From: an uncultured bacterium
GTDB taxonomy: Bacteria > Bacillota_I > Bacilli_A > RFN20 > CAG-826
Length of the DNA: 47,934 bases
NCBI GenBank assembly: GCA_949296775.1
Contig: CASFQA010000003.1
Location: forward strand, 1 to 47,934
Direction: 5' to 3'
The notes beneath the pieces were generated by a model. The model had not been told where the DNA came from. It made no database searches and saw nothing but the letters and a program-made list of their open reading frames with translations. This document shows positions 1 to 47,934 of the stretch, piece after piece (within the stretch, counting starts at the first letter, position 1; each line of letters opens with the position of its first letter). The translations under genes were made by a program, and so were the position numbers.

Positions 1-353
1 AAGGGTTTGGCTGTTCGCCAATTAAAGTGGTACGCGAGCTGGGTTCAAAACGTCGTGAGACAGTTTGGTCCCTATCTGTCGTGGGCGTAGGAAGTTTGAG
101 TGGAGTAGTCCCTAGTACGAGAGGACCGGGATTAACAGAGCACTGGTATACCAGTTGTCACGCCAGTGGCATGGCTGGGTAGCTACCTCTGGAATGGATA
201 AACGCTGAAAGCATCTAAGCGTGAAACCAACCACAAGATGAGACTTCCCATTCGTAAGAAGTAAGGGCCCTCCAATGTCAGGAGGTTGATAGGTCAGAAG
301 TGTAAGCACGGTAACGTGTTCAGCTGACTGATACTAATAGCCCGAGGACTTAA
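1..353 (+). rRNA. 23S rRNA, 3' end (5' part outside the window)
   Basis: The sarcin-ricin loop core AGTACGAGAGGACC lies near 114-127. The closing domain VI sequence, including GGTTGATAGG and TACTAATAGCCCGAGGACTTAA, runs to about 353. It is followed by a 130-nt spacer and then 5S rRNA, the usual bacterial order. Only the last ~350 nt are present. The exact 3' end is estimated by resemblance to the Bacillus 23S terminus. Confidence 0.97.
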
Positions 354-453
354 TTTCACTAATTATTTCTTAAACGAAATATGAGTAAGCTAAGTCGGCG
401 CGAAAGTAGATTGCAATTGTGAAGAACGGTTATTCGGTTAGTATCCGGTTTTC

Positions 454-473
454 AGAGAACAGTTGAGTTCTCT
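454..473 (+). other. Hairpin in the 23S-5S spacer
   Basis: AGAGAAC (454-460) can pair with GTTCTCT (467-473) around a 6-nt loop, just before 5S. Its position suits an rRNA processing stem. Nothing else is recognised in the 354-483 spacer. Confidence 0.5.
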
Positions 474-483
474 CTAAGAAAAA

Positions 484-596
484 GTCTGGTGGCGATGGCA
501 CGGTGGGCACACCTGTTCCCATCCCGAACACAGAAGTTAAGCACCGCAGTGGCGATGGTAGTCGGCTTGGCCGGCGAGAGTAGCGCGCCGCCGGGC
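484..596 (+). rRNA. 5S rRNA
   Basis: The internal CCCATCCCGAACACAGAAGTTAAG-like 5S core lies at about 518-541 and a GCGAGAGTAG segment near 574-583. The ends pair as helix I: 484-493 with 587-596 (10 pairs, some G-T). Length about 113 nt is normal for Firmicutes. It follows the 23S end after ~130 nt, so it closes an rRNA operon. Confidence 0.96.
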
Positions 597-608
597 TTTT
601 TCTTTTAT

Positions 609-630
609 GGGCCCTTATTTGGGCTTTTTT
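609..630 (+). terminator. Terminator of the rRNA operon
   Basis: GCCC (611-614) pairs with GGGC (621-624), extendable by one wobble pair, followed by six T. The stem is short but is placed 12 nt after 5S. Confidence 0.6.
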
Positions 631-632
631 CG

Positions 633-660
633 TTTATTTCGACGGGATTTTGTTTATACT
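633..660 (+). promoter_or_regulatory. Promoter of the 667 gene (leaderless)
   Basis: A -10 box TATACT (655-660) ends 6 nt before ATG 667, with a weak -35 TTTATT at 633-638 (16-nt spacer). No Shine-Dalgarno fits, so the transcript probably begins at or next to the start codon. Start site inferred. Confidence 0.5.
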
Positions 661-666
661 TCCGTT

Positions 667-2379
667 ATGGCAAAAGTCGGTTATCTTCCTTCCCCCGAGA
701 TGGGGGAAGAGGCGTTTAATGGGCTGCGGAACCATCCTTTATTCGAGCAAGAGGCTCCAGATCCTGTTGCCTGCTCTTCCTTAGACGAGGCGGTGAAGCG
801 GATTCAGAGTGGCGAGCTCGATTATATCCTCTTGCCCTCAAGGACCATCGATAACCACGCCAATTTGGATTTCCTCGGCCTCATCTCCCGCCTTTCGATC
901 GATAACCTGGTGGAGATTGGGCTTTTTACCTGCGAGATCGTCGGATTGGCCCGCACGGTGAGGAAAACCGGCACCGGCTCGCGGTATAAGAATAACCTCG
1001 CCGATAAAAAGGATGAGCCGGTCCTCTCTTTCTTAGAGGGCGAAGGATCGGATAGCCCCGAATCGATTGAGTTCCGCCTTTTCAAGAAGAATGAGTACAA
1101 ACGGTCGCTGCCTCTGCGGATCAAGAATTTCTTCGGCTCCCACCTGACCGCCTCTTTCCTAATCCGCATCTTCTCGGCTTTGGTCTCGGTGGGCATCACC
1201 GCCTTGCTCTTCCTCTCCACCTTCCTCCATATCCTCCCCGAGGCCAATGAGGACGTGATCTCGGCCATCGGGACGGTCTTAGTCGTCATCTTGAACGTGG
1301 TCTTAGGCATGTCGGGGTTCGATGAGGGGAATAAGAACTCGTTGATAACCGGTAAATGGATCTATTATTCCTTCGAGGAACAAAAAGACGGGCTTTCCTT
1401 CGTCCCTCGGGGGCTGAGGCTTCGGGTGGTCGACATCGCCTATAGCAACAAGGAGCTCTCGCTGAATTGCCATTTCGTCGGCGAGGATATCCTTTTCTTC
1501 TCCGCCGATTCCTTCGTCTTTGGCTTAGACCCCAAGGATCGGGTCGGCAAAGGGTTCTACCATTATTCCTCCAACGTCTCCAACAACTCCGGGAAGCGGG
1601 CTGAGGGGAACTGTCAGTTCGTCGGGCAATTGACCAAGAACGGCATCGTCACCATGGATGGCTGGTTCTTCTCCCGCGGCACCAAATTGAGCGGGCGGGT
1701 CCGTTTCTATCGGCTCAGCGAGAAAGACGCGGCCTTGCTCGATAAGTCGCGGAGCTTCTATTCGGTTAAGAAGCCGGCTGAGAAGATCGTCGGCATCTTC
1801 GGGTATCCGGAGTCAAACACCGATCTGGCCTTCCGGCTTTGCGTCAGGCAGGATAAAGACGCCTCCTTCAAGGATTACAAGAAGATCTATTTCGACGACT
1901 TTAAGACGATGTCCCAATATTTGTCCAAGGGCTATATCGATTATTGTTTGGTGCCATCGAAGAATCAGGGAACCCCCTTATCGGCCGTATCCTCTTTTGA
2001 GGGCTTTACCCCCATCAAGCGATTCGACAAACCGATTTTCTATTGTTTGGCCTCGAATCGCGATTTGACCAAAGAGATGTTGGAATCCCCCGACACCGTC
2101 TACATATCGAAGAAAGAAGCCTTGGATCAATGCAGCCTCTTCCTAATGGGCAAGAAGACCAAGGAAGCCAGCTCAACCTCCGAAGCCGCGAAAGCGTTAA
2201 GCGAGACCAATGCCGACTCCTCAACCGTCTCCGTCATCGTTTGCAATGCCGGGGCGGCCCAGAAATATGGGCTGAAATGGTATATGGTTGATGGCAAGGT
2301 CTTTAATCCGAGCGACGCCAAGGCGAATAACGTCACGGAGTTCAGCTTATATAAAGCCCCCGATAAGAAAGAGGAATAG
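667..2379 (+). CDS. Membrane protein: two prephenate-dehydratase-like lobes around a two-TM and beta-rich core
   Basis: A 570-residue protein of unknown function. Residues ~1-105 (start MAKVGYLPSPE; SLDEAVKRIQSGELDYILLP) and ~374-480 (IVGIFGYPES; YLSKGYIDYCLVPS) each resemble a lobe of the prephenate-dehydratase/PBP2 ligand-binding fold. Between them lie two TM helices (~160-190 and ~198-219) and a beta-rich stretch (~229-360) opening with GKWIYYSF. Two TM helices followed by a G-x-W-x-Y beta domain recall the S-2TMbeta/Cap15 nucleotide-receptor family, but this is only a by-eye resemblance. ATG 667 was chosen because the homologous lobe begins there and a -10 box ends 6 nt upstream; the longer reading frame would begin inside the terminator. 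It stands alone between the rRNA operon and the surface-protein locus. Not an enzyme of phenylalanine synthesis as far as can be judged: the dehydratase catalytic motifs and ACT domain are not seen. Confidence 0.85.
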   Translation: MAKVGYLPSPEMGEEAFNGLRNHPLFEQEAPDPVACSSLDEAVKRIQSGELDYILLPSRTIDNHANLDFLGLISRLSIDNLVEIGLFTCEIVGLARTVRKTGTGSRYKNNLADKKDEPVLSFLEGEGSDSPESIEFRLFKKNEYKRSLPLRIKNFFGSHLTASFLIRIFSALVSVGITALLFLSTFLHILPEANEDVISAIGTVLVVILNVVLGMSGFDEGNKNSLITGKWIYYSFEEQKDGLSFVPRGLRLRVVDIAYSNKELSLNCHFVGEDILFFSADSFVFGLDPKDRVGKGFYHYSSNVSNNSGKRAEGNCQFVGQLTKNGIVTMDGWFFSRGTKLSGRVRFYRLSEKDAALLDKSRSFYSVKKPAEKIVGIFGYPESNTDLAFRLCVRQDKDASFKDYKKIYFDDFKTMSQYLSKGYIDYCLVPSKNQGTPLSAVSSFEGFTPIKRFDKPIFYCLASNRDLTKEMLESPDTVYISKKEALDQCSLFLMGKKTKEASSTSEAAKALSETNADSSTVSVIVCNAGAAQKYGLKWYMVDGKVFNPSDAKANNVTEFSLYKAPDKKEE

Positions 2380-2391
2380 GGCCAAAGAAAA

Positions 2392-2412
2392 CCCCATCCG
2401 GGAAGGGATGGG
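2392..2412 (-). terminator. Terminator between convergent genes
   Basis: CCCCATCC (2392-2399) pairs with GGATGGGG (2405-2412). Read on the minus strand it is followed by TTTTCTTT, so it mainly ends the 2426 gene. The stem may also stop plus-strand transcription from the 667 gene. Confidence 0.75.
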
Positions 2413-2425
2413 GGAGTGCTCGTTT

Positions 2426-3259
2426 TTATCCTAATCTGCAAGCCCAATCTTCTAGTCCATAAGCAGTGGCGATATGATCGTAGCGCGCTGCGGTGTCGCG
2501 ACAAATTTCTTCTTCGCCTTCACAGGATTCGCTAGAGTCGAGATTTGAGAAATAAGCTCTGACGTCATATCCTAGCTTTAAATACGACTCTTTGGCGGCC
2601 TGCCACTTGTTTTTGATTTCGGTTCGATAGGCTTCAGTTACATTGGTAGGATCGCAAATACTATTGGTTCCGAGCAAGTTTGTGGTGTTGGCCCAAAGAT
2701 TTATCCTCTCATAATGATTGACGGTGGTCCAGTGTTCATCCGACCATAAGTCGATGCATACATTGCCATTATAAGATAAATAATCAGGAATAATCGCGCA
2801 ATTGCCCTTGATTTGACGGCTATATATATTGTTGGATTGACCCCAGCTGCTGTCCCACCCGATATGTCCCTGTGGGTTTTGCCTGGTGATAATCAAGTAA
2901 TCGTATGTTTCAGCAGTGGCAGGGATGGTTGCCTCGTATAAAGTTCGGCCGTTTTCTAGGGTTTTGATTGCTGTAGCGTAATCAGTCCAAACTTCCATTC
3001 CGGTTGCATTGTTGTAGTATCTAACGGCTGTTTTTGCTCCGCTATTCTGCCATCGGTTGTCATCTGTTGAGTCTGGAATTGAAAAGTACAACGTGTTGCC
3101 ACCGACCAAAATTCCCTCTTGCGGCCTCGGCAATTGCTGGGCGGCATTGATCGAATGGTTCTCCGGCGTATTGAGGAGAAGGCTCGAAGTGACGGTGACT
3201 CCCCCTAGGGCGAGGGTAGCCATTGAGACTAGGGTCAATAACTGAGTTTTCGCTTTCAT
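2426..3259 (-). CDS. Secreted protein, probable carbohydrate-binding
   Basis: 277 residues beginning MKAKTQLLTLVSMATLALGG, a signal peptide with a cleavable or anchoring hydrophobic core. The body (~55-190) is rich in W, Y, N and short strands (LVGGNTLYFSIPDS; YDYLIITRQNPQG), as in starch-binding modules. The tail carries a W..A...Y..L segment and AARYDHIATAYGLEDW near residues 258-273; similar RYDxIxxxYG tails recur, from memory, in secreted proteins of gut Bacilli. Start chosen at 3259 because AAGGAG precedes it at good spacing; the longer frame adds a basic, AT-rich leader. It is divergent from the CBM-containing 3755 gene and shares operator-like sites with it, so both probably respond to the same sugar signal. 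Function is inferred; no catalytic motif is seen. Confidence 0.8.
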   Translation of the reverse strand: MKAKTQLLTLVSMATLALGGVTVTSSLLLNTPENHSINAAQQLPRPQEGILVGGNTLYFSIPDSTDDNRWQNSGAKTAVRYYNNATGMEVWTDYATAIKTLENGRTLYEATIPATAETYDYLIITRQNPQGHIGWDSSWGQSNNIYSRQIKGNCAIIPDYLSYNGNVCIDLWSDEHWTTVNHYERINLWANTTNLLGTNSICDPTNVTEAYRTEIKNKWQAAKESYLKLGYDVRAYFSNLDSSESCEGEEEICRDTAARYDHIATAYGLEDWACRLG

Positions 3260-3344
3260 ATTGCAATTCTCCTTTTTGGTATCTCGATACCGGAAATGCC
3301 CCTGTAATCGGTATTTTCCTCTTATTTTCAAGCGATTCAAGTAA

Positions 3345-3374
3345 AATGTAAGGGCTTTCAGAAAGCGCTTACAA
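3345..3374 (-). promoter_or_regulatory. Leftward promoter with two abutting LacI/CcpA-type operators
   Basis: On the minus strand: -35 TTGTAA (3374-3369), 18-nt spacer, -10 TACATT (3350-3345). Two half-palindromic 14-mers cover it: TGTAAGCGCTTTCT (3373-3360, minus) and TGTAAGGGCTTTCA (3347-3360, plus), sharing base 3360. The first fits the cre pattern TGWAARCGYTWWCW. A bound repressor would block RNA polymerase. Expected leader about 78 nt with AAGGAG. Confidence 0.6.
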
Positions 3375-3692
3375 ATTATGGACAAGCGGAGATGGAGGAA
3401 ACTCTGGGTCTGGTCGGGTGTTTTGGTTTAACACGAAAATATTAATGATTTGCTTTTTGTCACTGTCATAAACGATCCTATTCGAAAGTGGTGCCACGTT
3501 CGTTTTGTTTGTCGTGGTTCAACAAAGTTGGGCTTTTAAAGTACGGGAATGATCGAACTTGTCCAAATAATGGGACAAACGTACATCATCGCTATTTTTT
3601 ATATTTTTGTTTTCATCGTTTTTTTCATTCGATTTTCAATAAAAAGATGCGTTTTTCTGCATTTTTACAAATAGAGTTAACTCTAATAATAC

Positions 3693-3721
3693 TTGTTTTG
3701 TAAGCGGTTACATTCTACAAT
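3693..3721 (+). promoter_or_regulatory. Rightward promoter with operator filling the spacer
   Basis: -35 TTGTTT (3693-3698), spacer of 17, -10 TACAAT (3716-3721). The near-palindrome TGTAAGCGGTTACA (3699-3712) sits entirely in the spacer and matches the motif at the leftward promoter. This is a typical arrangement for a LacI-family repressor (CcpA or a maltose-type regulator). Confidence 0.65.
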
Positions 3722-3754
3722 TTGCAACGTTTCAAAGGAGAACGAATAGTAAAA

Positions 3755-5143
3755 ATGAAACACAGAAATCTGATTCTAGGTTTCGCCTTAGCTCTTGGAA
3801 GCCTGGGAGCTATTGGGCTTGGAACCGCGGTCGGCAGCATCGGCACTCCTAATGAGGTTGAGGCGGCTGGCGAAAGCGAAGAAGAGGTCAATAAGCCTTA
3901 TTTCGAGATAGTCGGTGTACTTAAAGGCTATACTGGTTCGACCCAAGATTGGACTCCTGGTGCCGGGATTAAACTCAGCAAGTCCGAACAACGGGAAGAC
4001 GGACACACTTGGTATTATGCCGACATTTCCTTTAGGAAAGACGACCAGTTCAAGGTGGTTTACAATTCCTTTAATGACGATGGCACTATGTCAACTAATT
4101 GGATAGGGGCCAAGAAAGTTAATTTCAACGACGAGCAGATTTGGGGTTATGAAAACGATGGAAACTTCCACGTTGGGGCTGATGGGGATTACCGTTTCTT
4201 TATTCGCGACGATGCCTCCACGGCTTCTGGCGATGAAGGCAAGCAGGAGTTTTATGATATTGCCGATGCGGTAGCCGAATCTTACAAAGTAACCTTGGTG
4301 TTGCCAGATGAGCAAACCAAGGAAGATAAGGCCAGTAGCTTAGCTGAATATAACACCTCTTGGTTCAAGGTCGACGGCTATGTCAATCGCGGCTGGTATA
4401 CCGATTCTGATTTGAAAACCGAATACGTTCCTTCGGTCCCGACCGCTGATTTCACGTTGTACGGCAAATGGGAAACCGCTCCCGCCGATTTGACTGTTTA
4501 TTACGAGGGCGACTTCACCCACGCTTATATTTATTCGTCCGAAGCGTCCTATAGGAACAACACTTGGCCGGGCGTGGCGATGGAGAAACTTGACCGCGCT
4601 TGGGGCACCAATGTTTATAAGTTTGTCGTCGAAGGCGAATATGAAGCGAACATGATTATCTTCAATGACGGCGGCCAAGGAAAACAATCGGCTGATATCA
4701 CTTTGGCTAAAGAAACCGCCGTTTATAACGGTTGGCAAGATGATGAAGGCAACAAGAAAGGTCAGGTTGCCGCCGATTCCGATGACAAACTAGCCGCCCT
4801 CGACTTCATCACCGAGTTCGATACCCTCCGGAAAGATGGCTCGATTTGCTACCTAGTTAACGAAACCGGCCACGAAGATGCCCTCAACAGCATCATCGCC
4901 AAGTATGAAGCCATTCAAAACAAAGCCTTGGTCGATAGTCTTGAGGATGTTGGAGGAGATGCCGACATCGGCACGACTATGGCGATGCTGATCGGCAAGA
5001 AGAACAGCACCAGCGGCATCTACGGCGTCTATGACGTCAACTCCTTCGATACCGCCTGGATCGTCGTCTTGGCTCTGGCTGGGGCCTCGGTCTTGCTTGG
5101 CGGCGCCTTCTTCGTCCTCAAACGGAAGAAAGCCCGTAAGTAA
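3755..5143 (+). CDS. Membrane-anchored surface protein with starch-binding (CBM26-like) module
   Basis: 462 residues. Signal peptide/hydrophobic core at ~5-27. A beta-rich domain follows at ~40-135 (EIVGVLKGYTGSTQDWTPG), then an InlB B-repeat-like module at ~174-240 (VDGYVNRGWYTDSDLKTEY, ending LYGKW), then a CBM26-type starch-binding module at ~246-325 (AYIYSSEASYRNNTWPGV; MIIFNDGGQGKQSADI). A helical C-terminal segment leads to a TM helix at ~432-455 and the basic tail KRKKARK; no LPXTG is seen, so it is probably held by the membrane helix. ATG 3755 begins the signal peptide; AAAGGAG lies 14 nt upstream, an unusually long spacing. Likely to bind starch or maltodextrins outside the cell. The promoter carries an operator in its spacer, and the downstream terminator is at 5161. 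Confidence 0.85.
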   Translation: MKHRNLILGFALALGSLGAIGLGTAVGSIGTPNEVEAAGESEEEVNKPYFEIVGVLKGYTGSTQDWTPGAGIKLSKSEQREDGHTWYYADISFRKDDQFKVVYNSFNDDGTMSTNWIGAKKVNFNDEQIWGYENDGNFHVGADGDYRFFIRDDASTASGDEGKQEFYDIADAVAESYKVTLVLPDEQTKEDKASSLAEYNTSWFKVDGYVNRGWYTDSDLKTEYVPSVPTADFTLYGKWETAPADLTVYYEGDFTHAYIYSSEASYRNNTWPGVAMEKLDRAWGTNVYKFVVEGEYEANMIIFNDGGQGKQSADITLAKETAVYNGWQDDEGNKKGQVAADSDDKLAALDFITEFDTLRKDGSICYLVNETGHEDALNSIIAKYEAIQNKALVDSLEDVGGDADIGTTMAMLIGKKNSTSGIYGVYDVNSFDTAWIVVLALAGASVLLGGAFFVLKRKKARK

Positions 5144-5160
5144 TCCTCTTTCAGTTAATA

Positions 5161-5188
5161 GGCGTCATCTTCCCGGTGACGCCTTTTT
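5161..5188 (+). terminator. Terminator fused to the next promoter
   Basis: GGCGTCA (5161-5167) pairs with TGACGCC (5177-5183), then five T. The T-tract ends 2 nt before the -10 box of the next gene. Confidence 0.85.
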
Positions 5189-5196
5189 GCTATAAT
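5189..5196 (+). promoter_or_regulatory. Extended -10 promoter of the 5206 gene (leaderless)
   Basis: TGCTATAAT (extended -10 form) ends at 5196; ATG is at 5206, nine nt later. The -35 region is inside the terminator stem and has no good box, as is tolerated for extended -10 promoters. Confidence 0.7.
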
Positions 5197-5205
5197 GAGG
5201 CCACT

Positions 5206-6390
5206 ATGCAGCAGATTGGATTGGTCAAACTTCGGAGTACCCTCTCCGCCAGCGAGGCGAGCCTTAAAGGCGAAACCGCCGCTTTCTTGGATAAACTCAA
5301 CGCCGATAAACGGTTCGTCTTCGTCAAGCCTAAGGGCCAATACCCGACCCTTTTCTTGGTCTTGACCGGGGGATCGGAAGAATACTTCCTTGATTTATAT
5401 GCCAAGCATCGGCCACCTTATCTAATCATGCCGACGGGGGAGAGGAATTCCTTAGCCGCCTCGTTGGAGATCATGGCTTTCCTAAAAAGAAAAGGGCTCC
5501 CGGCCTATTTGCTATACGGATCCGATCAAGCCTCGATGCTGAAGGAAGCCGTTAACGCCTATAACGCCTTATCCTATCTTCGCTCGAGCCGGTTAGGGGT
5601 TATCGGCGGCTCCTCTTCTTGGCTTATCGCCTCGAAAGTCGATCCGAAGGCGGTCAAGGCCAAACTCGGGGTCAGCCTTATCAACGTCCCGATTAAGGAG
5701 GTGCTTGGCTATTACGATCAGCATTTGCTTTCCGATGAAGGGCTGCTTACGCGATTCGAAAGCAAGACCCGGCGAAAAGAGGAGCTGCGGGACGCCCTTT
5801 ATGTTTATGGGGCGTTGAAGAAGGCGGTGGCCGCCCATTCCCTCGATGGCTTGACCATGAAATGCTTCGATTTGATCTCCGCCCGGCAAGTCACTGCCTG
5901 CTTGGCCTTCGCTTTATTGAATGAAGAGGGGATCGTCGCCGGCTGCGAAGGGGATATCCCCTCAGCCCTGACCATGATGATCGCCTACGCTTTGACGGGA
6001 GCCGCCCCTTTCATGGCCAACCCGGCGAATATGGACGTCGAGGCCAAAGAGGCGGTCTATGCCCATTGCACCTTGCCTTTGTCGATGGTCAAGGATTATT
6101 CCCTAGCCACCCATTTCGAGTCCGGTTTGTCTTTCGCTTTGCGGGGGCAATTGGACAAAACCGAAATCACGGCCATCAAGTTAGCCCCGGATTTATCCTT
6201 CATCCGGGCGATCGAGGGGAGGATCATCGCCAATCCCGCCGAAGCGCGGCTATGCCGAACCCAGATAAAAGTCCGCTTCGAGGAGGATATCGTCCCGTTG
6301 CTGCAAAATCCTTTCGGCAACCATCTTATTTTCGCTTATGGGCGCCATAAGGCGGAAATTCAAACCTTGGCATCCTTTTTAGGCCTTTAA
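5206..6390 (+). CDS. L-fucose/L-arabinose isomerase-family protein
   Basis: 394 residues. The first half is a Rossmann-like lobe (LFLVLTGGSEEYF; SRLGVIGGSSSWLIASK) and the second half holds GIVAGCEGDIPSALTMMIAY and FMANPAN, typical of the isomerase-like family that also contains L-fucose isomerase-related proteins. Conserved acidic and His positions (CEGDIP; HCTLPLSM) are where such enzymes bind a divalent metal. It probably acts in the cytosol on a sugar or sugar phosphate; the substrate cannot be told from sequence. ATG 5206 was chosen because the TATAAT box ends 9 nt upstream; the longer frame starts inside the terminator. It is monocistronic, next to the starch-binding locus. Confidence 0.8.
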   Translation: MQQIGLVKLRSTLSASEASLKGETAAFLDKLNADKRFVFVKPKGQYPTLFLVLTGGSEEYFLDLYAKHRPPYLIMPTGERNSLAASLEIMAFLKRKGLPAYLLYGSDQASMLKEAVNAYNALSYLRSSRLGVIGGSSSWLIASKVDPKAVKAKLGVSLINVPIKEVLGYYDQHLLSDEGLLTRFESKTRRKEELRDALYVYGALKKAVAAHSLDGLTMKCFDLISARQVTACLAFALLNEEGIVAGCEGDIPSALTMMIAYALTGAAPFMANPANMDVEAKEAVYAHCTLPLSMVKDYSLATHFESGLSFALRGQLDKTEITAIKLAPDLSFIRAIEGRIIANPAEARLCRTQIKVRFEEDIVPLLQNPFGNHLIFAYGRHKAEIQTLASFLGL

Positions 6391-6396
6391 CCTCGG

Positions 6397-6425
6397 TTGC
6401 TTAGCCTGGCTAGACGTGTTATTAT
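6397..6425 (+). promoter_or_regulatory. Promoter of yloU-fakA
   Basis: -35 TTGCTT (6397-6402), 17-nt spacer, -10 TATTAT (6420-6425). The leader to ATG 6478 would be about 46 nt and opens with a three-codon frame ATG-ACT-TCG-TAA at 6430. Confidence 0.6.
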
Positions 6426-6477
6426 CCGTTATGACTTCGTAAGAAGCGTTCCCAATCCGTTCATCGAAAGATCAAAA

Positions 6478-6840
6478 ATGAGCATCAAAGAGAAAACGCC
6501 CTACGGGGGCATCAACATCTCGACGGAAGCCATCGCCTCGGTCGCCGGCAAAGCCGCCAGCGAGTGCTATGGGGTGGTCGGCCTTTCGAGCAAAAACTCG
6601 CTTAAAGACAACATCTTCGAGCTTTTGAAAGCCGAGGATTACGTCAAAGGCGTCTATGCCCGGAAAGGCAAGAAAGGCTATGAAGTCGACGTTTATGTCT
6701 ACTGCGCCTATGGGGTGAAGCTCAACGAGATCCTTTCGGAAGTCCAAAAGAAAGTGAAGTACGTGTTGGAGAAGACGTTCGAGATGCGGTTCGCCTCGGT
6801 CAACGTCTACGTCACCGACATCAAAGAGATCGAGCAATGA
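6478..6840 (+). CDS. yloU: Asp23/Gls24 family protein YloU
   Basis: 120 residues covering the whole Asp23 family domain: GGINISTEAIASVAGKAA at the N-terminus, then GVVGLSSK and a C-terminal VKYVLEKTFEMRFASVNVYV. Members are small cytosolic or membrane-associated proteins linked to envelope homeostasis; the exact role is unsettled. ATG 6478 starts the domain; the longer frame upstream overlaps the promoter. Only a weak purine run precedes it. Its TGA overlaps the ATG of fakA (ATGA), so the two genes are translationally coupled, the same pair as yloU-yloV in Bacillus. Confidence 0.92.
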   Translation: MSIKEKTPYGGINISTEAIASVAGKAASECYGVVGLSSKNSLKDNIFELLKAEDYVKGVYARKGKKGYEVDVYVYCAYGVKLNEILSEVQKKVKYVLEKTFEMRFASVNVYVTDIKEIEQ

Positions 6841-8564
6841 AATACATCGACGCCCAGACATTGAAGGCCCTCTATATCTCGGCCGCCAATAACCTATATA
6901 ACCACTACCCGGAAATCGACCAGCTGAACGTCTTCCCCGTTCCCGACGGCGACACCGGCATGAACATGAATTTGACCGTCACTTCCGGCTCGAAGGAAAT
7001 CCAGAACCGGGAATACGACGATATCCATGAAGTGGCGGCTAATTTCTCCCGCGGCCTTTTGATGGGGGCCCGGGGCAATTCCGGCGTCATCACCTCCCAG
7101 ATATTCCGCGGCTTTGCCGTCGGGTTGGAAGGGAAGAAGCAGATCAACGCGGTGGAATTGGCCAAAGCCTTGGTTTCCGGCAAAGAAGTGGCTTATAAAG
7201 CGGTCATGAAGCCGGTCGAGGGCACTATCCTCACCGTCATCCGCGAATCGAGCGCCGCCTTAAAGGAATTCGTCAAATCCTCGACCACCATCGAGGAGGC
7301 TTTCGATTATTTCCTCGATTCGGCGAGGAAATCGCTCGCCCATACCCCTGAATTATTGCCGGTTTTGAAGGAAGTCGGGGTCGTCGACTCCGGCGGGGCC
7401 GGCTTAGTCCGGCTAATCGAGGGGATGCAGCTCGCGGTCCACGGGGATTTCGTCGAGCGGAACGCCGACGTCGCCCCTCAGCCCTCCGAACCGGTCGTCC
7501 CGACTTATGCCGGGGCTCAGTTATCGGAAGACGAGGAAGGGTATGGCTATTGCACCCAATTCATCCTGCGGATCGACGACGGGTCGACCCCAGGGAAGAA
7601 AACCTTCAACGAGAAGAATTTCATGCGCTTCCTCTCAAGCCATGGCAAATCCTTGGTCACGGTGAGGGATGAGGAGATCGTCAAAGTCCACGTCCACGCC
7701 TTGACCCCGGGCATGATCTTGAATTACGCCCAGCAATTCGGCGAATTCGTCACCATCATCATCGAAAACATGTCGGAAGAGCACCGGAATATCGAGAAAG
7801 GGTATAAAGCCACCGATTACCTCGCCGGGCTTGAGCAGGGGAGAAAGAAGGAACAGATCCTCGCTGAGCCGGAGGAGGAACTCGAGCCGAATAAGGAACT
7901 AGGGCTCGTCGCCGTCTCCAGCGGCGCCGGACTCGATGAGATGTTCAAGGAGCTCGGCGTCGACGTCTTGGTCAGCGGGGGGCAGACCATGAACCCCTCG
8001 ACCGAGGACTTCGTCAAAGCCATTAAGAAAACCCGGGCCAAGAACGTCTTGATCCTCCCCAATAACTCCAATATCGTCATGGCGGCCTCCCAGGCGGCCG
8101 ACGTCATGGAAGGGAGCAGCGTCAATGTCCGGGTCGTCTTATCGAAGACCATCCCCCAAGGCATCTGCTCGGCCATGCAATATAACCCGGAAGGGAAGCT
8201 CGATGAAGTGTTCGCCGACATGAAAAGCGCCCTTAAGACCATCCGTTCCGGCTCGGTGACATATGCGATCAAGGATACCGAGATCGAAGGGGTCCACATC
8301 ACCAAAGGGTTCTATATGGCGATGAAGGACAAAAACATCGTCTCCTGCGTCAAAGACAAGATGGAGGCCTTGTTCGACTTAAGCGAGGCCCTGATCCGGC
8401 GCGGCGATTCGGCCGTCTTATCCGTCTACTGCGGGCAGGACGTGACTCCGGAGGAGATGGAGCGAGCCACCGATTACCTAAACGAGAAATACGGGGACGA
8501 GATCGACATCGACGTCAAGATGGGCGATCAACCGGTCTATTCCTTCTTAGTCGGGGTTGAATGA
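6837..8564 (+). CDS. fakA: Fatty acid kinase FakA (DhaL/DAK2 family, YloV)
   Basis: 575 residues, usual length ~550. The N-terminal DhaL nucleotide-binding domain shows LNVFPVPDGDTGMNM, whose Asp residues bind Mg-ATP, and MGARGNSGVITSQIF. A central and C-terminal region (SEEHRNIEKGYKA; ILPNNSNIVMAASQAADV) matches the FakA family. FakA phosphorylates fatty acids carried by FakB (DegV) so exogenous fatty acids can enter phospholipids. This is notable here because the fapR-plsX-fabD-fabG-acpP block found nearby in Bacillus is missing from the locus. It overlaps yloU by 4 nt and ends at a strong terminator. Confidence 0.93.
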   Translation: MKYIDAQTLKALYISAANNLYNHYPEIDQLNVFPVPDGDTGMNMNLTVTSGSKEIQNREYDDIHEVAANFSRGLLMGARGNSGVITSQIFRGFAVGLEGKKQINAVELAKALVSGKEVAYKAVMKPVEGTILTVIRESSAALKEFVKSSTTIEEAFDYFLDSARKSLAHTPELLPVLKEVGVVDSGGAGLVRLIEGMQLAVHGDFVERNADVAPQPSEPVVPTYAGAQLSEDEEGYGYCTQFILRIDDGSTPGKKTFNEKNFMRFLSSHGKSLVTVRDEEIVKVHVHALTPGMILNYAQQFGEFVTIIIENMSEEHRNIEKGYKATDYLAGLEQGRKKEQILAEPEEELEPNKELGLVAVSSGAGLDEMFKELGVDVLVSGGQTMNPSTEDFVKAIKKTRAKNVLILPNNSNIVMAASQAADVMEGSSVNVRVVLSKTIPQGICSAMQYNPEGKLDEVFADMKSALKTIRSGSVTYAIKDTEIEGVHITKGFYMAMKDKNIVSCVKDKMEALFDLSEALIRRGDSAVLSVYCGQDVTPEEMERATDYLNEKYGDEIDIDVKMGDQPVYSFLVGVE

Positions 8565-8570
8565 TATCCC

Positions 8571-8590
8571 AGGGGCCTCGGGCCCCTTTT
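8571..8590 (+). terminator. Terminator after fakA
   Basis: AGGGGCC (8571-8577) pairs with GGCCCCT (8581-8587) around a 3-nt loop, then TTTT. It lies between convergent genes and may serve both. Confidence 0.85.
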
Positions 8591-9015
8591 CATTTTCTTC
8601 GGGCGTTATCCAACGCTTCCTGGAGATAACGGGGATCGAAGCCGAAGTCCCGATAGCCTTCTAAGCAGGTATCGAGGTAGCTTTGGCTCGGCGGCATGAC
8701 GTCACGGATCTCCTCGTTCATGATATAGACGAGGCCGGTTATCCTTTCGCCGTCTTTTTCGATTTCGAGGGTCTGCTTCCGATAATGGATGGGATAGCCC
8801 TCGTAACGGTCGAGGCGCCGTTCATCGTCCTCGGATATCGCGAACACCCCGAGGGGGACCGCTTTCCCGGGGCTCGGCTTGATGGTCAGATAGTAACGGA
8901 ACTCCAGCTCATATCCCTTCAATAGATAGGTTCCCGCTTTCCGGGCGGTGGGGCAGCGGGAGGACATTTGCCGGGAGTTGAGGTTCGATCCGTAGGCGAA
9001 GTAATAACGGTTCAT
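8590..9015 (-). CDS. Gamma-glutamylcyclotransferase-like (GGCT/AIG2) protein
   Basis: 141 residues. The family hallmark YFAYGSNLN follows the start codon and forms the substrate loop; the later DRYEGYPIHYR contains the Glu that acts as catalytic base in the family. Such enzymes release 5-oxoproline from gamma-glutamyl peptides or amines in the cytosol; the substrate here is unknown. ATG 9015 was preferred because YFAYGSNL normally lies within a few residues of the start; a TTG at 9039 would add a basic stretch. It is convergent with fakA and its 5' end faces recG with ~130 bp between them. This gene is absent from the Bacillus version of the locus. Confidence 0.85.
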   Translation of the reverse strand: MNRYYFAYGSNLNSRQMSSRCPTARKAGTYLLKGYELEFRYYLTIKPSPGKAVPLGVFAISEDDERRLDRYEGYPIHYRKQTLEIEKDGERITGLVYIMNEEIRDVMPPSQSYLDTCLEGYRDFGFDPRYLQEALDNARRK

Positions 9016-9130
9016 TCTTTTCTCTTTCTTTTTGCTCAAGGGTTTAGACGATGGCGTTCTTCTCCCACGCGGGGATTCGACAACCGATTTTATTATACCG
9101 CCTTGCTTTGCTCCTCTTCCCCTTAAGCGG

Positions 9131-9139
9131 TGGTAAAAT
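9131..9139 (+). promoter_or_regulatory. Extended -10 promoter of recG (leaderless)
   Basis: TGGTAAAAT, an extended -10 element, ends at 9139. GTG 9147 is 7 nt further, so the mRNA probably starts at or beside the start codon. No -35 box at the right distance. Confidence 0.65.
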
Positions 9140-9146
9140 GAACCTC

Positions 9147-11141
9147 GTGAAGCTAACCTCCTCCCCCAAACTCAATTACCTCCTCGGCGAGATGGGCATC
9201 TTCACCCCCTTTGAGGTCATCAACCATCTGCCGAGGCGTTATGATTCCTTTTGCTACGCGACCCGGGAGGAGCTGATGTCTTTGGCGCCGAACCGCCGTT
9301 ATGTTCTTTTCGGGAAGATATTGACCCCGATCCAAGTGACGAGGTTTTCTAAAATCTCGGCCGCGAAATTCTATCTCCGCGACCAATACGGGGACGATTA
9401 CGCGATGGTGGCTTATAATCGGCCATATCTTGGCAAGACGTTCAAGGAGGGGGACGATGTGAGCGTCGCCGCCAGCTTCGATTCCAAACGGCACGAGCTT
9501 TCGGTCATCTCGATCAAGAAAGGGCGGATCGACGCCGCCCATCAGCTAGTCCCGGTCTATAGCTTGCCCGCCGATTACCCCAACCATAGCTTCGCCTCGC
9601 TGGTCAAAAAGAGCTTAGAGGCGCTTAAAGGGCAAATTTACGACCACGTCCCCTCTGTCTTCGCCCAAAAATACCGGCTCATTCACCGGGAAGAGGCCTA
9701 TTGGAAATGCCATTTCCCGGCGAGCCCGGCGGATTTAAACGCCGGGAGGCGGGTGCTCAAATACGAGGAAGCCTTGACCTTCACCTTGCATAACCTCCTC
9801 ATCAAAAGGGCCAATAAGGCGCTGATCAAAGGGGATCGGTTCGCCCTTGACCAGGGGAAAATCGATTCGTTCATCGCCAAGCTCCCCTTCGTCCTTACCG
9901 CCGATCAGAAGAAGGCGGTGGACGAATGCTTATCCGATATGGGCGGCGGGACCATCATGACCCGGCTCCTGCAAGGCGACGTCGGGACCGGCAAGACCCT
10001 GGTGGCGGCTATTTTGGCCTATGCCAACTTCACCCGGGGCGAGCAGACCGCCATCATGGCCCCGACCGAATCCTTGGCCAAGCAGCATCTAGGCTATTTC
10101 TCGGCCTTATTGGAGCCATTCGGGGTCAAGGTCGGCTATTTGACCGGGCTGATCAAGGGGAAGGAGCGGAAAGCGGTGCTGTCCGCCTTATCCGACGGGA
10201 GCCTCGACGTCTTGATCGGGACCCACGCCTTATTCGGGGCCGACGTCCTCTATCCCAATCTCGGCTTAGCCATCATCGACGAGCAGCATAAGTTCGGGGT
10301 CAACCAGCGGTCTAGGCTGCTCGGCAAAGGGGAGCGGGCCGATCTATTGCTGATGTCGGCCACCCCGATCCCCCGGACTTTGTCATTGACTTTGTATGGG
10401 GACCTCGATGTCTCCTCTTTGGCTCTTTTCCCCTTCAAGAAGCGGGAGGTCGAGACCAAGATCGTGCCCGCGAATTACAAACGGGCGGCCTTGACCATCG
10501 CCAAGGCTTTGCAGGAGGAAAGGCAAGTCTACGTCATCGCCCCCCGGGTCGAGGGGGAGGGGGACGAAAGCGTTCAAGCGGTATATGAGAAAATATCCGG
10601 CTTTTTCCCCGGCCTTTGCGCCCTTATCCACGGCCAGCTTGACGAGGAGAGCAAGGAAAAGGCCCTCGAGGAGTTCAAGTCCGGAAAGAAGCCGATCCTC
10701 GTCGCCACCTCGATCGTCGAGGTCGGGATCGACGTCAAGAAAGCCGGGATGATGTTCGTCTTCTCGCCCACCAGCTTCTCCTTGTCGTCCCTCCATCAGC
10801 TGAGGGGGAGAATCGGAAGGGATGGGCAAAAGGCGCATTTCTATATGTGCATCTCCGCCCCGAGCGAAGAGGACAAAGAGAAATTGGGCGTCTTAGTCGA
10901 TTCCTCCGACGGGTTTGAGATCGCCGAGGCCGACTTAAGGCTAAGGGGGCCGGGGACGCTCTCCGGCACCCGGCAAAGCGGCTTCCCGGAGTTTTCTTTC
11001 CTCTCCCCGGTCAACGACCTCAAGATCTTCGAATGCGCGCGCGCCGATGCCGCCTATATCATCGACCATCAAGGCGAGAAGCAATTCCTCTACCTTCTAA
11101 GCAAAGCCAAGGAGGCGATCGAGGGGGCGAGTTTGGCTTGA
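9147..11141 (+). CDS. recG: ATP-dependent DNA helicase RecG
   Basis: 664 residues (Bacillus 682). N-terminal wedge/OB region at ~1-240, then helicase lobes with Walker A GDVGTGKT, box II DEQHKFG, motif III SATPIPRTL and motif VI QLRGRIGRDG. RecG remodels stalled replication forks and branched DNA. GTG 9147 was chosen: the -10 box occupies 9134-9139, so the ATG at 9138 and the longer frame from 9051 would not be transcribed, and KLTSSPKLNYLLGEMGI aligns with the normal RecG start. In Bacillus recG is followed by fapR and the fatty-acid genes; here a small ORF and a lipoprotein follow. Confidence 0.95.
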   Translation: MKLTSSPKLNYLLGEMGIFTPFEVINHLPRRYDSFCYATREELMSLAPNRRYVLFGKILTPIQVTRFSKISAAKFYLRDQYGDDYAMVAYNRPYLGKTFKEGDDVSVAASFDSKRHELSVISIKKGRIDAAHQLVPVYSLPADYPNHSFASLVKKSLEALKGQIYDHVPSVFAQKYRLIHREEAYWKCHFPASPADLNAGRRVLKYEEALTFTLHNLLIKRANKALIKGDRFALDQGKIDSFIAKLPFVLTADQKKAVDECLSDMGGGTIMTRLLQGDVGTGKTLVAAILAYANFTRGEQTAIMAPTESLAKQHLGYFSALLEPFGVKVGYLTGLIKGKERKAVLSALSDGSLDVLIGTHALFGADVLYPNLGLAIIDEQHKFGVNQRSRLLGKGERADLLLMSATPIPRTLSLTLYGDLDVSSLALFPFKKREVETKIVPANYKRAALTIAKALQEERQVYVIAPRVEGEGDESVQAVYEKISGFFPGLCALIHGQLDEESKEKALEEFKSGKKPILVATSIVEVGIDVKKAGMMFVFSPTSFSLSSLHQLRGRIGRDGQKAHFYMCISAPSEEDKEKLGVLVDSSDGFEIAEADLRLRGPGTLSGTRQSGFPEFSFLSPVNDLKIFECARADAAYIIDHQGEKQFLYLLSKAKEAIEGASLA

Positions 11142-11165
11142 CGGCAATCGTTCTCCCGTTAAAAT
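11138..11165 (+). promoter_or_regulatory. Promoter of the small ORF/lipoprotein pair
   Basis: -35 TTGACG (11138-11143, overlapping the recG stop), 16-nt spacer, -10 TAAAAT (11160-11165). The transcript would start near 11172. Confidence 0.65.
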
Positions 11166-11184
11166 AAAGCAAGAGGACATAGCT

Positions 11185-11256
11185 ATGCTTAGCCAGATTT
11201 TGTTTCTATCAGGCTACCTTCCTGTCCCATTCCTGTTTTCGGAGGTGAGCACCTAA
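11185..11256 (+). CDS. 23-residue hydrophobic peptide, coupled to the next gene
   Basis: ATG 11185 follows AGAGGA at normal spacing and runs 23 codons to TAA 11254-11256. The peptide begins MLSQILFLSGYLPVP and is largely hydrophobic. Its stop overlaps the next ATG by one base (TAATG), and the GGAGGT serving the next gene lies inside its 3' end, so translation of the two is probably coupled. It could be a leader peptide or a small membrane peptide. Support is the signal set (promoter, SD, overlap); there is no recognised family. Confidence 0.5.
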   Translation: MLSQILFLSGYLPVPFLFSEVST

Positions 11257-12188
11257 TGAAACACAAACTTTATTTGCTTTCCGTAGCAAGCTTATCCTTC
11301 GGCTGTGCCCCTGGCAGTCTGACGTGCACGGGCTATGGGGGAACTATTGACGGGAGCGATTTGGCTTCCCGGACGGAATATCAGCAAACCGCTGGCCATT
11401 ATACCGAATTAAGGCTTTGCGGGTCCATGAACGCCAATTGGCAATCGACCCTCGATTATCCTTTTTCTTGCCCATTTGGTTTTGGGATCGGCGTATCGTT
11501 GCCGATTGGCCCGCAGACAACGGGTTCTGTCGAGATCGGGTATGCCATCGGCGGGTACCGCTGTATGCCTATTTACGATGAGCATGGCAACGAAGCCCTC
11601 ATCACCGCCGATAACCTCGACGATTATTCGTTTTTCTTAGAGTCGCAGATCGAATATTTCCCGACCGGGGAAATTCCGCCTTTGGATTATGAGGGAGACG
11701 CCTGGCGTTCAGATTGGGTAGCGCTAGAAGGAGATCTTTTTCCAATAGACCTCGCGGGGATGTTTAGAGGAGACAGTCATCGGTTTGGCACAGTGAATGT
11801 TAAAAACCATCCTGATATCAGTCTTATCGGCGTGTTCGAATCCCCTGAGTTCAAAGTTCCGGTGTCCTTGTCGTCATTGCCGGACAATTGCCTTCTCAGC
11901 ATCGGCTGCGGTTTGGTTTGCTTTGAAAAGGCCACCGGAAACAGAGTTTCGCTCCACATCCGTTATAGGCGTTCCGTCGGCAGCAACGGAATCTACGAAG
12001 GCGGAACCGCGACCCTTGGCTTTTTCAACAACAGAGATAAGCCCAGCCAAGGTTTCGTCCCCCTCCCCGATGCCGATACCCAATCGAGCAAATACGTCGT
12101 TTATCCAGAGTTTTTCGAGTCCGATGATTTTATCAACGAGTTCGAATACGTCTCCAGCCGCCGCCCCGGATATCCGACCGATTGGTGA
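11256..12188 (+). CDS. Putative lipoprotein of unknown function
   Basis: 310 residues, not recognised. The N-terminus MKHKLYLLSVASLSFGCAPG is short, basic then hydrophobic, and ends in LSFGC, a lipobox-like site that is not perfect (the -3 position is Ser). The mature part is rich in G, Y, F, D and P with few helices, suggesting a beta-rich extracellular domain, plus several Cys in the first 110 residues (SLTCTGYGG; LRLCGSM; FSCPFGF; YRCMPI). GGAGGT lies at good spacing before ATG 11256. It occupies the place where Bacillus has the fapR-plsX-fab genes. Confidence 0.75.
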   Translation: MKHKLYLLSVASLSFGCAPGSLTCTGYGGTIDGSDLASRTEYQQTAGHYTELRLCGSMNANWQSTLDYPFSCPFGFGIGVSLPIGPQTTGSVEIGYAIGGYRCMPIYDEHGNEALITADNLDDYSFFLESQIEYFPTGEIPPLDYEGDAWRSDWVALEGDLFPIDLAGMFRGDSHRFGTVNVKNHPDISLIGVFESPEFKVPVSLSSLPDNCLLSIGCGLVCFEKATGNRVSLHIRYRRSVGSNGIYEGGTATLGFFNNRDKPSQGFVPLPDADTQSSKYVVYPEFFESDDFINEFEYVSSRRPGYPTDW

Positions 12189-12255
12189 CTTCTCATTTGG
12201 GCCTAGCCAATCCAACCTGCCGGCTTTTGAGGATAATTGCCCCCATCTTGCGGAG

Positions 12256-12289
12256 GGCTATAGCCTCTTAAGAGGCAATAGGGTATAGT
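12256..12289 (+). promoter_or_regulatory. rnc promoter with upstream palindromes (leaderless)
   Basis: -10 TATAGT (12284-12289) ends 7 nt before ATG 12297. Two overlapping perfect palindromes precede it: GGCTATAGCC (12256-12265) and GCCTCTTAAGAGGC (12263-12276). They could be an operator; no good -35 box is seen. Confidence 0.5.
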
Positions 12290-12296
12290 AACGGCG

Positions 12297-12992
12297 ATGA
12301 GCAGCGAGTATATGGCGCTTTACCGCCGGTTCAACATCAAGCCGAACAACGAGGAGCTTTACCGCCTGGCCTTTACCCATTCCTCCTATAACGGGATGGT
12401 GGGGACGAGGCATCAGGATTACGAACGGCTCGAGTTCCTCGGTGACTCGATCATCGGCTTCGTCACTTCCGAGCTCTGCTTCGCCTTCCATCCGGAGATG
12501 GAGCAAGGGCAGCTAAGCGTCCTCAAAGCCCAATTCATCCGTTCCTCCTCCGAAGCCCAGTATTGCCAAAAGCTCGGGCTTGGGCCTTATATCCGGGTGG
12601 GCCCCTCGTTTATGAAGGAAGCCAGCACCAACGAATCCTTGTTGGAAGACGTCTTCGAATCGTTCGTCGGGGCGGTTTACCTCGACCAAGGATTGGATTT
12701 TTGCTACAAGTTGGTTCGCTCGATTTTTGAGGAAGACATCAAGCACGCGACCATCAACGAAGCCATCAACCCCAAATCGAAGCTGCAGGAATGCATGCAG
12801 GCCGACTCCAAGGAATCGGTCACCTATCGGATCATCAAGGAGTCCGGGACCGCCTCGGCTAAAGTGTTCACCGCCGCGGTTTATTTCGAAGGCAATGAGA
12901 TCGGAAGAGGCGAAGGGCATAACAAGAAAGCGGCCGAAACCGCCGCCGCCCGGGACGCCCTCAACAAGATGGCGTTGCCAGAGAAGGAATAG
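12297..12992 (+). CDS. rnc: Ribonuclease III
   Basis: 231 residues, normal length. The catalytic domain holds the signature ERLEFLGDSIIGFVTSEL, with the metal-binding Glu/Asp, and NESLLEDVFESFVGAVYLD. The C-terminal double-stranded-RNA-binding domain starts near PKSKLQECMQ and ends GHNKKAAETAAARDAL. It cuts structured RNA in rRNA and mRNA maturation. It has no Shine-Dalgarno; the -10 box ends 7 nt before ATG, so the message is probably leaderless. ftsY follows after 5 nt; smc, which lies between them in Bacillus, is absent. Confidence 0.96.
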   Translation: MSSEYMALYRRFNIKPNNEELYRLAFTHSSYNGMVGTRHQDYERLEFLGDSIIGFVTSELCFAFHPEMEQGQLSVLKAQFIRSSSEAQYCQKLGLGPYIRVGPSFMKEASTNESLLEDVFESFVGAVYLDQGLDFCYKLVRSIFEEDIKHATINEAINPKSKLQECMQADSKESVTYRIIKESGTASAKVFTAAVYFEGNEIGRGEGHNKKAAETAAARDALNKMALPEKE

Positions 12993-12997
12993 ACAAA

Positions 12998-13990
12998 ATG
13001 GGACTTTTTTCGTTTTTGAAGAGCAAATTCGCCGGCAAGCCGAAAGACGAGTCGACCGTCACCTACCAGCAGGGATTGGCGAAATCGCATAAAGCCTTCG
13101 CCTCGAGGCTCGACGCTTTAAGCAAACGTTACGGCAAAGTCAACGCCGAGTATTTCGAGGAGCTGGAGGAGATTTTGATCGAATCCGACGTCGGGGTTGA
13201 TTTGAGCCTGCGGCTTTGCGAGCAGCTATTGGACAAATCCAAGCATGAAGGGCTGACCGAGCCAAAAGATATCAACGACGCTTTGGTCGATTTGATGTTC
13301 GTCGATTACGCCACCAAAGGAGGCGCCATCGTCAATGAGGTCAACTTCGCCTCCGAGGGGCCGACGGTCTTGCTCGTCGTCGGGGTCAATGGGGTCGGGA
13401 AGACCACCTCGATCGCCAAATTGGCTTATCGGTATAAGAAGCAGGGTAAGAAGGTGATGCTGGCGGCCGGCGATACTTTCCGGGCCGGGGCGGTCGAACA
13501 GCTCGGCATTTGGGCCGATCGGCTCGCCATCGATATCGTCAAAGGGGCGGCTAATTCCGATCCGGCCTCGGTCGTCTTCGATGCGGCGCGGAAAGCCAAG
13601 CAGGAAAAGGCCGATCTATTGATCGTCGATACGGCCGGGAGGCAGCAGACCAGAGCCAACCTAATGCAGGAGCTATCGAAGATCACCCGGGTTTTGGGGA
13701 AGGAGATCCCCGGCGCCCCCCATGAATGCTTCCTCATCATCGACGCCACGACCGGGCAAAACGGGGTCAGCCAAGCCCGCTGCTTCAAGGAGGTGGCCCC
13801 TTTGACCGGCATCGTCGTCACCAAAATGGACGGGACCAGCAAAGGCGGCATCATCCTTTCGATCCGCGATGAACTCGGGGTCCCGGTCCGGTTCATGGGC
13901 TTAGGCGAAAGAATGGAAGACCTCGAGGAATTCGACCTCGATAAATACCTTTACGGGCTTTTGCTGGGGGTAGACGATGGATCGGCTTGA
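12998..13990 (+). CDS. ftsY: SRP receptor FtsY
   Basis: 330 residues, with only a short N-terminal A region (MGLFSFLKSKFAGK) before the N domain. The GTPase G domain shows GVNGVGKTTSIAKLA (P-loop), DTFRAGAVEQL, DTAGRQQTRANLM and TKMDGTSKGG. FtsY docks the SRP-ribosome complex at the membrane. It starts 5 nt after rnc with AAGGA inside the rnc end, and overlaps ylxM by 14 nt. Confidence 0.96.
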   Translation: MGLFSFLKSKFAGKPKDESTVTYQQGLAKSHKAFASRLDALSKRYGKVNAEYFEELEEILIESDVGVDLSLRLCEQLLDKSKHEGLTEPKDINDALVDLMFVDYATKGGAIVNEVNFASEGPTVLLVVGVNGVGKTTSIAKLAYRYKKQGKKVMLAAGDTFRAGAVEQLGIWADRLAIDIVKGAANSDPASVVFDAARKAKQEKADLLIVDTAGRQQTRANLMQELSKITRVLGKEIPGAPHECFLIIDATTGQNGVSQARCFKEVAPLTGIVVTKMDGTSKGGIILSIRDELGVPVRFMGLGERMEDLEEFDLDKYLYGLLLGVDDGSA

Positions 13991-14312
13991 GGAAAGCGAT
14001 TACCTGATGGCCCTCTATCGGCTCTATGGGAGCTTACTGACCGAAAAGGAAAGCGCCGCGGTCCGGGATTACCTCGGCTATGACCTCTCGCTCGGGGAAA
14101 TCGCCAAACGGGAAGGAATCAGCCGCTCGGCCGTCCTTGACGCGGTGAGGAAAGGCGAGGGGAAGCTCCGCGAGATCGAAGGCAAGCTGGGGTTATACGC
14201 TAAGCTCATCCAGCTTAAGGAAGCGATATCGAGCATCGAGCAAGTCGAGGACGAAAAGAGCCGGCTCGCCCTCTATCAATCATTAGGAAAGGCTTTGACA
14301 TATGGCATTTGA
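13977..14312 (+). CDS. ylxM: SRP-associated HTH protein YlxM
   Basis: 111 residues, matching the YlxM/p13 family: an N-terminal sigma-70 region-4-like helix-turn-helix (LTEKESAAVRDYLGYDLSLG; IAKREGISRSAVLDAV) and a C-terminal helical part. In streptococci YlxM stimulates Ffh/FtsY GTP cycling. It overlaps ftsY by 14 nt and ffh by 11 nt, so the three are tightly coupled, as in Bacillus. Confidence 0.93.
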   Translation: MDRLEESDYLMALYRLYGSLLTEKESAAVRDYLGYDLSLGEIAKREGISRSAVLDAVRKGEGKLREIEGKLGLYAKLIQLKEAISSIEQVEDEKSRLALYQSLGKALTYGI

Positions 14313-15639
14313 ATCACTAACCGACCGTTTCCAGCTCTTGTTCAAGAAGCTGCGGGGCCAAACCCGGCTGAGCGAGTCCAACATGGACGAGATGCTCAAG
14401 GAGATCCGGGTCGCCTTATTGGAGGCCGACGTCAACTTCAAGGTCGTCAAGTCCTTCGTCAATGACGTCAAGGAGAAAGCCATCGGGCAGGACGTCTACG
14501 CGAAAGTCAACCCGAGCCAGATGGTCGTCAAGATCGTCCATGACGAGATCGAATCATTGCTCGGGGAAGAGCAAAGCGACATCGAATACGTCAAAAACGG
14601 CTTGACCGTCATCATGCTCGTCGGCTTGCAGGGGACCGGTAAGACCACGACCGCCGGGAAGCTGGCCAAAATGATGAAGGATAAGCTAGGCAAGAAAGTC
14701 ATGCTCGGGGCTTTAGACGTCTATCGTCCGGCCGCCATCGACCAATTACGGACCCTTTCCGCCGCGGTCGGGGCCGGTTTCTTCTCATCGTCCGGCGATC
14801 CGGTGAAGCTGGCTGAGCAGGCGAAAGCAAAAGCCTTGTCGGAAGGCTATGACGTCTTGCTCCTCGACACCGCCGGCCGACTCCAAATCGACGATAAGCT
14901 GATGAAGGAGCTCCAGGATATCAACCACGCCGTCCATCCCAACGAGGTGCTGCTCCTCGTCGACTCGGCGGCGGGCCAAGACGCGGTCAACGTCGCCAAC
15001 GCCTTCAACGCCGACCTCCGGCTTTCGGGCATCATCCTTTCCAAACTCGACGGCGACGCCAAAGGCGGGGCCGCCCTTTCGATCAAATACCTGACCGGCC
15101 TCCCCATCAAGTTCGCCGGCATGGGGGAGAAGATGGACGATCTGACCGTCTTCCATCCCGATCGGATGGCCGACCGGATCCTCGGGATGGGCGACATCGT
15201 CACCTTGGTCGAGAAAGCCAAAGACGCGATCGACGAGAAAGAGGCGGAGAAGGAAGCGAAGAAGATGATGGAGGGGGAATTCACCCTCGACGACATGCTC
15301 CGCCAGATGAAGATGGTCAAGAAGATCGGCTCCCTCGGGGCCATCGCCAAGCTGATCCCCGGGATGCCGCGATTGAGCGATGAGCAAAAGGAGATGGCCG
15401 AGCGGGAGATGAAGGTGTTCGAATCGATCATCAATTCCATGACCCCCTATGAACGGCGCCATCCCGATTGCCTGCGCTTCTCCCACAAGAACCGGATCGC
15501 CAAAGGGTCAGGGCTCACCAACGCCGACGTCAACAAGGTGCTCCGGAAATACGAGCAGTCGAAGCAGATGATGAAGCAGATGAAGCAATACGCGAAGTCG
15601 GGCAAGATGCCGCCGGGCTTCGGGGGCTTCGGGAGGTAG
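14302..15639 (+). CDS. ffh: Signal recognition particle protein Ffh
   Basis: 445 residues, usual length. N domain, then G domain with GLQGTGKTTTAGKLA, DVYRPAAIDQLR, DTAGRLQIDDKLM and SKLDGDAKGGAALS, then a Met-rich M domain (LDDMLRQMKMVKKIGSLGAI; MMKQMKQYAKSGKMPPGF) that binds signal sequences and SRP RNA. Overlaps ylxM by 11 nt. In Bacillus rpsP follows; here a membrane protein gene begins 2 nt after the stop. Confidence 0.97.
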   Translation: MAFESLTDRFQLLFKKLRGQTRLSESNMDEMLKEIRVALLEADVNFKVVKSFVNDVKEKAIGQDVYAKVNPSQMVVKIVHDEIESLLGEEQSDIEYVKNGLTVIMLVGLQGTGKTTTAGKLAKMMKDKLGKKVMLGALDVYRPAAIDQLRTLSAAVGAGFFSSSGDPVKLAEQAKAKALSEGYDVLLLDTAGRLQIDDKLMKELQDINHAVHPNEVLLLVDSAAGQDAVNVANAFNADLRLSGIILSKLDGDAKGGAALSIKYLTGLPIKFAGMGEKMDDLTVFHPDRMADRILGMGDIVTLVEKAKDAIDEKEAEKEAKKMMEGEFTLDDMLRQMKMVKKIGSLGAIAKLIPGMPRLSDEQKEMAEREMKVFESIINSMTPYERRHPDCLRFSHKNRIAKGSGLTNADVNKVLRKYEQSKQMMKQMKQYAKSGKMPPGFGGFGR

Positions 15640-15641
15640 TT

Positions 15642-17480
15642 ATGGCCGAGGAAGTGCTGTTTAAGCCGAAAGAGCTCTATACCAAGCAATTAAAGGACCA
15701 ATACCATCAAGCGGCCATCGAGTATTACGAAGGGCTTGAGAAGGCCGCCCACACCGATTTGGCGGCCAATAAGCTCCACGTCGCCGACTACAACAAGAAA
15801 CAGGCAGCCGCGAACAAGAAACAGGCGGAGCTATCCTCGACCAAGACCAAGACGACCATCTGCTTAGTCGCCTTCATCCTTTTGCTGATCGCCGGGGCCA
15901 TCGCCCTTATCTATTCTTTCGTCGACGTCTTCAATTGGGTCTCCTTCCTAGTCGGCCTTTTGCTGCTTGCCGGGGGGATTGGGCTCATCTTCGTCTATAA
16001 GAACCTCAAGCAGACCGGGGCCGAGCAATCGCGCCGGCTCGCCAAGCTGCAAGAGGCGGCGGAGCAGGCCCTGCGGACCTGCTATGCCGATATGGCGGCT
16101 TTGAACCGCTCCTTCGACTGGAACGCCCCCCTCCACGTGATGGAGAAAGCGACCCCGATCATCGATTTGGACCCGCGGTTCACCCCCGAACGGCTTTCGA
16201 TGCTGATGGATAATTACGGACTGGGCGAGGAATTGAGCGAGGACGTCTCGGTCCTCGGCGTCCTTTCCGGGCGAATAAAGGGCAATCCTTTCCTATTGGA
16301 AAGGACGTTGTCCCGGCAGATCGTCAGCAAAGTCTACCATGGCTCCTTAACCATCAGCTGGACCACCTATTCCCGCGATTCCGAAGGCCGGAGCTATCCG
16401 GTCACCCATACCCAGACCTTGACCGCCTCGGTCGCCCATCCCGCCCCGGAATTCATCAACAACACCAATCTGATTTACGGCAACGACGCCGCCCCCCACC
16501 TTTCCTTCACCCGGGGGCCGTCGAAAGCCAGCCGGATGGAGCCGAAGGAGCGGCGGAAAGCCATCGACAAATTCCGGAAGGAATTGGCTAAGAAAGCCGA
16601 GAAATCGATCGGGACCGACCATCCTTTCACCCCGATGGGCAATGATGAGTTCGAGTGTTTGTTCAACGCGCTCGACCGGGATAACGACGTCGAGTTCCGA
16701 CTGCTCTTCACCCCTTTGGCCCAGCAGAATATGGTCGATTTGCTGGAGGATCCCGAACCCTATGGCGACGATTTCAATTTCTACAAGCGGAAGAAGATCA
16801 ACGTCATCGCCTCGACCCATTCCCAATCCTTCGATTACTCGGCCGACCCGAACAATTTCATCGGCTACGACGGGGCGGAGATGAAGGAACGGTTCGTCGC
16901 CTATTGCGACTCCTTCATCCGTTCGCTCTTCTTTGACCTCGCGCCTTTGCTTTCGATCCCTTTGTATCAGATGCATAAAAGCCGGGATTATATATACAAA
17001 AACACCTATCCGCGGAATATAACCTCCTTTGAGCAGGAAGCTTTGGCCAATGGCTTAAGCCCCGAGACCTTCCGCCCCCGCACCGCCGACCCGACTGTCC
17101 CCTCGATCCTCAAGGTCCATCAGAAGCAGAAGGAGGGCAAGTCGGATTTGGTCGAAGTCGAGGCCACCGCCTTCGAGACCTATCGGATGGTCGATTACGT
17201 CCCCGTCATGGGCGGGGATGGCCGTTCCCATAACGTCCCGGTCCCCTGGATCCGTTACGAAAAGGTCAGCAAGGTCACCCCGATGGCCATCAAGGAAGTC
17301 GGGAAGGATCGATATGGGATTGGCGAACTGGTGAAGAACAACCAAGGGTTGAACAACTTCTTAACCCAGTTCTCCTACCGTTATGAACGGGGGCTATTGG
17401 CCTTCGCCTCCGACGAACTCCAATCGGTCGACGATCAGGCCTTAAGCGGCTATTTCGCCGATAAAGACAACAAAAAGTGA
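15642..17480 (+). CDS. Two-TM membrane protein with coiled coil, LemA neighbour
   Basis: 612 residues, family not recognised. Residues 1-65 are helical and charged (YHQAAIEYYEGLEKAAH; NKKQAAANKKQAELSS). Two TM helices follow at ~71-92 and ~100-121, then a helical segment with AKLQEAAEQALRTCYADMAA and a large soluble domain (~165-612) without a known motif. GGGAGGT (15631-15637) is well placed before ATG 15642; the longer frame upstream only overlaps ffh. It lies 2 nt after ffh, and the LemA gene is next on the same strand after a pseudogene. Proteins pairing with LemA are often membrane proteins, so a joint role at the membrane is plausible but inferred. Confidence 0.85.
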   Translation: MAEEVLFKPKELYTKQLKDQYHQAAIEYYEGLEKAAHTDLAANKLHVADYNKKQAAANKKQAELSSTKTKTTICLVAFILLLIAGAIALIYSFVDVFNWVSFLVGLLLLAGGIGLIFVYKNLKQTGAEQSRRLAKLQEAAEQALRTCYADMAALNRSFDWNAPLHVMEKATPIIDLDPRFTPERLSMLMDNYGLGEELSEDVSVLGVLSGRIKGNPFLLERTLSRQIVSKVYHGSLTISWTTYSRDSEGRSYPVTHTQTLTASVAHPAPEFINNTNLIYGNDAAPHLSFTRGPSKASRMEPKERRKAIDKFRKELAKKAEKSIGTDHPFTPMGNDEFECLFNALDRDNDVEFRLLFTPLAQQNMVDLLEDPEPYGDDFNFYKRKKINVIASTHSQSFDYSADPNNFIGYDGAEMKERFVAYCDSFIRSLFFDLAPLLSIPLYQMHKSRDYIYKNTYPRNITSFEQEALANGLSPETFRPRTADPTVPSILKVHQKQKEGKSDLVEVEATAFETYRMVDYVPVMGGDGRSHNVPVPWIRYEKVSKVTPMAIKEVGKDRYGIGELVKNNQGLNNFLTQFSYRYERGLLAFASDELQSVDDQALSGYFADKDNKK

Positions 17481-17585
17481 TCTAGCGGATATTTTTTGGT
17501 TTGCGCGAGTTTGACTAGTTAATGCCGGTTTTTTCAAAAACCACGTTTTCTGCGACCTATCGCATTTAAAGGCGGCGTTCGGAGG

Positions 17586-17972
17586 CTAGGCTTTCAGCTT
17601 CCTGACCGCGTCGATGAGCTTCTCGAAGAGCTCCTCGTCGAACGCCTCCTTCACGGCCTCCGCCGGGTTGTAGGCCCATCTCCGGAGGCTGCGCGCATGC
17701 TTCTTTGGGCATCCGGCGCAGACGAACGGGAACCGTTGGGCCCTCTCGCGTTCGACCGTCTCGTCGCCGTCGGGGATCCGGTTCCTCTTACTCTCCCGGG
17801 AGACGGAGGTTGGGCTGACGTTGGGGGTGAAGGCAATTTGGGCCGCCTTCTGCCGGTGGGCGGCGCCGATTTGGATCGCCTTCCTCTGCTTGAGGTGAAC
17901 CGATGGTACGGTTGCGTTACAGTATTTCCTGTCCTTTCGTTTCTTTGGTGGGAAACGGGGACATTTTTGCAT
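17586..17972 (-). pseudogene. Frameshifted remnant of a zinc-ribbon protein
   Basis: On the minus strand, QKCPRFPPKKRKDRKYC is followed much later by CAGCPKKH. The first Cys pair expected of a C-x-x-C-x-R-F...KYC zinc ribbon is split between frames: one frame reads GCKNV, the other KCPRFPP. Restoring one base after GCKN would join them as C-x-x-C-P-R-F, and a stop (TAG) lies a few codons upstream in the first frame. No SD fits. From memory the motif resembles DUF6076-like proteins carried on mobile elements. Probably a decayed fragment of foreign DNA inserted between the 15642 gene and lemA. Outside it, 17481-17585 shows only a GGTTTTT/AAAAACC hairpin. Confidence 0.45.
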
Positions 17973-18088
17973 CCGACCAACGCTTGTTGGCCGAATGTCT
18001 AACGGCGGAGGCTTTCGGAAGTGGCGTGGCCGTTAGTTCGTAGATGGAACTTTGATTGTATGAGTGTATTATTTTCCTAGTCATTAAC

Positions 18089-18112
18089 CGAATAAGGAGA
18101 AAAGAAATGGCA
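18089..18112 (+). repeat. 24-nt inverted repeat, left arm
   Basis: The leader and first codons of lemA (SD AAGGAG through ATGGCA) are identical over 24 nt to the leader of rpsP at 20983-21006 on the opposite strand. Further TTAA similarity lies just upstream of both. Confidence 0.9.
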
Positions 18113-18769
18113 AACGAATTAGATGAAATGACTGGCCCGGTTAATCCTGAGGGCAAAGACGTCAACGTCATCCAAAAGCAAGTCCCGGTCAAGACCGATT
18201 GGCGGAGCACCCTTTTTCAAATCGTCTTGTGGGTGTGCGCCATCATCCCGGGCATCGTCTTCGCAATCATGAAGATCAAAGCCCGGAGCTATCTGCAGCA
18301 ATTGCAACAGAAGATCCAGCACGACGCCTCGACCATCGATAACTATCAAACCCAACGGGTCGTCATCCTGCAGAACTGCGCCAAACTCCTCGATAAGGCC
18401 ATCGACCTCGACAAATCGGTCCTCGTCGACATCGCCAAGTATCGGGGCGGCCACGTGAGCGATGAGCAGCGGAACGAACTCGCCACCAAACTCGATGCCG
18501 TTTCCAATTCAATCAATGTCGCCTTCGAGGCCTATCCGGACATCAAGGCCCACCAGGAGATCGCCGACGCGATGCAGCAGAACTCCTACCTCCAGCAAGA
18601 AATCACCGCCGCCAGGGAGGTGTACAACGACACCGTCATGCGTTGGAACAGCGATATCTTCGCCTGGCCGACCAAGATGATCGTGGCCGCCAAAGCCGGC
18701 TACACCACCCGGATCCCCTTCACCGCCTCGGCGGAGATGAAGGCCAAGAGCGAATCCGTCTTCTTCTAA
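18107..18769 (+). CDS. lemA: LemA family protein
   Basis: 220 residues. A short cytosolic N-terminus, one TM helix at ~35-56 (IVLWVCAIIPGIVFAIMKIK), then a long helical domain with the LemA signature: NVAFEAYPDIKAHQEI and AAREVYNDTVMRWNSDIF, ending in a G-rich/aromatic turn. LemA proteins are membrane-anchored helical bundles of uncertain function. ATG 18107 follows AAGGAG. The gene ends at a strong terminator and is convergent with trmD. Its start region is a copy of the rpsP start region (inverted repeat), which suggests rearrangement here. Likely partner: the 15642 membrane protein. Confidence 0.9.
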   Translation: MANELDEMTGPVNPEGKDVNVIQKQVPVKTDWRSTLFQIVLWVCAIIPGIVFAIMKIKARSYLQQLQQKIQHDASTIDNYQTQRVVILQNCAKLLDKAIDLDKSVLVDIAKYRGGHVSDEQRNELATKLDAVSNSINVAFEAYPDIKAHQEIADAMQQNSYLQQEITAAREVYNDTVMRWNSDIFAWPTKMIVAAKAGYTTRIPFTASAEMKAKSESVFF

Positions 18770-18788
18770 ATTTGAAATTTCGAACAAA

Positions 18789-18813
18789 AGCTGCCCGTTT
18801 GGGCGGCTTTTTT
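18789..18813 (+). terminator. Terminator after lemA
   Basis: AGCTGCCC (18789-18796) pairs with GGGCGGCT (18801-18808) around GTTT, followed by T's to 18813. Confidence 0.9.
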
Positions 18814-18814
18814 G

Positions 18815-19129
18815 TGACGAACCAATATTTCCCGCCTGCTTATTCATCGAGGTAATGACCTTTGCCTAAACCTCGACTACGCCTCCTTGGAATGGACGGC
18901 TCGGAAGCGGGGGAAAGAAGACAATGCTCCGCCTCCTTCTTAAGATCCTCCGGGCTTATTGAGCGATCCTGGCCTTGGAGGTTTCGATTCGCCTGAGCAG
19001 GACAGCGGGATTAATCCCCTCGCCCCTTCCTTAGTAGCTAAGGAAAAAGCGGGCAGCCTCGCGACTGCTCGCTCACTGCCGAATTCGGTCTGCTCCGCTA
19101 TTCCGCTTGTATGGCATCTTCGGGGCCGG
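18815..19129. other. Unassigned 315-bp stretch between lemA and trmD
   Basis: No gene is supported. It contains local palindromes: CCTTAG/CTAAGG (about 19028-19042) and CCGAATTCGG (about 19079-19088), and several purine-rich tracts. As it lies downstream of trmD without a clear trmD terminator, it could be a trmD 3' UTR or a structured RNA. I checked by eye for RNase P, SRP, tmRNA and 6S signatures and found none. Confidence 0.4.
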
Positions 19130-19894
19130 TCATTCTTTCTTGAATTTTCTCCCCTTTTCGATTGCCTCGATCTCCCATTTGGGGTTTTCCCCTTCCTCCA
19201 GCAGTTTCCTATCCTGCTTCGTAAGGGCGATCTTCTCGAATAAGTCGGGACGGTATTTTTTCGTCAGCAAGAGGGATTGCTTTCTTCGCCATTTGGCGAT
19301 GGCTTGATGGTTTCCCGAATATAGGATCGCCGGGACCTTAGCCCCGTTATAGTCATAAGGCTCGGTGAATTGGGGATACTCCAAGGCCTCGTTGGTGAAG
19401 GATTCATCGGTTAAGGAATCCTTGGTGATGGCCCCGTCCAATAGACGTATGATCGAATCGGCGATGGCCATCGAGGGTATTTCCCCGCCGGTTAGGATAT
19501 AGTCGCCGATGGAGATGAGCTCGTCAACGTAATCGTTGACCCGTTCGTCGACCCCCTCGAAATGGCCGCAGACGAGGATGAGCTGATCGAATTTGGAAAA
19601 ACGGATGGCGTCTTCCTGGTTATAGGTTTTCCCTCGGGGGGAAAGCAATACCTTGTGGGCTTGGCCTTGATCGACGGATTTCAGGCAATCGACGATCGGC
19701 TGGCATTTCTGGATCAAGCCGGCTCCGCCGCCGATCGGCGGGGTATCGGTCCGGTTGTATTTATCGAGGGTGTAGTCCCGGATATTGACGGCGTTGAACT
19801 CGACTACCCCCTTGCCGATGGCCCGCTTGATGATCGAGGTGGTTTTGAACCCTTCGAACATCTCGGGGAAAAGGGTTAGGACGTCGATCCTCAT
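19130..19894 (-). CDS. trmD: tRNA (guanine-N1)-methyltransferase TrmD
   Basis: 254 residues, normal length. N-terminal MRIDVLTLFPEMFEGF, GGGAGLIQKCQPI and the knotted SAM site SIGDYILTGGEIPSMAIADS; the C-terminal tRNA-binding part contains ALTKQDRKLLEE. It makes m1G37 in tRNAs for Leu, Pro and Arg and prevents +1 frameshifts. It is the last gene of the inverted rpsP-khpA-rimM-trmD operon, and its ATG overlaps the rimM stop by 4 nt. In Bacillus this operon runs with ffh and rplS; here it is reversed. Confidence 0.96.
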   Translation of the reverse strand: MRIDVLTLFPEMFEGFKTTSIIKRAIGKGVVEFNAVNIRDYTLDKYNRTDTPPIGGGAGLIQKCQPIVDCLKSVDQGQAHKVLLSPRGKTYNQEDAIRFSKFDQLILVCGHFEGVDERVNDYVDELISIGDYILTGGEIPSMAIADSIIRLLDGAITKDSLTDESFTNEALEYPQFTEPYDYNGAKVPAILYSGNHQAIAKWRRKQSLLLTKKYRPDLFEKIALTKQDRKLLEEGENPKWEIEAIEKGRKFKKE

Positions 19895-20394
19895 AATAGC
19901 CCCGGGATGACGTGGATGGTCATCCTCTTCCCCTCGATATCGATTTCCTTGACGAATTCATCGACGAAAGGAACGTAGAAGTCCTTGCCGTCTTCCCTTT
20001 TGATGCGGAGGTTGCTCTTCGGGGCGAATTGCTGGATGTCTTTTATTTCCCCTAGTTTCCTTCCTTCCTCGTCGAAAACCTCAATCCCCAATAGGTCGGA
20101 GTAGCGGTAGCTGCCCTCCGGCATCGGGGCCTCTTCTTTATCCATATAGATCTCCGCGCCGACGAATGGCTCGATCTCGTTGATGGTGGGGCCGAGGTCG
20201 AAATGGATCAGAATCCCTTTCTCCGTTTCCCGGTAGCCGTCGATATGGGCGGGGGTTTTGACCCCATTAAGGCTTAATTCGACTTCCCGCCCACGGCAAA
20301 AACGTTCCTTGGGGAAGGAAGTCATGGGGATGAGCTTGACCTCGCCTTTGAGGGCGAAAGGCTTCCCGATTTTTCCGATGAGTAGGTCCTTCAT
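19891..20394 (-). CDS. rimM: Ribosome maturation factor RimM
   Basis: 167 residues, typical. N-terminal RimM barrel (LIGKIGKPFALKGEVKLIP) and a C-terminal PRC-barrel (YSDLLGIEVFDEEGRKLGEI; FVDEFVKEIDIEGKRM). It assists 30S head assembly by binding S19. Start MKDLLIGK at 20394 was chosen because it gives the normal family start; the longer frame only overlaps khpA. It lies 19 nt after khpA and overlaps trmD by 4 nt. Confidence 0.94.
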   Translation of the reverse strand: MKDLLIGKIGKPFALKGEVKLIPMTSFPKERFCRGREVELSLNGVKTPAHIDGYRETEKGILIHFDLGPTINEIEPFVGAEIYMDKEEAPMPEGSYRYSDLLGIEVFDEEGRKLGEIKDIQQFAPKSNLRIKREDGKDFYVPFVDEFVKEIDIEGKRMTIHVIPGLL

Positions 20395-20413
20395 AGAGAA
20401 AAAACGGCGGGAA

Positions 20414-20707
20414 TTACTTCCCGTCGTCCTCGCTTTCCTTTTCGTCTTCGAACGATTCGAATTTGAGGTGGATGCGTTGATCGGTGTCGTCGGCTTTGCC
20501 GGCGATGGCGACGATGGCCCGGAGGGCGTTGGCGACGCTGCCCTTCTTGCCGATGAGGCGGGCGCAGTCATCGTCTTCGGCGACGATGAGGATGGTGACG
20601 TCTTTGTCGGTAGCCCCCGGCAGCTCCCTGATCATGAGCGATTCCGGTTTCTCAACGAGGGGATCGATGATCGGATGGAGCAGGGCTTCGTAATCGCGCT
20701 CGATCAT
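20414..20707 (-). CDS. khpA: KH-domain RNA-binding protein KhpA
   Basis: 97 residues. A single type II KH domain with the RNA-binding loop GKKGSVANALRAIVAIAG (canonical GxxG is GKKG) and a C-terminal acidic tail (FESFEDEKESEDDGK). KhpA binds small RNAs with KhpB in Firmicutes. ATG 20707 overlaps the rpsP stop by one base (TAATG). Same position as ylqC in Bacillus. The acidic tail is longer than usual. Confidence 0.94.
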   Translation of the reverse strand: MIERDYEALLHPIIDPLVEKPESLMIRELPGATDKDVTILIVAEDDDCARLIGKKGSVANALRAIVAIAGKADDTDQRIHLKFESFEDEKESEDDGK

Positions 20708-20988
20708 TACTTGCTGACCTTCTTGACTTTGCTTTCCGCGAATTTGGCCATGATGCCCTTGTGGGTGAACATCGAACGGACCGAATCCGAAGGCTGGGCG
20801 CCGTGGCCGAGCCACTTGAGGGCCAAAGCCTCATCGATGACGGCGTTTTCTTCGCCTTTGCTCGGGTCATAGACGCCGATCTGCTCGATGATGCGGCCAT
20901 CCCGGGCATAATGGGAATCGGCGGCGACGATGCGGTAGATCGGTTCGTTGTGACGGCCGATGCGGGTTAAGCGGATTTTGACTGCCAT
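20707..20988 (-). CDS. rpsP: 30S ribosomal protein bS16
   Basis: 93 residues, typical. MAVKIRLTRIGRHNEPIYRI and RDGRIIEQIGVYDP identify S16. TAAGGAG precedes ATG at good spacing. First gene of the minus-strand operon rpsP-khpA-rimM-trmD, from a strong promoter (TTGACA-17-TATCAT). Its leader and start codons are part of a 24-nt repeat shared with lemA. Confidence 0.97.
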   Translation of the reverse strand: MAVKIRLTRIGRHNEPIYRIVAADSHYARDGRIIEQIGVYDPSKGEENAVIDEALALKWLGHGAQPSDSVRSMFTHKGIMAKFAESKVKKVSK

Positions 20989-21006
20989 TTCTTTTCTCCT
21001 TATTCG
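20983..21006 (-). repeat. 24-nt inverted repeat, right arm
   Basis: Reverse complement of 18089-18112. It covers the SD and first two codons of rpsP. The two arms bracket lemA and the rpsP operon. Confidence 0.9.
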
Positions 21007-21017
21007 TTAACGGGGCA

Positions 21018-21046
21018 ATGATAGTGAACTCTTCCATTGGTGTCAA
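21018..21046 (-). promoter_or_regulatory. Promoter of rpsP operon
   Basis: On the minus strand: perfect -35 TTGACA (21046-21041), 17-nt spacer, -10 TATCAT (21023-21018). Start near 21011, leader about 22 nt with AAGGAG. Confidence 0.85.
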
Positions 21047-21058
21047 GCGGATTTGCTT

Positions 21059-21079
21059 AACAGGCTTGATCGGCCTGTT
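21059..21079 (+). other. Hairpin in the rpsP-rplS divergent gap
   Basis: AACAGGC (21059-21065) pairs with GCCTGTT (21073-21079), loop of 7. It lies between the two promoters; it may be an operator or separate the units. Confidence 0.4.
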
Positions 21080-21087
21080 GAAATTGC

Positions 21088-21116
21088 TTGCCCCCCATAG
21101 GGGAAGAGGGTATATT
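21088..21116 (+). promoter_or_regulatory. Promoter of rplS
   Basis: -35 TTGCCC (21088-21093), 17-nt spacer, -10 TATATT (21111-21116). Start near 21123. Confidence 0.7.
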
Positions 21117-21122
21117 AGTCAA

Positions 21123-21206
21123 GCGCTTAAAGCGCTACGCAGGCTCCGCTGCCGAGTCACACGGGCATGAACCTGAAGAGAATTGGCTTATAGGAGGTAA
21201 CAGACA
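21123..21206 (+). ncRNA. Candidate L19 (rplS) autoregulatory leader
   Basis: The ~84-nt untranslated leader begins with a GCGCTT/AAGCGC stem and then has GCAGGCTCCGCTGC followed by GGGCATGAACCTG, in which CAGG (21140-21143) can pair with CCTG (21172-21175). AGGAGGT comes just before ATG 21207. Bacilli carry an L19 leader RNA family at this place; the match here is by position and general form, not by a covariance search. Confidence 0.45.
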
Positions 21207-21551
21207 ATGAACATGAACATCGTCAACGAGATTACCGCCCGTCAGCTTCGCCATGACATCCCCGAGTTCTCAAGCGGCGACACCATCCGGGTCTACGTCC
21301 GCATCATCGAGAACAAGAAGGAACGGAACCAAGCCTTCGAAGGCGTCGTTATCGCCCGCCGCGGCGGTGGCGTTTCCGAGACCTTCACCGTGAGGAAGAT
21401 CTCCTCGGGCATCGGCGTTGAGCGTACCTTCCCCCTTCACACCCCCTCCATCTCCAAGATCGAGGTCGTGCGCCGGGGCAAAGTCCGCCGCAACAAGATC
21501 ACCTACATGCGCAAGCTTTCCGGCAAGGCTGCTCGTATCAAATCCAAGTAA
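21207..21551 (+). CDS. rplS: 50S ribosomal protein bL19
   Basis: 114 residues, typical. Family motifs [40 protein letters not shown] and [20 protein letters not shown] is well placed. It is divergent from the rpsP operon here, whereas in Bacillus it follows trmD on the same strand. Monocistronic, with its own terminator. Confidence 0.97.
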
Positions 21552-21567
21552 TCGCATTGTGACAGTA

Positions 21568-21589
21568 GGGCGTCGGTCGACGCCCTTTT
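21568..21589 (+). terminator. Terminator of rplS
   Basis: GGGCGTC (21568-21574) and GACGCCC (21579-21585) pair around GGTC, then TTTT. Confidence 0.9.
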
Positions 21590-21712
21590 CTTTTTCCTTT
21601 ATCCCCGCAATAAGCTTATATCGATGAGGGCTTTCCTCTTTTTGCGCCCTTTTCGAGTTTCCGCGTTTCCCCGCTATTGGCCTCGGCTATTCCTTTACTT
21701 ACCTCGGTTAAC

Positions 21713-21718
21713 TATAAT
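21713..21718 (+). promoter_or_regulatory. -10 box of the signal peptidase operon (leaderless)
   Basis: Perfect TATAAT ending 7 nt before ATG 21726. No SD. The -35 region (about 21690) is poor. Confidence 0.65.
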
Positions 21719-21725
21719 TGCGGTT

Positions 21726-22583
21726 ATGGCAAATGAGCCGGAGAACCGTTTAACCTCGACCCCGACGGTCGCGAAGAAAAAGAAGCGTTGGTGGATCATC
21801 GTCCTCGATATCGTTTTGCTCGTCGTTTTCCTACTCGCTTTGGCGGTGTCGGCTAACGTCATCTACCTCACTTCGGCTTATGGCGAGCCGTTTTACGTCA
21901 ACGGGGCGTCGATGTACCCGACCCTTAATAAGAACGGCTATCGGCTGGAGGACGGGGAATACGTCCCTTTGACCTGGAACGATTCCCATAACAAGGAAGG
22001 GGATATCGTCGATTATGGCTGGGCGCGGTCGGGGAGCACCGGCAATTGGCGTTCCACTTTGTCGCGTTTCGACATCGTCATCACCTATTTCCCGACCGAT
22101 TACCTCGATCCCGACTCCTTGGTTTTGTCTCCCTCCGCCTCGCTTAAGATCAAGCGGGTCATCGGGTTGCCGGGGGAGAAGGTAAAGCTCGAGTATGACG
22201 AAAGCAATACCGCTTGGGGCAAGACCACCATCACTTACGAAGACGGGACCAGCGAGGTTTTGCCCAACCTTTATGACGAAGAGGATTTCCCGCCTTTGCC
22301 CAATGGGTATCAATACGAGGGGATCGATCGGAATCGGCTTACGGAATGCGAGTTAGGGGACGATGAGTATTTCTTAGTCGGCGACAATCGGGCCGCCTCC
22401 CATTCCGAGGATTCCCGTTCCCCGAAGATCGGGCCGATCAAAGGCGATTTCATCCAAGGGAAAGCCTATTTGCTGACCGGGCAAAGGGAATTGGTTCTAG
22501 AAGATGGCAAACTGACCCCCAAATTCTCTTGGTCGGGCCTTTCCTTCCCTTGGGATTACGTGAAATTGGATGAGTGGTTATGA
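21726..22583 (+). CDS. lepB: Type I signal peptidase
   Basis: 285 residues, longer than the ~190 of Bacillus SipS because of an insert between the Ser and Lys boxes and another before box E. One TM helix (~22-45, IVLDIVLLVVFLLALAVSA). Catalytic Ser in NGASMYPTL; catalytic Lys in IKRVIGLPGE; box E GDNRAASHSEDSR. It cleaves secretory signal peptides outside the membrane. ATG 21726 directly follows a TATAAT box, so leaderless; upstream in-frame codons lie before the promoter. Overlaps rbgA by 4 nt (ATGA). The position next to rbgA and rnhB matches some Bacilli. Confidence 0.94.
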   Translation: MANEPENRLTSTPTVAKKKKRWWIIVLDIVLLVVFLLALAVSANVIYLTSAYGEPFYVNGASMYPTLNKNGYRLEDGEYVPLTWNDSHNKEGDIVDYGWARSGSTGNWRSTLSRFDIVITYFPTDYLDPDSLVLSPSASLKIKRVIGLPGEKVKLEYDESNTAWGKTTITYEDGTSEVLPNLYDEEDFPPLPNGYQYEGIDRNRLTECELGDDEYFLVGDNRAASHSEDSRSPKIGPIKGDFIQGKAYLLTGQRELVLEDGKLTPKFSWSGLSFPWDYVKLDEWL

Positions 22584-23437
22584 AACAGCAGAACGTGCAT
22601 TATTTCCCAGGCCATATGCAAAAGGCCAGGCGGGTTATCGAATCCTACGTCAAGATCGTTGATTTGATCATCGAGCTTGTCGATGCCCGGGCCCCCTTAT
22701 CCTCGCAAAACCCTTTGCTTAACCAGCTCGCCGCTTCCAAGCCGCGGGTGGTGCTGCTCTCGAAAGCCGACATGGCCGATCCTCGGGTCACCGACGGCTG
22801 GATCGGGTATTTCAAAGCCCAGGGCTATGCCCCCTTGGCCGGAGACTTGAAGAAAGGGAAGATCGTCAAAACCCTCTTGGCGGTCAGCGAGCCATTAATG
22901 GCGGCCAAACGGGAAAAGGAGAAGCGGCTCGGCATGAAGCGGCAGCCGATCCGGGCGATGGTCATCGGCATCCCCAACGTCGGCAAGTCGACCCTGATCA
23001 ATAACCTCGGGGGCAAGAAGGCGGCCGCGGTCGGGAATAAGGCCGGCGTCACCCGGGCTGAGCAGTGGATAAAGCTCGCCGACGATTTCATCCTCTTGGA
23101 CACCCCGGGGATTTTGCCGATGAATTATCCTGACGGCGCCCAGGCCGTAAGGCTGGCCTTGCTTGGCTCGATGCGGGAAGACGTCTTGCCGACCGAGGAC
23201 CTCTCCTATGCTTTGCTCGGTTACCTTAAGGAGAACTATCCGTCGATCCTGCTGAATCGATTCGCCATCCCTGACCTCCGGGATATTTCCTCCGATCAGG
23301 CCTTAATTCGGATCGCGACCAGGCGGGGATTATTGGAAAACGGCGCCCCTTCGACGGAGAAGGCCGCTTATTTATTGATTAAGGAATTCAAAGACGGGCT
23401 ATTGGGCCCGGCTTCTTTGGAGGTCGCCCCTTGTTAG
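22580..23437 (+). CDS. rbgA: Ribosome biogenesis GTPase RbgA (YlqF)
   Basis: 285 residues (Bacillus 282). The circularly permuted GTPase order is visible: G4 LLSKADM first, then G1 GIPNVGKSTLINNL and G3 LLDTPGI. N-terminal YFPGHMQKARR is diagnostic. It drives late 50S assembly. ATG 22580 was chosen over the GTG at 22574; it overlaps the signal peptidase stop. Followed by rnhB with a 7-nt overlap. Confidence 0.96.
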   Translation: MKQQNVHYFPGHMQKARRVIESYVKIVDLIIELVDARAPLSSQNPLLNQLAASKPRVVLLSKADMADPRVTDGWIGYFKAQGYAPLAGDLKKGKIVKTLLAVSEPLMAAKREKEKRLGMKRQPIRAMVIGIPNVGKSTLINNLGGKKAAAVGNKAGVTRAEQWIKLADDFILLDTPGILPMNYPDGAQAVRLALLGSMREDVLPTEDLSYALLGYLKENYPSILLNRFAIPDLRDISSDQALIRIATRRGLLENGAPSTEKAAYLLIKEFKDGLLGPASLEVAPC

Positions 23438-24045
23438 ATAAGGAAAAAGAATACTATTCCCCCTCGGTTAAGCTGATCGCCGGGACCGATGAGGCGGGGC
23501 GAGGCCCTCTAGCTGGCCCGGTCGTGGTGGCCGCCGTCGTTTTTGACCCCGCCTATCAAAACCCAGACATCAACGACTCCAAACAATTAAGCGAGAAGAA
23601 GCGGGCCGAGCTTTTCGATGCCATTAAGCGTGACGCCCTCGCTTACTCGATTGTTTTCGTCTCGGCTGAGGAGATCGATGACATCAACATTTACGAAGCC
23701 TCGAGGAAAGGCATGAAGGAAGCGGTGGATTCTTTGTCGATTAAACCCGATTTCGTCTTGACCGACGCCATGCCCTTGCCTGGCTTTCATATCCCTTTCG
23801 ATCCCATCATCAAAGGGGACGCCAAATGCCTTTGCATCGCCGCCGCCTCGATTTTGGCCAAAGTCAGTCGGGACCGATATATGGTCGAATTGGAAAAACG
23901 CTACCCCGATTTTTCCTTCGCCACCCATAAAGGGTACGGCACCAAAAAGCATTTGGAGGAACTGGCGAAGTTCGGGCCGATAAAAGGGGTCCATCGTTTT
24001 TCCTTCAAACCGGTTCAGACCACTTCGGTTTTCGATTTTCTTTGA
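23431..24045 (+). CDS. rnhB: Ribonuclease HII
   Basis: 204 residues. IAGTDEAGRGPLAGPV carries the first Asp-Glu pair of the DEDD site; later Asp in FVLTDAM; family motif SILAKVSRDRYM. It removes RNA from DNA hybrids. The start is TTG 23431: GGAGG (23419-23423) lies 7 nt upstream, and no ATG occurs before the catalytic motif. It overlaps the rbgA end by 7 nt. Confidence 0.95.
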   Translation: MLDKEKEYYSPSVKLIAGTDEAGRGPLAGPVVVAAVVFDPAYQNPDINDSKQLSEKKRAELFDAIKRDALAYSIVFVSAEEIDDINIYEASRKGMKEAVDSLSIKPDFVLTDAMPLPGFHIPFDPIIKGDAKCLCIAAASILAKVSRDRYMVELEKRYPDFSFATHKGYGTKKHLEELAKFGPIKGVHRFSFKPVQTTSVFDFL

Positions 24046-24063
24046 GCCTTTGGGCGTTTCCTT

Positions 24064-24089
24064 GGGTACTTATTCATTAGGAGGTACCC
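24064..24089 (+). promoter_or_regulatory. Hairpin enclosing the dprA ribosome binding site
   Basis: GGGTAC (24064-24069) can pair with GTACCC (24084-24089). The SD AGGAGG (24079-24084) lies in the loop/stem edge, right before ATG 24091. It may reduce dprA translation; a weak case. Confidence 0.35.
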
Positions 24090-24090
24090 T

Positions 24091-24918
24091 ATGTTCAAAG
24101 GCAGAGACCTCCTCGCTTATCTTTCGATAATCTATCGGGGGGAGTGGGGAGAAATGATGAAGGCGATCAAAAATCGCCAAAAATTCGATATACCGCCGGC
24201 GGAGGAAAGGATGAGCAAGGTCAAGCGGCGGTATTTGACATTGATCGATCCGGAATACCCCGAGAATTTCAAAGAGGTCAACAACCCGCCTTTCGTCTTG
24301 TGGTATGAGGGCAATTTGGAATTGCTTAAGAACTATTCCAACGCGGTGACGATCGTCGGGAGCCGGGAATGCAGCGAGTATGGCCGAAAGACGACGAAGA
24401 GATTCGCCAGCGAATTGGCCGAGGCCGGGACCACCATCGTTTCCGGCTTAGCCAAAGGAATCGACGCCATCGCCTTAAAAGAAGGGATCCGTTATAACAA
24501 AGCGATCGCGGTGCTGGGGAATGGGATTGACATCAATTATCCCAATGAGAACAAAGAACTGCAGGAAAAAATCGCCCGCGATGGGTTAATCCTTTCCGAA
24601 TATCCTGACGGGGTGGCCCCGATGGCCCATCATTTTCCGGAAAGGAACCGCCTTTTGGCGACCTTATCCCGCTTTACCTTGCTTACCGAAGCCCATAGCC
24701 GCAGCGGATCGCTCATTACCGCCAACATCGCCTTGAAAGCCGGCAATGACGTCGGGGCTATCCCTTATCACATCGACGAGGATTCGGTTTGCAATTATTT
24801 GATCCAACAGGGGGCTTATTGCGTTTTGGAGCCCCGGGACGTCCTCGAATCCCTCCGTTATCCGGGCTATCCGGGAGCGGCGGCAAAAACGGCGGATGAG
24901 GGGGCGGGGAAAGCCTAA
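24091..24918 (+). CDS. dprA: DNA processing protein DprA (Smf)
   Basis: 275 residues. The DprA Rossmann fold is clear: VTIVGSRECSEYG, IVSGLAKGIDAIA, HFPERNRLLATLS and EAHSRSGSLITANIAL. DprA loads RecA on incoming single-stranded DNA during transformation. A short N-terminal part precedes; the C-terminal winged helix found in some members is missing. AGGAGG precedes ATG 24091. Position before topA as in Bacillus; sucCD is not in between. Confidence 0.95.
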   Translation: MFKGRDLLAYLSIIYRGEWGEMMKAIKNRQKFDIPPAEERMSKVKRRYLTLIDPEYPENFKEVNNPPFVLWYEGNLELLKNYSNAVTIVGSRECSEYGRKTTKRFASELAEAGTTIVSGLAKGIDAIALKEGIRYNKAIAVLGNGIDINYPNENKELQEKIARDGLILSEYPDGVAPMAHHFPERNRLLATLSRFTLLTEAHSRSGSLITANIALKAGNDVGAIPYHIDEDSVCNYLIQQGAYCVLEPRDVLESLRYPGYPGAAAKTADEGAGKA

Positions 24919-24920
24919 AG

Positions 24921-24943
24921 CGGAAAAAATTTTTCCGTTTCTT
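24921..24943 (+). terminator. Terminator of dprA
   Basis: CGGAAA (24921-24926) pairs with TTTCCG (24932-24937), followed by TTTCTT. Confidence 0.6.
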
Positions 24944-24983
24944 ATAAATAATCATTATTTATATAGTGGGCATATGTCCCTTA

Positions 24984-25018
24984 GGGGCTTTGACAAGGGA
25001 AAAAGCCCCCTCTATATT
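24984..25018 (+). promoter_or_regulatory. topA promoter within an inverted repeat (leaderless)
   Basis: Perfect -35 TTGACA (24990-24995), 17-nt spacer, -10 TATATT (25013-25018); ATG 25028 is 9 nt after the -10 box. An inverted repeat GGGGCTTT (24984-24991) / AAAGCCCC (25002-25009) overlaps the -35 and spacer with a 10-nt loop. Confidence 0.85.
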
Positions 25019-25027
25019 TCGCTTGTT

Positions 25028-27160
25028 ATGAAATTAGTCATCGTCGAATCTCCGAAAAAATCCGAAACCATTGGCCGTTACCTCGGCCCGGACTTCAAAG
25101 TCTTGGCCAGCGAAGGCCATATCCGCGACCTTTCAACTCGGGGGCGCGGCGGGTTAGGCATCGATATCGAAAAGGATTTCCAAGCCGATTGGGTCATCCC
25201 GGAAAAGAAGAAAGCGGTGGTGGCCAAACTCAGCCGGGCCGCCAAGGAAGCGGAGGAAGTTTACCTCGCCACCGACCCTGACCGGGAAGGGGAGGCGATT
25301 TCTTGGCACTTGGCCAAGGTCCTGCGCCTGCCGGTCGACACCACCAAAAGGCTGCAATTCCACGAAATCACCAAGCCGGCCATCACCGCCGCCATGGCCG
25401 AGCCGAAGCATATCGACATGAATTTGGTCTCGGCCCAAGAAACCCGGAGGCTGGAGGATCGGATCATCGGCTTCCAGGTCTCGACTTTGCTTCAGCGCAA
25501 GATCGGCGTCAAAAGCGCCGGCCGCGTCCAGTCCTCGACCTTGGGGATGATCGTCGAAAGGCAAAAGGCCATCGACGCCTTCGTCCCCGTCGAATATTGG
25601 ACCATCGCGGTCGAGGTTGAAATCTCGGGCAAGATCTATACCGCCAACCTGACCAAAGTCGATGGGAAGCCATTTAAATGCTCGACCCAAGCCGAGGCTG
25701 AGGCGATCGTCTCGCGGATCCCCGAGCATTTGATCGTCTCCTCGCTTAGCAAAGCCGTCAAGTCGATTTCCCCGCGCCCGCCTTTCACGACCTCCTCGAT
25801 GCAGCAGGAAGCCTATTCGAAATACAAATTCTCCAACGCCCGGACCCAGTCGGTGGCCCAGCGGCTATATGAAGGCTTGGAAATCAACGGCGAGCACGTC
25901 GGCCTTATCACCTATATGCGTACCGACTCGACGAGGATTTCCCCGGAGTTCTTCTCTAAGCACGCCGTCCCCTTCATCACCGAGACTTATGGCAAGGAAT
26001 ACCTCGGGGTATTGCGGGCTGGCAAAGAGGGGAGGAACATCCAAGACGCCCACGAGGCCATCCGCCCGACCGGAACCCATCGGACCCCTGAGGTGGTGGC
26101 GAAATTCGTCAATAGCGACGAGGCCAAGCTTTATCGGCTTATCTATTGCCGGGCCATGGCTTCGTTGATGGCGATGAAGAAGGTGGAGCGCACCTCGGTC
26201 ATCCTTTCCGGCAACGGGCTTGATTTCTCCCTTTCCGGTTCCCGGACCCTTTTCAAGGGGTTCGAAGTCGTCTATGGCGAATTCGAGGACGAGAAGGACG
26301 AGGGCGATTTGCCCCCGTTAACCGAAGGAGGGATCGTCGAGGTGAAGAATCGGCTGCCCGAGCAGAAATTCACCAAACCGGAGCCGCCTTATAACGAAGC
26401 CTCGATCGTCAAGGCGATGGAGGAGAAGGGGATCGGCCGCCCGTCGACGTACGCTTCGACCATCGAGACCCTGATCAAACGAAAATACGTGACTTCCGCC
26501 AAAGGGGTGCTGACCCCCACCGAAGACGGCATCAAGACCGTCACCGTCCTCAATAAGTACTTCCCGGACATCGTCTCGACCTCCTATACCGCCGAAATGG
26601 AAAACAAACTGGACCGAGTCGAGGAAGGGAAAGAGACTTTCCTCGAGGCCATGAACGAGTTCTATGAGCCTTTTTCCGCCAAGTTCTCATTGGCGAAGGA
26701 GAAGATGTATAAGGAGCCGCCGGTCTATACCGGGGAGCTTTGCCCGGTGTGCGGGAAGCCTCTAGTCGTTAAGGCCAACCGGAAGGGCGAGCAATTCGTC
26801 GGCTGCTCTGGCTATCCCGAATGCATCTATATCAAGAAGGAAGCCAAGAAGGAAGATGAGCCGACCGGGGAACTATGCCCGGACTGCGGCGCTCCGCTAG
26901 TTTACAAATTGTCGCGGAAAGGGGAGAAGTTCATCGGTTGCTCCGCCTTCCCCAAATGCCGTTACACCGCCTCGGTTGACGGCATCCCCAACAAGAAAAA
27001 GGAAAAGGCGGTCTATACCGAAAAGGATTACGTCAAGAAGTGCCCCAGCTGCGGAACCGGCTACCTCGTCGTGAAAAAAGGGCGCAAAACCTCCTTCTTA
27101 GGGTGCACCAATTTCCCCAAGTGCCGTTATCACGAATGGCTGGACAACAAGAAAAAATGA
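25028..27160 (+). CDS. topA: DNA topoisomerase I
   Basis: 710 residues, usual for type IA (Bacillus 691). Toprim LVIVESPKKSETIGRYLG and DPDREGEAISWHL; active-site Tyr in YMRTDSTRIS; C-terminal three zinc ribbons (CPVCGKP..., CPDCGAP..., CPSCGTG..., each closing with C-x5-6-C). It relaxes negative supercoils. ATG 25028 is set by the promoter: the -10 box ends 9 nt before, and there is no SD. Overlaps trmFO by 4 nt. Confidence 0.97.
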   Translation: MKLVIVESPKKSETIGRYLGPDFKVLASEGHIRDLSTRGRGGLGIDIEKDFQADWVIPEKKKAVVAKLSRAAKEAEEVYLATDPDREGEAISWHLAKVLRLPVDTTKRLQFHEITKPAITAAMAEPKHIDMNLVSAQETRRLEDRIIGFQVSTLLQRKIGVKSAGRVQSSTLGMIVERQKAIDAFVPVEYWTIAVEVEISGKIYTANLTKVDGKPFKCSTQAEAEAIVSRIPEHLIVSSLSKAVKSISPRPPFTTSSMQQEAYSKYKFSNARTQSVAQRLYEGLEINGEHVGLITYMRTDSTRISPEFFSKHAVPFITETYGKEYLGVLRAGKEGRNIQDAHEAIRPTGTHRTPEVVAKFVNSDEAKLYRLIYCRAMASLMAMKKVERTSVILSGNGLDFSLSGSRTLFKGFEVVYGEFEDEKDEGDLPPLTEGGIVEVKNRLPEQKFTKPEPPYNEASIVKAMEEKGIGRPSTYASTIETLIKRKYVTSAKGVLTPTEDGIKTVTVLNKYFPDIVSTSYTAEMENKLDRVEEGKETFLEAMNEFYEPFSAKFSLAKEKMYKEPPVYTGELCPVCGKPLVVKANRKGEQFVGCSGYPECIYIKKEAKKEDEPTGELCPDCGAPLVYKLSRKGEKFIGCSAFPKCRYTASVDGIPNKKKEKAVYTEKDYVKKCPSCGTGYLVVKKGRKTSFLGCTNFPKCRYHEWLDNKKK

Positions 27161-28443
27161 AATCCGTTGCCATCATCGGGGGCGGGCTCGCCGGGGTTGA
27201 AGCCGCTTATTGGCTGCTTAAGCGCGGATATGAGGTAACCCTTTACGAGGCCCGTCCCGCCTATGCCGACCAAGCCCACGAAACCGATAAGCTGGGGGAG
27301 CTCGTTTGCTCCAACTCATTGAAGTCGAAGCGGCTCGACAACGCCGCGGGGCTGCTGAAGGAGGAAATGCGCCGGCTGGGCTCTTTGACGATGGAGGCGG
27401 CCCTTATCGCCGAAGTCCCAAGCGGCAACGCCCTTTCGGTCGACCGGGAAAGATTCGCCGGTTATATCACCGACAAGCTTTTGTCTTTCCCCTTCTTTCG
27501 CCTGATTCGGGAAGAAGTCAAAGAGCTGCCCGGCGTAACGCCGACGATTTTGGCCACCGGTCCGCTGACCTCGCCAGCCTTATTGGAGAGTCTCATCGGC
27601 TTATTGGGGCAAAAGGCCTTGTCCTTCTTCGACGCCTCGGCCCCGATCGTCAAGAAAGATTCGATCGATTTCTCCAAAGCCTATTGCAAATCCCGTTATG
27701 AGCAGGGCGATGAGTCCTACATCAATTGCCCGTTTACCAAAGAGGAGTATCTGCGGTTCGTCGAGGAGCTATTGGGGGCTAAGAAAGCCTTGGTCCACGA
27801 GTTCGACACCCATTATTTCGAAGGCTGCCTGCCGATTGAGGTCATTGCCTCCCGGGGGGTGGAGACGCTGCGGCACGGCCCGCTTAAGCCTTTTGGGCTA
27901 TCGACCCCCGAGCATCCCCATCCCTATGCCGTCGCCCAACTCCGGCAGGACACGTTGTTGGGGGATCTTTATAATCTCGTCGGCTTCCAGACCAACCTCA
28001 CTTACCCCGAGCAGAAAAGGGTGTTTTCCCTTATCCCCGGCTTAGAGAAGGCGGAGTTCGTCCGTTATGGCCTGATGCATCGGAACTCCTATGTCGATGC
28101 CCCTCTTTGCCTAAATGAGGACCTTAGCCTAAAGGCCCGCCCGAACGTGTTTTTGGCTGGCCAACTAAGCGGGGTAGAGGGATATGTCGAATCGAGCGCG
28201 ACCGGGATCGTGGCGGCGATCAATCTATCCAGGAAGCTTTCCGGGAAGCCTTTCGTCCCCGTGCCGGCGAAGACCATCCTCGGCGGATTGCTGAATTACA
28301 TCCTCCACGCCTCGACGAGCTATTTCCAACCGATGAACGCGACCTGGTCCTTAATCCCCGGATCAAGCAAGCAAACCCGGGAAAGGGACGTCGAGGATTG
28401 CTTAAGCAACATCGGGCGTTACCGCGAGGACATCGATGGCTGA
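27157..28443 (+). CDS. trmFO: tRNA m5U54 methyltransferase TrmFO
   Basis: 428 residues (Bacillus 435). FAD-binding GGGLAGVEAAYWLLKRGYEV at the start, the catalytic Cys region LVCSNSLKSKRLDNAAG, then NCPFTKEEYLRF and FEGCLPIEVIASRG, and the C-terminal FAD motif LAGQLSGVEGYVESSATG. It uses folate and FADH2 to make m5U54 in tRNA. ATG 27157 overlaps the topA TGA. Overlaps xerC by 8 nt. Confidence 0.96.
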   Translation: MKSVAIIGGGLAGVEAAYWLLKRGYEVTLYEARPAYADQAHETDKLGELVCSNSLKSKRLDNAAGLLKEEMRRLGSLTMEAALIAEVPSGNALSVDRERFAGYITDKLLSFPFFRLIREEVKELPGVTPTILATGPLTSPALLESLIGLLGQKALSFFDASAPIVKKDSIDFSKAYCKSRYEQGDESYINCPFTKEEYLRFVEELLGAKKALVHEFDTHYFEGCLPIEVIASRGVETLRHGPLKPFGLSTPEHPHPYAVAQLRQDTLLGDLYNLVGFQTNLTYPEQKRVFSLIPGLEKAEFVRYGLMHRNSYVDAPLCLNEDLSLKARPNVFLAGQLSGVEGYVESSATGIVAAINLSRKLSGKPFVPVPAKTILGGLLNYILHASTSYFQPMNATWSLIPGSSKQTRERDVEDCLSNIGRYREDIDG

Positions 28444-29347
28444 TTGGCTGAACCGATATAGCGATTTCCTCGCCTACCAACGGGGTTATTCGGAGAAAAG
28501 CATCGCGGCTTATCGGGCGGACATCGCCTCTTTCTTGGCTTATTGCCAAAAGGAAGGGAAGGCTATCCGCCAAGTCAACGAACCTTTCATCCGCGATTAC
28601 CTCTACCATTGCCTAACCGATAAAAAGCTCAGCAAAAGATCGCTGCAGCGTCATCTTTCGGCCTTACGGGGGTATTTCGATTACCTGTTCAAGAAAGGGG
28701 CGGTGTTCGCCAATCCCTTCCGTCAAGTCTCCTCGCCTAAGGATGGCAAGCATTACCCGGAACGGCTGTTTAAGGAGGATGTTGAGCGGCTACTGGAGGA
28801 GAACAAAAAGCGGGAGGACGAATTGGCTCTCCGCGACCAAGCGATATTGGAGCTGCTCTTCTCCTCGGGGATCCGGGCGAGCGAATTGGTCGGCTTGACC
28901 CTGATCCAAATCGATTTCTCCACCTCCTCCATGCTGATCCACGGGAAGGGGAATAAAGACCGTTACGCCCCTTTCTCCTCTTCAGCCGGCGAGGCTTTGC
29001 GGCGATATCTTCGCTCATCCCGCCCATTGTTGCTCCAAAAACGGAAAAACCCGCGGCCATCCGATCGGGTGTTCCTCTCCTCCAAAGGGGAGCCGCTTTC
29101 GGTACGGGGGCTCGAATATATCCTCGATTCCATCGAATCCCGGCTGGGGGAGAGTTTGCATCTGCACCCCCATATCCTCCGGCACAGCTTCGCCACCGCC
29201 CTTTTAGAAGGCGGAGCCGACCTCCGTTACATCCAAGAGCTGTTGGGCCACGAATCGATCAATACGACCCAGGTTTACACCCACTTAACCCAGCAAGAGC
29301 TCTCCGAGCAATACGATAAGTACTTCCCTTCTTTGAAAAAGAAGTGA
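28436..29347 (+). CDS. xerC: Tyrosine recombinase XerC
   Basis: 303 residues, normal. Core-binding N-terminal domain (YRADIASFLAYC; RHLSALRGYFDYL), then the catalytic set: Arg in SSGIRASELVGL, Lys in HGKGNKDRYAP, His-x-x-Arg in HILRHSFATALLEGG, His in LGHESINTTQVYTH with the Tyr. It resolves chromosome dimers with XerD at dif. Same place as codV in Bacillus (topA-trmFO-xerC). hslVU and codY, which follow it there, are missing. Confidence 0.94.
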   Translation: MADWLNRYSDFLAYQRGYSEKSIAAYRADIASFLAYCQKEGKAIRQVNEPFIRDYLYHCLTDKKLSKRSLQRHLSALRGYFDYLFKKGAVFANPFRQVSSPKDGKHYPERLFKEDVERLLEENKKREDELALRDQAILELLFSSGIRASELVGLTLIQIDFSTSSMLIHGKGNKDRYAPFSSSAGEALRRYLRSSRPLLLQKRKNPRPSDRVFLSSKGEPLSVRGLEYILDSIESRLGESLHLHPHILRHSFATALLEGGADLRYIQELLGHESINTTQVYTHLTQQELSEQYDKYFPSLKKK

Positions 29348-29353
29348 TTTTCC

Positions 29354-29383
29354 TTGCCTATACGCGCGTATGGGTGGTATATT
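29354..29383 (+). promoter_or_regulatory. rpsB promoter
   Basis: -35 TTGCCT (29354-29359), 18-nt spacer that contains the palindrome ATACGCGCGTAT (29360-29371), -10 TATATT (29378-29383). Start near 29390. Confidence 0.65.
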
Positions 29384-29389
29384 CCGGCT

Positions 29390-29527
29390 TGCAGTCGATT
29401 TTCGGCTGCCAAAACGCACCCCGTGGATTCGGAGCCTAGTTCCTCTCGGGCCGAAGCAGGCTTAAAAATCGAGCAGGTGGTCATCCGTTGGAAGCGGGGG
29501 AGGCCTAAACGAATGGAGGTCACCAAC
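29390..29527 (+). other. Long rpsB leader, candidate autoregulatory RNA
   Basis: About 138 nt between the start site and ATG 29528, with GGCTTGCAGTC/GGCTGCC and other G+C-rich stems and GGAGGT before the start. S2 leaders regulate rpsB in some bacteria; no family could be assigned here. Confidence 0.4.
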
Positions 29528-30565
29528 ATGAGTGACGAAATCAAGGAAACCGAAGCCGTCGAGACTCCGGCCGAAGAAGCCGCCCCGGCCGAGGAAAACA
29601 TCATGGCCGCGGTCATGCACGATCCCAACGCCCCGATCATCACCGTCAAGAAGTGCTTAACCGCCGGCGTCCACTTCGGGCATCAGACCCGGAGATGGAA
29701 CCCGAAGATGGGCAAATTCATCTACGGGGCCCGTAACGGCATCTACATCATCGACCTTAACAAGACCGTCGAACGCGTCAGCGCGTCCTACAAAGCCCTC
29801 CGGGCCATCGTCCAAGGCGGCGGCAAGGTCCTCTTCGTCGGGACCAAAGCCCAATCGCAGCAAATCGTCATCGATGAAGCGGTCCGTTCCGGCTCGTTCT
29901 ACATCACCAACCGCTGGTTAGGCGGCACCCTGACCAATTTCCGGACCATCCAAGGACGGATCAAACGGCTCCGCGACTTAGAGACCGCCTCGGAAGACGG
30001 CTCGTGGGATAAGCTCCCGAAGAAGGAAGTCGCCCTCTTGAAGAAAGAGATGGCCAAACTCCAGAAGAACCTTGAGGGCATCAAGGAAATGCGCCGGCTC
30101 CCCAACGCCATCGTCTTAGTCGATCCGACCGTCGAGCATAACGCCGTCCTCGAAGCCCATAAGCTCAACATCCCGGTCTTCGCCATCTGCGATACCTCGG
30201 ATGATCCCGACACCGTCGATTTCCCCCTTCCGTCGAATAACGACGCCACCTCGGCCATCAAGCTCATCATCGGCGTCATGGCCGATGCCATCGTCGAGGC
30301 CCGCACCAACGGCGGATTGACCGAAATCGCCTATACCGTCGACGAAGGCGAAGAAGCGACCATGGCCGACGCCATCAAAGTCGCCGACATCGCCGCCGAG
30401 CAGCGCCGGGCCGCCATCCGGGCCGCCCGCAAAGCCCGCGAGGAGCATTACGCCAAGATGCAGGCCGAACGGCAAGCCCGTTTCGCCGCCCGCAAAGCCG
30501 AAGCGGCCGCCAAAGCCAAAGCCGAAGCGGAAGGAAAGGCCAAACCGGCCGAGGAGAGCAAGTAA
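29528..30565 (+). CDS. rpsB: 30S ribosomal protein uS2, with extensions at both ends
   Basis: 345 residues against ~246 in Bacillus. Core S2 runs from CLTAGVHFGHQTRRWNPKM (about residue 45) through IDLNKTVERV, NRWLGGTLTNF and VDPTVEHNAVLEAHKLNIPV. Before it is a ~42-residue acidic leader (KETEAVETPAEEAAPAEEN); after it a ~60-residue Ala/Lys/Arg tail (ARFAARKAEAAAKAKAEAEG). GGAGGT precedes ATG 29528; an internal ATG at 29603 lacks such a site. Next gene tsf starts 1 nt after the stop. Confidence 0.95.
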   Translation: MSDEIKETEAVETPAEEAAPAEENIMAAVMHDPNAPIITVKKCLTAGVHFGHQTRRWNPKMGKFIYGARNGIYIIDLNKTVERVSASYKALRAIVQGGGKVLFVGTKAQSQQIVIDEAVRSGSFYITNRWLGGTLTNFRTIQGRIKRLRDLETASEDGSWDKLPKKEVALLKKEMAKLQKNLEGIKEMRRLPNAIVLVDPTVEHNAVLEAHKLNIPVFAICDTSDDPDTVDFPLPSNNDATSAIKLIIGVMADAIVEARTNGGLTEIAYTVDEGEEATMADAIKVADIAAEQRRAAIRAARKAREEHYAKMQAERQARFAARKAEAAAKAKAEAEGKAKPAEESK

Positions 30566-30566
30566 T

Positions 30567-31412
30567 ATGGCCGTCACCATCGATCAGATCAAAGCCCTCC
30601 GTGACCGGACTGGGGCCGGCATCATGGATTGCAAGAAAGCCCTCCTTGAAGTGGATGGCGATATCGAGAAAGCCATCGACGTCCTCCGGGAGAAAGGCAT
30701 CGCCAAAGCCGCTTCCAAAGCTGGAAGGATCGCCGCCGAAGGCCTAACCCAGATCAAGGTCTGCGACAAGTGCCATAAGGCGGTCATCGTCGAAGTCAAC
30801 TGTGAGACCGACTTCGTCTCCTCCTCCGACAAATTCCACGATTTGGTCAACCAAGTCGTCGATATCCTGCTCAGCCAATGCCCGGCTACCCTCGAGGATG
30901 CCGTCGCTCTTACCAAAGACGCCTTCGCTGAGGCCACCATCGCCATGGGCGAGAAGTTCGTTCTCCGCCGTTACGAGATCATCGAGGCCAAAGAGGGGGA
31001 AGCCTTCGGTTCCTATAGCCATATGCAGGGCAAGATCTCTTCCCTCGTCCTCCTTTCCAAGGATGGCGGGGACTTCAACAAGGCCATGGCCATGACCGTC
31101 GTCGCCAACAATCCGTCTTATCGGACGATCGGCGAGGTTCCCGCTGAAGTCCGCGAACGGGAAACCAAGATCGCGACCACCGAGGTCGCCGAGGATCCGA
31201 AGCTCGTCAACAAGCCGGAGAACATCAAGGCCCAGATCGTCACCCGCAAGGTCGATAAGGTCCTCTCCGCCGCTTGCCTTGACGTCCAGCCTTGGGTTTA
31301 CGACGAGAACAAGACCGTCGGCCAGGTTTGCAAGGAAAACGGCATCGAAGTCCTGAAGTTCGTCCGCTATGCGGTCGGCGAAGGAATCGAGAAACCGGCT
31401 TCCGAAGAATAA
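30567..31412 (+). CDS. tsf: Elongation factor Ts
   Basis: 281 residues (Bacillus 293). UBA-like start IKALRDRTGAGIMDCKKAL, then the EF-Tu contact motif EVNCETDFVSSSDKF and the dimerisation part (QPWVYDENKTVGQVCKENG). It recycles EF-Tu by nucleotide exchange. GAGGAG inside the rpsB end gives the SD; rpsB-tsf is a conserved pair and ends at the terminator at 31419. Confidence 0.97.
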   Translation: MAVTIDQIKALRDRTGAGIMDCKKALLEVDGDIEKAIDVLREKGIAKAASKAGRIAAEGLTQIKVCDKCHKAVIVEVNCETDFVSSSDKFHDLVNQVVDILLSQCPATLEDAVALTKDAFAEATIAMGEKFVLRRYEIIEAKEGEAFGSYSHMQGKISSLVLLSKDGGDFNKAMAMTVVANNPSYRTIGEVPAEVRERETKIATTEVAEDPKLVNKPENIKAQIVTRKVDKVLSAACLDVQPWVYDENKTVGQVCKENGIEVLKFVRYAVGEGIEKPASEE

Positions 31413-31418
31413 GAAGAC

Positions 31419-31449
31419 AAGCGCTCCTTCCTCCGAGGGGGCGCTTTTT
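31419..31449 (+). terminator. Terminator of rpsB-tsf, abutting the pyrH promoter
   Basis: AAGCGCTCC (31419-31427) pairs with GGGGCGCTT (31438-31446); five T's end at 31449, one base before TATAAT of pyrH. Confidence 0.88.
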
Positions 31450-31450
31450 G

Positions 31451-31456
31451 TATAAT
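31451..31456 (+). promoter_or_regulatory. -10 box of pyrH
   Basis: Perfect TATAAT at 31451-31456; -35 region lies in the terminator stem. Transcript begins near 31464, with GGAG (31466-31469) before ATG 31476. The leader is only ~12 nt. Confidence 0.6.
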
Positions 31457-31475
31457 TCATTCCACGGAGAAAACC

Positions 31476-32198
31476 ATGAACTCGATTTACAAACGCATTA
31501 TCATCAAACTCTCGGGCGAGGCCTTGGCCGATGAGAAGGACAAATTGATTCTCGATTCGGAAAAGCTCAAAAACGTCGCCAAGACGGTCGGGGAGGTTTT
31601 GTCGACCGGAACCGAGGTCGGCATCGTCGTCGGGGCGGGCAATATCTGGCGGGGCCGGATGGCGGAGAAAATCGGCATCGAGCCGGCGACCGCCGATTAC
31701 ATGGGGATGCTGGGGACCATCATCAATGCCCTGGCGATTCAAAGCGCCTTGGAGGAGCGGGGCATCGCCTCACGGGTCATGAGTTCGATCAACGTCCCTC
31801 AAGTCTGCGAAGCCTATATCCGGCGGAAAGCCACTTCGCATCTTAACAAAAAGATCGTGACCATCTTCGCCGGCGGGACTGGAAACCCTTTCTTCACCAC
31901 CGACTCGACCGCCACCTTGCGGGCTTTGGAAGTCGGGGCTGACGCGATCTTGATGGCGAAAAACGGGGTTGACGGGGTTTACGATAGCGACCCGCGGTCC
32001 AATCCCGAGGCCAAATTGCTCAAGCATCTGACTTTCCATGAAGTGGTGGAGAAAAAGCTGGCGGTTATGGATTTGACCGCCGTCGCGATGCTCGAAGGGA
32101 AGAAAGTGGTGGTTCGGGTGTTCAACATGGATGAACCGGACAATTTGCTTAAAGTTCTTTCGGGAGCGGATATCGGTACCGTCATCGCCGAAAACTGA
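31476..32198 (+). CDS. pyrH: UMP kinase
   Basis: 240 residues, standard. Amino-acid-kinase fold: IIKLSGEALA at the N-terminus, VVGAGNIWRG, MLGTIINALAIQSALEE, AGGTGNPFFTTDSTA and KNGVDGVYDSDPR. It makes UDP from UMP for RNA and wall precursors. Separated from tsf by a terminator and own promoter, and from frr by a 36-nt gap. Confidence 0.97.
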   Translation: MNSIYKRIIIKLSGEALADEKDKLILDSEKLKNVAKTVGEVLSTGTEVGIVVGAGNIWRGRMAEKIGIEPATADYMGMLGTIINALAIQSALEERGIASRVMSSINVPQVCEAYIRRKATSHLNKKIVTIFAGGTGNPFFTTDSTATLRALEVGADAILMAKNGVDGVYDSDPRSNPEAKLLKHLTFHEVVEKKLAVMDLTAVAMLEGKKVVVRVFNMDEPDNLLKVLSGADIGTVIAEN

Positions 32199-32204
32199 TA
32201 TACT
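32196..32204 (+). promoter_or_regulatory. Extended -10 promoter of frr
   Basis: TGATATACT, an extended -10 element overlapping the pyrH stop. Start near 32212; GGAG (32223-32226) precedes ATG 32235. Confidence 0.55.
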
Positions 32205-32234
32205 AATCAGGCAAAAACCAACGGAGATATATTT

Positions 32235-32780
32235 ATGGACGCCTACACTAGCGAAGCCGTCAGCAAAATGAACAAGTCGATTGAGTCGCTTAAAGGCTCA
32301 TTGGCTAAGTTACGGTCCGGCCGGGCCAACCCGGCGATGCTCGATGGCATCAAATGCGATTATTATGGGGAGAAGATGGACATCAGCGCCCTTTGCTCCA
32401 TCCAAATGCCGGAGCCGCGCCAACTCTATGTCAAGCCGTATTCCCGGGAAGACATCAAGAGCATCGCCGCCGCCATCGCCGGGGCCAACCTCGGGATCAA
32501 CCCCCAAACCGAAGCCGATGGGATCCGGATCGTCGTCCCGGCGTTGACCGAGGATATCCGCAAGGACATCGCCAAGAAAGCCAAAGCCTTGGGGGAGGAA
32601 GCGAAGGTATCGATCCGGAATATCCGCCGCGATATCCTCGGCCTCATCAAAGAGGACGATGGCCTCTCCGACGACTATAAGGAACGGGTCGAGGGCGAAA
32701 TCCAGAAAGAAGTCGAATCGGCTAACAAGCAAGTCGACGCCATCATCGCCGACAAAACCAAAGAAATCATGACCATCTGA
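32235..32780 (+). CDS. frr: Ribosome recycling factor
   Basis: 181 residues, typical. SKMNKSIESLKGSLAKLRSG and RANPAMLDGIKCDYYG open the family; the hinge-proximal VPALTEDIRKDIAKKAK and C-terminal GEIQKEVESANKQVD follow. It splits post-termination ribosomes with EF-G. Standard place after pyrH. Confidence 0.97.
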   Translation: MDAYTSEAVSKMNKSIESLKGSLAKLRSGRANPAMLDGIKCDYYGEKMDISALCSIQMPEPRQLYVKPYSREDIKSIAAAIAGANLGINPQTEADGIRIVVPALTEDIRKDIAKKAKALGEEAKVSIRNIRRDILGLIKEDDGLSDDYKERVEGEIQKEVESANKQVDAIIADKTKEIMTI

Positions 32781-32787
32781 TGGTCGG

Positions 32788-32809
32788 GGGACCTTAGGTC
32801 CCCTTTTTA
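32788..32809 (+). terminator. Terminator of frr, upstream of the uppS promoter
   Basis: GGGGACC (32788-32794) pairs with GGTCCCC (32798-32804), then five T's. Confidence 0.9.
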
Positions 32810-32833
32810 TTATTGTCTCAAGAAAGGTATAAT
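32805..32833 (+). promoter_or_regulatory. uppS promoter (leaderless)
   Basis: -10 TATAAT (32828-32833), 10 nt before ATG 32844. A weak -35 TTTTTA (32805-32810) lies in the U-tract of the terminator, at 17-nt spacing. Confidence 0.6.
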
Positions 32834-32843
32834 CGCTTTGTCT

Positions 32844-33572
32844 ATGAAAAGCGAATTCCATTTAAGCAAGCCATTGTCCCATATCGCCTTCATCATGGAT
32901 GGGAACGGACGGTGGGCCAAAAGCCATGGCCTACCCCGTTATTTGGGACACAAGAGGGCTTGCGAACGGCTGATTGATATTTACGACGCTTGCCGGGAAC
33001 AGGGGATCAAGGTCGTTTCCTTTTTCGCCTTCTCGACCGAAAACTGGAATCGTCCGCAGGATGAAATCGATCATCTTATGGATTACCTGGAGGATTTCTT
33101 CCACCGGGAAATCAATTACCTGAGGAAGAACGGGTCGAAGATCATTATTTCCGGCGATTTGTCGAGAATCCGGGAAAAGACCCGAAAAGTCTGCTTGGAA
33201 GCGATCGAGCTGACCAAGGACAATGACGCCAACATCCTTAACGTCTGCCTGAATTACGGCGGGCGCGATGAGATCGTGCGGGCGGCGAAGAGAATCGCCC
33301 TCGATTGCCACGAAGGCCGCCTTGATTTAAAAGACCTCGACGAAAAGCGCTTCGCTTCTTATCTTTATACCGCTTCCTTGCCGGACGTCGATTTGCTTAT
33401 TCGAACCTCGGGGGAGCAGCGGATATCCAATTTCCTTCTCTATGAGATAGCTTACGCCGAGATTATCTTCACCTCGACTAAGTGGCCGGATTTCGACAAA
33501 GAGGCATTGCTTGAATGCTTACGGGAATTCGAAGGGCGCCATCGCCGCTTCGGGGGGCTTGACAATGCCTAA
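32844..33572 (+). CDS. uppS: Undecaprenyl (isoprenyl) diphosphate synthase
   Basis: 242 residues. AFIMDGNGRWAKSHGLPR holds the catalytic Asp and diphosphate-binding loop; then FFAFSTENWNRPQDE, LNYGGRDEI and LLIRTSGEQRISNF. It makes the C55 carrier for wall polymers. ATG 32844 is preferred over TTG 32838; it lies 10 nt after the -10 box. cdsA starts inside its last 8 nt. Confidence 0.96.
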   Translation: MKSEFHLSKPLSHIAFIMDGNGRWAKSHGLPRYLGHKRACERLIDIYDACREQGIKVVSFFAFSTENWNRPQDEIDHLMDYLEDFFHREINYLRKNGSKIIISGDLSRIREKTRKVCLEAIELTKDNDANILNVCLNYGGRDEIVRAAKRIALDCHEGRLDLKDLDEKRFASYLYTASLPDVDLLIRTSGEQRISNFLLYEIAYAEIIFTSTKWPDFDKEALLECLREFEGRHRRFGGLDNA

Positions 33573-34548
33573 CGCGCTGGACGATAAGAAGAAGGCCTCC
33601 CTTAGCAGCCGGCTGATCGTGGCCGCCGTTTTGATCGCCGTCTTCGTCCCCTGTTTGATTTTGGGATCGTATTTTTGGCTGGCCTTCGTCTCGGTGGCCC
33701 TGATCATCGGAACCTATGAATTGCTCCATTGCACCAAACGGGACTATGGATGGTGGGTTTACCTGATCACCTATGTTTTTGTTCTATGTAACGCCTATTG
33801 GTTTCTTCTAAAAGGCAATTACGAGGCGAACGAAGGGATGGATGGGTTCGCCTTCACCCTTAACCCTCCTGGAAGCGGGTTATCTATTTCCGTCTTCGTC
33901 TTGGCATTGGATCTTTTCGCCTATTTCGCTTTGGCGATGTTCGATAAGAAGATCAAGGCCGACGATGTGTTTTACCTTTTCGGGATGGGGCTGCTTTTCG
34001 CTTTGGGGATGCAATCGATGATGGTCGCCCGCTTCCTGCCTTATGGGTATTTCGCCCTTGAGGGGGCGGGTTTTGATTATTACGGTTCGGCCGTCTTCTT
34101 CATTTTCGTGGCCATGGCGACCATCTTCAACGACACCTTTGCCTATTTCGTCGGGATCTTCTTCGGCAAGCATAAGATGATACCGTCCGTCTCTCCCAAC
34201 AAAACATGGGAGGGGTTCTTCGGCGGTTGGCTTTTGGGCGGGGGCTTCACTTTGGCTTTCGCTTTGCTGTCCGATTATTTCGGTTACCCATTGCTGCCGA
34301 GTTTAACGGTCTTCGGCGAGGGATCGCGCTGGTATTTGGTGGTTTTGCTTTCTTTCCTGCTGCCGTTAATAGGGAATCTCGGCGATTTGTCTTTCTCCTA
34401 TATCAAGCGGCATTTCGACACCAAGGATTTTGGAACGATCCTCCGGGCCCACGGGGGCATCCTCGACCGGGTGGATTCCTTCTCCTTCACCATGATATTC
34501 GCCTGTTTGGTGGCCGCGGTTTCCGCTTCAGGATGGGCGATTCTCTAA
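33565..34548 (+). CDS. cdsA: Phosphatidate cytidylyltransferase CdsA
   Basis: 327 residues, larger than Bacillus (269) through a longer N-terminal and middle region. Eight or so TM helices; family motifs NDTFAYFVGIFFGKHKM, SPNKTWEGFFGGW and the C-terminal signature LGDLSFSYIKRHFDTKDFG-G-LDRVDS. It activates phosphatidate to CDP-diacylglycerol. ATG 33565 overlaps uppS; next gene dxr is 2 nt away. Confidence 0.95.
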   Translation: MPNALDDKKKASLSSRLIVAAVLIAVFVPCLILGSYFWLAFVSVALIIGTYELLHCTKRDYGWWVYLITYVFVLCNAYWFLLKGNYEANEGMDGFAFTLNPPGSGLSISVFVLALDLFAYFALAMFDKKIKADDVFYLFGMGLLFALGMQSMMVARFLPYGYFALEGAGFDYYGSAVFFIFVAMATIFNDTFAYFVGIFFGKHKMIPSVSPNKTWEGFFGGWLLGGGFTLAFALLSDYFGYPLLPSLTVFGEGSRWYLVVLLSFLLPLIGNLGDLSFSYIKRHFDTKDFGTILRAHGGILDRVDSFSFTMIFACLVAAVSASGWAIL

Positions 34549-34550
34549 TT

Positions 34551-35708
34551 ATGCGGCAGGTGGTGCTTTTGGGGGCGTCGGGGTCGATTGGGACTCAGAC
34601 GCTCGATATTATTGAAAAACATCCCGATCGTTTTGTTTTAAAAGCGATTTCCGTCGGCCATCAAGTCGATAAAGTCCCTTTGATCCTCAAGCGTTTCCCG
34701 TCGATTGAAAAAGTTTGCGTTATCGAGCTAAAAGACAAAGAAAGACTGCAAAAAGCCTTTCCTTTGCACGAATTTTATTTTGGGGACGAGGGGCTTTTGC
34801 GCCTTATCGACTCGACCAGTTCCGATATGGTGGTCAACGCTTTGGTCGGCTTCGCTGGGGTGGCGCCGACTTTAAGGAGCTTGGAAAAGGACAAAATCCT
34901 TTGCTTGGCCAATAAGGAATCGCTAGTCGTCGCCGGGGAGCTAGTCAACGGGCTTCGCCAAGCCGGTCATGGCCGCTTGATCCCCATCGATTCCGAGCAT
35001 GTCGCCATCGCCAAGCTTTTGGATTACGTCGGCCTCGACCAGGCCGCGGAGATATTGATCACCGCATCCGGGGGGCCTTTCCGGGATCGAAAAAGAGAAG
35101 AGCTCGCCGATATCACCCCTTTGCAGGCGCTCGCCCATCCGACTTGGCGCATGGGGAAGAAGATCTCCATCGATTCGGCCACGATGATGAATAAGGGCTT
35201 CGAGGTTATCGAGGCGGCCTATTTGTTCAACTGGCCGCTGGAGCGGATTAAGATCCTCATCCATCCCGAATCCCACGTCCATTCATTGGTTTTGGGAAAG
35301 GACGGGAAATACTATGCCGATGTCTCCGCCCCCGATATGCACGGGCCGATCGAATACGCCTTGATGGAAAAGGATTACCCGTTCATCCCGGTGATCGAAG
35401 ATCGGCTTTCCGATTACGCCCCTTTCCATTTTCGCCTGTTTGACCCCCAACGTTTTCCGGCCGTCGATTTAGCCTTAAAAGCCTATTCCTCCGGAGGAAA
35501 TGCCGGGGCGATTTTGAATGGGGCGAACGAAGCGGCGGTCTATTCTTTCCTTAACGGGGAATTGCCCTTCTTGCAAATCGAAGAGGCCGTAGGCTATGCT
35601 TTAGCCTCGTTGCCCTTGATAAAGGGCATCGACTACCGAACCTTAAAGGAAACGGACGCGGCGGCCCGGCAAGCGGTGGCTCGCTTCGTCGAAGGGAGCA
35701 AGGATTAA
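34551..35708 (+). CDS. dxr: 1-deoxy-D-xylulose 5-phosphate reductoisomerase
   Basis: 385 residues (Bacillus 383). NADPH motif LLGASGSIGTQTLDIIEKHP; substrate/metal motifs IDSEHVAIAKL, ASGGPFRDR, ISIDSATMMNKGFEVIEA, and SGGNAGAILNGANEAAV. It makes MEP for isoprenoids, so it feeds UppS. ATG 34551 gives the family start; ATG 34533 in the same frame would add six residues overlapping cdsA. Overlaps rseP by one base (TAATG). Confidence 0.96.
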   Translation: MRQVVLLGASGSIGTQTLDIIEKHPDRFVLKAISVGHQVDKVPLILKRFPSIEKVCVIELKDKERLQKAFPLHEFYFGDEGLLRLIDSTSSDMVVNALVGFAGVAPTLRSLEKDKILCLANKESLVVAGELVNGLRQAGHGRLIPIDSEHVAIAKLLDYVGLDQAAEILITASGGPFRDRKREELADITPLQALAHPTWRMGKKISIDSATMMNKGFEVIEAAYLFNWPLERIKILIHPESHVHSLVLGKDGKYYADVSAPDMHGPIEYALMEKDYPFIPVIEDRLSDYAPFHFRLFDPQRFPAVDLALKAYSSGGNAGAILNGANEAAVYSFLNGELPFLQIEEAVGYALASLPLIKGIDYRTLKETDAAARQAVARFVEGSKD

Positions 35709-37069
35709 TGGAAATACTGTTGGCTATTCTTGAGATAATCATCATCCTCGGGGTGTTGATTTCCATCCATGAGGCCGGCCATCTCTCGATGGCTAAGGCC
35801 TTTGGGGTATATTGCTTCGAATATTCGATCGGCTTTGGGCCGGCGATCATTCACCGGAAAAGGAAGAAGGGGGAGACCTATTTCTCGTTAAGGGCGATTC
35901 CGCTTGGCGGTTATGTCTCGATGTATGGCGAGGATGAAGGCGCCCCGGAAGGTTATGATGCCCCCGATCCCTCACGGTCGCTCAACGCCATCGCCAAATG
36001 GAAGAAATGCATCGTTTTGGTGGCCGGCGTCTTCCTCAACTTCGTTTTGGGGTTGGTCCTCATCTTCGTCAGCGATATCGCCTTCCCGCAGTATTACTCA
36101 GCTTATCAAAGCGCGCTCGTCGATGACCCGGAGACCACGGTCCTCTATACCCCGGTTTCCCTTTCCGGGGAGCCGTTATCGGTTTTGGAATCCTACATCG
36201 AGGATCATCCGGAAGACGGCTTTGCGGCCGAGGAGTATTATCTTGACATCCCTTTGATTTTAAACGGCGGGACTTCGGTTTTGCTTTCCGACGAGGTCTA
36301 TATCTCCAACAGTTCGGAACCCTACGTGGCCCTATATACCCCCTCGACTTTATTGAAGAATCACGATCTCGCCTCCTCGATCTCCTTTTACCTCGCGAGC
36401 GAAGAGGTGGGCGAGGACATGAAGGAACAAGGCATCGATCGCCTCCCCGACCCCGAGAAGCTTTCCGCCGGCGAATCCTATTTGGTCTCCAATGCCGATC
36501 CCTCGACGGTCATTACCGTCAATTTGACCATGCTGCCGATCAATGAGGACGGCCTATTCGCGGAAAACCTAGAGAAGCGGGTGACCTTGCCTTTTAAATT
36601 CACGATCGAATCTAGCGAGGACGGGCAGAAGCTGTCCTTGCCGGGTTTTGAGATCCAAGCGATCAAGCAATGGCTCGGCTGGAATGGGGCTTGGCGGCAA
36701 TGGGCGAGCGACGTCCCCGAGGCCTGCGGGGCCATCGTCAAAGGCTTCGCCTCCTTATTCTCCCCCGGCGGCTTCCAGAATCTTTCCGGCATCGTCGGGA
36801 TGACCGCCGCCCTTCCCAACATCCAAGCGACCGGCGGGGTGGCGATGATCTTCTATTTCGCCGGGTTGCTATCGATTAACCTCGCTTTCTTCAATCTTTT
36901 GCCTTTCCCCGGCCTTGACGGATGGGCTTTGTTGGTCACCGTCATCGAAGGGGTCAGCAAGCGCAAAGTGCCGGCCAAAGCCCAAACCATTATGTCGATT
37001 ATCGGGATGGTGTTGCTTTTCGGCTTGATGATCGCCGTCACCGTCAAGGACATCATTCAGCTGTTCTAG
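35708..37069 (+). CDS. rseP: Site-2 protease RseP/RasP (M50), PDZ not evident
   Basis: 453 residues (RasP 422). Zinc motif HEAGH in SIHEAGHLSMAKAFG, TM helices at the N-terminus, ~95-120 and C-terminal, and the third metal ligand motif NLLPFPGLDGW. Cleaves anti-sigma factors or remnant signal peptides in the membrane. The ~220-residue extracytoplasmic part between helices 2 and 3 lacks an obvious PDZ carboxylate loop. Starts in the dxr stop; polC follows 9 nt later. proS, which lies between them in Bacillus, is missing. Confidence 0.93.
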   Translation: MEILLAILEIIIILGVLISIHEAGHLSMAKAFGVYCFEYSIGFGPAIIHRKRKKGETYFSLRAIPLGGYVSMYGEDEGAPEGYDAPDPSRSLNAIAKWKKCIVLVAGVFLNFVLGLVLIFVSDIAFPQYYSAYQSALVDDPETTVLYTPVSLSGEPLSVLESYIEDHPEDGFAAEEYYLDIPLILNGGTSVLLSDEVYISNSSEPYVALYTPSTLLKNHDLASSISFYLASEEVGEDMKEQGIDRLPDPEKLSAGESYLVSNADPSTVITVNLTMLPINEDGLFAENLEKRVTLPFKFTIESSEDGQKLSLPGFEIQAIKQWLGWNGAWRQWASDVPEACGAIVKGFASLFSPGGFQNLSGIVGMTAALPNIQATGGVAMIFYFAGLLSINLAFFNLLPFPGLDGWALLVTVIEGVSKRKVPAKAQTIMSIIGMVLLFGLMIAVTVKDIIQLF

Positions 37070-37078
37070 GAGGGATAT

Positions 37079-40000
37079 ATGGCCAATCGGATGGATCGTT
37101 TCCTAACCTCAATCGGGGTTCCGCGCAGCCTGGGTTTGGATTTGGAATTCGAATTCGTCTCGAAAAACCTTTTCGACCCGAGCCAAATCGATATGGCCAT
37201 CCATAAGCAGACCCCTTGGGATTACGAGTCATTAGCCCGATTCATCGAAGGGCTGGGCCACATCAACTACAAATACTCCATTCGTTTTTCTTATGAAACC
37301 GAGGTCAAAATCGAATCGGCCCGGGAAATCCTCCTCGATTGGGGCAATGACCACCGTTACGGTTTTTCCGACGTCATCGCCAATGGGGCGGAAGAGCTTT
37401 GCCTTTTCTATCGTTCCAGCGACGATGCCCATAGCGGAGACGAATTGAAAGAAGCCCAAGACTTCTTCGCCTTCTTGAATTACCCTTATCGGCTTTCGGT
37501 CATGGTCGAGACCAGCGAAGAAGAGAAAAAGAAGGAAGAGGAAGAACGCTTAAATCGGCTCAAGGAAGCCGAAGCGACCTTCATTAGTCAAAAAAAGGAA
37601 GCCTATCTTCGGGAGAAGATGTGGTCGAAGGGCAATTATCAGGAAGTCGAGAACATCGATAAACTCTATTCGATGGGGGTATGCAACGTCGCCGTCACCG
37701 GAATGGCTTTCGGCAACATCGAAGCCCGGAACTCCAAAGCCGGGAAGATGTTCGCCCGTTTCCAAATCGGCGACGACACCGGCGCCATCTCGGTTCGCCT
37801 TTTCGAAACCCGGGGGGTCGAACCGGAAGACATCGAGGGGTTGGTCGCCAAATCCAACAAAGGGAAAGCCCTTTTCCCCATCAAAGTGTATGGGGCCTTG
37901 CAGGAAGACCGCTTCGATCACGTCCCCGCCATCACCGTCCATAAATTCGAATACCCAGAGGGCATAAAGCTCCGGGAGGACCCTTATCCGCGTAAACGGA
38001 CCGAGCTCCATCTCCACACCAATATGTCGGCCATGGATGGGGTGGCGAGCATCGCCAGCTATGCCTCGGTGGCCAAGAATATGGGGATGTCGGCCATCGG
38101 CGTAACCGACCACGGGGTCGTTCAAAGCTTCCCCGCCGCCCAAACCGCGGGCAAAAAGTACGGCCTTAAGATCGTTTACGGCTGCGAGCTCTACATGATC
38201 GAGGACCGCCAGACCATCATCCTCAATCCCGCCCACCGGCCTTTGAAGGGGGCGCGTTTCTGCGTCTTCGATACCGAGACCACCGGTTTATCGTCCCGTT
38301 ATGACCGCATCATCGAATTCGGCGGGGTCATCGTTGAGGACGGGAAGATCGTCGACCAGTTCAACCAATACTATGATCCGGGCATGCCGATTCCCGAAGA
38401 GGCCACCCGCATCAACCACATCACCGACGACATGGTGAGGGGCAAGCCGAAGATCGAGGATGACCTCGAACGCATTTTATCCTTCTTCGGCGATTGCATT
38501 CTCGTCGCCCATAACGCCACTTTCGATATCGGGATGGTCAACGCCGCGTTATCGAGGAAGGGGCTGCCCCCTTTAACCAATCCGGTCATCGACACCATGC
38601 CGATCTCCCATTATCTATTCCCGGAAGCCGCCCGGCATAGCGAAGGGGCGATGCTGCGGAATTTGGGGCTTGGCAATATCTATTCCGAAGAGGACGCCCA
38701 TGAGGCGGTTTATGACGCGACTGCCCTTAACGAAGGGTGGAAAGAGATTCTTGAGCGGCTGGAAAAGCAGCATCCGAACTTAGTCCACTCCGACCTGGCG
38801 AGCCTTTCCCTTCCCCTCCCTGACCCCGCCGATCCCGATCAGGGGCATTACGAGGCGACGAAAAGAAAATACAACTCCTTCTGCTCCCACCTTCATCCGT
38901 ATCACGCGACCGTTTGGGTCAAGAACAAAGAGGGCTTAAGCGCCTTATACCGATTGGTGACCGAAGCCCATACTTCCTATTTCTCCCGCGTCCCGAAAAC
39001 CCCCAAGCGGCTTTTGGAGCAATATCGGGAGAACCTGATCGTCGGTTCGGCCTGCTTCAACGGGGAAATTTTCGAATTGGCCCAAACCAAATCGGCCGAA
39101 GAATTGAAAAAAGCGATTGGGTTTTACGACGTTATTGAGATTCAACCAATTGAAAATTACTCCTATTTGATCAACATGGGAATCGTCCGTGATCGGGCCC
39201 ATCTACTGGAAATACTCAATGACATAATCATGGCGGCTAGGGAACTTGGCAAGCCGATCATCGCCACCGGGGATTGCCATTACGTGAACCCATCCGACAA
39301 GATCGTCCGCGACGTTTATATCGGGACTAAGACCCCTTCTTTAGGGCTTCATCCCCTTTCCCCGTCCTCCCGGGCGGACAAGCCGGCCTTTGAGAATCCC
39401 GACCAGCATTTACGTTCGACCCAGGAGATGATCGATTCCTTCTCCGCTTGGATCGAGGACAAGGACTTCGTGGAGCAGATCGTCATCGACAACCCGAATA
39501 AAATCGCCGAGGAAGTCGAGGCCTTGGAGCCGGTCGTCGACGATTTGTTCAAGCCTGACGCCAACCTTCCCCATTCCGATCGGATACTCCGGGATATGTG
39601 CGAGAAGAACTTCGAAGACCGTTATTGCGGCAACCCCGATCCCGAGGTTAAATCCCGGATTGAGGAAGTCCATCAGCGACTTGAGAAAGAGCTCAACGGG
39701 ATTATCGGCAACGGTTATTCGGTCACCTACATCATCGCCTCGAAGCTAATCAAAATGGCCCATGATGAGCCCGAGCATTATATCGTCGGTTCCCGGGGCT
39801 CGGTCGGGTCGAGTTTCGTCGCCACCATGGCCGACATAACCGAAGTCAATCCTTTGCCCCCGCATTACCTTTGCCCCCATTGCCATTATTTTGAGTGGGG
39901 CGATGCCAAAACCTACTTGTCCGGTTTCGATTTGCCGGATAAGCAATGCCCCCATTGCGGAGCCACGATGAAAGGCAACGGGCAAAACATCCCCTTCGAG

Positions 40001-41497
40001 ACCTTCCTAGGTTTCCATGCCGATAAGGTTCCGGATATCGACCTGAACTTCGAAGACGAGTCGCAGCATAAAGCCCATAACTACACCAAGATCCTCTTGG
40101 GCGAGCATAACGTCTATCGCTGCGGGACCATCGAAACCGTCGCCGAAAAGACGGCTTTCGGTTACGTGAAAGGATATTTCGAGGACCAAGGGCGTGATTG
40201 CAACGACCCGATTTTCAAAAACTACATCGCTTATCTGGCGGCCCGTTGCCAAGGGGTCAAGCGAACCACCGGCCAGCATCCCGGCGGGATCATCGTCGTC
40301 CCCAGCGACCATTCCCTTTTCGAGTTCACCGCCGTCCAATATCCAGCGAACGACTTGAATTCCGAATGGATGACTACCCATTATGACTTCCATTCGATGC
40401 ACGATGAGTTGCTTAAGCTCGATATCCTGGGCCACGTCGATCCGATGGCCATGCGTTATTATCGGGATTTCACCGGGGTCCCGATCGAATCGATCCCGAT
40501 GAACGATAAGAGGGTTCTTTCCCTTTTCACCTCGCCGAAGGAACTTCATTTAAGCGATAACTTCCTCGGGGTTAAGACCGGGGCGTCGGGCTTACCGGAA
40601 TTCGGGACTGACTTGGCCCAGCGAATGTTGGTGACCGCCAACCCCCAGTGCTTCAATGACCTTCTCATCATCTCGGGCTTGGCCCATGGGACCAACGTCT
40701 GGAGCGGCAACGCCGAAGACCTCATCACTTCCGGCCAGACCGACTTGCATGGGGTTATCGGATGCCGCGACGATATCATGACCTATCTGATCAAGATGGG
40801 GCTCGACCCCTCGATGTCTTTCAAAATCATGGAGGGGGTCCGAAAGGGCAAAGGGCTTAGTAGCGAACAGGAAGCGGCGATGGTCGAGCATAAGGTGCCG
40901 GACTATTACATCGAATCCTGCAAGAAGATCAAATACCTCTTCCCCCGAGGCCACGCGACGGCTTACGTCATGATGGCGGTTCGGGTTGCCTACTTTAAGC
41001 TTTATTATCCTTTGGAATTTTACGCCGTTTTCTTCTCCGTTCGCTGCGACGCCTACGAAATCAAAACGATGATCGATGGGATTGATGCGGTCAAGAAACG
41101 GATTCAGCAGCTGCAGAGCCGGTTTGGCTCGCGCGATAATCCGCTTTCGCCGAAGGAATCCGATATCCTCGATACCTTGAAAATGGCTTTGGAGATGGAA
41201 CAAAGAGGTTTCCATTTCGGCAACATCGATCTTTATAAATCCGATGCCAAATTGTTCCTAACCGACAAAGAGCACGGTTGTCTCATCCCTCCGTTTTCGG
41301 TTTTGGATAACCTCGGGGAATCCGCCGCCCGTTCGGTCGTCGAGGCCCGTAATGACGGAAGGCGGTTCCTATCGAAGGAAAATCTCAAGAAACGAACCAA
41401 ATTGAGCGCGACCAATATCGCCGATTTGGATGCTTTGGGGGTTTTGAAAGGTCTAGGGGAAACCGATCAAGCATCAATATTTGATTTCTTATCTTGA
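37079..41497 (+). CDS. polC: DNA polymerase III alpha subunit, PolC type
   Basis: 1472 residues (Bacillus 1437). N-terminal domain ~1-190; OB fold ~202-285 (NVAVTGMAFGNIEARNSK); PHP part 1 from ~307 (RTELHLHTNMSAMDG); inserted DEDDh proofreading exonuclease ~394-570 (FCVFDTETTGLSSRY; LVAHNATFDIGMVN); second PHP part; then the polymerase core with zinc ligands (CPHCHYF; CPHCGATM), PDIDLNFEDESQHKAH near 984 containing catalytic Asps, RTTGQHPGGIIVVPSDH and HYDFHSMHDELLKLDILGH. It is the main leading-strand replicase of low-G+C Gram-positives. AGGAGGG precedes ATG 37079. Its end overlaps the tRNA-Pro promoter. Confidence 0.97.
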   Translation: MANRMDRFLTSIGVPRSLGLDLEFEFVSKNLFDPSQIDMAIHKQTPWDYESLARFIEGLGHINYKYSIRFSYETEVKIESAREILLDWGNDHRYGFSDVIANGAEELCLFYRSSDDAHSGDELKEAQDFFAFLNYPYRLSVMVETSEEEKKKEEEERLNRLKEAEATFISQKKEAYLREKMWSKGNYQEVENIDKLYSMGVCNVAVTGMAFGNIEARNSKAGKMFARFQIGDDTGAISVRLFETRGVEPEDIEGLVAKSNKGKALFPIKVYGALQEDRFDHVPAITVHKFEYPEGIKLREDPYPRKRTELHLHTNMSAMDGVASIASYASVAKNMGMSAIGVTDHGVVQSFPAAQTAGKKYGLKIVYGCELYMIEDRQTIILNPAHRPLKGARFCVFDTETTGLSSRYDRIIEFGGVIVEDGKIVDQFNQYYDPGMPIPEEATRINHITDDMVRGKPKIEDDLERILSFFGDCILVAHNATFDIGMVNAALSRKGLPPLTNPVIDTMPISHYLFPEAARHSEGAMLRNLGLGNIYSEEDAHEAVYDATALNEGWKEILERLEKQHPNLVHSDLASLSLPLPDPADPDQGHYEATKRKYNSFCSHLHPYHATVWVKNKEGLSALYRLVTEAHTSYFSRVPKTPKRLLEQYRENLIVGSACFNGEIFELAQTKSAEELKKAIGFYDVIEIQPIENYSYLINMGIVRDRAHLLEILNDIIMAARELGKPIIATGDCHYVNPSDKIVRDVYIGTKTPSLGLHPLSPSSRADKPAFENPDQHLRSTQEMIDSFSAWIEDKDFVEQIVIDNPNKIAEEVEALEPVVDDLFKPDANLPHSDRILRDMCEKNFEDRYCGNPDPEVKSRIEEVHQRLEKELNGIIGNGYSVTYIIASKLIKMAHDEPEHYIVGSRGSVGSSFVATMADITEVNPLPPHYLCPHCHYFEWGDAKTYLSGFDLPDKQCPHCGATMKGNGQNIPFETFLGFHADKVPDIDLNFEDESQHKAHNYTKILLGEHNVYRCGTIETVAEKTAFGYVKGYFEDQGRDCNDPIFKNYIAYLAARCQGVKRTTGQHPGGIIVVPSDHSLFEFTAVQYPANDLNSEWMTTHYDFHSMHDELLKLDILGHVDPMAMRYYRDFTGVPIESIPMNDKRVLSLFTSPKELHLSDNFLGVKTGASGLPEFGTDLAQRMLVTANPQCFNDLLIISGLAHGTNVWSGNAEDLITSGQTDLHGVIGCRDDIMTYLIKMGLDPSMSFKIMEGVRKGKGLSSEQEAAMVEHKVPDYYIESCKKIKYLFPRGHATAYVMMAVRVAYFKLYYPLEFYAVFFSVRCDAYEIKTMIDGIDAVKKRIQQLQSRFGSRDNPLSPKESDILDTLKMALEMEQRGFHFGNIDLYKSDAKLFLTDKEHGCLIPPFSVLDNLGESAARSVVEARNDGRRFLSKENLKKRTKLSATNIADLDALGVLKGLGETDQASIFDFLS

Positions 41498-41509
41498 TAA
41501 GGGTATAGT
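41481..41509 (+). promoter_or_regulatory. tRNA-Pro promoter
   Basis: -35 TTGATT (41481-41486), 17-nt spacer, -10 TATAGT (41504-41509). It overlaps the last codons of polC. Confidence 0.75.
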
Positions 41510-41530
41510 GACGTTCGCGCGAATGCGCAT

Positions 41531-41607
41531 CGGGACGTAGCACAGCTTGGTAGTGCGCCTGGTTCGGGACCAGGAGGTCGCGGGTTCGAACCCCGCCGTT
41601 CCGACCA
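41531..41607 (+). tRNA. tRNA-Pro (anticodon CGG)
   Basis: Acceptor CGGGACG pairs with CGTTCCG; anticodon stem CCTGG/CCAGG with loop TTCGGGA gives CGG; T-loop GTTCGAAC is present; CCA is encoded. A terminator follows. Confidence 0.96.
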
Positions 41608-41620
41608 GATGAACAAAGGT

Positions 41621-41643
41621 GCCGATAAAATCGGCATTTTTTT
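41621..41643 (+). terminator. Terminator of tRNA-Pro
   Basis: GCCGAT (41621-41626) pairs with ATCGGC (41630-41635) around AAA, then a T-run. Confidence 0.88.
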
Positions 41644-41650
41644 GTTATGC

Positions 41651-41686
41651 GTAAGACTATTTGTAAGACTATTCGCAAGACTATTT
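41651..41686. repeat. Three tandem 12-bp repeats
   Basis: Units start at 41651, 41663 and 41675 with consensus G(T/C)AAGACTATT(T/C). They lie between tRNA-Pro and the recombinase remnant, where arm-type integrase binding sites would be expected. Confidence 0.75.
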
Positions 41687-41745
41687 TTTGCGACGGCAAC
41701 TTAAAAAAACCTCCGAAATCGGAGGCGGGGAGATGGGTTGCAAAC

Positions 41746-42093
41746 CTACCTGTAGAACTGGTCGATGGCCTCGGCGGTCTCGTTCGGGAATACGTGGGAG
41801 TAGGTGTCGAGCGTCTCCTTGGCCGAGGAATGGCGGAGGTGCTTGGAGACGATAAGCGGGCTCACGCCCATGTTGATCAGATGAGTGGCGTAGCTATGCC
41901 GAAGGCCGTGGAACCGGATGAAGGGACCCCCGGATGCCTCTTGGACCTTCATCGTCCGCATGACTGTCGTCCTGCCGTCCGCGAAGAACATCGGCTCGCC
42001 GGGGGCGGCGGCGAAGCCTGTCCGGTATTCGTCGAGCCTTGAGGAGAGACCGATGGGCAGCGGCAGGGAGCGTTCATCTGGTTGTGTAAACAA
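41746..42093 (-). pseudogene. Truncated phage/ICE-type tyrosine recombinase
   Basis: About 115 residues survive, matching the C-terminal half of the catalytic domain: FIRFHGLRHSYATHLINMG (His-x-x-Arg), SKHLRHSSAKETLDTYSHVF with the second His and nucleophile Tyr. The core-binding domain, first Arg and Lys are missing, and upstream of 42093 the frame runs without a start codon of its own or SD into a terminator-like hairpin. Full-length relatives are ~380 residues. It is unrelated to the intact xerC. Lying between two tRNA genes, it is probably the relic of an element that integrated at tRNA-Pro. Confidence 0.75.
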
Positions 42094-42113
42094 TTCGAGG
42101 GGTCCTCCCCTTT

Positions 42114-42141
42114 CCTTCGGACGGTTATCCGAGGTTTTTTT
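42114..42141 (+). terminator. Orphan rightward terminator
   Basis: CTTCGGA (42115-42121) pairs with TCCGAGG (42128-42134), then seven T's. No plus-strand gene now ends here, so it is probably left over from lost element genes, or shields tRNA-Arg. Confidence 0.65.
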
Positions 42142-42195
42142 GTTTATTTGGTATTTATGGAACTAAGTTTCAGGCAGTGATAATATAGCGGGGCT

Positions 42196-42272
42196 GTCGC
42201 TATAGCTCAGCTGGACAGAGCGGCCGCCTCCTAAGCGGCAGGCCGGAGGTTCGAATCCTCTTAGCGACGCCA
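42196..42272 (+). tRNA. tRNA-Arg (anticodon CCT)
   Basis: Acceptor GTCGCTA pairs with TAGCGAC; anticodon stem GCCGC/GCGGC with loop CTCCTAA gives CCT; T-arm GGAGGTTCGAATCCTCT; CCA encoded. Reads AGG codons. Confidence 0.96.
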
Positions 42273-42282
42273 CTGATTACCG

Positions 42283-42306
42283 CCTATGGCTCGACCATAG
42301 GTTTTT
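42283..42306 (+). terminator. Terminator of tRNA-Arg
   Basis: CCTATGG (42283-42289) pairs with CCATAGG (42295-42301), then five T's. Confidence 0.88.
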
Positions 42307-42329
42307 ATTTCCGCGCAAACTAAAAATAA

Positions 42330-42347
42330 AAGGCGCAGAAGCGCCTT
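42330..42347 (-). terminator. Terminator of the PII-like gene
   Basis: AAGGCGC/GCGCCTT stem with a 4-nt loop; on the minus strand it is followed by TTTATTTTT. Confidence 0.8.
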
Positions 42348-42370
42348 CCTTTTTTAAAATCTAAGCTTGT

Positions 42371-42703
42371 TTATAAAGATCCTTCGACTGAAGCGACGGG
42401 GAGAATGAACATCCCGCCTTTAATGGATTTGAAGTGGTTGGTCGCTTCCCGGATGGTAGTTTTCAATTGTTCGACCTTATCGTCGTCGATGACCACGAAC
42501 AGGGTTAGGTTTCCACTTGGCAGATCGTCGACCAAAGCCCCAAGGGAAATGGCTCCGGAATAGTCGTCATCGAATTTTGGGAGGACATGGTGAAGCCCGC
42601 TGGTGGGGATGACGGTCCCGTTATAGCCTTCTTGGGAAAGTTTTCGAAGCAGATCTTCGGTGGCGGGGACGTGGTCAAGAATTGCGAAGAGTAAGGTTTT
42701 CAT
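42371..42703 (-). CDS. PII-like small signalling protein
   Basis: 110 residues. The start MKTLLFAILDHVPATEDLL, the central SGLHHVLPKFDDDYSG and the end MFILPVASVEGSL fit the PII/CutA-like ferredoxin fold of a conserved family of short proteins related to GlnB and the c-di-AMP receptor DarA, without the classical T-loop uridylylation Tyr. A signalling or metabolite-binding role is inferred. TAGGAG precedes ATG at 42703. A TTTACC-16-TATATT promoter is read on the minus strand near 42724-42755. Stands alone between tRNA-Arg and the cyclophilin gene. Confidence 0.75.
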   Translation of the reverse strand: MKTLLFAILDHVPATEDLLRKLSQEGYNGTVIPTSGLHHVLPKFDDDYSGAISLGALVDDLPSGNLTLFVVIDDDKVEQLKTTIREATNHFKSIKGGMFILPVASVEGSL

Positions 42704-42781
42704 ATACGGTCTCCTAACGGCGAGGGTAATATATCATAGGTTGTCCTGCGGTAAAGTAGGGAAATTAAGAGGTTAAGAAAT

Positions 42782-43285
42782 ATGGTAATCATTCACGTTA
42801 AGGATTATGGGGAATTGAAGCTCTCCCTTGACTGGGAGGCGGCGCCAAATACCTGCGCCAATTTCGTTTTCGTGGCTCGCCAGGGGCTTTACGAAGGAAC
42901 GGTCTTCCATCGGATCATTAAAAATTTCATGATTCAAGGCGGAGCTTTGGAATTCGTTCAGAAAAAACTCAACTATTCGATTAAAGGTGAGTTCAAGGCC
43001 AATGGTGTCGATAATCCTTTAAAGCATGAAAGAGGGGTCATATCCATGGCTCGGACCAGCGACCCGGATTCGGCCACCACTCAGTTTTTCATCGTCCATA
43101 AGACCTCGCCGCATCTTGATGGGCAATACGCGGCCTTTGGTAAATTAGAAGACGGCTTTGAGGTATTGGATAAGCTAGCCAGCTTGCCGACCAATGCCTA
43201 CGATATGCCGCATCCGTTGCCGCTTATTGAAAAGGTCGAGGTCATCGACGAACCCGAACGGGAAGTCGAGACTATCTCAGCATAG
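42782..43285 (+). CDS. Cyclophilin-type peptidyl-prolyl isomerase
   Basis: 167 residues, single domain. YEGTVFHRIIKNFMIQGG has the catalytic Arg; then GVISMARTSDPDSATTQFFI and HLDGQYAAFGKLEDGFEVLD. Cytosolic (no signal). It catalyses proline cis-trans isomerisation in folding. AGAGG precedes ATG 42782. Its end overlaps the convergent lysR gene by 9 nt. Confidence 0.94.
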   Translation: MVIIHVKDYGELKLSLDWEAAPNTCANFVFVARQGLYEGTVFHRIIKNFMIQGGALEFVQKKLNYSIKGEFKANGVDNPLKHERGVISMARTSDPDSATTQFFIVHKTSPHLDGQYAAFGKLEDGFEVLDKLASLPTNAYDMPHPLPLIEKVEVIDEPEREVETISA

Positions 43286-44149
43286 TGAGCGGACGATTTC
43301 CAAATATGCTTTGGCGGCTTGGCTGAGGCTATTTTCGTCGCGGTATATTAGGTCGAGCCGGTTTTCAATCGGTGGATGCAAAGGGACAAAGGCCAATTCT
43401 TTTTCCGCCTTGGCCAGTCCCTCGAGGCCGAGGGCATATCCAAGTCCTTCCTGAACGAGCAAAGTAGCGTTGAACAGGAGATTATATTTCGCCACGATTT
43501 TGAGCCCGGTTAGTTTTCCTCCGAAAAAGTTATAGATCGGCGAGGCGGGTCTAAGCGATTGCAGCGAGGTTATCAATGGCTTCCCTTTCAATTGCTCGGC
43601 CGTTAGGTAGCTGGCAGAGGCTAAAGCGTCGTCGGCTTTCATGTAGACGCCCCAGTGGTCGTGAAGCGGCAAGTGGAGGAAACCATAACGCTGGAACTCG
43701 CCTCGATCGATGACGACCCCGAAATCCAATAAGCCCTTATCTAATTTATCCAAGACGAAGGTTGAGTCTCCCGAGTGGATGGTAAAGGTCACGTGCGAAT
43801 GCTTTTCCCTAAGTATTTCCGCGGCTTTGGCTAAGGTTTTAAGAGAAGCCGATTCCCCAGCTCCAATGGTGATTTCCCCTTCGATATTGTCTTCGCGGGT
43901 TTGTAATTCCTTATTGGTCTTTTTTTCCAATTCGATCAGTTCAGCCGCCCGCAAAGCCAATATTTTTCCTTTTTCCGTCAGCGAAATCGTGCGGGCGCCG
44001 CGGATGAATAATTGGCAATTTAGCTCAGCCTCGAGATTCTGCATTTGTTTTGATAGGCTCGGTTGGGTGATGAAAAGCCGTTCAGCTGCTTTCGTTATGC
44101 TTTTCTCTTCGCAAATAGTGAGGAAGTAATGTAATTGCCGGAGTTCCAT
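43277..44149 (-). CDS. LysR-family transcriptional regulator
   Basis: 290 residues. N-terminal winged HTH: LRQLHYFLTICEEKSITKAA, QPSLSKQMQNLEAELNCQLF; then the LysR substrate-binding domain from ~90 (ITIGAGESASLKTLAKAA). The effector is unknown. It is divergent from the acetyltransferase/flavodoxin pair, its likely target. The -10 box ends 6 nt before ATG, so the message is probably leaderless; no SD. Confidence 0.93.
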   Translation of the reverse strand: MELRQLHYFLTICEEKSITKAAERLFITQPSLSKQMQNLEAELNCQLFIRGARTISLTEKGKILALRAAELIELEKKTNKELQTREDNIEGEITIGAGESASLKTLAKAAEILREKHSHVTFTIHSGDSTFVLDKLDKGLLDFGVVIDRGEFQRYGFLHLPLHDHWGVYMKADDALASASYLTAEQLKGKPLITSLQSLRPASPIYNFFGGKLTGLKIVAKYNLLFNATLLVQEGLGYALGLEGLAKAEKELAFVPLHPPIENRLDLIYRDENSLSQAAKAYLEIVRSLC

Positions 44150-44155
44150 AATTTT

Positions 44156-44183
44156 AGTTTACCATAACGAAAGACTATGACAA
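44156..44183 (-). promoter_or_regulatory. lysR promoter (leaderless)
   Basis: On the minus strand: -35 TTGTCA (44183-44178), 16-nt spacer, -10 TAAACT (44161-44156), then 6 nt to ATG 44149. The 88-bp gap to the acetyltransferase gene would hold the regulator's operator; no clear T-N11-A dyad was fixed. Confidence 0.65.
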
Positions 44184-44237
44184 CCCATCAAGTATGCGTA
44201 TTTGAAATGCTTCGGAAAGTCAGGAAAATATCGGCGT

Positions 44238-44813
44238 ATGGATTTAAAAGGCTTCAAGCAACGGTTAAAAGAGAACGATGGTTACATTGATTTTCAGGCG
44301 GAAGTTCGGGATTTCATGCATTCAATGGCCGAGGATGCGAGAAAGGTTACGACGGAAATTAATTCAATTTATCACTCTGCGGAAGAGTTAAGGGATTTGA
44401 TGAGCCGGCTCGTCGGTTATCATCTCGATGATGGATTTAGGCTTTTCCCTCCGATATATACTGACTTTGGGAAGAACATCCATTTGGGAAAAAACGTATT
44501 CATTAATTCTGGGTGTTGCTTTCAAGACCAAGGGGGCATCGACATCGGCGATGATTGCTTAATCGGCCATCAGGTGGTGTTCGCTACTTTAAACCATGAT
44601 TCGGAGCCTCAAAAGCGGGGCAATAACATCGCTAAGCCAATCAAGTTAGGCCAAAACGTTTGGATCGGCGCCCATGCGACTATATTGCCTGGGGTCAGCA
44701 TCGGCGATCACGCAATTGTGGCGGCCGGTGCGGTGGTGAATAAAGACGTCCCGGCTTTCTCGGTCGTCGCCGGAGTGCCGGCGAAAATCATCAAAATGAT
44801 TGGGAGGGTATGA
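44238..44813 (+). CDS. Hexapeptide-repeat (maltose/galactoside-type) O-acetyltransferase
   Basis: 191 residues. After a helical N-terminus, left-handed beta-helix hexapeptides run through [36 protein letters not shown] with the catalytic His, and [20 protein letters not shown]. It transfers acetyl from acetyl-CoA to a sugar hydroxyl. ATG 44238 gives the family start; an in-frame TTG at 44202 would add 12 residues. The stop overlaps an ATG of the next gene. Likely controlled by the divergent LysR protein. Confidence 0.9.
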
Positions 44814-44815
44814 AT

Positions 44816-45442
44816 ATGAAAAAACACCTATTAGTTTTGCCTTTATTGGCTTTGGCTTCATGCGGCCAGACGGAAGCGAGTTCCGGATCATCCGCTTTGG
44901 CTAGCCAGCCCGAGGATTCGCTCCTTAATTCTTCATCCGCGGTAAACATCGATACAGAGCACCGAGTTTTGGTTGCCTATTTCTCCGCCACCGGGACAAC
45001 TGAAAGGATCGCCGGGCATATTCACGATGGCGTTGACTCTGACTTATTCGAGATCGTTCCGGTCGATCCATACACCAGCGAGGATTTAGATTACTATACC
45101 GGCGGCCGCTGCGACCAAGAAAACGCCGATGATACGATTCGGGTCGAAATTGCTAACCAAGTATCGGGAATGGCTTATTATGATACGGTGTTCCTAGGTT
45201 ATCCGATTTGGTTTGGAAAAGCTCCGAAGATCATTTGGACCTTTCTCGAGGCCTATGATTTCTCCTCCAAGACCATAATCCCATTTTGCACCTCAGGTAG
45301 TAGCGGCATCTCAAATTCAGTGGCCAATATCCTTAGCCTGGTACCCTCGTCGACTACTGTTTTGGAAGGGCGGCGGTTCAGCGGTTCGAGCGGGGCCGAC
45401 GAAGTCGCTACGTGGGCAAAGTCTCAACTTGCGACGATTTAG
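44816..45442 (+). CDS. Flavodoxin-domain lipoprotein
   Basis: 208 residues. Lipoprotein signal MKKHLLVLPLLALASCGQ with lipobox LASC, a Ser/Glu-rich linker, then a long-chain flavodoxin fold: VLVAYFSATGTTERIAGHI binds FMN phosphate, YDTVFLGYPIWFGKAP the isoalloxazine ring, and PFCTSGSSGISNSV a third FMN loop. ATG 44816 is chosen since GGGAGGG (44802-44808) is 7 nt upstream; ATG 44810 is too close. Export of a flavodoxin suggests extracytoplasmic electron transfer. Co-transcribed with the acetyltransferase. Confidence 0.9.
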   Translation: MKKHLLVLPLLALASCGQTEASSGSSALASQPEDSLLNSSSAVNIDTEHRVLVAYFSATGTTERIAGHIHDGVDSDLFEIVPVDPYTSEDLDYYTGGRCDQENADDTIRVEIANQVSGMAYYDTVFLGYPIWFGKAPKIIWTFLEAYDFSSKTIIPFCTSGSSGISNSVANILSLVPSSTTVLEGRRFSGSSGADEVATWAKSQLATI

Positions 45443-45445
45443 CAT

Positions 45446-45474
45446 TTGACTTTGGCTAAGCGGAAGGGTACATT
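45446..45474 (+). promoter_or_regulatory. tRNA-Ala promoter
   Basis: -35 TTGACT (45446-45451), 17-nt spacer, -10 TACATT (45469-45474). Start near 45481; the transcript then opens with a CGCGCT/AGCGCG hairpin (45481-45499) before the tRNA. Confidence 0.75.
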
Positions 45475-45509
45475 TATGTCCGCGCTAGAAAAAAGCGCGG
45501 ATAATTCTT

Positions 45510-45585
45510 GGGCCTTTAGCTCAGCTGGGAGAGCGCCTCCATGGCATGGAGGAGGTCGTGGGTTCGAGCCCCATAAGGTCCACCA
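45510..45585 (+). tRNA. tRNA-Ala (anticodon GGC)
   Basis: Acceptor GGGCCTT pairs with AAGGTCC; anticodon stem CCTCC/GGAGG with loop ATGGCAT gives GGC; T-loop GGTTCGAGCC; CCA encoded. Confidence 0.96.
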
Positions 45586-45598
45586 AAATCTCCTAATC

Positions 45599-45621
45599 CC
45601 GATGTTACGACATCGGTTTTT
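45599..45621 (+). terminator. Terminator of tRNA-Ala
   Basis: CCGATGT (45599-45605) pairs with ACATCGG (45610-45616) around TACG, then five T's. Confidence 0.9.
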
Positions 45622-45759
45622 ATTTTGCTTTTTGGCCGCTGGCGCCTTGGGGCTTAATTGGGGGGCCTTGTTCAATTAAGCGTTTGGACGGCAAACATGC
45701 TCGCTTTATGCCTCGCCGGGTATTTGTTAAGATAAACGCGAATAAGAAAGGCCATTGTT

Positions 45760-47715
45760 ATGCTAAGCGTTTATCCAAATCGTCTTGTCTATCGGCAAGG
45801 GCAAGAGAGGCTAGTGGTGTCAGGTATCTCCAACTTCGCCATCCGGGTGCAAGCTAGTTTGAATTCTTTGCCTCTTGCGTGTTCTTGGGAATTGAAAAAT
45901 ATCGCTTCCGAATGTCAGACAAAGTTTGTTGACATATATGGTTATTTGAATGTCAATGGATTAACCGCTAAAATAAGCCACCATGGCCAATTGTCGTTTC
46001 TAAAAGGCGAAGAGGCCGTATTGGAAGAGCGTTATCGTGATTTCGGTTACGATCAACCTCATTCGCCGGCTTTGAAAAGAAAGGCCCGGGAATGGACGGT
46101 CCACCCCAATGGCGCTTATTCGCTTTGTCAATCATTCGAAGGGGACCCCAATGAAAAATTTTATGGGATGGGGCAATATCAGATGCCTTACCTAAATTTA
46201 TCTGGGTGTCATTTAGAGCTCGCCCAAAGGAATTCTCAGGTCAGCATCCCTTTCTTCCTATCTTCGAAAGGATATGGCCTAGTTTGGAATAATCCGGCGA
46301 TTGGGGAAGCTTATTTTGGAAAGGACGGGATCGAGTTTAAAGCCTATTCGACCCATCGTCTTGACTATGTTGTCATAACTGGCGATTCGCCGAAAGAGAT
46401 ACTAGAGCATTATACCGAGCTCGTTGGGCGGGCGCCAAAATTCCCCCAAGGCCTTCTTGGGCTTTGGCAAAGCAAGTTGCGATATCGGACTCCAGAGGAG
46501 ATTAACGCAGTTTTGGATGGCTACGCCATTAGGAAGCTGCCATTATCCATGCTAGTCATCGATTTCTTCCACTGGACTAGGCAAGGCGAATGGGAATTTG
46601 ACCAAAAATATTGGGCAAATCTTAGAGATTCAGTCATTAAAGCCCGTAAAAATCTGGTTAATTTAATGGTTTCGATTTGGCCGACCGTTGATAAAAAATC
46701 TAAGTATTACGATGAATTGCTTAATATGGGCGGCCTTCTTAAACCGATTAAGGGAACCCAATCATATGATTACAATGGCGATTGCTTGATCGTGGATTTC
46801 ACTTCGGATTGGGCAAAGGATTTCGTTTATGAAAAAGCTCGGGCTTCCTACGAAGATCAAGGCATAGATTACTATTGGCTTGACCAGGCGGAGCCGGAAT
46901 TCACCGCCTATGATTTCGATAATCATCTTTATTCCCTTGGCCCCTCTTTAGAAGTGGCCAATGTCTATCCCCTCCATTACTTAAGGGCTTTTTCTTCCCA
47001 TGCCAAAGTCAACAAAAAACTATGTTTGATCCGGTCGAGTTGGTTGGGCGCTCAAGCAGAGGGCGCCCTTCTTTGGTCGGGCGATGTGCCGGGCACCTTT
47101 GAATCGATGAAGGATCAATTCGCCGCCTCTTTAAATGCGGGGATCGCCGGGCAAGCCTGGTGGACTTCCGATATCGGTGGATTTACCGGAAACGTCAATG
47201 ATCCAGTTTGGAGAGAATTGTTGATACGCTGGTTTGAGTGGTCGGTATTCACGCCGGTATTAAGGATGCATGGCGATCGGCAACCTCACGATATTCCTCC
47301 GCTCGATAATCGTAATATTGGGGGAGGCTTCGCTCCGACCGGGCGTCCAAACGAGATTTGGGCATTTGGCGATGACGTTTATTCGATGTTGAAGGAGAAC
47401 TTGTTGCTCCGGGAATCGCTTAAGCCATATGTCTCTTCTTTGTTTGATCAAGCAAACGAACATGGTTGGCCGTTAATGAGGCCGATGTTTTTCGAATACC
47501 CGGAGGATTCCGATTGTTGGGGTATCGAGGATCAATACATGTTCGGATCCGCTTACCTAGTCGCCCCGATATTCGCTTTTGGGGCACGGGCCCGCGATGT
47601 GTATTTGCCCGTTGGCCGCTGGCAAAACATTCACACTTCGGAAATCTTTGTTGGTCCAGCTCAAATCAAGGTGGCTTGCCCTTTAAATCAAATCGCCGTC
47701 TTTAAATCTGTTTAG
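45760..47715 (+). CDS. Glycoside hydrolase family 31 (alpha-glucosidase/alpha-xylosidase)
   Basis: 651 residues. N-terminal beta domain (~1-210) with KFYGMGQYQMPYLNL, then the (beta/alpha)8 barrel: LSMLVIDFFHWTRQGEWEFD, nucleophile Asp ~375 in YYWLDQAEPEF, acid/base Asp ~442 in LLWSGDVPGTFESM, and WWTSDIGGF, followed by GH31 C-terminal beta domains. No signal peptide, so cytosolic. The WLDxAEPE box is found in alpha-xylosidase-type as well as other GH31 groups, so the exact bond is uncertain. AAGAAAGG precedes ATG 45760. Two weak TAAGCGTTT sites near 45676 and at the start codon recall the starch-locus operators. Followed by a lipoprotein gene. Confidence 0.93.
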   Translation: MLSVYPNRLVYRQGQERLVVSGISNFAIRVQASLNSLPLACSWELKNIASECQTKFVDIYGYLNVNGLTAKISHHGQLSFLKGEEAVLEERYRDFGYDQPHSPALKRKAREWTVHPNGAYSLCQSFEGDPNEKFYGMGQYQMPYLNLSGCHLELAQRNSQVSIPFFLSSKGYGLVWNNPAIGEAYFGKDGIEFKAYSTHRLDYVVITGDSPKEILEHYTELVGRAPKFPQGLLGLWQSKLRYRTPEEINAVLDGYAIRKLPLSMLVIDFFHWTRQGEWEFDQKYWANLRDSVIKARKNLVNLMVSIWPTVDKKSKYYDELLNMGGLLKPIKGTQSYDYNGDCLIVDFTSDWAKDFVYEKARASYEDQGIDYYWLDQAEPEFTAYDFDNHLYSLGPSLEVANVYPLHYLRAFSSHAKVNKKLCLIRSSWLGAQAEGALLWSGDVPGTFESMKDQFAASLNAGIAGQAWWTSDIGGFTGNVNDPVWRELLIRWFEWSVFTPVLRMHGDRQPHDIPPLDNRNIGGGFAPTGRPNEIWAFGDDVYSMLKENLLLRESLKPYVSSLFDQANEHGWPLMRPMFFEYPEDSDCWGIEDQYMFGSAYLVAPIFAFGARARDVYLPVGRWQNIHTSEIFVGPAQIKVACPLNQIAVFKSV

Positions 47716-47771
47716 TTTTTGGATTCGTTGACAAGGGTTTATATTAATGATTGATTGTTGGAGGTAGTTTA

Positions 47772-47934
47772 ATGAGTAAAACCATTTCCGTCCTTGGCCT
47801 TGTCCTCATCAGTTTGGCTTTATTCGGCTGTGGGCCTGATCTTTCTTCTACCCCGGATATCTCGCCTACGCCCGGTGACTCTTCCATTGAAAATCCCGAC
47901 TCGGAAGACAGCATAACCGCAACTCAGGAATTCG
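47772..47934 (+). CDS. Lipoprotein, N-terminal part (runs off the window)
   Basis: 54 residues are visible. MSKTISVLGLVLISLALFGC is a lipoprotein signal with lipobox ALFGC, followed by a Ser/Pro/Asp/Glu-rich linker (DLSSTPDISPTPGDSSIENP). GGAGGT lies 6 nt before ATG 47772. The linker and GH31 neighbour would suit a substrate-binding or glycan-acting lipoprotein, but the functional part is outside the window. Confidence 0.8.
   Translation, partial: MSKTISVLGLVLISLALFGCGPDLSSTPDISPTPGDSSIENPDSEDSITATQEF

Follow-up and report, generated by a model that had tools for sequence, protein, structure and literature searches.

Bacilli with leaderless genes have been described before, which means that the kind of gene considered here is not new. 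Leaderless messages account for 8.6% of mRNAs in Streptococcus pyogenes and 9% in S. agalactiae and S. pneumoniae, and 81% of the S. pyogenes leaderless set is common to S. agalactiae (PMC6431027). The predicted average over five Mycoplasma genomes is 18.3% of genes (PMC3160421, the same study being cited in PMC4014445), and in enterococci the share is below 1% (PMC7724050). In the survey by Zheng et al. 2011 (PMC3160421), TA-led genes among Firmicutes were found in Lactobacillales and Mycoplasma, at an average of 4.2% (range 2.4–16.6%) in 56 of 209 genomes, and leaderless genes averaged 39.4% in Deinococcus-Thermus and 19.2% in Actinobacteria. The consulted parts of that survey do not name the clade described below, and we found no paper on leaderless genes in it in the open-licence PMC literature.

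Here we follow up an earlier note on a 47,934-nucleotide stretch of DNA from an uncultured, gut-type bacterium (the window), which described eight genes with -10 boxes unusually close to their start codons and called such leaderless genes unusual among Bacilli. In view of the shares above, "unusual" is only half right. Our analysis suggests that many first genes of this lineage very probably have sigma-A type promoters, leaders of 0–3 nt and leaderless translation, operon-internal and many other first genes being SD-led.

Start-proximal promoters in the window

Re-reading of the eight genes placed every -10 box 6–10 nt before its start codon, as the note had it (Table 1). The complete -35/-10 promoters of topA and lysR are as claimed; in the other six genes the best -35 match is merely 2–3 of 6. 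Extended -10 (TG-N) forms were borne out for the 5206 gene and recG, and the lysR box carries TG-N as well. The claimed absence of SD sites stands for seven of the eight, which have no AGGA, GGAG or GAGG between -18 and -3, and fails for the 5206 gene, in which GAGG lies directly 3′ of the box; this GAGG is missing in the close relative L093. The same relative has TACAAT 6 nt before recG and lacks the ATG at 9138. For lysR there was no close orthologue among the related loci compared.

The six genes cited as a contrast (rpsP, rplS, dprA, rpsB, polC and lemA) all have AGGAG- or GGAGG-type sites, and the anti-SD sequence GGATCACCTCCTTTCT is intact (locus L020). The intact anti-SD, together with the SD counts given below, indicates SD-led initiation in the other genes.

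Table 1. Promoter elements, genes and contrasting SD sites in the window
Feature	Position	Strand	Remarks
667 gene -10 box TATACT	655..660	+	6 nt to ATG 667; spacing of 6 nt kept in L093
667 gene, PDT-like C-terminal domain	667-2379	+	
5206 gene extended -10 TGC-TATAAT	5188..5196	+	9 nt to ATG 5206; 9 nt kept in L093
5206 gene, without Pfam match	5206-6390	+	
recG extended -10 TGG-TAAAAT	9131..9139	+	7 nt to GTG 9147
recG	9147-11141	+	start GTG 9147
rnc -10 box TATAGT	12284..12289	+	7 nt to ATG 12297; 8 nt in L093
rnc	12297-12992	+	
rplS SD AGGAGG (contrast)	21192..21197	+	start 21207; SD present in relatives compared
Signal peptidase -10 box TATAAT	21713..21718	+	7 nt to ATG 21726; also 7 nt in L022, L024, L023
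Signal peptidase S26	21726-22583	+	
dprA SD AGGAGG (contrast)	24079..24084	+	start 24091; kept in L022, L024
topA -35 TTGACA	24990..24995	+	spacer 17
topA -10 box TATATT	25013..25018	+	9 nt to ATG 25028
topA	25028-27160	+	
uppS -10 box TATAAT	32828..32833	+	10 nt to ATG 32844; 10 nt too in L022, L024
uppS	32844-33572	+	
polC SD AGGAGG (contrast)	37068..37073	+	start 37079
LysR regulator gene	44149-43277	-	
lysR -10 box TAAACT	44156..44161	-	6 nt to ATG 44149
lysR -35 TTGTCA	44178..44183	-	spacer 16

Frequency and character across the genome

The arrangement is a genome-wide pattern. In a 448-kb sample of the same genome (228 first or possible-first genes and 159 operon-internal genes), a strict, near-complete TATAAT box lies 6–10 nt before the start codon in 34 of the 228 and in 2 of the 159, or 36 of all 387 genes. 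Restricting the count to genes classed as first gives 29 of 197, whereas 1000 column shuffles average 3.8 and never exceed 10. Because the simple program that called the genes takes no account of promoters or SD sites, the peak does not arise from the calling itself. Three of the eight window starts were misplaced by this program (667 gene, recG and lysR, corrected by eye or from relatives), and the box counts are therefore probably low. A mixture model assigned weight 0.23 to the 6–10 nt window and 0.00–0.04 to eight others. By the model, 44% of 86 divergently transcribed genes (bootstrap 34–54%) and 13% of 136 codirectional genes with a gap of more than 25 nt have a promoter of this kind, and the share over all genes, modelled from sequence rather than mapped 5′ ends, is about 14%. 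Divergent pairs did not emerge as a special arrangement of coupled leaderless promoters, since both sides exceeded 0.5 in 9 of 43 pairs, about the expectation from independence (19 of 43 per side).

Boxes and SD sites are nearly exclusive of each other. An SD 4-mer occurs in 2 of the 34 box genes versus 95 of the 194 other first or possible-first genes, and in 106 of 159 internal genes versus 97 of the 228. Among those 97 SD-bearing genes the box lies at 16–30 nt in 27 and at 6–10 nt in 2; among the 131 without SD it lies at 6–10 nt in 32 and at 16–30 nt in 11, other 5-nt bins up to 50 nt holding at most 7 each. This split supports the proposed existence of two initiation modes, the leaderless or near-leaderless one being common in first genes. 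The note had named the lack of a 6–10 nt peak over the whole genome as grounds for refutation, and the peak is there. Counting against a leaderless explanation, 99 of the 228 have neither SD 4-mer nor strict box.

As a set, the boxes have the character of sigma-A promoters, although a good -35 is frequently missing from individual ones. TTGACA-like -35 elements (at least 4 of 6) at a spacer of 15–19 accompany 29 of 67 modelled genes, versus 8–18 at four other spacings, and TG-N precedes 11 of the 67, versus 1–7 at seven neighbouring offsets. Boxes at 9 nt have a purine at -3 in 15 of 18 cases, and boxes at 8 nt a purine at -2 in 9 of 10. The pattern TANAAT-N6-RYT-ATG exceeds its controls in 31 of 31 genus genomes, with 336 matches genus-wide against 25 for the reversed pattern, 40 with a pyrimidine for R (YYT) and 51 with the box at 16 nt. 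This excess indicates that transcription likely starts with the purine that lies 7 nt downstream of the box, leaving a leader of 0 or about 3 nt; start sites in M. florum are mostly 6–7 nt from the -10 box (PMC7745072). For boxes at 8–10 nt, which the note takes as leaderless, base preferences predict a leader of 2–3 nt. The occurrence of leaderless genes in this clade and the predicted RYU-AUG mini-leader both appear to be new.

It is possible, though doubtful, that two discrete kinds of message exist, a truly leaderless AUG and one with a three-nucleotide leader, 5′-RYU-AUG, in which RNA polymerase sets the first purine and the U is under selection for translation, for instance through extended codon–anticodon pairing with initiator tRNA. 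If so, the mini-leader itself would act as a translation signal.

A U at -1 shared by all box genes was considered and rejected: among strict boxes of the own genome it is found in 21 of 22 at 8–10 nt versus 6 of 12 at 6–7 nt. The split is gone in strict boxes from eleven related genomes, a group that excludes G151, with counts of 24 of 43 versus 25 of 43. The genus-wide 9-nt pattern does favour U, with 336 matches for RYT (one base) versus 247 for RYV (three bases), and we retain a -1 U preference solely within the two-message reading.

Conservation and distribution in the order

Among close relatives, the orthologues of five window genes in all kept their boxes in every comparison (5 of 5 in G008, where two rows with a differing start codon were set aside, 3 of 3 in G023 and 2 of 2 in G013), and no box-less gene had gained one (17, 7 and 2 genes, respectively). 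In G004, topA has lost the 6–10 nt box, the only loss among three comparable genes, and a gene that is box-less in the own genome has one. In 22 of 23 topA leaders across the genus the -35 matches at four or more of six positions. Box spacing is 11–25 nt in 18 of the 23 leaders, and 17 of the 18 have no SD; topA is therefore not kept strictly leaderless across the genus. In those genus loci that include its N-terminus, the TopA protein begins with MKLVI at one and the same codon.

Among the sampled genomes, the trait is present in the organism's own family and in two other families of the order; the gene-based model, applied to one genome each, did not detect it in four further families. Within the family, G151 has almost none (1 of 32). 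In the AT-rich genome G057, internal genes also receive weight 0.28, and promoter-proximal restriction is less clean there than in the own genome. A class-wide map by the fixed pattern TATAAT-N6-ATGAA against its reversed control was of limited use. The ratios were 260:63 in family f24 (14 genomes), 65:18 in f21 (7), 98:35 in f1 (16) and 185:176 in f16 (20). The pattern also exceeded its control in f17 (63:26, 6 genomes) and f19 (97:37, 5 genomes), although no share was assigned to G051 (f17) or G064 (f19) by the gene-based model. In G000 the pattern matches once. For f24 the model gave 0.17 in one genome and 0.11 (bootstrap 0.00–0.29) in its 18 divergent genes, so that a further lineage with the trait is only suggested there. 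Beyond the genus the 9-nt RYT pattern is less marked, at 785:366 in f1 (74 genomes), 174:140 in f3 (15 genomes), 83:58 in f5 (11), 33:24 in f2 (2), 39:36 in f4 (4), 17:6 in f6 (1) and 52:33 in f7 (3).

Alternative explanations and known leaderless systems

It is very unlikely that the boxes are promoters of ordinary leaders whose true start codons lie further downstream. Such an error could come from the simple caller and its three corrected window starts, but start codons are conserved together with the boxes in the close relatives, the topA start is the same in the genus loci that cover it, and an in-frame start with its own SD no more than 120 nt downstream occurs in 1 of 34 box genes, compared with 4 of 59 SD-bearing first genes, 8 of 135 other first genes and 16 of 159 internal ones. 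More improbable still is an AU-rich translation signal within a longer leader. AT-rich stretches do precede start codons in some SD-less bacteria (PMC9581028), and the weight in G057 internal genes would suit such a signal; against it stand the near absence of boxes before operon-internal genes in the own genome, the -35 and TG elements that the set shows, spaced as in promoters, the purine at the start-site position and the -35 kept in topA leaders.

Least probable is that the proximal promoters yield minor side transcripts, the main ones starting upstream with SD-independent leaders. The 11 of 131 SD-less genes with a strict box at 16–30 nt imply some upstream promoters, but the 6–10 nt bin stands alone in height, and five divergent pairs have modelled boxes on both sides with start codons 42–67 nt apart. 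In the favoured account, sigma-A type promoters would start transcription on the A of ATG or 2–3 nt before it, giving mRNAs with leaders of 0–3 nt and no SD site; these would enter a leaderless route through their 5′-terminal AUG, probably on 70S ribosomes, and operon-internal and many other first genes would use SD sites pairing with the intact anti-SD. The actual 5′ ends, this route and any regulation of it are here predictions from sequence.

If this account holds, a large share of the transcription units in this uncultured Bacillota genus begin without a ribosome-binding site, at a level near the top of Firmicutes predictions, while several families of the same order seem to be without the trait. 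That contrast would provide a natural comparison for gain and loss of leaderless initiation, and gene-start calling in metagenome assemblies would be affected. Leaderless messages in E. coli escape kasugamycin (PMC5230787); by analogy, a different response to drugs acting only on leadered initiation would be predicted.

Mollicutes have leaderless mRNAs with bS21 present and mostly no bS1 (PMC4014445). S21 is likewise found in 39 of 41 genomes here; unlike Mollicutes, this organism has a GC content of about 52% (sample), a 1.5-Mb genome and uppS. Loss of S1 was rejected as the cause. No match passed the rpsA cut-off in the 41 genomes, and this held in families with and without the trait alike, so S1 loss does not track it. 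The test is a weak one, its cut-off having been passed in just 2 of 14 control genomes; the matches listed cover part of the protein except in G018, and G000 has two short ones.

Deinococcus-Thermus and Actinobacteria also combine SD-led and leaderless genes in one genome, but they belong to other phyla, have higher shares and use a TAnnnT signal, whereas our strict criterion demanded near-complete TATAAT. The pyogenic streptococci are likewise Bacilli, and their shared leaderless set resembles the boxes kept among relatives here; their 8.6–9% refers to mRNAs with mapped 5′ ends, in contrast to our predicted shares of divergent and codirectional genes. The TA-led genes of Zheng et al. likewise have a TA-like signal, some 10 bp upstream of the start codon: the own genome has a Pribnow-like peak near that distance, an SD 4-mer in only 2 of the 34 genes concerned and promoter-proximal restriction. 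Compared on an all-gene basis the contrast with known Firmicutes becomes smaller, the share of about 14% lying inside their range and near its top.

Promoter boxes close to start codons

The source assembly (G000) comprises 1.52 Mb in 10 contigs, and the window, positions 1-47934 of its contig C3, has the end of a 23S gene at its start, followed by a 5S gene. An earlier note reported eight genes here with a -10 box 6-10 nt before the start codon and no Shine-Dalgarno (SD) site, and re-reading the sequence confirmed every one of these positions. Pfam backs the identities of recG, rnc, the signal peptidase, topA, uppS and lysR and returned no match for the 5206 gene. Box and distance are conserved in the closest relatives, where flanking bases vary; lysR has no close orthologue among the loci compared. 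For recG, a relative has GTG as its start and no ATG corresponding to 9138, so the GTG start is favoured. SD sites are likewise conserved in close relatives at rpsP, rplS, dprA and rpsB.

Features of the window, with box-to-start distances (nt) in its own genome and in close relatives
Feature	Position	Own	Relatives
667 gene	667-2379	6	6
Gene with SD site	2426-3259		
Gene with SD site	3755-5143		
5206 gene		9	9
recG	GTG 9147	7	6
rnc		7	8
signal peptidase		7	7, 7, 7
uppS		10	10, 10

Immediately after the 5S gene comes the 667 gene, which has a near-leaderless promoter of its own; its product combines a hydrophobic stretch, seen by eye, with a C-terminal prephenate-dehydratase-like domain (Pfam PDT, residues 376-539). 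The two tabulated SD genes adjoin on opposite strands at the window end with the lowest GC, and both begin, by eye, like signal peptides.

Across the window and 400 kb more of the genome, a hexamer-model caller blind to promoters and SD sites called 388 genes, and the upstream sequences of 387 were analysed: 197 first in their transcription unit, 31 possibly first (codirectional gap 26-60 nt) and 159 operon-internal. The genome-wide -10-to-start distances, proposed as a check by the earlier note, show an excess at 6-10 nt: with TATAAT allowed at most one mismatch and TA...T fixed, boxes precede 29/197 first genes against a mean of 3.8 (maximum 10) in 1,000 column shuffles, as well as 5/31 possible-first and 2/159 internal genes. 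An SD 4-mer occurs in 2/34 first or possible-first box genes versus 95/194 of the remainder (Fisher 8e-7). Among the 131 such genes lacking an SD, boxes lie at 6-10 nt in 32 and at 16-30 nt in 11; among the 97 with an SD, the counts are 2 and 27. Neither signal was found by these criteria in 99/228. The sequence pattern of near-start boxes is securely established.

A three-part mixture model (SD, box at 6-10 nt, or neither), whose box matrix was learned from boxes lying 20-45 nt upstream, puts the near-box share of first and possible-first genes at an estimated 0.23 when starts are fixed and 0.28 when they are refined; the corresponding values for seven other distance windows were 0.02-0.07 and 0.01-0.09. 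A generic matrix yielded 0.23 at 6-10 nt versus 0.00-0.04 in eight other windows, equivalent to a modelled ~14% of the full set of 387. For genes whose neighbour is divergent, which are the most certain first genes, the estimated share is 0.44 (bootstrap 5-95% 0.34-0.54, n=86), and for codirectional genes with gaps above 25 nt it is 0.13 (n=136), with a modelled SD share of 0.43 in both groups; 6/228 genes fall outside both. In 8/43 divergent pairs of this sample only 36-67 nt separate the start codons, little above the length of two overlapping promoters.

Predicted transcription starts and leaders

As a set, the 67 modelled genes show further promoter elements: 29 have a TTGACA-like element (at least 4/6) at spacer 15-19, where four control spacings gave 10, 14, 8 and 18, and 11 have TG-N, versus 1-7 at other offsets. 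Their boxes lie at 6 (17 genes), 7 (13), 8 (10), 9 (18) and 10 nt (9). A purine occupies -3 in 15/18 genes with the box at 9 nt and -2 in 9/10 with the box at 8 nt. The triplet RYT precedes the start codon in 19/27 genes at 9-10 nt, 8/40 at 6-8 nt and 14/107 SD first genes. In 31 genomes of the genus, TANAAT-N6-RYT-ATG, which places the box at 9 nt, matched 336 times (reversed control, 25), YYT 40 (52) and RYV 247 (56), and RYT with the box at 16 nt 51 times; in each of the 31 genomes RYT outnumbered YYT, the 16-nt form and its own reversed control. Because of this RYT excess and the purine preferences, the first transcribed base is likely the purine 7 nt after the box; in Mesoplasma florum, the distance between -10 box and start is reported as 6-7 nt in most cases (PMC7745072). 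The predicted messages would begin with AUG or with RYU-AUG. In the latter we infer a possible role in translation for the U at -1, for instance through longer pairing with the initiator tRNA. Leaders of 0-3 nt, on which initiation would be SD-independent, are the best explanation of the boxes and, judged from sequence, a very probable one.

The topA leaders bear on the limits of this form. Of 25 genus loci, 23 include the start; an SD 4-mer is absent in 22/23 (exception G016), and a -35 match of at least 4/6 accompanies a box within 30 nt in 22/23 (exception L048). Only 5/23 have the box 9-10 nt from the ATG. In the remaining 18, one of them the SD-bearing G016, it is 11-25 nt away, so short SD-less leaders of several nucleotides are apparently tolerated beside the leaderless form. 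Outside the genus, among best loci only, a topA SD occurs in 3/8 other members of the family (f1), 2/3 of f5 and 2/2 of f3, both of the same order, and 14/19 class rows. The five topA relatives in named genomes are all metagenome assemblies (Bacilli, Bacillales, 'uncultured bacterium' and Candidatus Alloenteromonas pullistercoris), and NCBI places the last-named in Bacillota incertae sedis. The match in that record occupies the same place as the one in G013, a genome of the same genus, so the genus is probably Candidatus Alloenteromonas.

The 16S tail, read at locus L020, retains an intact anti-SD. S21 occurs in 39/41 genomes, and rpsA matches above the cut-off in 0/41, a weak cut-off that only 2/14 control genomes pass; listed rpsA matches cover part of the protein only, except in G018, whose contig C23 holds a single S1-like frame of 381 aa. 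Multi-domain ribosomal protein S1 may be absent across the order, as this weak search suggests. S21 without S1 has been linked to leaderless translation in Mollicutes (PMC4014445); since families without the trait look no different in the rpsA/S21 search, this state would be permissive at most.

Distribution and comparison with known systems

Modelled shares at 6-10 nt, from 40-100 kb per genome, were 0.24 and 0.27 in genus mates and 0.06-0.26 in eight other f1 genomes, some weakly supported (likelihood ratio 3.3-3.8 in G151, G103 and G124) and with internal genes also receiving 0.28 in G057. Within the order, f5 reached 0.22 and f3 0.23, and the single genomes of f7, f4, f2 and f6 gave 0.00-0.04; outside it, f17 and f19 gave 0, f18 0.06 and f24 0.17. 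Divergent genes alone gave 0.30 in other f1 genomes (n=90), 0.29 in f5 and f3 (n=40), 0.02 in f7, f4, f2 and f6 (n=56), 0.00 in f17-f19 (n=40) and 0.11 in f24 (n=18, bootstrap 0.00-0.29). Across the sampled genomes the trait is patchy, a pattern suggesting that it was gained or lost more than once. In 159 class genomes, a fixed-pattern count of TATAAT-N6-ATGAA favours f24 (260:63 versus reversed control, 14 genomes) but also raises f17 and f19, and therefore leaves the clade map unsettled. Ratios vary among f24 genomes (for example 17:0, 27:1 and 20:0, but 4:4 and 22:20 in two), and f24 may be another lineage that has strict leaderless genes.

Leaderless genes are of a known kind. They are reported in 56/209 Firmicutes genomes, averaging 4.2% of genes (2.4-16.6%), chiefly in Lactobacillales and Mycoplasma (PMC3160421). 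By mapping, the leaderless fraction of mRNAs is 8.6-9% in three streptococci (PMC6431027) and <1% in enterococci (PMC7724050), and 15 potentially leaderless genes are described in C. difficile (PMC7438776). The description of the trait as unusual among Bacilli holds only in part, beside the streptococcal and mycoplasmal precedents. As far as our literature searches show, what is new is the clade, the RYU-AUG form and the uneven spread over closely related families. Against the Firmicutes range, the share in this genome, a sequence-based figure, lies near the top, not above it.

Follow-up and report, generated by a model that had tools for sequence, protein, structure and literature searches.

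The window (the whole stretch of 47,934 nucleotides that was analysed) opens with the 3′ end of a 23S rRNA gene and a 5S rRNA gene, and a protein-coding sequence starts on the plus strand about 70 bases past the latter. The longest mechanical open reading frame begins at position 607; the N-terminus of the relatives coincides with the residue encoded by the ATG at 667, and the protein was therefore taken as 570 amino acids. The reading frame 667–2379 is real and conserved and is under purifying selection: six intact homologues were found (31–94% identity) and dN/dS was about 0.12 for the gene. The following features were assigned (PDT, prephenate dehydratase; TM, transmembrane; residue numbers refer to the 570-residue protein):

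1–596, plus strand: 3′ end of 23S rRNA (1–357) and 5S rRNA (485–596), matched with Rfam, directly upstream of the gene and outside it.
667–2379, plus strand: whole coding sequence, in the order PDT lobe, two TM helices, Cap15-like barrel, PDT (conserved start, purifying selection).
667–936, plus strand: N-terminal PDT-like lobe 1, residues 1–90 (hhalign), in which SGELDYILLPSR corresponds to the PDT motif D-Y-x-x-VP-x-x-N.
937–1062, plus strand: variable loop replacing PDT lobe 2, residues 91–132, with zero invariant residues, pLDDT 30–41 and a low-confidence loop in the model at 93–131.
1063–1089, plus strand: strand IEFRLFKKN, residues 133–141, located where PDT has its closing T-R-F strand (strand in the model, position judged by eye).
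1144–1224, plus strand: TM helix 1, residues 160–186 (hydropathy 2.26, helix in the model).
1249–1314, plus strand: TM helix 2, about residues 195–216 (hydropathy 2.53, helix in the model).
1351–1716, plus strand: eight-stranded Cap15-like beta barrel, residues 229–350 (GKWIYYSF ... GWFFSRGTKLSGRVRFYR), by structural match.
1780–2367, plus strand: full two-lobe PDT-like domain, residues 372–567, with TRF changed to TEF (PF00800; hhalign 99%; 3mwb, Z 18.4).

In an earlier sequence-only reading, PDT pieces had been placed at both termini around a two-TM and beta core. This arrangement was supported by Pfam, hhalign and fold matching, and the architecture (PDT-like pieces at both ends, two TM helices, Cap15-like barrel) very probably holds. 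Of the PBP2/PDT lobes claimed for the two ends, the C-terminal one proved to be part of a full PDT domain, whereas the N-terminus carries a single lobe and no full PBP2 domain. The C-terminus was matched to the Pfam PDT family PF00800 with an E-value of 1.4e-10 and 41.7 bits (gathering cut-off 25.2), and Pfam PDT was matched in all family members. Comparison of the C-terminus with ordinary PDTs of the same order and class by hhalign gave 173 columns at 99%, and PDT crystal structures led the fold search with Z between 13.4 and 18.4, other PBP2 proteins lying at about 10; LysR effector domains were numerous among the structural neighbours. For residues 1–90, hhalign against ordinary PDTs gave 90% with an E-value of 1.7e-6, and the profile–profile score was 44.2 compared with a maximum of 19.2 among 300 column shuffles. 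Matches of the N-terminal lobe to DUF4026 and to a phage sheath were below the cut-off and were discarded. As lobe 2 of the N-terminal copy is replaced by a loop, the copy consists of lobe 1 only, and the two lobes of the earlier reading become a half domain at the N-terminus and a complete domain at the C-terminus.

The C-terminal PDT domain keeps the Asn of VPxxN, S-T-x-x-A-A (S-x-S-x-A-A), QC and N-x-T-x-F including the Thr of TRF. The Arg of TRF is replaced by E, T or K in all seven aligned homologues (T-E-F, T-T-F, T-K-F), and in VPIENS the Glu that precedes the Asn is replaced in six of the seven. In EqPdt, T223A abolished activity (PMC11980547). The protein stops after the PDT domain, with neither an ACT domain carrying the ESRP motif nor chorismate mutase. 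Chorismate synthase was found in 0 of the 8 gene-bearing genomes by a search that was positive in 14 of 14 control genomes, and the gene encodes the sole PDT domain in its eight genomes; for these two reasons catalysis on prephenate is unlikely. The domain shares with PheA (PF00800) a score above the gathering cut-off, the fold and most motifs, and differs from it in T[ETK]F, in the lack of ACT, chorismate mutase and chorismate synthase, in the fusion to a membrane protein and in the presence of half a domain as an N-terminal copy. The C-terminal domain is probably not an enzyme, and, given the lost TRF Arg, the missing ACT domain and chorismate synthase and its standing as sole PDT domain, it would most likely be used for binding rather than for phenylpyruvate synthesis. 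An active PDT, or a related dehydratase or lyase that is tethered to the membrane and acts on an imported substrate, would account for the retained Thr, Asn, S-T-x-x-A-A and Q-C motifs and for GqqA (PDT-like, quorum-quenching acylase by its PDB title) as a close structural neighbour, but is very unlikely in view of the Arg lost in 7/7 homologues, the lack of a substrate pathway and of an ACT domain, and the position of PDT as the fast-evolving part of the protein.

Hydrophobic segments were located at residues 165–183 and 197–215, both helical in the model and directly before the soluble domain. Structure models were built on 7–8 sequences (mean pLDDT 69) and contained the PBP2 lobes as well as two helices followed by eight strands that form a barrel, with GKWIYYSF opening strand 1; the two TM helices and the beta-rich domain from GKWIYYSF onwards had been read correctly from the sequence. 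When Foldseek candidates from the PDB were realigned, the core model, built on eight sequences, matched the Cap15 structure 7n34 best (Z 13.1, rmsd 2.5, 108 of 108 residues), followed by Cap15 7n35 (Z 12.9), and the best unrelated barrel reached Z 11.2; Cap15 was absent among the best 50 matches of plain Foldseek against the PDB and came first only after this realignment. In BFVD the top match was an S-2TMbeta effector (E 7.8e-6), and as the alignment spans 233 columns, the TM part is included in the match. PF18153 (Pfam Cap15) was matched in none of the eight members at E-values up to 10, a PF18153 profile search of the window's own genome (G000) found nothing, and PADLOC, NCBIfam and Pfam named nothing in the core. 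Profile–profile comparison of the core with a reference set of 15 S-2TMbeta proteins by hhalign gave a weak alignment (135 columns, E-value 0.0037, score 26.1) that was equalled by 3 of 300 partial shuffles and stays in register between G-x-W and the G-[WY]-[FY]-F-[TS] strand. Because PF18153 was unmatched and the sequence link is weak, the core is classed, on its modelled fold, as Cap15-like and was not filed as a Cap15 member. The likeness to S-2TMbeta (Cap15) proposed earlier thus stands for the fold, with Cap15 the best PDB neighbour and S-2TMbeta the best in BFVD, but sequence profiles alone give no placement in the Cap15 family. Cap15, the S-2TMbeta effector of CBASS, has in common with the protein a pair of TM helices ahead of an eight-stranded barrel, the fold along the complete crystal structure (108 residues), and two similar motifs, G-x-W at the start and the strand G-[WY]-[FY]-F-[TS]; Cap15 measures about 210 amino acids compared with 570 here, where PDT flanks the core on both sides, no cyclase is found in the genome and PF18153 is unmatched. 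Residues 226–350 are invariant in the family at 44 of 125 positions (35%), compared with 16% in the C-terminal PDT domain and 4% in the TM region.

No CD-NTase gene lies near the locus, as had been stated from the sequence, and no SMODS CD-NTase was found in the whole genome. SMODS CD-NTase was likewise found in 0/8 gene-bearing genomes, so the locus does not qualify as CBASS, and mCpol was found in 0/8, so it does not qualify as Panoptes. A DAC c-di-AMP synthase was found in seven of the eight genomes and not found in the remaining one (G009). DAC enzymes make 3′3′-c-di-AMP. With DAC present and dedicated cyclases absent, cellular c-di-AMP would be our best guess at a candidate ligand, should the barrel prove to bind cyclic dinucleotides. 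OptE/2TMbeta of Panoptes has the core architecture in common with the protein and both may be restrained by a ligand; Panoptes, however, is a two-gene operon with mCpol, and here neither is found and PDT pieces are added. A guard of the Panoptes kind can be envisaged, in which c-di-AMP would keep the barrel inactive, its removal by a phage sponge or phosphodiesterase would lead to firing, and the PDT pieces would be accessory regulators or decoys. The Cap15-like barrel as the most constrained part of the protein and the occurrence of DAC in 7/8 genomes next to the lack of SMODS and mCpol are consistent with such a guard, as is the inhibition of OptE/2TMbeta by 2′3′-c-di-AMP (PMC12657218, PMC12657230). 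It is nevertheless improbable, since the studied 2TMbeta responded only partially to 3′3′-c-di-AMP (PMC12657230), DAC was not found in G009 and the PDT parts are left unexplained.

The family is rare: among 279 genomes of a single uncultured Bacilli order it was found in 8, the host contig records being labelled uncultured Bacilli or Firmicutes. In the genus of the window, 3 of 31 genomes carry the gene (the window's own, plus copies 94% and 79% identical); elsewhere in the window's family there is one copy in another genus (61%) and one more distant copy (31%), and another family of the order has three copies, of which two are intact (33%) and the third is disrupted by frameshifts. The broken copy (genome G109, L048 9517–11262, between uppS and frr) no longer reads through in a single frame, stops and frameshifts having split it into several, and is either a pseudogene or an assembly error (genome 65% complete). 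Outside the order, the class sample (395 genomes) gave ordinary PDT enzymes or nothing, and the core profile found no relative in the phylum sample (392 genomes), whose sole weak match, in G323, was rejected as TM similarity only. No relatives were found in IMG/VR with the full or the core alignment, and none in plasmid and phage records.

Gene locations differ between genera and there is no constant partner gene. The surroundings are mostly housekeeping in six of the eight genomes, for example between uppS and frr, near whiA and MoxR, or near mraZ (genes named by eye). In G271, a defence-like cluster (L044 13677–18211) of AbiLi and AbiLii (RloB), a Schlafen group 3 helicase and a MazG-like protein lies approximately 2 to 7 kb from the gene; in G135, the gene comes after a HicB-like antitoxin, with a DUF2779 protein following one gene later. 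Within the window, four other reading frames were noted: a secreted protein without a Pfam match at 2426–3385 (minus strand), partly common to G028 at the same place; a secreted protein at 3722–5143 that contains a CBM26 starch-binding module and a Listeria-Bacteroides repeat and has a TM anchor at its C-terminus; a 404-aa protein without a Pfam match at 5176–6390, upstream of Asp23 and FakA, with synteny kept in three species; and a 670-aa reading frame without a Pfam match at 15468–17480, within a housekeeping stretch. The housekeeping neighbours in most genomes would suit a metabolite receptor, the PDT pieces sensing an aromatic or other amino-acid-like nutrient and the core signalling to a transporter or enzyme with no toxicity. 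Lacking chorismate synthase, the hosts must import aromatic amino acids, and the PDT/PBP2 fold binds ligands, its structural neighbours including many LysR effector domains. Many genomes would have such a need, though, and the gene is confined to 8/279 genomes of the order and 3/31 of the genus; together with the lack of a constant partner gene and the recombination of the C-terminal PDT domain described below, this makes a housekeeping receptor a rather unlikely explanation.

Divergence was compared along the gene. Between G000 and G028, dN was 0.026 in the barrel and 0.30 in the C-terminal PDT domain at similar dS (1.2 and 1.4). The flanking genes (the 404-aa gene and FakA) join G009 with G028 (dS 0.30), whereas in the C-terminal PDT domain dS was 0.10 between G000 and G009 and 1.36 between G009 and G028; the DNA of window positions 1586–2380 is 95–99% identical to G009, the flank 82.6%. 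As this domain groups G000 with G009 while the neighbours group G009 with G028, a tract has moved between lineages, and the sequence comparison indicates that the 3′ half of the gene was exchanged recently between species. Moving tracts of this kind are common in conflict genes; proximity to the rRNA operon, a target of recombination, could also cause the pattern, and the faster change of the C-terminal PDT domain may reflect weaker constraint alone.

The explanation that we favour, at slightly less than an even chance, is a single-protein, ligand-gated effector of the inner membrane with PDT-derived sensors, perhaps acting against phage; its mechanism is inferred as follows. Both PDT pieces and the barrel would be cytosolic. 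The effector would consist of the barrel together with the TM helices and, when switched on, would multimerise and break the membrane or depolarise the cell, by analogy with Cap15 or OptE. The two proteins disrupt the membrane on multimerising, one with and one without cyclic dinucleotide (PMC12657218, PMC12657230), and membrane disruption by Cap15 was described in staphylococci (PMC10686824). The PDT-derived pieces would act as a switch in cis that responds to a bound small molecule or to a protein of foreign origin, and the nearly invariant barrel would bind a ligand that stays constant, the best candidate being c-di-AMP made by the cell itself. The biological role would most likely be anti-phage defence of the abortive type or a comparable function in conflict. 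The effector reading is supported by conflict-like evolution, namely the patchy distribution, the differing locations, the AbiL and Schlafen neighbours in G271 and the fast, recombining C-terminal PDT domain; against it stand the models built on few sequences, the weak sequence link to PF18153, unrelated barrels at Z 11 and the mostly housekeeping neighbours in 6/8 genomes. A more specific version, which is doubtful, is a one-gene immune receptor in which decayed PDT (one full and one half copy) would serve as the sensor, diversify rapidly and gate a Cap15-type effector directly, without a cyclase.

Predicted 2TM-CARF and 2TM-SAVED effectors of mCpol operons (PMC12657218) likewise combine a two-TM element with a soluble ligand-binding domain; in the present protein, by comparison, the Cap15-like barrel is retained and the PBP2-like PDT domains are extra. 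In the part of the literature searched, no report of PDT combined with CBASS or S-2TMbeta was found, and the findings suggest a type of sensor and effector, combined in one gene, that has no described precedent. Described Cap15/OptE-type effectors are driven by cyclic nucleotides from partner cyclases. If the favoured explanation is true, a Cap15-type effector can be wired to other signals within one polypeptide, without such cyclases, and the PDT domain would have a non-metabolic use in bacteria that lost chorismate synthesis.
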